Source: a virus
Strand: one strand, 5' to 3'
Virus record (IMG/VR): IMGVR_UViG_3300010430_000424
Coordinates: 1 to 25,256 of that record
Length of the DNA: 25,256 bases
Under the pieces are notes generated by a model. It saw only the letters and a program-made list of their open reading frames with translations, did no database searches and was not told the DNA's origin. Positions within the stretch are counted from its first letter, which is position 1; each line of letters begins with the position of its first letter. The position numbers were made by a program, and so were the translations under genes. This document shows, piece by piece, positions 1 to 25,256 of this stretch.

Positions 1-1656
1 AAGTTAATTAAAGAATTTGAAAAAGTCCATGGTTCAAAATATGACTACTCCTTGGTTGAATATAAGGGCATTGATACAAAGGTTAAGATAATTTGCCCCG
101 AACATGGAGTCTTTGAGCAGCCTCCCTATTCTCACAGAAAAGGTCATGGCTGCAAAACATGTTCCCTTCCAAGAGGTGGAAACGATCCTAAAAAAGCAAT
201 CCAAAAGTTAATTGATTCAGACAGACATGGTTATGACTATTCAAAGTCCATATATCGTGGCTATAATAATTTAATTGATGTAACCTGTCCAAAACATGGT
301 GATTTTAAAATTGGCTATCATTACCTATTAATTGGCAGAAAGTGCCAAAAATGTTCAAAAGAACAGAAGATTGCAAATTTGACTAAAAATTGGGAGGATG
401 TCAAGAAAAAATTTGTTGAAGTTCATGGTGATAAATATTCTTATGAATGTTCAGATTATGTAGGTGCTAATAAAAAAATCAAAATACTTTGTCCGCAGCA
501 TGGTGAATTTAAGCAAGAGCCAGCTTCTCATGCCAATGGTAGTGAATGCCCGAAGTGTGGTAAAATCAAGGCAGCAAAATCAAAAACATTAACCACGGAA
601 GAATTTATAAAGCATTGCCAAACGATCCACAACAAAAGGTATGGTTATGAAAATTCAAGTTACACAAGCGCAAGAGATAAGATAACAGTAACCTGTCCAG
701 AACATGGGGATTTTTCGCAAACGGCTGATACTCACATGAGAGGTTATGGTTGCCCAAGTTGCGGAATCCACAAATCCCAGATTGAACAATTTGTCAAATC
801 TTTTTTAACTGATAATAACATCCAATTTGAAGAAAAAAACAGATCTGTCATAAAACCTTATGAACTAGACTTTTATATTGATGGTAAAAAACTTGCAATA
901 GAGTGCCATGGTGTTCATTGGCATTCAGAACTTATGGGCAAGGACAGGAAATATCACCTAAATAAGACTAAATTGTGCGAAAATTCTGGCGTTAGACTGA
1001 TACAAATCTTTGAAAATGAAATAATTACAAAGCCCAAAATTGTGGAGTCGCGACTAAAAACAATACTCGAAATCAAAAAATGCTCTATTTATGCAAGAAA
1101 ATGCGAGATAAAAGAAGTGGTCCCAAAAATTAAATCAAAGTTCCTCAACAAATACCACATTCAAGGAAATGATAGGTCCTTGAAAAACCTTGGCCTTTAC
1201 TATAAAAACAGACTTGTTGCAATAATGACATTCTGCAAAAACAGGAAAGCACTTGGCAAAGAACATGTTATGGGAGAGTGGGAGCTGTCAAGGTATGCAA
1301 CCATTGCCAATTTTGGAATAGTTGGAGGAGCGGGCAAATTGTTGAAGTATTTTGAAAGAAATTTTAATCCTAAAAAAATAACAACATACGCTGATTTGAG
1401 ATGGTCACAAGGCAATATGTATGACAAACTTGGCTTTCGTCATGTCAAAAACTCTCAACCAAACTATTGGTATTTTCAGAAAAAAGACCGAATGAATTTA
1501 AAGCATAGGTTCAACTTCACCAAGCAATCATTAAAAAACAAACTTGACATTTTTGATGCCAGCTTAACCGAATGGGAAAACATGAAAATGAATGGCTGGA
1601 ACCGTATTTGGGACTGTGGGAATATGGTTTTTGAAAAACTTTACGCGCCGGGTTAA
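1..1656 (+). CDS. Zinc-ribbon repeat / Vsr-like (EDxHD-type) homing endonuclease, 5' end outside window
   Basis: The frame is open from base 1, so the gene starts upstream; a TTG at 52 is only an internal codon. At least four zinc-ribbon modules (DUF723-like) are visible, each with an HG.KY.Y segment, a CPxHGxF motif and a closing CxxC (such as CPKC or CPSC). They are followed by a nuclease segment with ELDFYIDGKKLAIECHG, HWHSE and RLIQIFENE, typical of the Vsr/EDxHD homing endonucleases of large phages. The C-terminal part (from about KYHIQG through VGGAGKLLKYF, YADLRWSQGNMYDKLGF and NRIWDCG) is the domain that usually accompanies this nuclease in phages. The likely role is site-specific DNA cleavage promoting spread of its own gene; the ribbons probably bind DNA. 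The N-terminal module closely resembles that of the gene at 17862. Family call is firm; target site unknown. Confidence 0.85.
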   Translation, partial: KLIKEFEKVHGSKYDYSLVEYKGIDTKVKIICPEHGVFEQPPYSHRKGHGCKTCSLPRGGNDPKKAIQKLIDSDRHGYDYSKSIYRGYNNLIDVTCPKHGDFKIGYHYLLIGRKCQKCSKEQKIANLTKNWEDVKKKFVEVHGDKYSYECSDYVGANKKIKILCPQHGEFKQEPASHANGSECPKCGKIKAAKSKTLTTEEFIKHCQTIHNKRYGYENSSYTSARDKITVTCPEHGDFSQTADTHMRGYGCPSCGIHKSQIEQFVKSFLTDNNIQFEEKNRSVIKPYELDFYIDGKKLAIECHGVHWHSELMGKDRKYHLNKTKLCENSGVRLIQIFENEIITKPKIVESRLKTILEIKKCSIYARKCEIKEVVPKIKSKFLNKYHIQGNDRSLKNLGLYYKNRLVAIMTFCKNRKALGKEHVMGEWELSRYATIANFGIVGGAGKLLKYFERNFNPKKITTYADLRWSQGNMYDKLGFRHVKNSQPNYWYFQKKDRMNLKHRFNFTKQSLKNKLDIFDASLTEWENMKMNGWNRIWDCGNMVFEKLYAPG

Positions 1657-1658
1657 AA

Positions 1659-1677
1659 GTGTAAAATATAGTAAAAG
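1659..1677 (+). promoter_or_regulatory. GTGTAAAA element before the major tail protein gene (copy 1)
   Basis: GTGTAAAATATAGTAAAAG starts 3 bases after the stop of the upstream endonuclease gene and 29 bases before the ATG at 1688. It is one of six copies in the window, all just upstream of a leading gene. TATAGT inside it resembles a sigma70 -10 box, but GTGTAAAA is the invariant part. It is probably a phage late promoter; this is inferred from recurrence and position. Confidence 0.65.
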
Positions 1678-1687
1678 ATAAACAAAT

Positions 1688-3031
1688 ATGGCGCGAAATA
1701 GAATTATCTCCCAATCTGAAGCTTTATTCGTAGGACCGTCGCCCGCCACTGGATTTCACTATACTCTTACTACAGGTTCCGGTGATAATGGCGCGTTTCA
1801 TGGTCTTCCTTCTGGCATTCCAGTCAATCATGGTTATTATGCCCCTGATGGAACAACCGAAATTAATCTAAAAGGCGGAAACACACTCTCTCCGTCCCAA
1901 ACTCTTAGTGGTTTTATTGGTGGGGCTATTAGTGGTGTTGGAATAAGAAACGATCTTACGCAAATACATCGTGTTCAAGGGATTTCACATGACCTAACAT
2001 TGAACCGAACAGACGTAAACCAATTTGGACAGCTAGCCAGACTTAGTGCCGAAATCCTTTCAACCCCAACAGTAACACTTAATTTCTCATATTTACTTGC
2101 AAATGCGGCTAATGAAGCGGCTCTTGGTTTTAATATCAATGGAACTTCAGCGGCTTTGGCATCCATTCTAAATAACACAGAAGATGAAAAAAATTATTTC
2201 ATCAAAACTGTTGCGGATGGTGTTGATGCAATTGGTGGTGGTGTTGATGATACAAATACTGATGTAATTGGTATTGGAAATGGATTTATCACATCCTATA
2301 CCTCCGAGGCTTCCGTTGGTTCTTTCCCAACAGTAAATGTTACCGTTGAGGGCCTTAACAAAGAATTTTTCACTGGCGCATCAGGCAACTTTATTCCCGG
2401 TATTAATCCCGCTGATGGAACTCGTGTTACAAATGCAACAAATAATTTCAACAATGAAGTTGAATTTTCAATGCCCGAGGCTACCGAAAACGTCTCCGGT
2501 ATTACGACTGGTGTTGCCAATATTTCCGCGCTTCGTCCCGGTGATATCACCTTGACACTTACAAAAGCCGGAACATCAACTGCTTATGATGCTCTTGGTG
2601 CCAAAATTGAAGATGCAAATGCAAAAATTCAGTCTTACAATATTACAGCCAACCTTTCCCGTACTCCGATTGAAAAACTTGGCTCCAAATTTGCGTTTGC
2701 TCGTGAGATTGACTTCCCCGCTCCTTTGACAATCTCAATTGATGCCTTGGCTGATGATATCAGAACCGGCTCTTTGATTGATCGTGTCAATTGTGATGAT
2801 GAGTATGATATTGAAATCAATATTAAATCTCCAAGTTCTTGCGGTGGAACCCAGCAGGATGTAATGAAATATATCCTAAAACAAATGACTTTGGATTCTC
2901 AAAGCTATACATCATCCATCGGTGCAAATAAATCAGTTACCATTGATTTCTCCGCGCAGATTCAGGGTCCAAACCAAACTGGTATTGGCCTGTTTATCTC
3001 TGGTAAAGGATTTGATACAGAAGCAGCATAA
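1688..3031 (+). CDS. Major tail tube protein (tail-tube-like fold)
   Basis: 447 residues, ATG start, 29 bases after a GTGTAAAA element and followed by a hairpin terminator, as expected for a highly expressed structural gene. Its position upstream of the chaperone-position genes and tape measure is where siphophages encode the tube protein. The sequence is rich in Thr, Ser, Asn, Gly and Ile with no signal peptide or membrane segment, fitting a beta-rich structural protein. Residues ~120-145 (NFSYLL), ~198-226 (GFITSYTSEAS) and ~321-352 (RTPIEKLGSK) align by eye with matching segments in the proteins at 20383, 22823 and 23671, so this is one of four paralogues. It is the best candidate for the real tube subunit because of its position and terminator. 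The exact role is inferred; I did not recognise a named family from sequence alone. Confidence 0.7.
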   Translation: MARNRIISQSEALFVGPSPATGFHYTLTTGSGDNGAFHGLPSGIPVNHGYYAPDGTTEINLKGGNTLSPSQTLSGFIGGAISGVGIRNDLTQIHRVQGISHDLTLNRTDVNQFGQLARLSAEILSTPTVTLNFSYLLANAANEAALGFNINGTSAALASILNNTEDEKNYFIKTVADGVDAIGGGVDDTNTDVIGIGNGFITSYTSEASVGSFPTVNVTVEGLNKEFFTGASGNFIPGINPADGTRVTNATNNFNNEVEFSMPEATENVSGITTGVANISALRPGDITLTLTKAGTSTAYDALGAKIEDANAKIQSYNITANLSRTPIEKLGSKFAFAREIDFPAPLTISIDALADDIRTGSLIDRVNCDDEYDIEINIKSPSSCGGTQQDVMKYILKQMTLDSQSYTSSIGANKSVTIDFSAQIQGPNQTGIGLFISGKGFDTEAA

Positions 3032-3054
3032 GTTGCTTTAGGACTGGTTGAATA

Positions 3055-3107
3055 AAGAGTTTCGAGGGGGTAGCTCTGCAAAAACCCCCTCACCCCACCT
3101 CTTTTTT
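3055..3107 (+). terminator. Hairpin terminator after the major tail protein gene
   Basis: An 8-bp perfect stem, GAGGGGGT (3064-3071) with ACCCCCTC (3084-3091), encloses a 12-base loop. An outer AAGAG (3055-3059)/CTCTT (3099-3103) pairing brings the structure up to a six-T run at 3102-3107. It lies 23 bases after the tail protein stop. It is not a textbook compact terminator, because of bulges between the stems, but the GC-rich stem and T run fit rho-independent termination or attenuation. Confidence 0.6.
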
Positions 3108-3148
3108 AGGCAAAAGGACAAGAGGATTAAAAAGGAACAAGGTTTTTT

Positions 3149-3358
3149 ATGGACAAGGAAAAAACAAAAGAATTGTTTGAATTTCAAGTGGATAGAAATT
3201 TTGCATACTTGCAGAAAAATATTCTCTTGCTTCTTGAGGATCTTAGGGATGAAAATTTGGTTGGATCAGAATACTATGGGAGATTGCGCAAAAGGGTTCT
3301 TGATTATACCAATGACACCAAAAGGGAAGTAAAGGCATATACTGATAGGTTGTTTTGA
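3149..3358 (+). CDS. Small hypothetical protein between tail tube and VWA genes
   Basis: 69 residues, charged and mainly helix-forming (MDKEKTKELFEFQVDRNFAY near the start, ending KAYTDRLF). I recognise no domain. The start is supported by a ribosome-binding stretch, AAAGGAACAAGG, 6 bases before the ATG. The gene follows the terminator of the tube gene, and its TGA stop (3356-3358) is embedded in the promoter of the next gene. A longer alternative frame (3048-3332) overlaps it but runs through the terminator, so this one is preferred. Position suggests a small tail-assembly or regulatory protein; that is only a guess. Confidence 0.55.
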   Translation: MDKEKTKELFEFQVDRNFAYLQKNILLLLEDLRDENLVGSEYYGRLRKRVLDYTNDTKREVKAYTDRLF

Positions 3359-3404
3359 CAATTGAATAATTTTGTTTGACAATTTTTGGTTTTACTCTTA
3401 GATT
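3355..3404 (+). promoter_or_regulatory. sigma70-like promoter with tandem TTTGACAATT repeats
   Basis: TTGACA at 3376-3381, 17 bases, then TAGATT at 3399-3404 forms a good host-type promoter for the VWA gene at 3431. The 10-base sequence TTTGACAATT occurs twice, at 3354-3363 and 3375-3384, 21 bases apart, so the second copy carries both a -35 box and a weak -10 (GACAAT) for the first. This differs from the GTGTAAAA elements used elsewhere and suggests the VWA/chaperone genes have separate timing. Confidence 0.55.
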
Positions 3405-3430
3405 ACTAGAGTAGGAATAAGGAAAATAAT

Positions 3431-4075
3431 ATGACAAAGAAAAATACATCACGTACTGTTATTGTTTTGGATAGAAGCGGCTCAATGGGCGCAATCGTAA
3501 ATGACACCATTGGTGGAGTTAATCAGTTTATTGACAAACAAAAAGAAAAGAACCCTGAAAATATTCTTTCAATCCATCAGTTTGATACAGAGTTTCATGT
3601 AAGTCACCAAGCTTGTAAAGTTACCGACATCGCTTCGCTTGATGATTCCAATTATGTACCACGGGGCGGAACGGCATTAAACGATGCCATTGGCAAGACC
3701 ATCAATGAACTTGGTAATGAACTCAAAGCATTGCCTGAAAGTGAACGTCCCGACAAGGTTATTTTTCTTGTTGTGACTGATGGTGAGGAAAACTCAAGTC
3801 GAGAATTTAGCACGGAACAAATCAAGGGCATGGTAGAGCACCAGAAAAACAAGTATGATTGGGAATTTGTATTTTTGGGCGCTGATATTGATTCTTTTGC
3901 TGTTGGGGGCAGCATAGGTTTTGTAGGTGCCAGCACAGCCAATTTTAATAAAGCCAATATTGTAAGAACATTGTCTATGACAAGTGAGAAAATTGCGGCT
4001 TATGCTTGTAACGCGGTTACTGACATGGCTTATACTGATGATGAACGGGCGGTTTTGTCCGAAAGTAAATCTTAA
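3431..4075 (+). CDS. VWA-domain protein with complete MIDAS motif
   Basis: 214 residues. A von Willebrand factor A domain fills most of the protein: strand plus DRSGSMG (residues 14-20, giving the DxSxS metal ligands D14, S16, S18), GGTAL with T81, and VVTDGEE with D117. This is a full metal-ion-dependent adhesion site, so Mg-dependent protein binding is expected. There is no signal peptide or membrane segment, so it acts in the cytoplasm or in the virion. The start is preceded by AGGAATAAGG, and a sigma70-like promoter lies just upstream. The next gene begins 6 bases after its stop, so it heads a unit with the two chaperone-position genes. VWA proteins often mediate assembly with partners such as AAA ATPases; none is visible here. 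The tail-assembly role is inferred from location. Confidence 0.8.
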   Translation: MTKKNTSRTVIVLDRSGSMGAIVNDTIGGVNQFIDKQKEKNPENILSIHQFDTEFHVSHQACKVTDIASLDDSNYVPRGGTALNDAIGKTINELGNELKALPESERPDKVIFLVVTDGEENSSREFSTEQIKGMVEHQKNKYDWEFVFLGADIDSFAVGGSIGFVGASTANFNKANIVRTLSMTSEKIAAYACNAVTDMAYTDDERAVLSESKS

Positions 4076-4081
4076 TAATAT

Positions 4082-4903
4082 ATGAAAAAAATCTACGAAT
4101 TTGAAGTATTTGAAGAAGTCGAGGTAGAAAAGGAACATAAGACGACCAATGATGCCGGGGAAGAGGTAATTACAAAAAAGAAGGAAAAACAGGCGCTTGG
4201 CCGCAAATTCTTTCTCAAACAGCCCTCAAGATCCTTAACAGAGGAGGCGCAGCTTTTCTATTCTTCCCAGGTTGCCAAAGCCCAAAAGAAGGGACTAATG
4301 CCCAATGCCCTGATTCAAAAAAGATTCATTGAGGATGGTGGCATCTATACGGAGCAGGAAAAAAAAGAAATTGATGACCTTAAACAAAAACTTCTGAAAT
4401 GTCAGGCTGAATTTGCCAAACTGGAACTTGAAAAGGATACTGAAAAAAATAAAAAGCGGCGCGAAAAATTGGACCAAGACTTTGAAAGACTCAGCACAAA
4501 GCTGCATGGGTTGATTTCTTATGAAAGGTCGCTTTTTCAGAACAGCGCCGAATCCTTTGCTCAAGAACGACTTGCACTTTATTGGTTGGCGTTTTTATGC
4601 TACGAAGTTAAGGGTGAGGTCAATTTGCCCCTATTTGGAACAGACAGTGATTCTTTTGATGAGCGCATTAAATATTATGATAATTTAAGCGAATCAGAGG
4701 AAAAGAGAGATGAGTTTATGCAAACTGTTGTTCAAAAATTCATTTATCTGATCGCCGTTTGGTTAAATAACCCCTCCTCTAGCGTTGATGACTATACAAA
4801 AACGCTTGATCTTCTTGAAAAAGAATCCGGCGATGAACCTGAAAAAGAACCGGAAAAAGAATCCAAGAAGAAGCCAAGCAAGGACGAAAAGGTTAAAACA
4901 TAA
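4082..4903 (+). CDS. Putative tail assembly chaperone, first of pair (G-position)
   Basis: 273 residues, highly charged. Residues ~95-140 (from KKEIDDLKQKLLKCQAEF) look like a coiled coil; a more hydrophobic segment (ERLALYWLAFLCYEV and VVQKFIYLIAVWLNN) follows, and the C-terminus is a Glu/Lys/Pro-rich tail (repeats of EPEKE, then KKKPSKDEK). I recognise no named domain. The place between tail tube and tape measure genes is where siphophages encode the tape-measure chaperones (lambda G/T), which is the basis for the call. The following gene is in the same frame and separated only by TAA GAG before its ATG. No obvious Shine-Dalgarno sequence precedes the ATG, so translation may be coupled to the VWA gene 6 bases upstream. 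Confidence 0.5.
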   Translation: MKKIYEFEVFEEVEVEKEHKTTNDAGEEVITKKKEKQALGRKFFLKQPSRSLTEEAQLFYSSQVAKAQKKGLMPNALIQKRFIEDGGIYTEQEKKEIDDLKQKLLKCQAEFAKLELEKDTEKNKKRREKLDQDFERLSTKLHGLISYERSLFQNSAESFAQERLALYWLAFLCYEVKGEVNLPLFGTDSDSFDERIKYYDNLSESEEKRDEFMQTVVQKFIYLIAVWLNNPSSSVDDYTKTLDLLEKESGDEPEKEPEKESKKKPSKDEKVKT

Positions 4904-4906
4904 GAG

Positions 4907-5899
4907 ATGGACTATGATAGTCTGAAATTAAAGACAATATATTCCGAAATTTTGCAGGGCTATACTTTTTATGATAGCCCTTTTTTTGGCGCTATATACT
5001 TTAAGCATTTTACCCCAAGTGATTTTTCATCAATTGATGTATATGCTGAAAAGTTTTTTAACAAGGCGGTTAATAACGGCATTTTAACCCGCGAGGAAAA
5101 GATCAAACAACTTAAAGAAGATGATTTTTGGCCAAGTGATGATGAAAGATCTCTAAATGAACTCAAAGCCATAACGGCCAACCAGTTAAGAAAGAAAAGT
5201 AATGAGTCCATTCCTTCCGTCATAGAAATGCTCACAAATGCCATTGCTGACAACAAAAAAGAGATTAAGAGACTGGAGGGAAAAATTGATGAAATAGTCG
5301 GGCAAACAGCCGAGGGCTATTCAATTTCAAAAATCAATGAAATGTTTGCTTTTAACGCCGCCTATAAAACAAAAACCCTTGATGTCAAGAAATTTACAGA
5401 AGAGGAGTTTGACGACCTTGAGCCCGAACAACTAACAGAACTCATAGTCTCCTACAACAAAAAAGTCTCAAGAATAAACACCGAAATTATCAGAAAGCTC
5501 GCGCTTGAAGACTCTTTCATGTCGCATTTTAGTATATGCAAAAATAATCCCTTCACCTTTTATGGAAAATCCGTATGTGAATTAACGTCATATCAGACAG
5601 AACTTTTTATTTATGGGGCCAATTTTAGATCAATATTGACAAGATATGGTGATGAAATCCCAGAGGATGTTGCAAAAGATCCTGATTTGTTGATTGAATG
5701 GAATGATGCGCGCACCATAGCTGAAAAAGGCCCCAAGGGCGTGAACACCAATGGAAACTTTACAGTCCCCGGAGCCAAAGCCTCTGATTATGAAAAGTGG
5801 GGTTTTAATGATTCAAATAGCGTCAATCTTAGCAAAGAGGCTCGCAAACAAGGAAAAAATTTTAGTATGCAAGACATTATGAGGCTTCAAGGTCACTAA
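4907..5899 (+). CDS. Putative tail assembly chaperone, second of pair (T-position)
   Basis: 330 residues, starting 4 bases after the stop of the preceding gene and in the same frame. Visible features are an aromatic-rich N-terminus (GYTFYDSPFFGAIYFKHF), helical charged segments around residues 60-130, including a KEIKRLEGKIDEIV coiled-coil-like stretch, and a Gly/Asn-rich loop (GVNTNGNF) near the C-terminus. No named domain was recognised. Position directly before the tape measure suggests a partner in tape-measure folding or tail assembly, comparable with lambda T. Since the pair is in phase, a long fusion could arise by stop readthrough, but no direct evidence for that exists. The downstream gene has its own GTGTAAAA element. 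Confidence 0.5.
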   Translation: MDYDSLKLKTIYSEILQGYTFYDSPFFGAIYFKHFTPSDFSSIDVYAEKFFNKAVNNGILTREEKIKQLKEDDFWPSDDERSLNELKAITANQLRKKSNESIPSVIEMLTNAIADNKKEIKRLEGKIDEIVGQTAEGYSISKINEMFAFNAAYKTKTLDVKKFTEEEFDDLEPEQLTELIVSYNKKVSRINTEIIRKLALEDSFMSHFSICKNNPFTFYGKSVCELTSYQTELFIYGANFRSILTRYGDEIPEDVAKDPDLLIEWNDARTIAEKGPKGVNTNGNFTVPGAKASDYEKWGFNDSNSVNLSKEARKQGKNFSMQDIMRLQGH

Positions 5900-5906
5900 A
5901 CCCACA

Positions 5907-5922
5907 GTGTAAAATATAGTAA
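5907..5922 (+). promoter_or_regulatory. GTGTAAAA element before tape measure gene (copy 2)
   Basis: GTGTAAAATATAGTAA lies 8 bases after the preceding stop and 33 bases before the ATG at 5940. The first 16 bases are identical to copy 1. It is preceded by CCCACA, as in copy 5 at 22194. A ribosome-binding stretch, GGAATAAGG, follows it at 5928-5935. Confidence 0.65.
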
Positions 5923-5939
5923 CATTGGAATAAGGTTTA

Positions 5940-8900
5940 ATGGTCACACCGGACGCAATCATCCCAGTAGGAGCAGATACAACACCCCTGGTTAGGGATA
6001 TATCCAGCGCTTTAAGAAAAATTCAACAAAGTTCATTAACGCGCCTAAATGTCAGGAACATTGCCGAACCTCTTGGAAGAATTAGTGGTCTTGCCAGTGA
6101 ATTTGAAAAATCATTGGAAGCAGCTAATGCTCGTGTTTTGGCCTTCGGCGCTTCAGCCGGTATTTTATTTCAAGTTGTAAGAGCCTTTAGGGAAACTGTA
6201 AGCGCCACCATTCAAGTTGAAAAGAGTTTAAAAGACATCAATGTTATCTTAAATGCCAGCGAATCACAGTTGTCTCGTTTTGGCAATCAATTGTTCAAAG
6301 TCGCCGCCAATACCGGACAAACCTTTGATACTGTAGCCCAGGCTGCCGCTGAATTATCAAGACAAGGTTTAACTCTGCAAGAAACGCAAAAGCGTGTTCA
6401 AGATGCTCTTATTCTAAGTCGTCTTTCGGGCCTTGACGCCTTAAATGCCGTTGAATCATTAACCGCCGCGCTTAATACTTTTAACCAAGTTGGCCTCGAC
6501 TCCACTGCCGTCATTAACAAGTTGGCCAATGTTGATGCCGCCTTTGCCGTTAGTTCAGCCGATCTTGCCGAATCCCTAAAACGAACTGGTAACACCGCCA
6601 AAGATGCTCAGGTTAGTTTTGATGAACTTTTGGGCATTGTGGCCGCTGTTCAAGAAAGAACGGCTCGTGGCGGCGCTGTAATTGGTAATGCTCTAAGAAC
6701 CATTTTTGTCAGAACGCAAAGGCCCCAAACTCTTGATGATTTGGAGGAACTTGGTATTCAAGCCAGGGAATCGGGCAATAAAACAAGACCGCTTTTGCCG
6801 ATTTTACAACAGTTGGCCGATAGATTTAGTTCCTTGTCAGACGCCCAGCAATCAAATATTGTTCAACAAGTCGCTGGTGTAAGACAGGGTGAAATTTTGC
6901 GGGCTCTTTTGGCTGATTTGTCAAGCGGCTACTCCAATGTTGCGGAGGGGGCTCAAATTGCCGCCAACTCAACCGACCAAGCCAACAAGAGAAATGAAGA
7001 ATTAAACAAAACACTTTCCGCGCAAACAAACAGACTACTTGCAAATTTAACAAAAGTTGGTTCCGCCGTTGGGTCATTATCCCTCGGGCCTCTTTTGGAG
7101 GGTGGTGTCGGATTCTTAAATAAGATATTGGAACTCGATGAAAGTACAAACCAATTGGTTAATACTGGCCTTGCTTTTGGAGAAGCCATTCTGGAAGGTC
7201 TTGGCAAAGCTCTTGTCGGCCCGGGCGCTGGAATTTTAGCTGTTTTTGCAAAGAATTTATTTGTTGATTTTGCCCGTTTTGTAACAACCGCCGTTAGTGA
7301 AATAGGAAAATTAAACCAAGCGGCAAGAACCCAAAATGCAATTCAAAGAAGTATTGCCTCTGTTTTAAGTTCGCAGCCCGAACTTTTAACTCAAATAAGC
7401 CGTGGGGAGAGAACAGTTGAGAGTGTCGCAAGAGAAACCCTTTCCCTATATGAAAGCCAAAGACTTGTTCTTCAACAGATTAACACAATTTCGGCAAGTA
7501 TTGCCAGAAACACAATAGCCGGGGCCGGGGGGGCTGGCGCTTTTGATCAAACAGCGGTAAGAAGAGGAACCGCCACCTTGAGAACACGCGGGGTCCTTGG
7601 CGCCGCAAATGGCAATCCAAGAATATTTAGGTCACTCTCCGGGGCTATTAATAATGAAATTAAGGGTGGTGTTCCAAGAACGGCAATTAGACTAAATTCA
7701 TCAAGAGCCCTTTCAACAAGAACAAATCCAACCGGACTTGCTGTTACCAACGTAAGGGATGAGCCCCAGGGGTTGAGAAGCATTGGAATTCCAAATTTTG
7801 TTGATCCTTTAAGACTTGTCACCACAAAAGGAACGGTTGGTGGCCAATTAAAATTAAATAGATCTGAATTAACTGAATTTACAAAAGCCCTTAATCTACT
7901 ACAAAACGAGGGAACAAAACTTGGAGATGTATTTTCAAAAATAAGAGAATCAGTAAGAAGCAAGAAGGGTAGCACTTCTGTATTTGACGATTTGGTTTCT
8001 TCGGCGTCAATAAGGTCTGGGGCCGGAAGAAGAGATATTGTCGATCCGATAAAGTTGAATAGAGCCGAAACAGCCAAACTTGGCAAGGTTGACGTTGATC
8101 GTAACCTCCTTCCTGCCGTAAGACAAAATTTTCTTCCCGTATTGAGATCTGATCTTGAAAAGTTAAATCAAGAAACCGCCAAGTCTATTTCCCAAGTAAT
8201 CAGCCAATCAGCAGACAGGCAGGAGTTAAAGAATAAGGTTGATCCCAAAACTGGAAAAGAACCAACGATCAATAGAGAACCCACAACGAATACAAGAAGG
8301 CCAACAGATATTAGGGTTGGTGTTCCCATCACTCCCCCGGCAATTGTCGATAAAAATACGGATAATTTGTTTAAAGCCGTAAATTCTCTTTCAAAACAGA
8401 TTGAAGAAAATGAACTTGCGTCAAGAAGAGCGGCAACGGTTGGAACAAGTAGGGTTGGTGGGTTTGCAAGGGAAGATATTAGGGGTTTTACCGCTGATAG
8501 GGGGGGTAGATTACTTTTGCCGGAAGCTAGCGAAAGCACTTTGGCCCAAAGACAAAGACAGGAAGCTCTAAAAGGAAGGCTTTTTGAAAGACAAAGGCAA
8601 AGAGATTTAGCCAAGTCTTTGAGATTAAATGTATTTGACGAAGCTTTACCGACTAGATCTGACCGTGCAAAAGAATTTTTTACAAAAAAAAGAAATGTTA
8701 GCTTACGTGGCGGTCGTCTTGAGCGTCTTGGAAATAAAGTTGGTGGAACTCAAGGAACTTTTGCCCTATTTGGAGCTTCCGCAATCGCCAATAGTATCGC
8801 TGGAGCAAATCCCGATAGTCGTTTTGCTCAAGGAGCATCAAATGTTATCAATAATACCGCAACAGCAGCCATTTTCGGCAGCTTGATTAATCCTGTAGCT

Positions 8901-11654
8901 GGCGCTATTGCAGGACTTTCCACATTGGTAATTTCTCTATCAAAAGAATTCGGTTTGCTTGACAGTGCAACCAAAGGGCTTGTAGATAGTTTCAAAAACT
9001 TTTTTGGATCTTATGATACTGGGGAACTGGATGTTGAAAGAGACAAGGTTCTTGAGGATATAAGAGACTTGTTTAAAACCGAATTCATTACAACTACCAC
9101 AACTTTACCAAACAATAGAATTACAAATGCAATCCCATTCGGTGCCGGTGGACCCGGAGGAGCGCCATCTTCTTTCAATAATACCGGTCGAGTAGAAACA
9201 ACGACAGCCGTTACAACCCTAACTGATCCTAGAAAATTTTCACAATTTTTATCATCTTCTTTATCTGGAGACAGCGTGGAAGAGTTAAGCAAATCATTAG
9301 TTTCTTTTAATGCAATTGTAAGCAATAGCTTGTTTGGAGACAAAGCAAGTATAGAAAAGGCAATAATTAGATTTTCACAAGGTATTGAAGATCCAGCGCA
9401 AAGAAGAAATTTCAACGCCGCTTTTACCGCATTACCAGAGAATGAATTAAAAGGGATATTTGGAAACCAATCCCTCAAAGAATTGTTTACAGAAGACATA
9501 TTAAAAGAAATAGACAAAATAAAAGAAGCCTTAAAGGGAAAAAATAATCTCGAAATTGACTTAATTAACCAACAAGTCAGCCTTCTTGAATCAAGATTAA
9601 ATTCAGTCAATCAAATTAGCCAAATAAATAGGGCCGGAAATATCAGAAACGCTCAATTCCGGGGAGGACAAGAAAGATTTGGTCTGGAAACATCCCTAAG
9701 ATCCTTACTATTAACTCCTTTGGAAGAAATTGGTTTCAGGTCACAGCGCGAATCCCAACAGATCAGGGATAGACAGCGCAATGAACAGGCCAACATAAAT
9801 GATACATTTTTAAAAGCAAATTTTCAACTTTTTGATGATCTTGAGTCTTTTTTTGCAAGCTCAGCAAACGCAAAGACAGCCAGCGTGGTTACAACAAGAA
9901 TCGCCGCATCAGAACTGTCTGGTCCCGACACCCTAAGAGAAGTTCTTAGCGACAAGAACATTGAACTTGAAGAAAAAGAACGTGAGAAATTGGTAGATAC
10001 CCTTACCAAACTCCAGTCCCTTGAAAATGACAAACTTGAAGCAACAGAAAAAATCCTAACAGAGACAGAGGAATCTTTAAAAACCCTTGAAAGAAATCGC
10101 GAACTCCAAGAAAAAGAAATAAAATTAAGATTTGAGCGCGAAAGATTGTTGGATAGGGCTAATGCAAACTTAAAACTCATTGATTCTCGGCGCCAGTTTT
10201 CAAGAAACGCAGAATCCATTGAATCCCTAACATCCTCAAGGAGAGAAGATCTTAATGCAAGAATTGCCAGTCGTGGATTGGTGCCCAACGATTTTAATGA
10301 GGGAATCAACAATGCCCTCAATGAGTCTTTTCAAAGAAACGATCTTGATGTATTTAATCAAGTTGTTGGCACCGTTGATGAATTGGCAAAAACACTCAAA
10401 TCCGGCCTTACTACAGCCCTAACTGATACAATTCTACAGGCAAAAAGTGCCTCCGAGGCTTTTGGCGGTTTGGCCGATGCAATAGCAAGAATCGCCCTAC
10501 AAAGAAGTTTAGAAACTTTGTTTGATTCCGCGTTAAGCAGGGCTGGTTCCGCTTTTGGGAATGGAAGACAAGGATTTATGTCTGGCGGCCTTGTCCAAGG
10601 AGGTTCTGGTTTTCGAGATGATGTTCCAGCCAACTTGAACTCAGGTGAGTTTGTATTAAGGCGAAGCGCCGTTAATAGAATCGGCGTCGGAAACCTAAAT
10701 CAATTAAATCAGCAATCATTTTTGGGACTTCAAGATGGTGGTTTTGCAAGGGTTAATTTAAATAATAGCACACAATTCCTTGGAAATCCAAGGCGTCCAT
10801 CCGGCTTTAGAATAAATATTGATCCAAGCCTATCGGCATTTGCCCTGTCAAGTGACATCAATAGACAAAACCAAGTAAGGGAAGAAAGAACCCAACAGGC
10901 AATTTCCTACAGACAACAGCAACAACAACTTCTTGATCAGTTCAGAAAACAACAGCAGGGAAGAAGACTTGGGGCCTTGATTACTTTGGTTTCATCCGCT
11001 GCTGGAGCCGCGCTAAACAATCCAAATTCTGGAATTGGAGGAAGTGATTTTTCTGGAACTGGCCCACAGCAAGCCACAAACAAAGGGTTCACAGCGTCAA
11101 GAAGTGGAATTTTGAGAAATTCAGGTTCGGCCTTTAATCAGGGCGGTGTCGTTGGACTAGAAAGGGGTGGTATTCCAGCAATCTTAACTGGCGGTGAATT
11201 TAGGGTAAATAGAGATTTGGCATCATCAATTGGAATGGACGCTTTGGGAAGACTCAATTCCGGCCAAATATCCTCATTCCAGGGAGGCGGTGCCACATCC
11301 AGCATTCCATCCCAAGAGAACCCGACAGAACGAGTTGTTGATGCAATTAAGGAGCTTCAATCCGTACTTGAAAAAAATAATCCAGCAACAACAAGCCAAG
11401 GCGGCCAGCAACAAAATAATCAATCAAGGCTTGCCCCCTCAATCAATATTGACATTCCCATAACAATACAAGGGGGTTCGTCTTCTGATTTGAGCACGAC
11501 AAGATCCACCGAAGAAATTGACTTGCAAGAAGATAGCAATAGGGACCAAGATTTGCAACAGTTCCAGAATACAATGCGTGCAATGATACAAACTGAAATT
11601 GAAAAACAATCAAGGCCCGGCGGCCAATTATACTCAATAGTCAAAAATTCTTAA
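5940..11654 (+). CDS. Tape measure protein (TP901-type core)
   Basis: 1904 residues, the largest gene in the window. Residues ~60-420 form a PhageMin_Tail/TP901-type core with typical phrases (FGASAGILFQVV, LSRQGLTLQETQKRVQDA, VSSADLAESLKRTG, GGAVIGNALRTIFVR). Hydrophobic Ala/Gly-rich stretches occur near 940-1000 (ALFGASAIANSIAGA), and a charged coiled coil lies near 1340-1415. The C-terminal region carries two copies (about 1545-1597 and 1733-1783) of the GG-rich motif common at tape measure ends, with DDVPANLNSGEFVLRRSAV and IPAILTGGEFRVNRDLA. No peptidase or muramidase motif was seen. It sets tail length and passes through the tube at DNA ejection. By the rough rule of 0.15 nm per residue it predicts a tail near 285 nm. 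The start has GGAATAAGG upstream; the stop lies one base from that of the convergent gene. Confidence 0.95.
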   Translation: MVTPDAIIPVGADTTPLVRDISSALRKIQQSSLTRLNVRNIAEPLGRISGLASEFEKSLEAANARVLAFGASAGILFQVVRAFRETVSATIQVEKSLKDINVILNASESQLSRFGNQLFKVAANTGQTFDTVAQAAAELSRQGLTLQETQKRVQDALILSRLSGLDALNAVESLTAALNTFNQVGLDSTAVINKLANVDAAFAVSSADLAESLKRTGNTAKDAQVSFDELLGIVAAVQERTARGGAVIGNALRTIFVRTQRPQTLDDLEELGIQARESGNKTRPLLPILQQLADRFSSLSDAQQSNIVQQVAGVRQGEILRALLADLSSGYSNVAEGAQIAANSTDQANKRNEELNKTLSAQTNRLLANLTKVGSAVGSLSLGPLLEGGVGFLNKILELDESTNQLVNTGLAFGEAILEGLGKALVGPGAGILAVFAKNLFVDFARFVTTAVSEIGKLNQAARTQNAIQRSIASVLSSQPELLTQISRGERTVESVARETLSLYESQRLVLQQINTISASIARNTIAGAGGAGAFDQTAVRRGTATLRTRGVLGAANGNPRIFRSLSGAINNEIKGGVPRTAIRLNSSRALSTRTNPTGLAVTNVRDEPQGLRSIGIPNFVDPLRLVTTKGTVGGQLKLNRSELTEFTKALNLLQNEGTKLGDVFSKIRESVRSKKGSTSVFDDLVSSASIRSGAGRRDIVDPIKLNRAETAKLGKVDVDRNLLPAVRQNFLPVLRSDLEKLNQETAKSISQVISQSADRQELKNKVDPKTGKEPTINREPTTNTRRPTDIRVGVPITPPAIVDKNTDNLFKAVNSLSKQIEENELASRRAATVGTSRVGGFAREDIRGFTADRGGRLLLPEASESTLAQRQRQEALKGRLFERQRQRDLAKSLRLNVFDEALPTRSDRAKEFFTKKRNVSLRGGRLERLGNKVGGTQGTFALFGASAIANSIAGANPDSRFAQGASNVINNTATAAIFGSLINPVAGAIAGLSTLVISLSKEFGLLDSATKGLVDSFKNFFGSYDTGELDVERDKVLEDIRDLFKTEFITTTTTLPNNRITNAIPFGAGGPGGAPSSFNNTGRVETTTAVTTLTDPRKFSQFLSSSLSGDSVEELSKSLVSFNAIVSNSLFGDKASIEKAIIRFSQGIEDPAQRRNFNAAFTALPENELKGIFGNQSLKELFTEDILKEIDKIKEALKGKNNLEIDLINQQVSLLESRLNSVNQISQINRAGNIRNAQFRGGQERFGLETSLRSLLLTPLEEIGFRSQRESQQIRDRQRNEQANINDTFLKANFQLFDDLESFFASSANAKTASVVTTRIAASELSGPDTLREVLSDKNIELEEKEREKLVDTLTKLQSLENDKLEATEKILTETEESLKTLERNRELQEKEIKLRFERERLLDRANANLKLIDSRRQFSRNAESIESLTSSRREDLNARIASRGLVPNDFNEGINNALNESFQRNDLDVFNQVVGTVDELAKTLKSGLTTALTDTILQAKSASEAFGGLADAIARIALQRSLETLFDSALSRAGSAFGNGRQGFMSGGLVQGGSGFRDDVPANLNSGEFVLRRSAVNRIGVGNLNQLNQQSFLGLQDGGFARVNLNNSTQFLGNPRRPSGFRINIDPSLSAFALSSDINRQNQVREERTQQAISYRQQQQQLLDQFRKQQQGRRLGALITLVSSAAGAALNNPNSGIGGSDFSGTGPQQATNKGFTASRSGILRNSGSAFNQGGVVGLERGGIPAILTGGEFRVNRDLASSIGMDALGRLNSGQISSFQGGGATSSIPSQENPTERVVDAIKELQSVLEKNNPATTSQGGQQQNNQSRLAPSINIDIPITIQGGSSSDLSTTRSTEEIDLQEDSNRDQDLQQFQNTMRAMIQTEIEKQSRPGGQLYSIVKNS

Positions 11655-11655
11655 T

Positions 11656-12429
11656 TTAGAGTCCGACTTTTCTTCTAATTGCGGCAAGCTGTTCGTCAAT
11701 TTTTTTCAAGTTTTCGTTGTAAATTGCGGCCTGAACAGGACTTAGTTCCGGCATATAAGCAAACTCAAGATTTGGGGTAAAGTCCCTCAACACAGTGCAA
11801 TCAACCCCAATCTTATTGCCCTCCATAAAGTTGGTTGATAGAAATGCCTCAAATTTATTGCAAGAAATTTTTCCCTCATCAACACCATCTGGCAAAACCC
11901 TATCAAGCAAAACAATATTCGTCTTTGGATCTATAATCGCAACTTCATATTCGACAATTTTTCTATCTGGAAGTTCGGCATAAACCAAGTTTAGACCATT
12001 ATGGCTTGAGATTTTTCTTGTAAAGCAGCCTGGATCAACAATTTGCGCCTCTTTCGCCCCAAATCTTAACGATATTTTCGCCGGTCTCACCAACCCCGGC
12101 GCCTTATCAATTATAACGTCTCCGCCCTTTTCCGAATCCTTGTCAAAAGTCGCCTCAACCAAGCTATACTCTTTGTAGCTTAGTTGAATTTTGTCCCCGC
12201 GCATCAAAACTCCATTTTCAAAAGAATCAATTTCAATATCTTGTGACCCAACACGCTTAAAGCCCTTAATGTAGAATAACTTTTTTGAACTTGTAATTGT
12301 GTAGGCCGTTTTGCCCGAATCAATAATGATATTCGATCCATCCCTAAGATTGTCCCAGTTTGAACTGGTTGATGAAACAACCCTGTTTGATCCGTTCAAT
12401 ATGGAAATTTTTGTGTTTATGTTTTTCAT
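11656..12429 (-). CDS. Hypothetical protein downstream of J-like tip protein
   Basis: 257 residues, the last gene of the minus-strand tail-tip unit, starting 7 bases after the J-like stop with a clear TTAAGGA before the ATG. The N-terminal half is Ser/Asn/Asp-rich and probably beta-stranded; the C-terminus (QAAIYNENLKKIDEQLAAIRR) looks like a short coiled coil, as in trimeric fibre-associated proteins. No family was recognised. Its place after J suggests an accessory tip or fibre protein, comparable in position to genes following J in lambda-like phages. Its stop codon is one base from the tape measure stop on the other strand, so the two transcription units converge without spacer. Confidence 0.6.
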   Translation of the reverse strand: MKNINTKISILNGSNRVVSSTSSNWDNLRDGSNIIIDSGKTAYTITSSKKLFYIKGFKRVGSQDIEIDSFENGVLMRGDKIQLSYKEYSLVEATFDKDSEKGGDVIIDKAPGLVRPAKISLRFGAKEAQIVDPGCFTRKISSHNGLNLVYAELPDRKIVEYEVAIIDPKTNIVLLDRVLPDGVDEGKISCNKFEAFLSTNFMEGNKIGVDCTVLRDFTPNLEFAYMPELSPVQAAIYNENLKKIDEQLAAIRRKVGL

Positions 12430-12436
12430 ATTTTCC

Positions 12437-15400
12437 TTAATTAATATTCTCTATTGCTTGTATTCTGGAACTTATGCCAACTTTTTGCCTCAAATAGTCC
12501 TCCGGTCTTATTCCATTTATTGAGGATAAGTAATCCATAACTTCTTGATCAAATCTATCCAACAATACCAGAGTAGAATATCTAAATGTTCCAATCGTTG
12601 TATTTCTATTTCCCGGAACAACTATTTTGATCTCATCTTGCATGTCTGGATAATCGTCAAGAAATCTATAAAAAATCTTAATAACATTTCCCAAAAACAG
12701 GTTTGTATTCTTAATGTCCTCGGTGGTAAATTCTTGAGGCGAACAAAATATTGCAAATCCCCTATAATCACTCCTTGACTCAACCCCCTCAACGTCAAAA
12801 TTGGAAAAATTTAATGTAATGCTATTAACCGTTACAACCGGATCAAATGATGAGATTAATACCGTTTCCGGCACTGGATTTGTCACACCGAGAATATCAT
12901 AACCATTTCTGTTACACTCATAAGAATGACGCTTTTCCTTGACATCATAGGCACTGACAACAATATCATAATCCCTGTAAGGACCATCTTCCAAAGCCTT
13001 ATTTTGGAAAAACTGAATATTGTCTTCCATTGAAAATTCATAATTACCTTGTGGTAAGAAATTTAGCAAATCTTGGGAATACAACTCTCTTCCCTCAAGA
13101 CTGTCTGTGTCTTTTGGAGAGTATATTTGTATTCTTGTTTTGTAATTTGAAAGAGCCTCCTCATCAAACACCCTTAAGTCAAAACTCCAATTCCAGAAAA
13201 ATTGGGGTTCTGGTTCTGAAACTATTACCGTTTGTCTTGACGCTCCGGGATTTGTCCTGTTTTGACCAATACCCCTTAGGGAATTAACGCTAATTCCACA
13301 TACAGATCCAGGGCAGTCCTTGGTTTCTATTGGCTCGCCCCCATTAAAGCTGGAAAATACCGCTCCATTTGTTGAAATAAAAGAACCATCTGTTCCCCAA
13401 AATCCAAAATCATAATTCCTATTTCCAAGTAATTGTCTGTCTATTACAACATCATCAACATCATCATTTACTGGAATGATTGCAACTCTGTGGCTATTTG
13501 GCGGTCTCTGGGTGGGCTGATAAACATTTTCCTGCAAATTAACACCCTCATAGAAAAGAATGTATTTGTTATTCTCCCCCTTTGTAACTATGAAGCTTGG
13601 ATTGCAGCCATTTTCATCATTAAAAATTACGTTCTTTAATACTGGCGCGCCAATATTTTGCTGCTGCGTGACATCAGAGCCAAAATTAAGGCCAGTTTCA
13701 ATAATGTCATATTTCCCAGTCTCATGGAAGGTACCAAAAACGCTATAGAGCATTGGTTCCTCTTCTTTTACAGTAATTACTTTGTATAACTCAGATTCGC
13801 AATCATCAACGGCATTTCCAGATTTTTCGATTGCAAAAATAAGATTGTTGGCAATATCATAGTCCCCAGTGTTAAATTGACTCATTCCAACACCAGTGTA
13901 TGGATCTCCGGTAAATGTTATCTCGGTCAATCCATTATTGTGTGAAATTGTTGTCGGCCCTCCGGTAAAGAAGATTTCCTGGATCATGCCCCTGTTTATT
14001 CCGCTTATGTCGCGCGAATCAAGACTTGCTGAATTTATCAAACTTGGCTCATAATTATAAGTCGGGGTTGCAATTGAAAATTTATATGTCTCCCAGTTAT
14101 GGATTGGAATTTTTCTATCAACCAGAATTTTTGCGCCACTTTCATTTGGATAGGCATATATTTCTGTTTTCAGAGTCCTTCCAGAGTAACGTTTTTTTGT
14201 TTTATTTTCATCAAACACCTTTATAACATCTCCGGGCCTTAACAGTGATGCTTCACCAAGCCCAGCCTGGAAAGATATTGTGCTTGTTTCAAGCCTTTCT
14301 GTTGTAAGGAGCCATTTTCCAAGCCTATATGCCTGGCCACGACTGGTGCATCCAATTGCGCTTATATCCTGTTGGTTAATTCCATATTTTCTAATTCCAT
14401 CAGGATCTTCAATATATTCAAGAGTTGGTATGTAATTGTTTAGTTTGTCATTATACCTGACAAGAGCAACCGTATGGCGCGATCTTTGACTTGAGCTTGC
14501 ATAAACAAAGTTGCCGTCTTTTACATTGGCGTTTGTAAATATAACCTTTGGTTCTTTTGGAGAGTCCTGGCTAACATCTATATTGCCCGCCAAGTAATAT
14601 GTCATTCCGCGAAAGACAGACGCCAAGCTATTTGCAACATCATACGCCTCTTCCTGGGTGTTTAAGAGAATATTGGCTTCAAACCTTGGCTCAAGTCCAG
14701 AAGATGGTGACTCTGCGGCTGAATAACCATCCCTAACCAACTGATCACAATACTGTCCTATTTCATACAATGACCATTTATCAACGAAATCCTCATCAAT
14801 AAAATTACCAAGTCCATAGCGCTTGTTGGTAATCATGTCATAATAAACCCATGCAGGATTATTGGACCATTCCTTGTTATCTTTAAAAGTTCCATCCCAA
14901 AAACTGTCATAGCTTTTTTTAATTGGGTCATAATTGGAGGGAACCTTTATTTTGGTTAAGTCTAGCAGGTATGATGTGTCGGGAACTTGGCTAAAAAATT
15001 CGGCATCAAATAAATTGGAGGCCAAAACTGAATGCGGGTATCTGTATGTTTGACTAAAAATTTGGGTTATTGAATCAACATTCGCAGAGCAAGACACGGC
15101 TGGATGAACAGCCTCGGCTGTTTTTCTTATAATCTCGACCTCCCAGGCCAAAAAATTGTTATTTGTTGATTGATCTTCGAGGTTTATTCTTTCGGTATAT
15201 AAGAATGGGGAACTTGAAACACGGCCAACAAGATTAACATTTCTCTCCTTGTCAATTGAAAATAAATTCAGGGTGTCTTGGTTTTTAAATACCTGTCTTA
15301 CTTTAATAATCGCATCAAAATGATATGACAAACTATCTCCATATTTCTTAATATTCTCAACCTCTTGGTAATTAAGGGATGTTAGCCTAAGATTTACATT

Positions 15401-16030
15401 AAACGCAACAATATTTCTGTCATAGAATCTATAAACTTTTCTATTTTGCAGCGCGGCATCCGGGTCAAGCTGCAACAAGGCATCATAATTGCCCCTATAC
15501 TTGTCTTTTCTATCAGTCCCCAACGCTGGAATTGGCCTTCCATTGTCCGAATAAGAAAAATTTGGACCAAGCAAGTTTTCACTAATCGGAGTTGTTATTG
15601 TAATCTCTTCGTCAAATATCGACTGCGTTCCTATTCCTGTCGCCCCATTTGCCGTTCCAGGAACGAACTTAAATTGAATGTTTGAGAAATTGTATTTGTT
15701 TGATTCATCAAGAACTGGCGTGTTATTATAGTAGACAGATCTTAAAACCCCCGAGTTAATACTTGTTCCTGATAAAATACCATCATTAAATGGAATGAAT
15801 TCAACATCAGACCATCCCGTTCTTCCTATATAGCCACCATGATATCTATTGTAGCCACTAACCAAGCCCTGAACTTCGCCCTCACAAAGAAGATCCAGTA
15901 GTTCTATTCTATTTTTTGAATAAGCCCTTTGGTATTCTTCAGATCCGTCAATTTGAACAAAAATTCCCTCTGGTTCTATAACCGGCTTTCTTGCCCCGCC
16001 TCCTTTTCCTCCAAAACCTTGAATAATCAT
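12437..16030 (-). CDS. J: Tip attachment protein J-like (central tail hub, receptor binding)
   Basis: 1197 residues, close to lambda J (about 1130). The N-terminus has the J signature (Gly-rich start, then SKNRIELLDLLCEGEVQGLV), and YYNNTPVLDESNKYNFSNI matches the usual 'ntPv...NF' segment. The central Phage-tail_3 region is very typical: VPSNYDP, WDGTFK, WSNNPAWVYYDMITNKRYGLG, VFRGMTYYLAGN, GCTSRGQAYRLGKWLL and LLRPGDVIKVFD. The C-terminal third (about 750-1197) has no clear domain and ends in a helical segment; in this family it contacts the host receptor, so it is probably the host-range part. The ATG overlaps the stop of the I-like gene (TAATG), indicating translational coupling. Confidence 0.93.
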   Translation of the reverse strand: MIIQGFGGKGGGARKPVIEPEGIFVQIDGSEEYQRAYSKNRIELLDLLCEGEVQGLVSGYNRYHGGYIGRTGWSDVEFIPFNDGILSGTSINSGVLRSVYYNNTPVLDESNKYNFSNIQFKFVPGTANGATGIGTQSIFDEEITITTPISENLLGPNFSYSDNGRPIPALGTDRKDKYRGNYDALLQLDPDAALQNRKVYRFYDRNIVAFNVNLRLTSLNYQEVENIKKYGDSLSYHFDAIIKVRQVFKNQDTLNLFSIDKERNVNLVGRVSSSPFLYTERINLEDQSTNNNFLAWEVEIIRKTAEAVHPAVSCSANVDSITQIFSQTYRYPHSVLASNLFDAEFFSQVPDTSYLLDLTKIKVPSNYDPIKKSYDSFWDGTFKDNKEWSNNPAWVYYDMITNKRYGLGNFIDEDFVDKWSLYEIGQYCDQLVRDGYSAAESPSSGLEPRFEANILLNTQEEAYDVANSLASVFRGMTYYLAGNIDVSQDSPKEPKVIFTNANVKDGNFVYASSSQRSRHTVALVRYNDKLNNYIPTLEYIEDPDGIRKYGINQQDISAIGCTSRGQAYRLGKWLLTTERLETSTISFQAGLGEASLLRPGDVIKVFDENKTKKRYSGRTLKTEIYAYPNESGAKILVDRKIPIHNWETYKFSIATPTYNYEPSLINSASLDSRDISGINRGMIQEIFFTGGPTTISHNNGLTEITFTGDPYTGVGMSQFNTGDYDIANNLIFAIEKSGNAVDDCESELYKVITVKEEEPMLYSVFGTFHETGKYDIIETGLNFGSDVTQQQNIGAPVLKNVIFNDENGCNPSFIVTKGENNKYILFYEGVNLQENVYQPTQRPPNSHRVAIIPVNDDVDDVVIDRQLLGNRNYDFGFWGTDGSFISTNGAVFSSFNGGEPIETKDCPGSVCGISVNSLRGIGQNRTNPGASRQTVIVSEPEPQFFWNWSFDLRVFDEEALSNYKTRIQIYSPKDTDSLEGRELYSQDLLNFLPQGNYEFSMEDNIQFFQNKALEDGPYRDYDIVVSAYDVKEKRHSYECNRNGYDILGVTNPVPETVLISSFDPVVTVNSITLNFSNFDVEGVESRSDYRGFAIFCSPQEFTTEDIKNTNLFLGNVIKIFYRFLDDYPDMQDEIKIVVPGNRNTTIGTFRYSTLVLLDRFDQEVMDYLSSINGIRPEDYLRQKVGISSRIQAIENIN

Positions 16031-16668
16031 TATGATACGTTTTCTAAATTATCAGCCAATTCAAAAGAAACTTTAAAACTTGCAGCAATTCTTTGGCTCC
16101 CAACGAGCATTGTTCCATAACCAACTGGAACCGGCCTACCTTCCCCCACCACATTTGTTGGGCCATTGAACAAATAATTTTCCGTACTTGGGGCAATTGG
16201 GTTTGGCTTTGGCGGTTTGGCGAGCAATCCGGCAACCCCGGCTCCCAGCAAGCCAAGACCGGCAGCCGCAATAAAACCACCATATGGGCCGCCAACATAT
16301 AGTCCAACAATAACCAATATAGCCCCCAAAATTGTCAAGAAAATATCAAGACCTTTTCCGCTTCCCTTCAGAATAGGAATAATATCAAGGCTTTTTAATG
16401 TTCTTTTTATTGTCAGTCCAGACTGAGTGTATTTTTCAACATCATCTTTGTGTTCGGGCTTGTAATGCTTGCCATTAATCAACACCTTATAACGAACGCC
16501 AAGTTTGTCATAGTTATAAAGAAGTTTTGTAAGTTGGTTTTTTGTCAAAACATCAATAGCCCTAATTGCCTCACCAACAGACTTTACCGCAAGATCCCAC
16601 CTGGCTTTCCCTAATTTTTTTCCAATATATCCATGCAGTGTTATTTTTGCTTTTTGTTGGCTCATCAT
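16030..16668 (-). CDS. I: Tail assembly protein I-like
   Basis: 212 residues. The N-terminal ~95 residues match the lambda I family: ITLHGYIGKKLGKARWDLAV and then SVGEAIRAIDVL, followed by YKVLINGKHY. A strongly hydrophobic Gly/Ala/Leu/Ile segment covers about residues 108-150 (FLTILGAILVIVGLYVGG, then AAAGLGLLGAGVAGLLA), and the C-terminus has NVVGEGRPVPVGYGTMLVGS, the usual end of this family. In lambda, I is needed for tail-tip assembly. The ATG overlaps the K-like stop (ATGA), and the stop overlaps the J-like start. A second ATG follows immediately (MM), so the real start could be one codon later. Confidence 0.88.
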   Translation of the reverse strand: MMSQQKAKITLHGYIGKKLGKARWDLAVKSVGEAIRAIDVLTKNQLTKLLYNYDKLGVRYKVLINGKHYKPEHKDDVEKYTQSGLTIKRTLKSLDIIPILKGSGKGLDIFLTILGAILVIVGLYVGGPYGGFIAAAGLGLLGAGVAGLLAKPPKPNPIAPSTENYLFNGPTNVVGEGRPVPVGYGTMLVGSQRIAASFKVSFELADNLENVS

Positions 16669-17414
16669 GATGTCTTTCTCATTACAGCTATTGATTTTTG
16701 GAAAACCTTGCCCTTGGACACGAAATTTTTGAGGGTTCTTTTTCTTGATGGTGATTTTGATGGCTGGTCATAAAAAACTCCATTTCCATCATATACAGAA
16801 ACGTGACAAGCTGGTTTTACATCTCTTTCGGGGAAAAACACAATGTCTCCTTTTTGAATATTCTTGGTTACTTTGGAAAAACCGAGACCTCTGTAATAAT
16901 CAACGAAAACATTAATATACTCCTCCTTGTTGTATGGTGACTTAACCATTTCTTCATAAGTTAATAGCCGCCAATGAAAAAAGTCATGTTTTGGAAATCT
17001 TATGTTAAGAACCTCCTCGTAGTAATCTTTCACAAGTTCGGTGCAATCAAAAATCCCAAGAATAAACGGTCTATTAAGCAATGGTATTTTAATTCCCTTT
17101 GGTTCATAGAACTCAAAATTGTTTGTTAAGTTGGAATAGACAAGCATTGGCACTTTTTGCTTTTCGCTAATAAGCCTGTCAAATTCGGAAAGATTATGAT
17201 CTTGATTAACGTGGGTATGAAAAGTGCAATAAATGTCCTTTTCAAATTTTTCTGTTTCGTAAGGATTGGCAATGTAGTGGTTTTGCTTGTCTTTTGAAAG
17301 GTTTTTAAAGAACTCGGTCGTTCCATCTTGCAGAATAATTCCACCAATTTCCTCACCCGGAAAATAGTTTTGCGCCGACTTGATTCTCATTAATGGAATG
17401 TTGATATTAATCAT
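16665..17414 (-). CDS. K: Tail tip protein K-like: JAB/JAMM peptidase + NlpC/P60 domain
   Basis: 249 residues from the ATG at 17414, which overlaps the stop of the upstream JAB gene (ATGATTAA). An in-frame TTG at 17432 and an ATG at 17426 give slightly longer forms. Numbering from 17414: residues ~10-105 are a JAB/MPN domain with E21/E22 and the full motif FHTHVNQDHNLSEFD (H66, H68, S76, D79). Residues ~115-249 are NlpC/P60, with catalytic C124 in GIFDCTELVKDYY and H204 in ACHVSVYDG. This is the lambda K architecture: a metallopeptidase-like module joined to a murein endopeptidase acting at the tip during assembly and cell-wall entry. Confidence 0.9.
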   Translation of the reverse strand: MININIPLMRIKSAQNYFPGEEIGGIILQDGTTEFFKNLSKDKQNHYIANPYETEKFEKDIYCTFHTHVNQDHNLSEFDRLISEKQKVPMLVYSNLTNNFEFYEPKGIKIPLLNRPFILGIFDCTELVKDYYEEVLNIRFPKHDFFHWRLLTYEEMVKSPYNKEEYINVFVDYYRGLGFSKVTKNIQKGDIVFFPERDVKPACHVSVYDGNGVFYDQPSKSPSRKRTLKNFVSKGKVFQKSIAVMRKTS

Positions 17415-17784
17415 GCAGAACCCCATTTCCAAAAAGCTTTTGCCTTATCTCCGGTTTTAATCGTTTTTCCGGGTCAACAATTTCAAATTTATCCAACCTA
17501 TTGATATAGACAATGTTAAAATAGCCGGTTATTTCAGCATACTCAACGTCAAACAAACTTGGCAAATCGGAACACCTCTCTGTATGGGAGTGAAAGACGC
17601 CAACAACATCACCAATCTTTTCCGCCCTTAGGAAATCATCATAAGAAATTTCGTAGCCAAATTCTGGATCTTCATCAACATTTCGGCATGGAATTATATG
17701 TAAATCATTCTTACTCAATGCAATAAGCCCGCACATTTCCTGCCGGGTATTGCTTAAACAATGACGTTTTATTTCCTCGATCAT
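17407..17784 (-). CDS. Free-standing JAB/JAMM metallopeptidase-like protein
   Basis: 125 residues forming one JAB/MPN domain: E16 in RQEMCGLIA, FEIS-like segment YEISYDDF, then VVGVFHSHTERCSDLPSLFD with H65, H67, S76 and D79. All predicted zinc ligands of the JAMM motif are present, so it is potentially active. It overlaps the K-like gene, which has its own JAB domain, so this tail carries two JAMM modules. It is the first gene after a minus-strand GTGTAAAA element. The start ATG at 17784 is supported by AAAAGGAT just upstream. It could process a tail component or a host-envelope target; neither substrate is visible in the sequence. Confidence 0.85.
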   Translation of the reverse strand: MIEEIKRHCLSNTRQEMCGLIALSKNDLHIIPCRNVDEDPEFGYEISYDDFLRAEKIGDVVGVFHSHTERCSDLPSLFDVEYAEITGYFNIVYINRLDKFEIVDPEKRLKPEIRQKLFGNGVLHD

Positions 17785-17793
17785 ATCCTTTTG

Positions 17794-17811
17794 CCTTATG
17801 ATATTTTACAC
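17794..17811 (-). promoter_or_regulatory. GTGTAAAA element before JAB/K/I/J unit (copy 6, minus strand)
   Basis: On the minus strand GTGTAAAATATCATAAGG begins at 17811, 27 bases before the ATG at 17784. A partial copy (GTGTAA) lies 9 bases further upstream. TATCAT inside it resembles a -10 box. It sits between the homing endonuclease gene and the tail genes, so the unit could be transcribed independently of M and L. Confidence 0.62.
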
Positions 17812-17847
17812 AATTACACTTTTTTTTCGGGAAATTCTTTTTATCCC

Positions 17848-17859
17848 TATAATTATAAT
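17848..17859 (+). promoter_or_regulatory. Tandem TATAAT before homing endonuclease gene
   Basis: TATAATTATAAT (17848-17859) holds two perfect -10 boxes end to end, two bases before the ATG at 17862. No good -35 and no Shine-Dalgarno sequence are visible. If the first box is used, transcription would start almost at the ATG, giving a leaderless or near-leaderless message. Promoter use is inferred. Confidence 0.4.
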
Positions 17860-17861
17860 AG

Positions 17862-18620
17862 ATGAAAAAATATACAACCGCCGATTTTGTAAGAATGGCT
17901 AGGGAAAAACATGGGGATAAGTATGACTATTCATTGGTTGAGTATAAGAATAGAGAGAGTAAAGTAAAAATAATTTGTCCGAAACACGGGATTTTTGAAC
18001 AAAATGCGCAAAGCCATTATCAAAAAGGACATGGATGTTTGAGATGCTCAAAACTTAGTTACGAAGATTTCTTAAAAAGGGCTCGAACAATACATGGCAA
18101 CTTATTCAATTACTCATTGTTGGATTACAAAGGGACTAGACAAAGAATTAAAGTAGCATGCCAAAATGGTCATATTTTTAGCATTAGGGCAGACAATCAT
18201 TTAGCGGGAGGTGGTTGCCCAAAATGTAAAGAGTCATCCTTGGAGACAAACATGAAGGCAATCCTGATTAGAAACAAAATCCACTACAACCACCAAAAAA
18301 AGTTCAAAACATGCTATAATCCCGAAACTGACAAAGCCCTAATTTTTGACTTCTATCTTCCTAATTATAAAACACTTATAGAAATTAATGGTCCCGCGCA
18401 CTACATCAAGAATTTTTACAAATCCAGCAATGATAACTTCTCCAATAGGGTCAAAAGAGATTTAATAAAGAGGCGCTGGTGCAAAAACAACAATTACAAT
18501 TTTCTCGTCATTCCATATACAAGAACAAAAAATATGGAGGAAATATTGCTTGGCTTTATCGAGAAGAAATCTTGTTTATGCCAGCAAAGCCACCAAATGG
18601 AAGTTCCCTCGTTGACTTGA
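17862..18620 (+). CDS. Homing endonuclease with two zinc ribbons and PD-(D/E)xK-like nuclease
   Basis: 252 residues, antisense to the tail-tip cluster. Two DUF723-like zinc-ribbon modules come first (HGDKYDYSLVEYK, ICPKHGIFEQ, CLRC; then GNLFNYSLLDYKG, ACQNGHIF, CPKC). The C-terminal domain has LIFDFYLPNYKTLIEINGP, HY and FLVIPYT, fitting a small PD-(D/E)xK/Vsr-related nuclease (D and E of the core, later basic RVKRDLIKRRW). It lacks the long C-terminal domain of the gene at 1-1656, though the first ribbon modules are close relatives. Its last 65 bases overlap the 3' end of the L-like gene on the other strand. It is probably a mobile intruder between the L and JAB/K genes. Expression may be leaderless. 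Confidence 0.8.
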   Translation: MKKYTTADFVRMAREKHGDKYDYSLVEYKNRESKVKIICPKHGIFEQNAQSHYQKGHGCLRCSKLSYEDFLKRARTIHGNLFNYSLLDYKGTRQRIKVACQNGHIFSIRADNHLAGGGCPKCKESSLETNMKAILIRNKIHYNHQKKFKTCYNPETDKALIFDFYLPNYKTLIEINGPAHYIKNFYKSSNDNFSNRVKRDLIKRRWCKNNNYNFLVIPYTRTKNMEEILLGFIEKKSCLCQQSHQMEVPSLT

Positions 18621-19686
18621 AAGATCCATCCTCCTGAAGCGCCGCCCTACCAAACCTTAGCCCACAAGCATGAATACTTTTTGAACATTGATCGGCATCC
18701 CAAAAATCCGAATTACTTGTTGGTGGAGTGTTTTCGGGGACTGCCTTTTTAGCAACAAAATAATAATTGATTCCATCTTTTGTCACATAAACGTACTCTG
18801 CTTGGCCATATGTTTTTTCCGGGTCATATTCCCCCTTGTCATATTCTTGAAGTTCTGTTTGGGTAAGATTGAAATAATTAATTCCATAAACATCAGAGAA
18901 CTTTGAATCAGCAACATTTGCAACCGGAGGAGCATAACCATTTCTTCCAAGATATTTTTCCAAAACCCCATCGTGCTCTGTTGAAAGTCTTGAAGTTCCA
19001 TTTATTCTATTATCGGCAAATTCATAACAGCAGCCCTCACCCCTATAGGAAAATGGGCATCTATTTGCCAAAACAAGTCTCTTGGGCAATTTTTGGCCGC
19101 GAACATCAAACAAAGTATTCAATTCATATTTAAGTATTAACTTACTCTCCTCTATTTTTCTATCAATGTAAAATATTTGCCTAACAAATTCAGCGTTCGG
19201 GTCCGGGTCAAAACCCTCTGGTGGCTTGCGACCAATAAAGTTAATTGAATCAATATGCTTTGCAAATGTTCTAATTCTTGTAACCTTTGCCCCAACCATC
19301 TCTGAGATAGATGCAATTTGGCATTTTAATAGGGAAAGGGCCGCCGATCCTTCCTCAAGTGTTGATATTGTAAGGGTTGGTGTAGGGGCTGGTCCAGAAC
19401 CATTTAATTCAAAGCCATCAGCTTGAATTGGCATTGCGAAAAACGTATTTCCCTGAAAAACTAAATCGCCCCTTGTCAAAGAAAGGTTGTTATGAAATCT
19501 GAATATTGTAAGTTGTTCGTATTGCTTGTTGTTGGAACTTGAGACACTTGTCACCCCATTTTCAAACAAAACATCAGAAAGATCTATTTCGTAAAAAGTG
19601 ACTATTGTTGATGGATTGAGTTTGTTTGCCTCTTTATTTATCTTTTTTGAACCAGATAGAGCCTGCGCTTTTGTTAAGTTTGGCAT
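18556..19686 (-). CDS. L: Minor tail protein L-like (Fe-S tail hub) with internal insertion
   Basis: 376 residues against about 230 in lambda L. The N-terminal half has the L pattern (VTFYEIDLSDV, LTRGDLVFQGNTFFAMPIQADGFE, with PTPTLTIS). Cysteines C210 and C219 (NRCPFSYRGEGCC) and C334 and C341 (QCSKSIHACGLRFG) keep the spacings C-x8-C and C-x6-C of the [4Fe-4S] ligands in lambda L, but the two pairs are 115 residues apart instead of about 23. The extra ~90 residues contain KTYGQAEYVYVTKDGINYYF and a later W, resembling a small CBM5/12-type module. ELPFGGFAGI at the end is typical. The ATG is one base after the M-like stop. The 3' end overlaps the antisense homing endonuclease. Confidence 0.88.
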   Translation of the reverse strand: MPNLTKAQALSGSKKINKEANKLNPSTIVTFYEIDLSDVLFENGVTSVSSSNNKQYEQLTIFRFHNNLSLTRGDLVFQGNTFFAMPIQADGFELNGSGPAPTPTLTISTLEEGSAALSLLKCQIASISEMVGAKVTRIRTFAKHIDSINFIGRKPPEGFDPDPNAEFVRQIFYIDRKIEESKLILKYELNTLFDVRGQKLPKRLVLANRCPFSYRGEGCCYEFADNRINGTSRLSTEHDGVLEKYLGRNGYAPPVANVADSKFSDVYGINYFNLTQTELQEYDKGEYDPEKTYGQAEYVYVTKDGINYYFVAKKAVPENTPPTSNSDFWDADQCSKSIHACGLRFGRAALQEDGSFKSTRELPFGGFAGINKISSR

Positions 19687-19687
19687 A

Positions 19688-20254
19688 TTACAAAGTAAGT
19701 TGATAAGGTTCTGGTTTTACTTGCCTAAAAATAGCCCTAATATCGAAGTGTTCTCTTGGCTTGGTCTGGGTTTCCCACTGTTCGCAAACAAACATCTTAT
19801 TGCTCATAAATGGCTTGGGAGGGTTAAACGCAAACGATTCCACCCCTGCTCTTTGATGAAGAAAGTGCAATATGGCCGTTGTTTCATAAACGTCGCGGGT
19901 TAAAAATTGCAAATCATAATTGAGAAGATTGGTATTTATACCATCCTGGGCTCTGTGTTCAACACCAACACCAAATCTGACTATTTTCAATCTTGGCTGC
20001 TGAGTCATCGTTGTTGAGTATGAAGGGGACCAGATAAAATGTTTTGTCGTTACTCCATTGATTCCCACCTCGGCTTTTGTCCATTTTTCGGAATTGTAGC
20101 CATTTATTGTAAAATCACTCAATGATTTTTGATGATCCTTGAGGGCATAGTAATAAATATGGCTATTGGCTGGATGCTCAACAATTTCATGCCTTTTTAT
20201 ATTAAAAGATGCCGAACTCCATGTCTTTATGTCATATATAGAAGGCTGCGCCAT
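19688..20254 (-). CDS. M: Minor tail protein M-like, minus-strand copy
   Basis: 188 residues; lambda M is about 110. The C-terminal ~110 residues match the M family: HFIWSPSY, KIVRFGVGVEHRAQDGIN, AILHFLHQRAGVESFAFNPP and KMFVCEQWET. The N-terminal ~80 residues are extra and include EIVEHPANSHIYYYALKDH and a following W, a pattern also seen in the copy at 22221 and in the L insertion. M acts in the tail tip next to L, and here they are adjacent in lambda order. The gene is first in its minus-strand unit, preceded by a GTGTAAAA element and by GGAATAAGG before the ATG. Confidence 0.85.
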   Translation of the reverse strand: MAQPSIYDIKTWSSASFNIKRHEIVEHPANSHIYYYALKDHQKSLSDFTINGYNSEKWTKAEVGINGVTTKHFIWSPSYSTTMTQQPRLKIVRFGVGVEHRAQDGINTNLLNYDLQFLTRDVYETTAILHFLHQRAGVESFAFNPPKPFMSNKMFVCEQWETQTKPREHFDIRAIFRQVKPEPYQLTL

Positions 20255-20266
20255 TTTTTCCTTATT

Positions 20267-20284
20267 CCTTTACTATTTTTACAC
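20267..20284 (-). promoter_or_regulatory. GTGTAAAA element before M/L unit (copy 3, minus strand)
   Basis: On the minus strand GTGTAAAAATAGTAAAGG begins at 20284, 30 bases before the ATG at 20254. Relative to copies 1 and 2 it lacks one T after GTGTAAAA but keeps ATAGTAA. It is followed by GGAATAAGG as ribosome-binding site. Confidence 0.65.
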
Positions 20285-20309
20285 CACCTCATTCTATAAT
20301 AGATAGAAA

Positions 20310-20347
20310 GGTCACATAAAACTTTTCAAATTGGTAAAATCGTGACC
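20310..20347. promoter_or_regulatory. Inverted repeat GGTCAC...GTGACC in divergent promoter region
   Basis: GGTCAC at 20310-20315 and its inverse complement GTGACC at 20342-20347 lie 32 bases apart (about three helical turns) between the two divergent GTGTAAAA elements. The right arm ends one base before the plus-strand element. It could be an operator affecting both directions, but short arms like these also occur by chance. Confidence 0.3.
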
Positions 20348-20348
20348 C

Positions 20349-20372
20349 GTGTAAAACCAAATAGGTTTAAGG
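20349..20372 (+). promoter_or_regulatory. GTGTAAAA element before the 600-residue tail gene (copy 4)
   Basis: GTGTAAAACCAAATAGG, followed by TTTAAGG, begins 34 bases before the ATG at 20383. GTGTAAAA is exact, while the following tract is the most divergent of the six. A TATAAT at 20295-20300 upstream could add a host-type -10 box. Confidence 0.55.
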
Positions 20373-20382
20373 TTCAAAGAAT

Positions 20383-22185
20383 ATGTCAAATTTTCAGCCA
20401 ATCCACAGACTAAATAGGGAAAATGTATTTATTTACCTAAATGACACTCCCATTTCAGGCGCCCAAAGCCTGTCGGCCTCTTGGAATAGCAATCTTTCCA
20501 ATATCAAGTTCCTTGGGATGCAGCAGCAGGAAATTGTTGAAAAACCAATTGGTCCCCAGGTTGGAACAGTTACCCTAAATTCGCTTGTTGTAAATCAAGA
20601 CCAATTTATCAACTTTACAGGAGAGGCGGGACTAAATGGTTATGTATTGGACCCAGAATCAACAAACAAAAACTATTCCTTCACTTCTGGATTCCTAACG
20701 TCTTATAATTCAAGAGCTTCCATCAACTCAATTCCCGAGATTAACACCACCTTCACAGTCCTTGGGAACATGGGCAATCTCCCAACTGGGGGGCCTCTTG
20801 AGTTAAATTTTCAACAAAATAGGTCCAATTTAAATAATAGCGGCGAATATAGCATAGCCGACCCAAATAGAATTTCAATCAGTCTTGATGATTATGACAC
20901 AAACCGGGTGTTAAATTATGAACTTATTATAAATGTTGACAGAAACAGCTTTTACTCCATTGGGGGAAGATCGGCAAGCGCTGTAAAAATCAATTATCCA
21001 ATCGAAGTCACCACAACCTTTCAATTTGAGATTGACAATTATGACTTTCGAAACATGAAGGATAGTCCATGTAAGGAGAAGATTGAAAATCTATCCATTG
21101 GACTTAATAAATACCAGGGTGGACAAATTTTGTCTTATGATTTTTCCGGCATGAAACTGATTGCCGAAACTTACTCAGCAACCACTGAGGGAAATATTGT
21201 TGTTGATGCAACTTATAGGACTTATTTGAAAAAACTGGATTCGGTTCTAAATGCAAAGCCAGCGCTGCCAAATTTTGATTTTGATTCAAATCAGAATTCC
21301 ACAACTGGCGTGGCGGCAATTATTTATGGGACTGGTGTTTGTGATATAGAATTGGGCGATGATCCCGAATTTTGTTTTGAATGTATTAATGATACCGTTT
21401 GTGGCAGGGGGGTTTGCACACCAACGCCCTCCAATACTCCATCAACATCAATATCGCCAAGCGCCTCAAACACGCCGTCAAACACGCCAACAAATACTCC
21501 AACGCCAAGTGTCACACCAAGTATCTCTGTAACGCCAACACCATCAAACACCCCAACAAATACCCCAACACCGACACCATCTGAAGGAGCACCGCCACCG
21601 ACACCGCCAGCTTCACCCCCGGCGTCACCACCGAATTCGCCACCCAATTCACCACCGGCGTCTCCGCCAAATTCACCGCCCGCTTCTCAACCGGCTGTTG
21701 ATCCAGAATGTTTTGATGCTTTCGGGGGCGAAAGGATTCCAACGGTAATTAATGTTCATTTAGCTTTTACTCTTAGGTCAGATTGCCACGGGAATGGGAC
21801 TAGAGATACTAGCTGTGATGATTTAGACACCCTCCTTGATAATGATATTGAGTGTGGCGTTTCCAATGTCACGGTAACTCTTGAAGCATACTCCGAGCAA
21901 GAAGGGCTCCAAGTAACATGTGGGTCAGCAAAGACAATTAATTATGTTTTGGATGGAAATGACGAAAACTCTACACTATTGAATGAAGGTGTCGATGTTC
22001 CAATAATTGGTTGTTGTTGCGCACAAGGTATTAAGTATAGCTATACAACAAGATGCACAAATGATTGCGCTCCAGATTGTGATAGTAATGAAAATTTCCT
22101 TGATGTATCGAATGCGACACAAGAATGTAATAGCTTTGATGGATGTTGCCCTGAAAATGGTGTTATTATTTCCATAACAGGATAA
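20383..22185 (+). CDS. Tail-tube-like protein with Pro-rich stalk and Cys-rich C-terminal head
   Basis: 600 residues in three parts. Residues ~1-320 are tail-tube-like, sharing SGFLTSYNSRASINSIPEIN (about 102-121) and a later SFYSIGG segment with the proteins at 1688, 22823 and 23671. Residues 346-437 are a low-complexity linker of TPSNTP-type then PPASPPNSP-type repeats, flanked on the left by five cysteines (VCDIELG to GVC). Residues ~438-600 form a compact Cys-rich domain with 14 cysteines (including GCCC and GCC), Asn/Asp-rich. The stalk-and-head design suggests a virion surface decoration or fibre projecting from a tail disc; the cysteines may form disulfides outside the cell or bind metal. 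No signal peptide. It is first in its plus-strand unit. The function is inferred. Confidence 0.65.
   Translation: MSNFQPIHRLNRENVFIYLNDTPISGAQSLSASWNSNLSNIKFLGMQQQEIVEKPIGPQVGTVTLNSLVVNQDQFINFTGEAGLNGYVLDPESTNKNYSFTSGFLTSYNSRASINSIPEINTTFTVLGNMGNLPTGGPLELNFQQNRSNLNNSGEYSIADPNRISISLDDYDTNRVLNYELIINVDRNSFYSIGGRSASAVKINYPIEVTTTFQFEIDNYDFRNMKDSPCKEKIENLSIGLNKYQGGQILSYDFSGMKLIAETYSATTEGNIVVDATYRTYLKKLDSVLNAKPALPNFDFDSNQNSTTGVAAIIYGTGVCDIELGDDPEFCFECINDTVCGRGVCTPTPSNTPSTSISPSASNTPSNTPTNTPTPSVTPSISVTPTPSNTPTNTPTPTPSEGAPPPTPPASPPASPPNSPPNSPPASPPNSPPASQPAVDPECFDAFGGERIPTVINVHLAFTLRSDCHGNGTRDTSCDDLDTLLDNDIECGVSNVTVTLEAYSEQEGLQVTCGSAKTINYVLDGNDENSTLLNEGVDVPIIGCCCAQGIKYSYTTRCTNDCAPDCDSNENFLDVSNATQECNSFDGCCPENGVIISITG
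21418..21693 (+). repeat. Ser/Thr/Pro-rich linker repeat inside the 600-residue gene
   Basis: 92 codons encode first about 53 residues of degenerate TPTPSNTP/TPSVTPS repeats, then about 35 residues of PPASPPNSPP repeats. Codons vary between units, so the array is maintained mainly at protein level, though near-identical DNA blocks (such as those encoding NTPTNTPTP) remain and could recombine. Such linkers are usually extended and flexible. Confidence 0.85.
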
Positions 22186-22193
22186 AGCCCACA

Positions 22194-22212
22194 GTGTAAA
22201 ATAAACTAAAGG
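22194..22212 (+). promoter_or_regulatory. GTGTAAAA element before M paralogue (copy 5)
   Basis: GTGTAAAATAAACTAAAGG begins 9 bases after the preceding stop and 27 bases before the ATG at 22221. It is preceded by CCCACA exactly as copy 2, so 16 bases (CCCACAGTGTAAAATA) are identical between the two sites. Confidence 0.65.
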
Positions 22213-22220
22213 TTTATGGA

Positions 22221-22823
22221 ATGGCTTTACCAGTTTGGCAAAGTGAAAAGGCATACGAGCAATATGACATAATAGAAGAGCCAAATGGATCAAACATTTA
22301 CTATTATGCTCTTATAAAGCACACCGCATCATCAACTTCGGGAAGTTCCGGTTCCTCCGGTAGTTCTGGAAGCTCGGGCTCTGCGGGCTCTTTTTACACT
22401 GACTTGGTAAAGTGGGCCGGAATCCTTGAAATAAATGGCAAAAAAATACCACACTTCTTTTGGAGGCCGGATAATAACACAAAATACACAGTTAGAACAG
22501 AGGTCAGAAAAGTTCAATTTGGGGACGGCTATGAGCAAAGGTCAAAAACAAATATTGACAATATGCTCTTAACTCTTCAACTATCATTCTCAAATCGCCC
22601 ATACAAAGAGACCGTGGCAATACTCCATTTCCTGAACCAAAGGCGCGGCTATGAACAGTTTGTCTATATTCCGCCCTGTATTTACACAACTTATAATTAC
22701 AACTTTCCAAAAAGATTCGTTTGTAAGTCTTGGGACCATACAACGGTTTTTAACGAGAATAATAGAATAACAGCGACATTTGAAGAAGTGCCGCCAGAAA
22801 CCAAATTTGAGGTGATGCGCTAA
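22221..22823 (+). CDS. Minor tail protein M-like, plus-strand paralogue
   Basis: 200 residues. The C-terminal part is M-like and aligns with the minus-strand copy: HFFWRPDN, KVQFGDGYEQRSKTNIDN, ETVAILHFLNQRRGYEQF and PKRFVCKSWD. The N-terminus (AYEQYDIIEEPNGSNIYYYA, then LVKW) matches the N-terminus of the other copy, but an 18-residue Ser/Gly stretch is inserted between YYYA and W. An ATG at 22216 is out of frame, and MALPVWQ agrees with the start of the other copy, so 22221 is chosen. Its stop overlaps the next start (TAATG). It probably serves a second tip or fibre-attachment complex with the tube-like proteins around it. Confidence 0.83.
   Translation: MALPVWQSEKAYEQYDIIEEPNGSNIYYYALIKHTASSTSGSSGSSGSSGSSGSAGSFYTDLVKWAGILEINGKKIPHFFWRPDNNTKYTVRTEVRKVQFGDGYEQRSKTNIDNMLLTLQLSFSNRPYKETVAILHFLNQRRGYEQFVYIPPCIYTTYNYNFPKRFVCKSWDHTTVFNENNRITATFEEVPPETKFEVMR
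22338..22391 (+). repeat. Ser/Gly repeat (SGSSGSSG-type) within M paralogue
   Basis: Eighteen codons encode a run of Ser-Gly-Ser-Ser units ending SGSAGS. Serine is written with TCG, AGT, TCC, TCT and AGC, and glycine with GGA, GGT and GGC, so the repeat is kept at protein level and is not a recent DNA microsatellite. A flexible linker is the likely role. Confidence 0.85.
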
Positions 22824-23671
22824 TGATATACTTTGATGAGGTTGATGTTCTAATTAATAATACGGGAATTTATTGCGATTCCGCGACAATTGGTTCTGAG
22901 AACAATCTTCTCCCAGTATATAGCATCGGAAACTCAAGGGGTCAATTTAACCCAAATGGGCCGATTAAGCACAACCTCTCTTTGTCTTACTTACTTTCGG
23001 TAGACCAAGATCCAAGTTTTGCAATTGCAAGCGGAATCAAAGAGTTGACAAATGACTCCTCTTATACCCCAATTACAATAGAAGTGAATAATTTGACTGG
23101 ATTTTACCTTCTCAAATCCTATTCAATGGCAATTAGGCCAAATGATTTGGTGAGGGTAAACGCCCAGTATGAAAGTTATTGGGAAATGTCCGGGGATTTT
23201 GGAAGTCAAACATACAGCGGCGACTATAAAGATCATACAAGATTGGCTCATGGAAACGTAACCTATTTATCAACTGATCTATCATATTCGGAAATGCCAA
23301 TCTATTCAATCGGTTATGATTTTAGCGCCGAATGGAGGCCCCAGTATTCGATGGGGAAAAAATATCCTGTTGATAAAAAATTGATAAGCGCATCGGAAAA
23401 AATAGACATAGAAAAAGACACATATACAAAAATTGAATTTTCGGGCCAGGAAGCAACAAATTCCTTTCTTGCCAACACAACAACCGGCCTTGATTTTATG
23501 ACGCTAAATACAATGTGTTTTAGCGAATATGACACAGGGGTCAAACCATTCACCGGCGACTATGTAAATATGTCAATTAATTTATCCGGCTTTAGAATAA
23601 TTCAAAGTGATGTTGAGGCACAGATTAATGATTTAATGTCAAATAGGGTGTCAATGAGAAAGTTTTATTAA
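22823..23671 (+). CDS. Tail-tube-like protein (third paralogue)
   Basis: 282 residues, translationally coupled to the M paralogue upstream (TAATG) and to the next gene downstream (TAATG). Segments match the other tube-like proteins: LSLSYLLSVDQDPSFAI (about 52-68; compare NFSYLLANAANEAALGF in the 447-residue protein), GFYLLKSYSMAIRPND (about 93-108) and RPQYSMGKKYP (about 172-182). It ends with SINLSGFRIIQSDVEAQIND without extra domains, so it is the minimal form of the fold in this set. It is probably a structural component of the tail or of an attached fibre base. No named family recognised; homology to the others is by eye. Confidence 0.6.
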   Translation: MIYFDEVDVLINNTGIYCDSATIGSENNLLPVYSIGNSRGQFNPNGPIKHNLSLSYLLSVDQDPSFAIASGIKELTNDSSYTPITIEVNNLTGFYLLKSYSMAIRPNDLVRVNAQYESYWEMSGDFGSQTYSGDYKDHTRLAHGNVTYLSTDLSYSEMPIYSIGYDFSAEWRPQYSMGKKYPVDKKLISASEKIDIEKDTYTKIEFSGQEATNSFLANTTTGLDFMTLNTMCFSEYDTGVKPFTGDYVNMSINLSGFRIIQSDVEAQINDLMSNRVSMRKFY

Positions 23672-24654
23672 TGCAATATACTTACAAGAATGCCGTTATT
23701 AAAATTGATGATAAGGACATTGTTGCCGAAAACATTTCTCTATCAATGAACGCCGAGTTGAATGGCGTTTTCACAGAGGGTAGAAAGAATAGTTATGCGT
23801 TTACCCCAATTAATGGCATTAATGGAACCTTGCAAATTTCTTATTATCTGACTGGTTCAGATCCAATTAGAAGCTACATTACATCAGAAGAGGGGAGTAT
23901 GAGCGGATATTTTGGTGGAATTTCTATCCCAAGTGGCTACCTAACATCTTACTCATCTGAATTTGCGCCAAACCAAATGATCAAGGCCAATGCCAATATA
24001 TCATTTTTTAATTCTCCAACTGGCACGTTCACACCGACATACAACCAGTCAAGTGAAAAATTAAAGTATTTGAATGTCTCTGATATTTCAATAACCGGGC
24101 ATTCACTAGGAAATCTTGATGATGTGGAATTAATAAGATACCAATATTCACAAAATGTGGCCCCGCAGTATCACATAGGAGATATAAGTCCAAGAAAGGT
24201 TGTTAGTGAGAATAAACAACTTAGTATGGCAATACAAAGCGCGCATATTTCCGGGGTTTTACCCCACCAAGGATCAAGCGCATATTTGCAGGTAAGCCTT
24301 TCACATCCAAGACTTCCAAATTTCTCAGACTCAATATTCATTGATGGTGTTGTAACAACAAGATCAATCAATACAAGTTCAAATGACACTATTTCAAACA
24401 ATTTGACCATAGAGCAAAATTATCTTACAAGGCGCCCGAGAATAACCTCATTGTCAAGAACGCAAACCAGCGGCGGTGACAATATAACAATTGGCGGAAC
24501 AAACATGAAGAATACAAAAAAAGTATTGTTCTGTATTAATGGGGAAACAGTTCCAAGAAAAGAAGCAACATTTTCAATCCTTAGTGATAGTGCAATAAGG
24601 GTAACGGTGCCATTGGGGGCAAGCCGTGGCATGATAGAAATTTTATCCGACTAA
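23671..24654 (+). CDS. Tail-tube-like protein with C-terminal IPT/TIG domain (fourth paralogue)
   Basis: 327 residues; the start overlaps the preceding stop. Residues ~1-250 are tube-like, with LQISYYLTGSDPIRSYI (about 54-70), SGYLTSYSSEFAPNQ (about 88-102) and APQYHIGDISPRK (about 164-176) corresponding to the other paralogues. Residues ~255-327 form one IPT/TIG-type Ig-like domain: RPRITSLSRTQTSGGDNITI, then GTNM, VLFCINGE, and a VPLGASRGMIEI ending. The TIG domain leads into a next gene made of TIG domains, so this protein may be the adaptor joining the tail body to an Ig-like fibre. Roles are inferred from domain order. Confidence 0.68.
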   Translation: MQYTYKNAVIKIDDKDIVAENISLSMNAELNGVFTEGRKNSYAFTPINGINGTLQISYYLTGSDPIRSYITSEEGSMSGYFGGISIPSGYLTSYSSEFAPNQMIKANANISFFNSPTGTFTPTYNQSSEKLKYLNVSDISITGHSLGNLDDVELIRYQYSQNVAPQYHIGDISPRKVVSENKQLSMAIQSAHISGVLPHQGSSAYLQVSLSHPRLPNFSDSIFIDGVVTTRSINTSSNDTISNNLTIEQNYLTRRPRITSLSRTQTSGGDNITIGGTNMKNTKKVLFCINGETVPRKEATFSILSDSAIRVTVPLGASRGMIEILSD

Positions 24655-24680
24655 TACCATGTTTATTTACCATGTTTATT
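24655..24680 (+). repeat. Exact 13-bp tandem duplication at the start of the TIG gene
   Basis: TACCATGTTTATT occurs at 24655-24667 and again at 24668-24680. Each copy has an ATG (24659 and 24672). The first opens only MFIYHVY before a TGA at 24680-24682, so only the second reaches the long frame. Confidence 0.9.
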
Positions 24681-25256
24681 GAGATTTTTGACAAGATATC
24701 CTCCGCGCAAATTGTAGTCAGCAATATTGACCCAAAAACAGGTGTTGTTGGTGAGATTATTAGGTTCAGTGGCCAAAATTTTTATGGAATTGATTCCGTA
24801 ACTTTTGCCGATGGTATTAGCGGTGATTTTTCTGTTATATCCGACAAAATAATGCTTGTCACTGTTCCAAATGGCGCCGCCTTTGGTGATGTTACAGTTA
24901 CCTCAACTTCTAGAAGCACAACTGGAACTTACTCAAGTTTTTATCCCTTTCCCAATGTAACTGGCTTTACTCCGAAAACTGGAACCTCTGGTGATGTTAT
25001 TTCAATTTTTGGCAATGCATTCTCTGGAATCACCGGGGTAAAAGTAAACAATCTTGATCTAGAGTCTTTTGCTGTTGTTAACAATTCAACAATTACCGGG
25101 GCAATTCCATCTGGGAATACAAAAGGAAATATATCTGTTCATGGATACTTTGGAATTTCGGATGTATCTGTAAAAGAATTTATTCCCCAGCCATCAGCAA
25201 TAACAGTATCTCCGAGCGGCGATATTAAGAATGCCCAAGTTACAATCAATGGTCTA
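24672..25256 (+). CDS. Tandem IPT/TIG-domain protein, probable tail fibre (3' end outside window)
   Basis: 195 residues are visible and the frame is open at the window end. After MFIEIFDKISSAQIVV come repeating Ig-like TIG units: first about residues 14-95 (NIDPKTGVVGEIIRFSGQNF, later VPNGAAFGDVTV), second about 96-175 (FTPKTGTSGDVISIFGNAF, later IPSGNTKGNISV), and a third beginning with ITVSPSGDIKNAQVTI. The pattern 'P..G..G..v.i.G..f....V.f' is the IPT/TIG signature. Repeated Ig-like domains in phage tails usually form extended fibres that bind sugars or cell surfaces weakly. The ATG lies in a 13-bp tandem duplication with no clear Shine-Dalgarno sequence. Fibre role is inferred. Confidence 0.75.
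   Translation, partial: MFIEIFDKISSAQIVVSNIDPKTGVVGEIIRFSGQNFYGIDSVTFADGISGDFSVISDKIMLVTVPNGAAFGDVTVTSTSRSTTGTYSSFYPFPNVTGFTPKTGTSGDVISIFGNAFSGITGVKVNNLDLESFAVVNNSTITGAIPSGNTKGNISVHGYFGISDVSVKEFIPQPSAITVSPSGDIKNAQVTINGL

Follow-up and report, generated by a model that had tools for sequence, protein, structure and literature searches.

A GTGTAAWW box heads morphogenesis genes on both strands in uncultured phages and is a likely late promoter for a phage-encoded sigma factor

The stretch of viral DNA analysed here (the window, 25,256 bases) is an entire linear IMG/VR fragment, and our gene set for it consists of simple ORF calls. Six of its genes are headed by the same short element. On the plus strand these encode a 447-residue tube-like protein (1688–3031), a 1904-residue tape measure protein (5940–11654; phrog_4211, E=1.5e-51), a 600-residue protein with a weak phrog_15511 match (20383–22185) and the second of two M-like proteins (22221–22823; phrog_14, E=9e-22). 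On the minus strand they encode the other M-like minor tail protein (19688–20254; phrog_14, E=6e-20) and the JAB-domain half of a lambda-K-like protein (17407–17784; Prok-JAB PF14464, phrog_30). This K-like protein is split, and the JAB gene overlaps by 26 nt with an NlpC/P60 gene at 16665–17432. "Tube" is the label of the first-pass annotation: PHROG and Pfam searches gave no match for this protein, which has 49 relatives in IMG/VR, and its gene position is what suggests that it belongs to the tail. HNH/homing-endonuclease-like genes (phrog_559) at 1–1656 and 17862–18620 adjoin two of the elements, and one of them separates the K-like from the L-like tail gene. The tail module also contains a gene (3431–4075) whose product weakly matches von Willebrand A domains; TTGACAATTGAATAATTTTGTTTGACA, which may be a sigma70-type promoter, stands before it.

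The first-pass annotation had reported six copies of an octamer, GTGTAAAA, 27–34 bases before start codons. All six lie where it had placed them; counted from the first G, the start codon lies at 29 nt (1659, plus), 33 nt (5907, plus), 34 nt (20349, plus), 27 nt (22194, plus), 30 nt (20284, minus) and 27 nt (17811, minus). The window holds seven exact copies in total against 1.26 expected, a number that no shuffled sequence reached, and six of the seven fall inside a 12-nt slot 5′ of starts (P ~8e-14 for 20 genes, the slot covering 0.48% of stranded positions). The seventh (22392–22399, minus strand) runs antisense within the second M-like gene with no start downstream at promoter distance, and we take it as a chance or non-functional copy. 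The core of the element is GTGTAA followed by two A/T bases (GTGTAAWW), in the form GTGTAAAA in the window phage, and an AT tract (TATAGT) adjoins it directly, without an 8-nt gap. The further claim that the element always precedes a first gene held for orientation; however, three of the sites (1659, 5907 and 22194) come a few nucleotides after a gene on the same strand and so head internal units. A nearly identical record, G001, prolongs the window 9.5 kb rightward and adds one site, 33 nt 5′ of the start codon at G001:25176.

The individual promoters, with transcription starts (+1) predicted by the rule derived below, are as follows. At 1659–1673 (plus), GTGTAAAA (1659–1666) is followed by the spacer TATAG, a T and an A; the A is the predicted +1 (1673), and the tube-like gene (1688) would have a leader of 15 nt. 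The tape measure gene (5940) would be transcribed from the promoter at 5907–5921 (plus; predicted +1 at 5921), with a 19-nt leader containing GGAATAAGG. Two promoters form a divergent pair: one at 20270–20284 (minus; predicted +1 near 20270, 16-nt leader) before the M-like minor tail gene, and one at 20349–20363 (plus; predicted +1 at 20363, 20-nt leader) before the gene for the 600-residue protein (20383). The second M-like gene (22221) is preceded by a promoter at 22194–22208 (plus), with a predicted +1 at 22208 and a 13-nt leader. Before the JAB-domain gene the element is a tandem, GTGTAATT-GTGTAAAA (17797–17819, minus; boxes at 17819–17804), in which a second box copy, GTGTAATT, lies at 17819, 8 nt upstream of the box at 17811; its predicted +1 is 17797 and its leader 13 nt long. 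In the relative G003, no GTGTAA is listed 18–48 nt from the corresponding minus-strand genes except that for M, and the box at 17811 may therefore be linked to the HNH-like insertion.

The scan of relatives proposed in the first-pass annotation found the element widely kept. GTGTAAT precedes the tube-like gene in 35 of the 49 IMG/VR relatives, mostly within GTGTAATAACAATAAATGGAG; several of the others are unjudgeable, since the match starts inside the gene. Reading 11 larger records from end to end showed the box retained at 27–31 nt in front of tube-like, tape-measure-sized and M-sized genes. A very large ORF at the place of the tape measure gene has GTGTAA 30–31 nt upstream in seven relatives, most with a TATAGTAAAGGAATAAGG-like leader, and the 178–182-residue counterpart of the M-like protein has it at 27 nt in G003, G005, G010, G013, G004 and G009. 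In a blind test of all 4096 hexamers, GTGTAA was the most enriched 10–45 nt upstream of genes in 13 of 13 records, the window included (6 copies versus 0.2 expected in the window, 29 versus 1.0 in G003, 15 versus 1.4 in G018). The same test recovered the known late promoter of T4 (TAAATA, TATAAA) as a positive control and mainly Shine-Dalgarno (SD) words from the negative controls Slash and MaeS. A search window of −18 to −48 misses a class of sites 14 nt from the start codon, and so understates the motif in G019 and in the sigma A loci described below.

Across the relatives and the window, the box heads portal-position genes (a label that rests on gene position) as well as tube-like, tape measure and M-like genes, and it heads morphogenesis transcription units on both strands. 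In G003, 29 genes are headed by GTGTAA and 16 by sigma70-type promoters (TTGAC[A/T]...TA..T); no gene is shared, and the two sets mostly occupy different genome regions. These observations agree with the earlier description of the element as late-type, and from gene content we infer that GTGTAA-headed genes are expressed late.

The element had also been proposed to be phage-specific and to be read by a modified or phage-encoded polymerase or sigma factor. The relatives do encode sigma factors (15 of 20 records in a Pfam region 2 search), and searches of them for a multisubunit, RpoC-type RNA polymerase and, without a positive control, for a T7-type enzyme were negative. One sigma family, which we call sigma A, is present in 7 of 7 records with an intact terminase region (G005, whose record ends inside its terminase gene, is outside this count) and at no fewer than 558 IMG/VR loci. 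Sigma A has about 227 residues, comprising a region 2 (PF04542 above cut-off in several members), a Cys-rich insert and a C-terminal sigma-4-like helical domain. In 90 loci the gene order is nearly constant (a Cys-rich protein of about 140 residues, sigma A, a 364-residue protein and an ERCC4-type nuclease), and in the records checked the terminase and portal genes come after the nuclease. A search of 50,697 cultured-phage records gave no sigma A relative, and queries with the J protein, the terminase and sigma retrieved distant cultured relatives or none. The gene is absent from the 25-kb window and its 9.5-kb extension, and its presence in relatives suggests that the window phage carries it elsewhere. 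Divergent copies, 39–55% identical, occur in three MAG contigs with adjoining GTGTAA-headed genes. The labels of these contigs would point to a Flavobacteriales host, a possibility we rejected: they are poor evidence, and the stretches we read look like phage.

In the AlphaFold model of sigma A (pTM 0.38), helices are confident in region 2 and in the sigma-4-like C-terminal part, but the Cys-rich insert (residues 81–101) and a linker (125–144) are poorly modelled, which helps to explain the low whole-chain TM-scores. The best matches of this model among solved structures were mostly ECF-type sigma factors and were weak (best E 0.014, TM about 0.26). The C-terminal helices align with those of ECF factors in the model; PF04545 has no match within sigma A, and the promoters have no −35 element. 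Based on the co-occurrence of gene and box, sigma A, rather than another factor, probably reads GTGTAAWW. The Cys-rich protein encoded at position −1 in the 90 loci (e.g., G003:16790–17239) has an N-terminal zinc-ribbon-like motif of four cysteines, an acidic middle and, in many members, an "ILEDFAKEAG"-like C-terminal tail; it is possibly a coactivator of sigma A. Elsewhere in these genomes, G018 encodes a 317-residue sigma70-like protein with regions 2 and 4 alongside sigma A (G018:117040–117993, in L117), and G003 encodes an adenylosuccinate-synthetase-like protein (L089:9016–9945) matching phrog_1211 ("2-aminooxy adenylosuccinate synthetase"), which raises the possibility of a modified or Z-type genome.

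The best surviving alternative accepts the late promoter and assigns its reading to a second sigma family, B (about 205 residues, regions 2 and 4), or to an unseen factor, with sigma A otherwise employed. Family B occurs in G003, G004, G009, G017, G019 and G020, and one could argue that late genes would logically be driven by an early-expressed sigma, whereas the sigma A operon of G003 apparently is itself headed by GTGTAA (L164:8096). We nevertheless regard this assignment as unlikely: the 158-kb G018 has sigma A and an enriched box, yet the family B profile matches its sigma70-like protein only weakly, and it is sigma A that is found in all seven records with an intact terminase region and that keeps its neighbours in 90 loci.

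The box could instead be a weak promoter for the host's sigma70-type factor, with TGTAAT or TGTAAA serving as a poor −10 element, given that TGTAAT is one base from TATAAT. The first-pass annotation had noted that typical −35 boxes are not shared, and we likewise found no conserved −35 information across 54 non-redundant sites, where only GTGTAA (fixed by site selection) and the A/T preference that follows it stand out. Moreover, the leading GTG belongs to the top enriched word, and the GTGTAA-headed and TTGACA-type gene sets are almost disjoint (no overlap in G010, G018 and G004, as in G003, and one gene in G017). Recognition by host sigma70 thus appears very improbable.

The context of the box favors a promoter over a 5′ mRNA element, in agreement with the preference stated at first pass. 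Intrinsic terminators lie within 70 nt upstream of 11 of 279 box sites, compared with 7 of 2019 genes that lack it (P=1e-6), and in several cases the terminator's T-run abuts the box. A divergent partner, that is, an inverse copy within 70 nt upstream, is present at 39 of the 279 sites, compared with a direct copy at 6; the window's 20284/20349 pair is of this type. Since a transcript has to start afresh both past a terminator and within a divergent pair, the promoter reading is the supported one. The spacing of the box points the same way. Among 252 dereplicated sites the distance to the ATG has a sharp maximum at 14 nt (n=57) and 15 nt (n=38; together 95 of 252), with a steep lower edge (n=3 at 13 nt), and in 155 dereplicated genes the box is only 11–18 nt from the ATG. 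SD-like words accompany 5% of this 11–18-nt class, the level of a shifted control, versus 47% of the class at 22–36 nt. A translation enhancer or processing site in the mRNA might be expected from distances that are short and often fixed, but is scarcely credible given that they range from 10 to 48 nt with a spike at 14, that separate SD-like words are present where distance allows, and that the box stands where new starts are needed.

For the promoter, the same distances suggest where transcription begins. In the 22–36-nt class, the base at offset 14 from the start of the motif is a purine in 81% of sites and that at offset 13 is a T in 52%; five of the window's six sites combine a T at offset 13 with an A at offset 14. 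Together with the spike at 14–15 nt and the loss of SD words there, this places the predicted +1 at motif start +14. The mRNAs of the 14–15-nt class would then be leaderless, their 5′ ends exactly at the start codon, and the window's six units, at 27–34 nt, would have leaders of 13–20 nt. The same +1 provides an explanation for the consensus tract of the first-pass annotation: the shared TATAGTAAAGG is there, although as a succession of discriminator, T/A(+1) and SD sequence and not as a single element.

We therefore think it likely that a large clade of uncultured phages uses GTGTAAWW as a late promoter consisting of a single −10-type box, without a −35 element and most likely read by the ECF-like sigma A. 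In the mechanism that we propose, the box would span about −14 to −7, and RNA would start 14 nt past its first G, usually with a purine preceded by a T. The host RNA polymerase, the presumed core, would be directed to the box by sigma A, whose gene adjoins those for the terminase, and promoters on both strands would allow the tail module to be transcribed in both directions. We lean, on balance, towards a broader view: that hundreds of uncultured phages share an undescribed late system in which an ECF-like sigma with a Cys-rich insert, possibly with the Cys-rich coactivator, reads a −35-less GTGTAAWW, and in which a large share of late mRNAs are leaderless and bypass the SD step. Our literature searches returned only unspecific matches to GTGTAA and no description of a GTGTAA/sigma A late system. 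The result is a predicted two-strand transcription map of a common phage clade whose sigma-A-bearing members are absent from the cultured collection searched, together with a candidate sigma–promoter pair distinct from host promoters.

The closest parallel is the T4 late promoter, a single 8-bp box beginning at −13 and read by gp55 with gp33 and gp45 (PMC2988020). In both systems a single 8-bp box lies roughly a helical turn 5′ of +1 (here at about −14), with an AT-rich stretch just downstream and no −35 element; sites occur on both strands, and the reader, putative here, is sigma-like and phage-encoded. The boxes differ, however (GTGTAAWW here, TATAAATA in T4), and TATAAA/TAAATA tops the hexamer test in T4 only. 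The putative reader also differs from gp55 in being an ECF-like sigma made of a single chain, which carries a Cys-rich insert and ends in a sigma-4-like domain; gp55, which we assume has a PDB entry, was not among the PDB sequence matches of the sigma A profiles A1 and A2 (E up to 1 and 10). The gp45-type clamp family PF02916 matched T4 and 0 of 11 relatives, and the PolIII-type PF00712 none, in records that are possibly incomplete. Many of the mRNAs are also predicted to be leaderless, another difference from T4. Since the box and the kind of sigma differ and no T4-type clamp was found, we place this system outside the T4 late system, which it resembles in how it works.

ECF (group 4) sigma factors such as SigE, SigW and SigH share the PF04542 region 2 with sigma A, and ECF factors dominate its weak fold matches. 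ECF promoters carry a conserved −35 element as well, unlike the GTGTAAWW sites. To our knowledge, a Cys-rich insert between domains is not usual in these factors. GTAAAA, which PDB 5or5 names as the ligand of an engineered SigE region 2, occurs within GTGTAAAA.

For the leaderless class, the parallel is with Deinococcus-Thermus, where, according to PMC12340547, a −10 region adjacent to the ORF gives leaderless mRNA. In both cases a −10 box is placed so as to give a message without a leader; there the genes are the host's, whereas here the box is a phage's, and predicted leaderless and leader-bearing genes occur within the same genomes. If the leaderless prediction is true, the virus tunes the distance from box to AUG and so chooses between leaderless and SD-led late messages.
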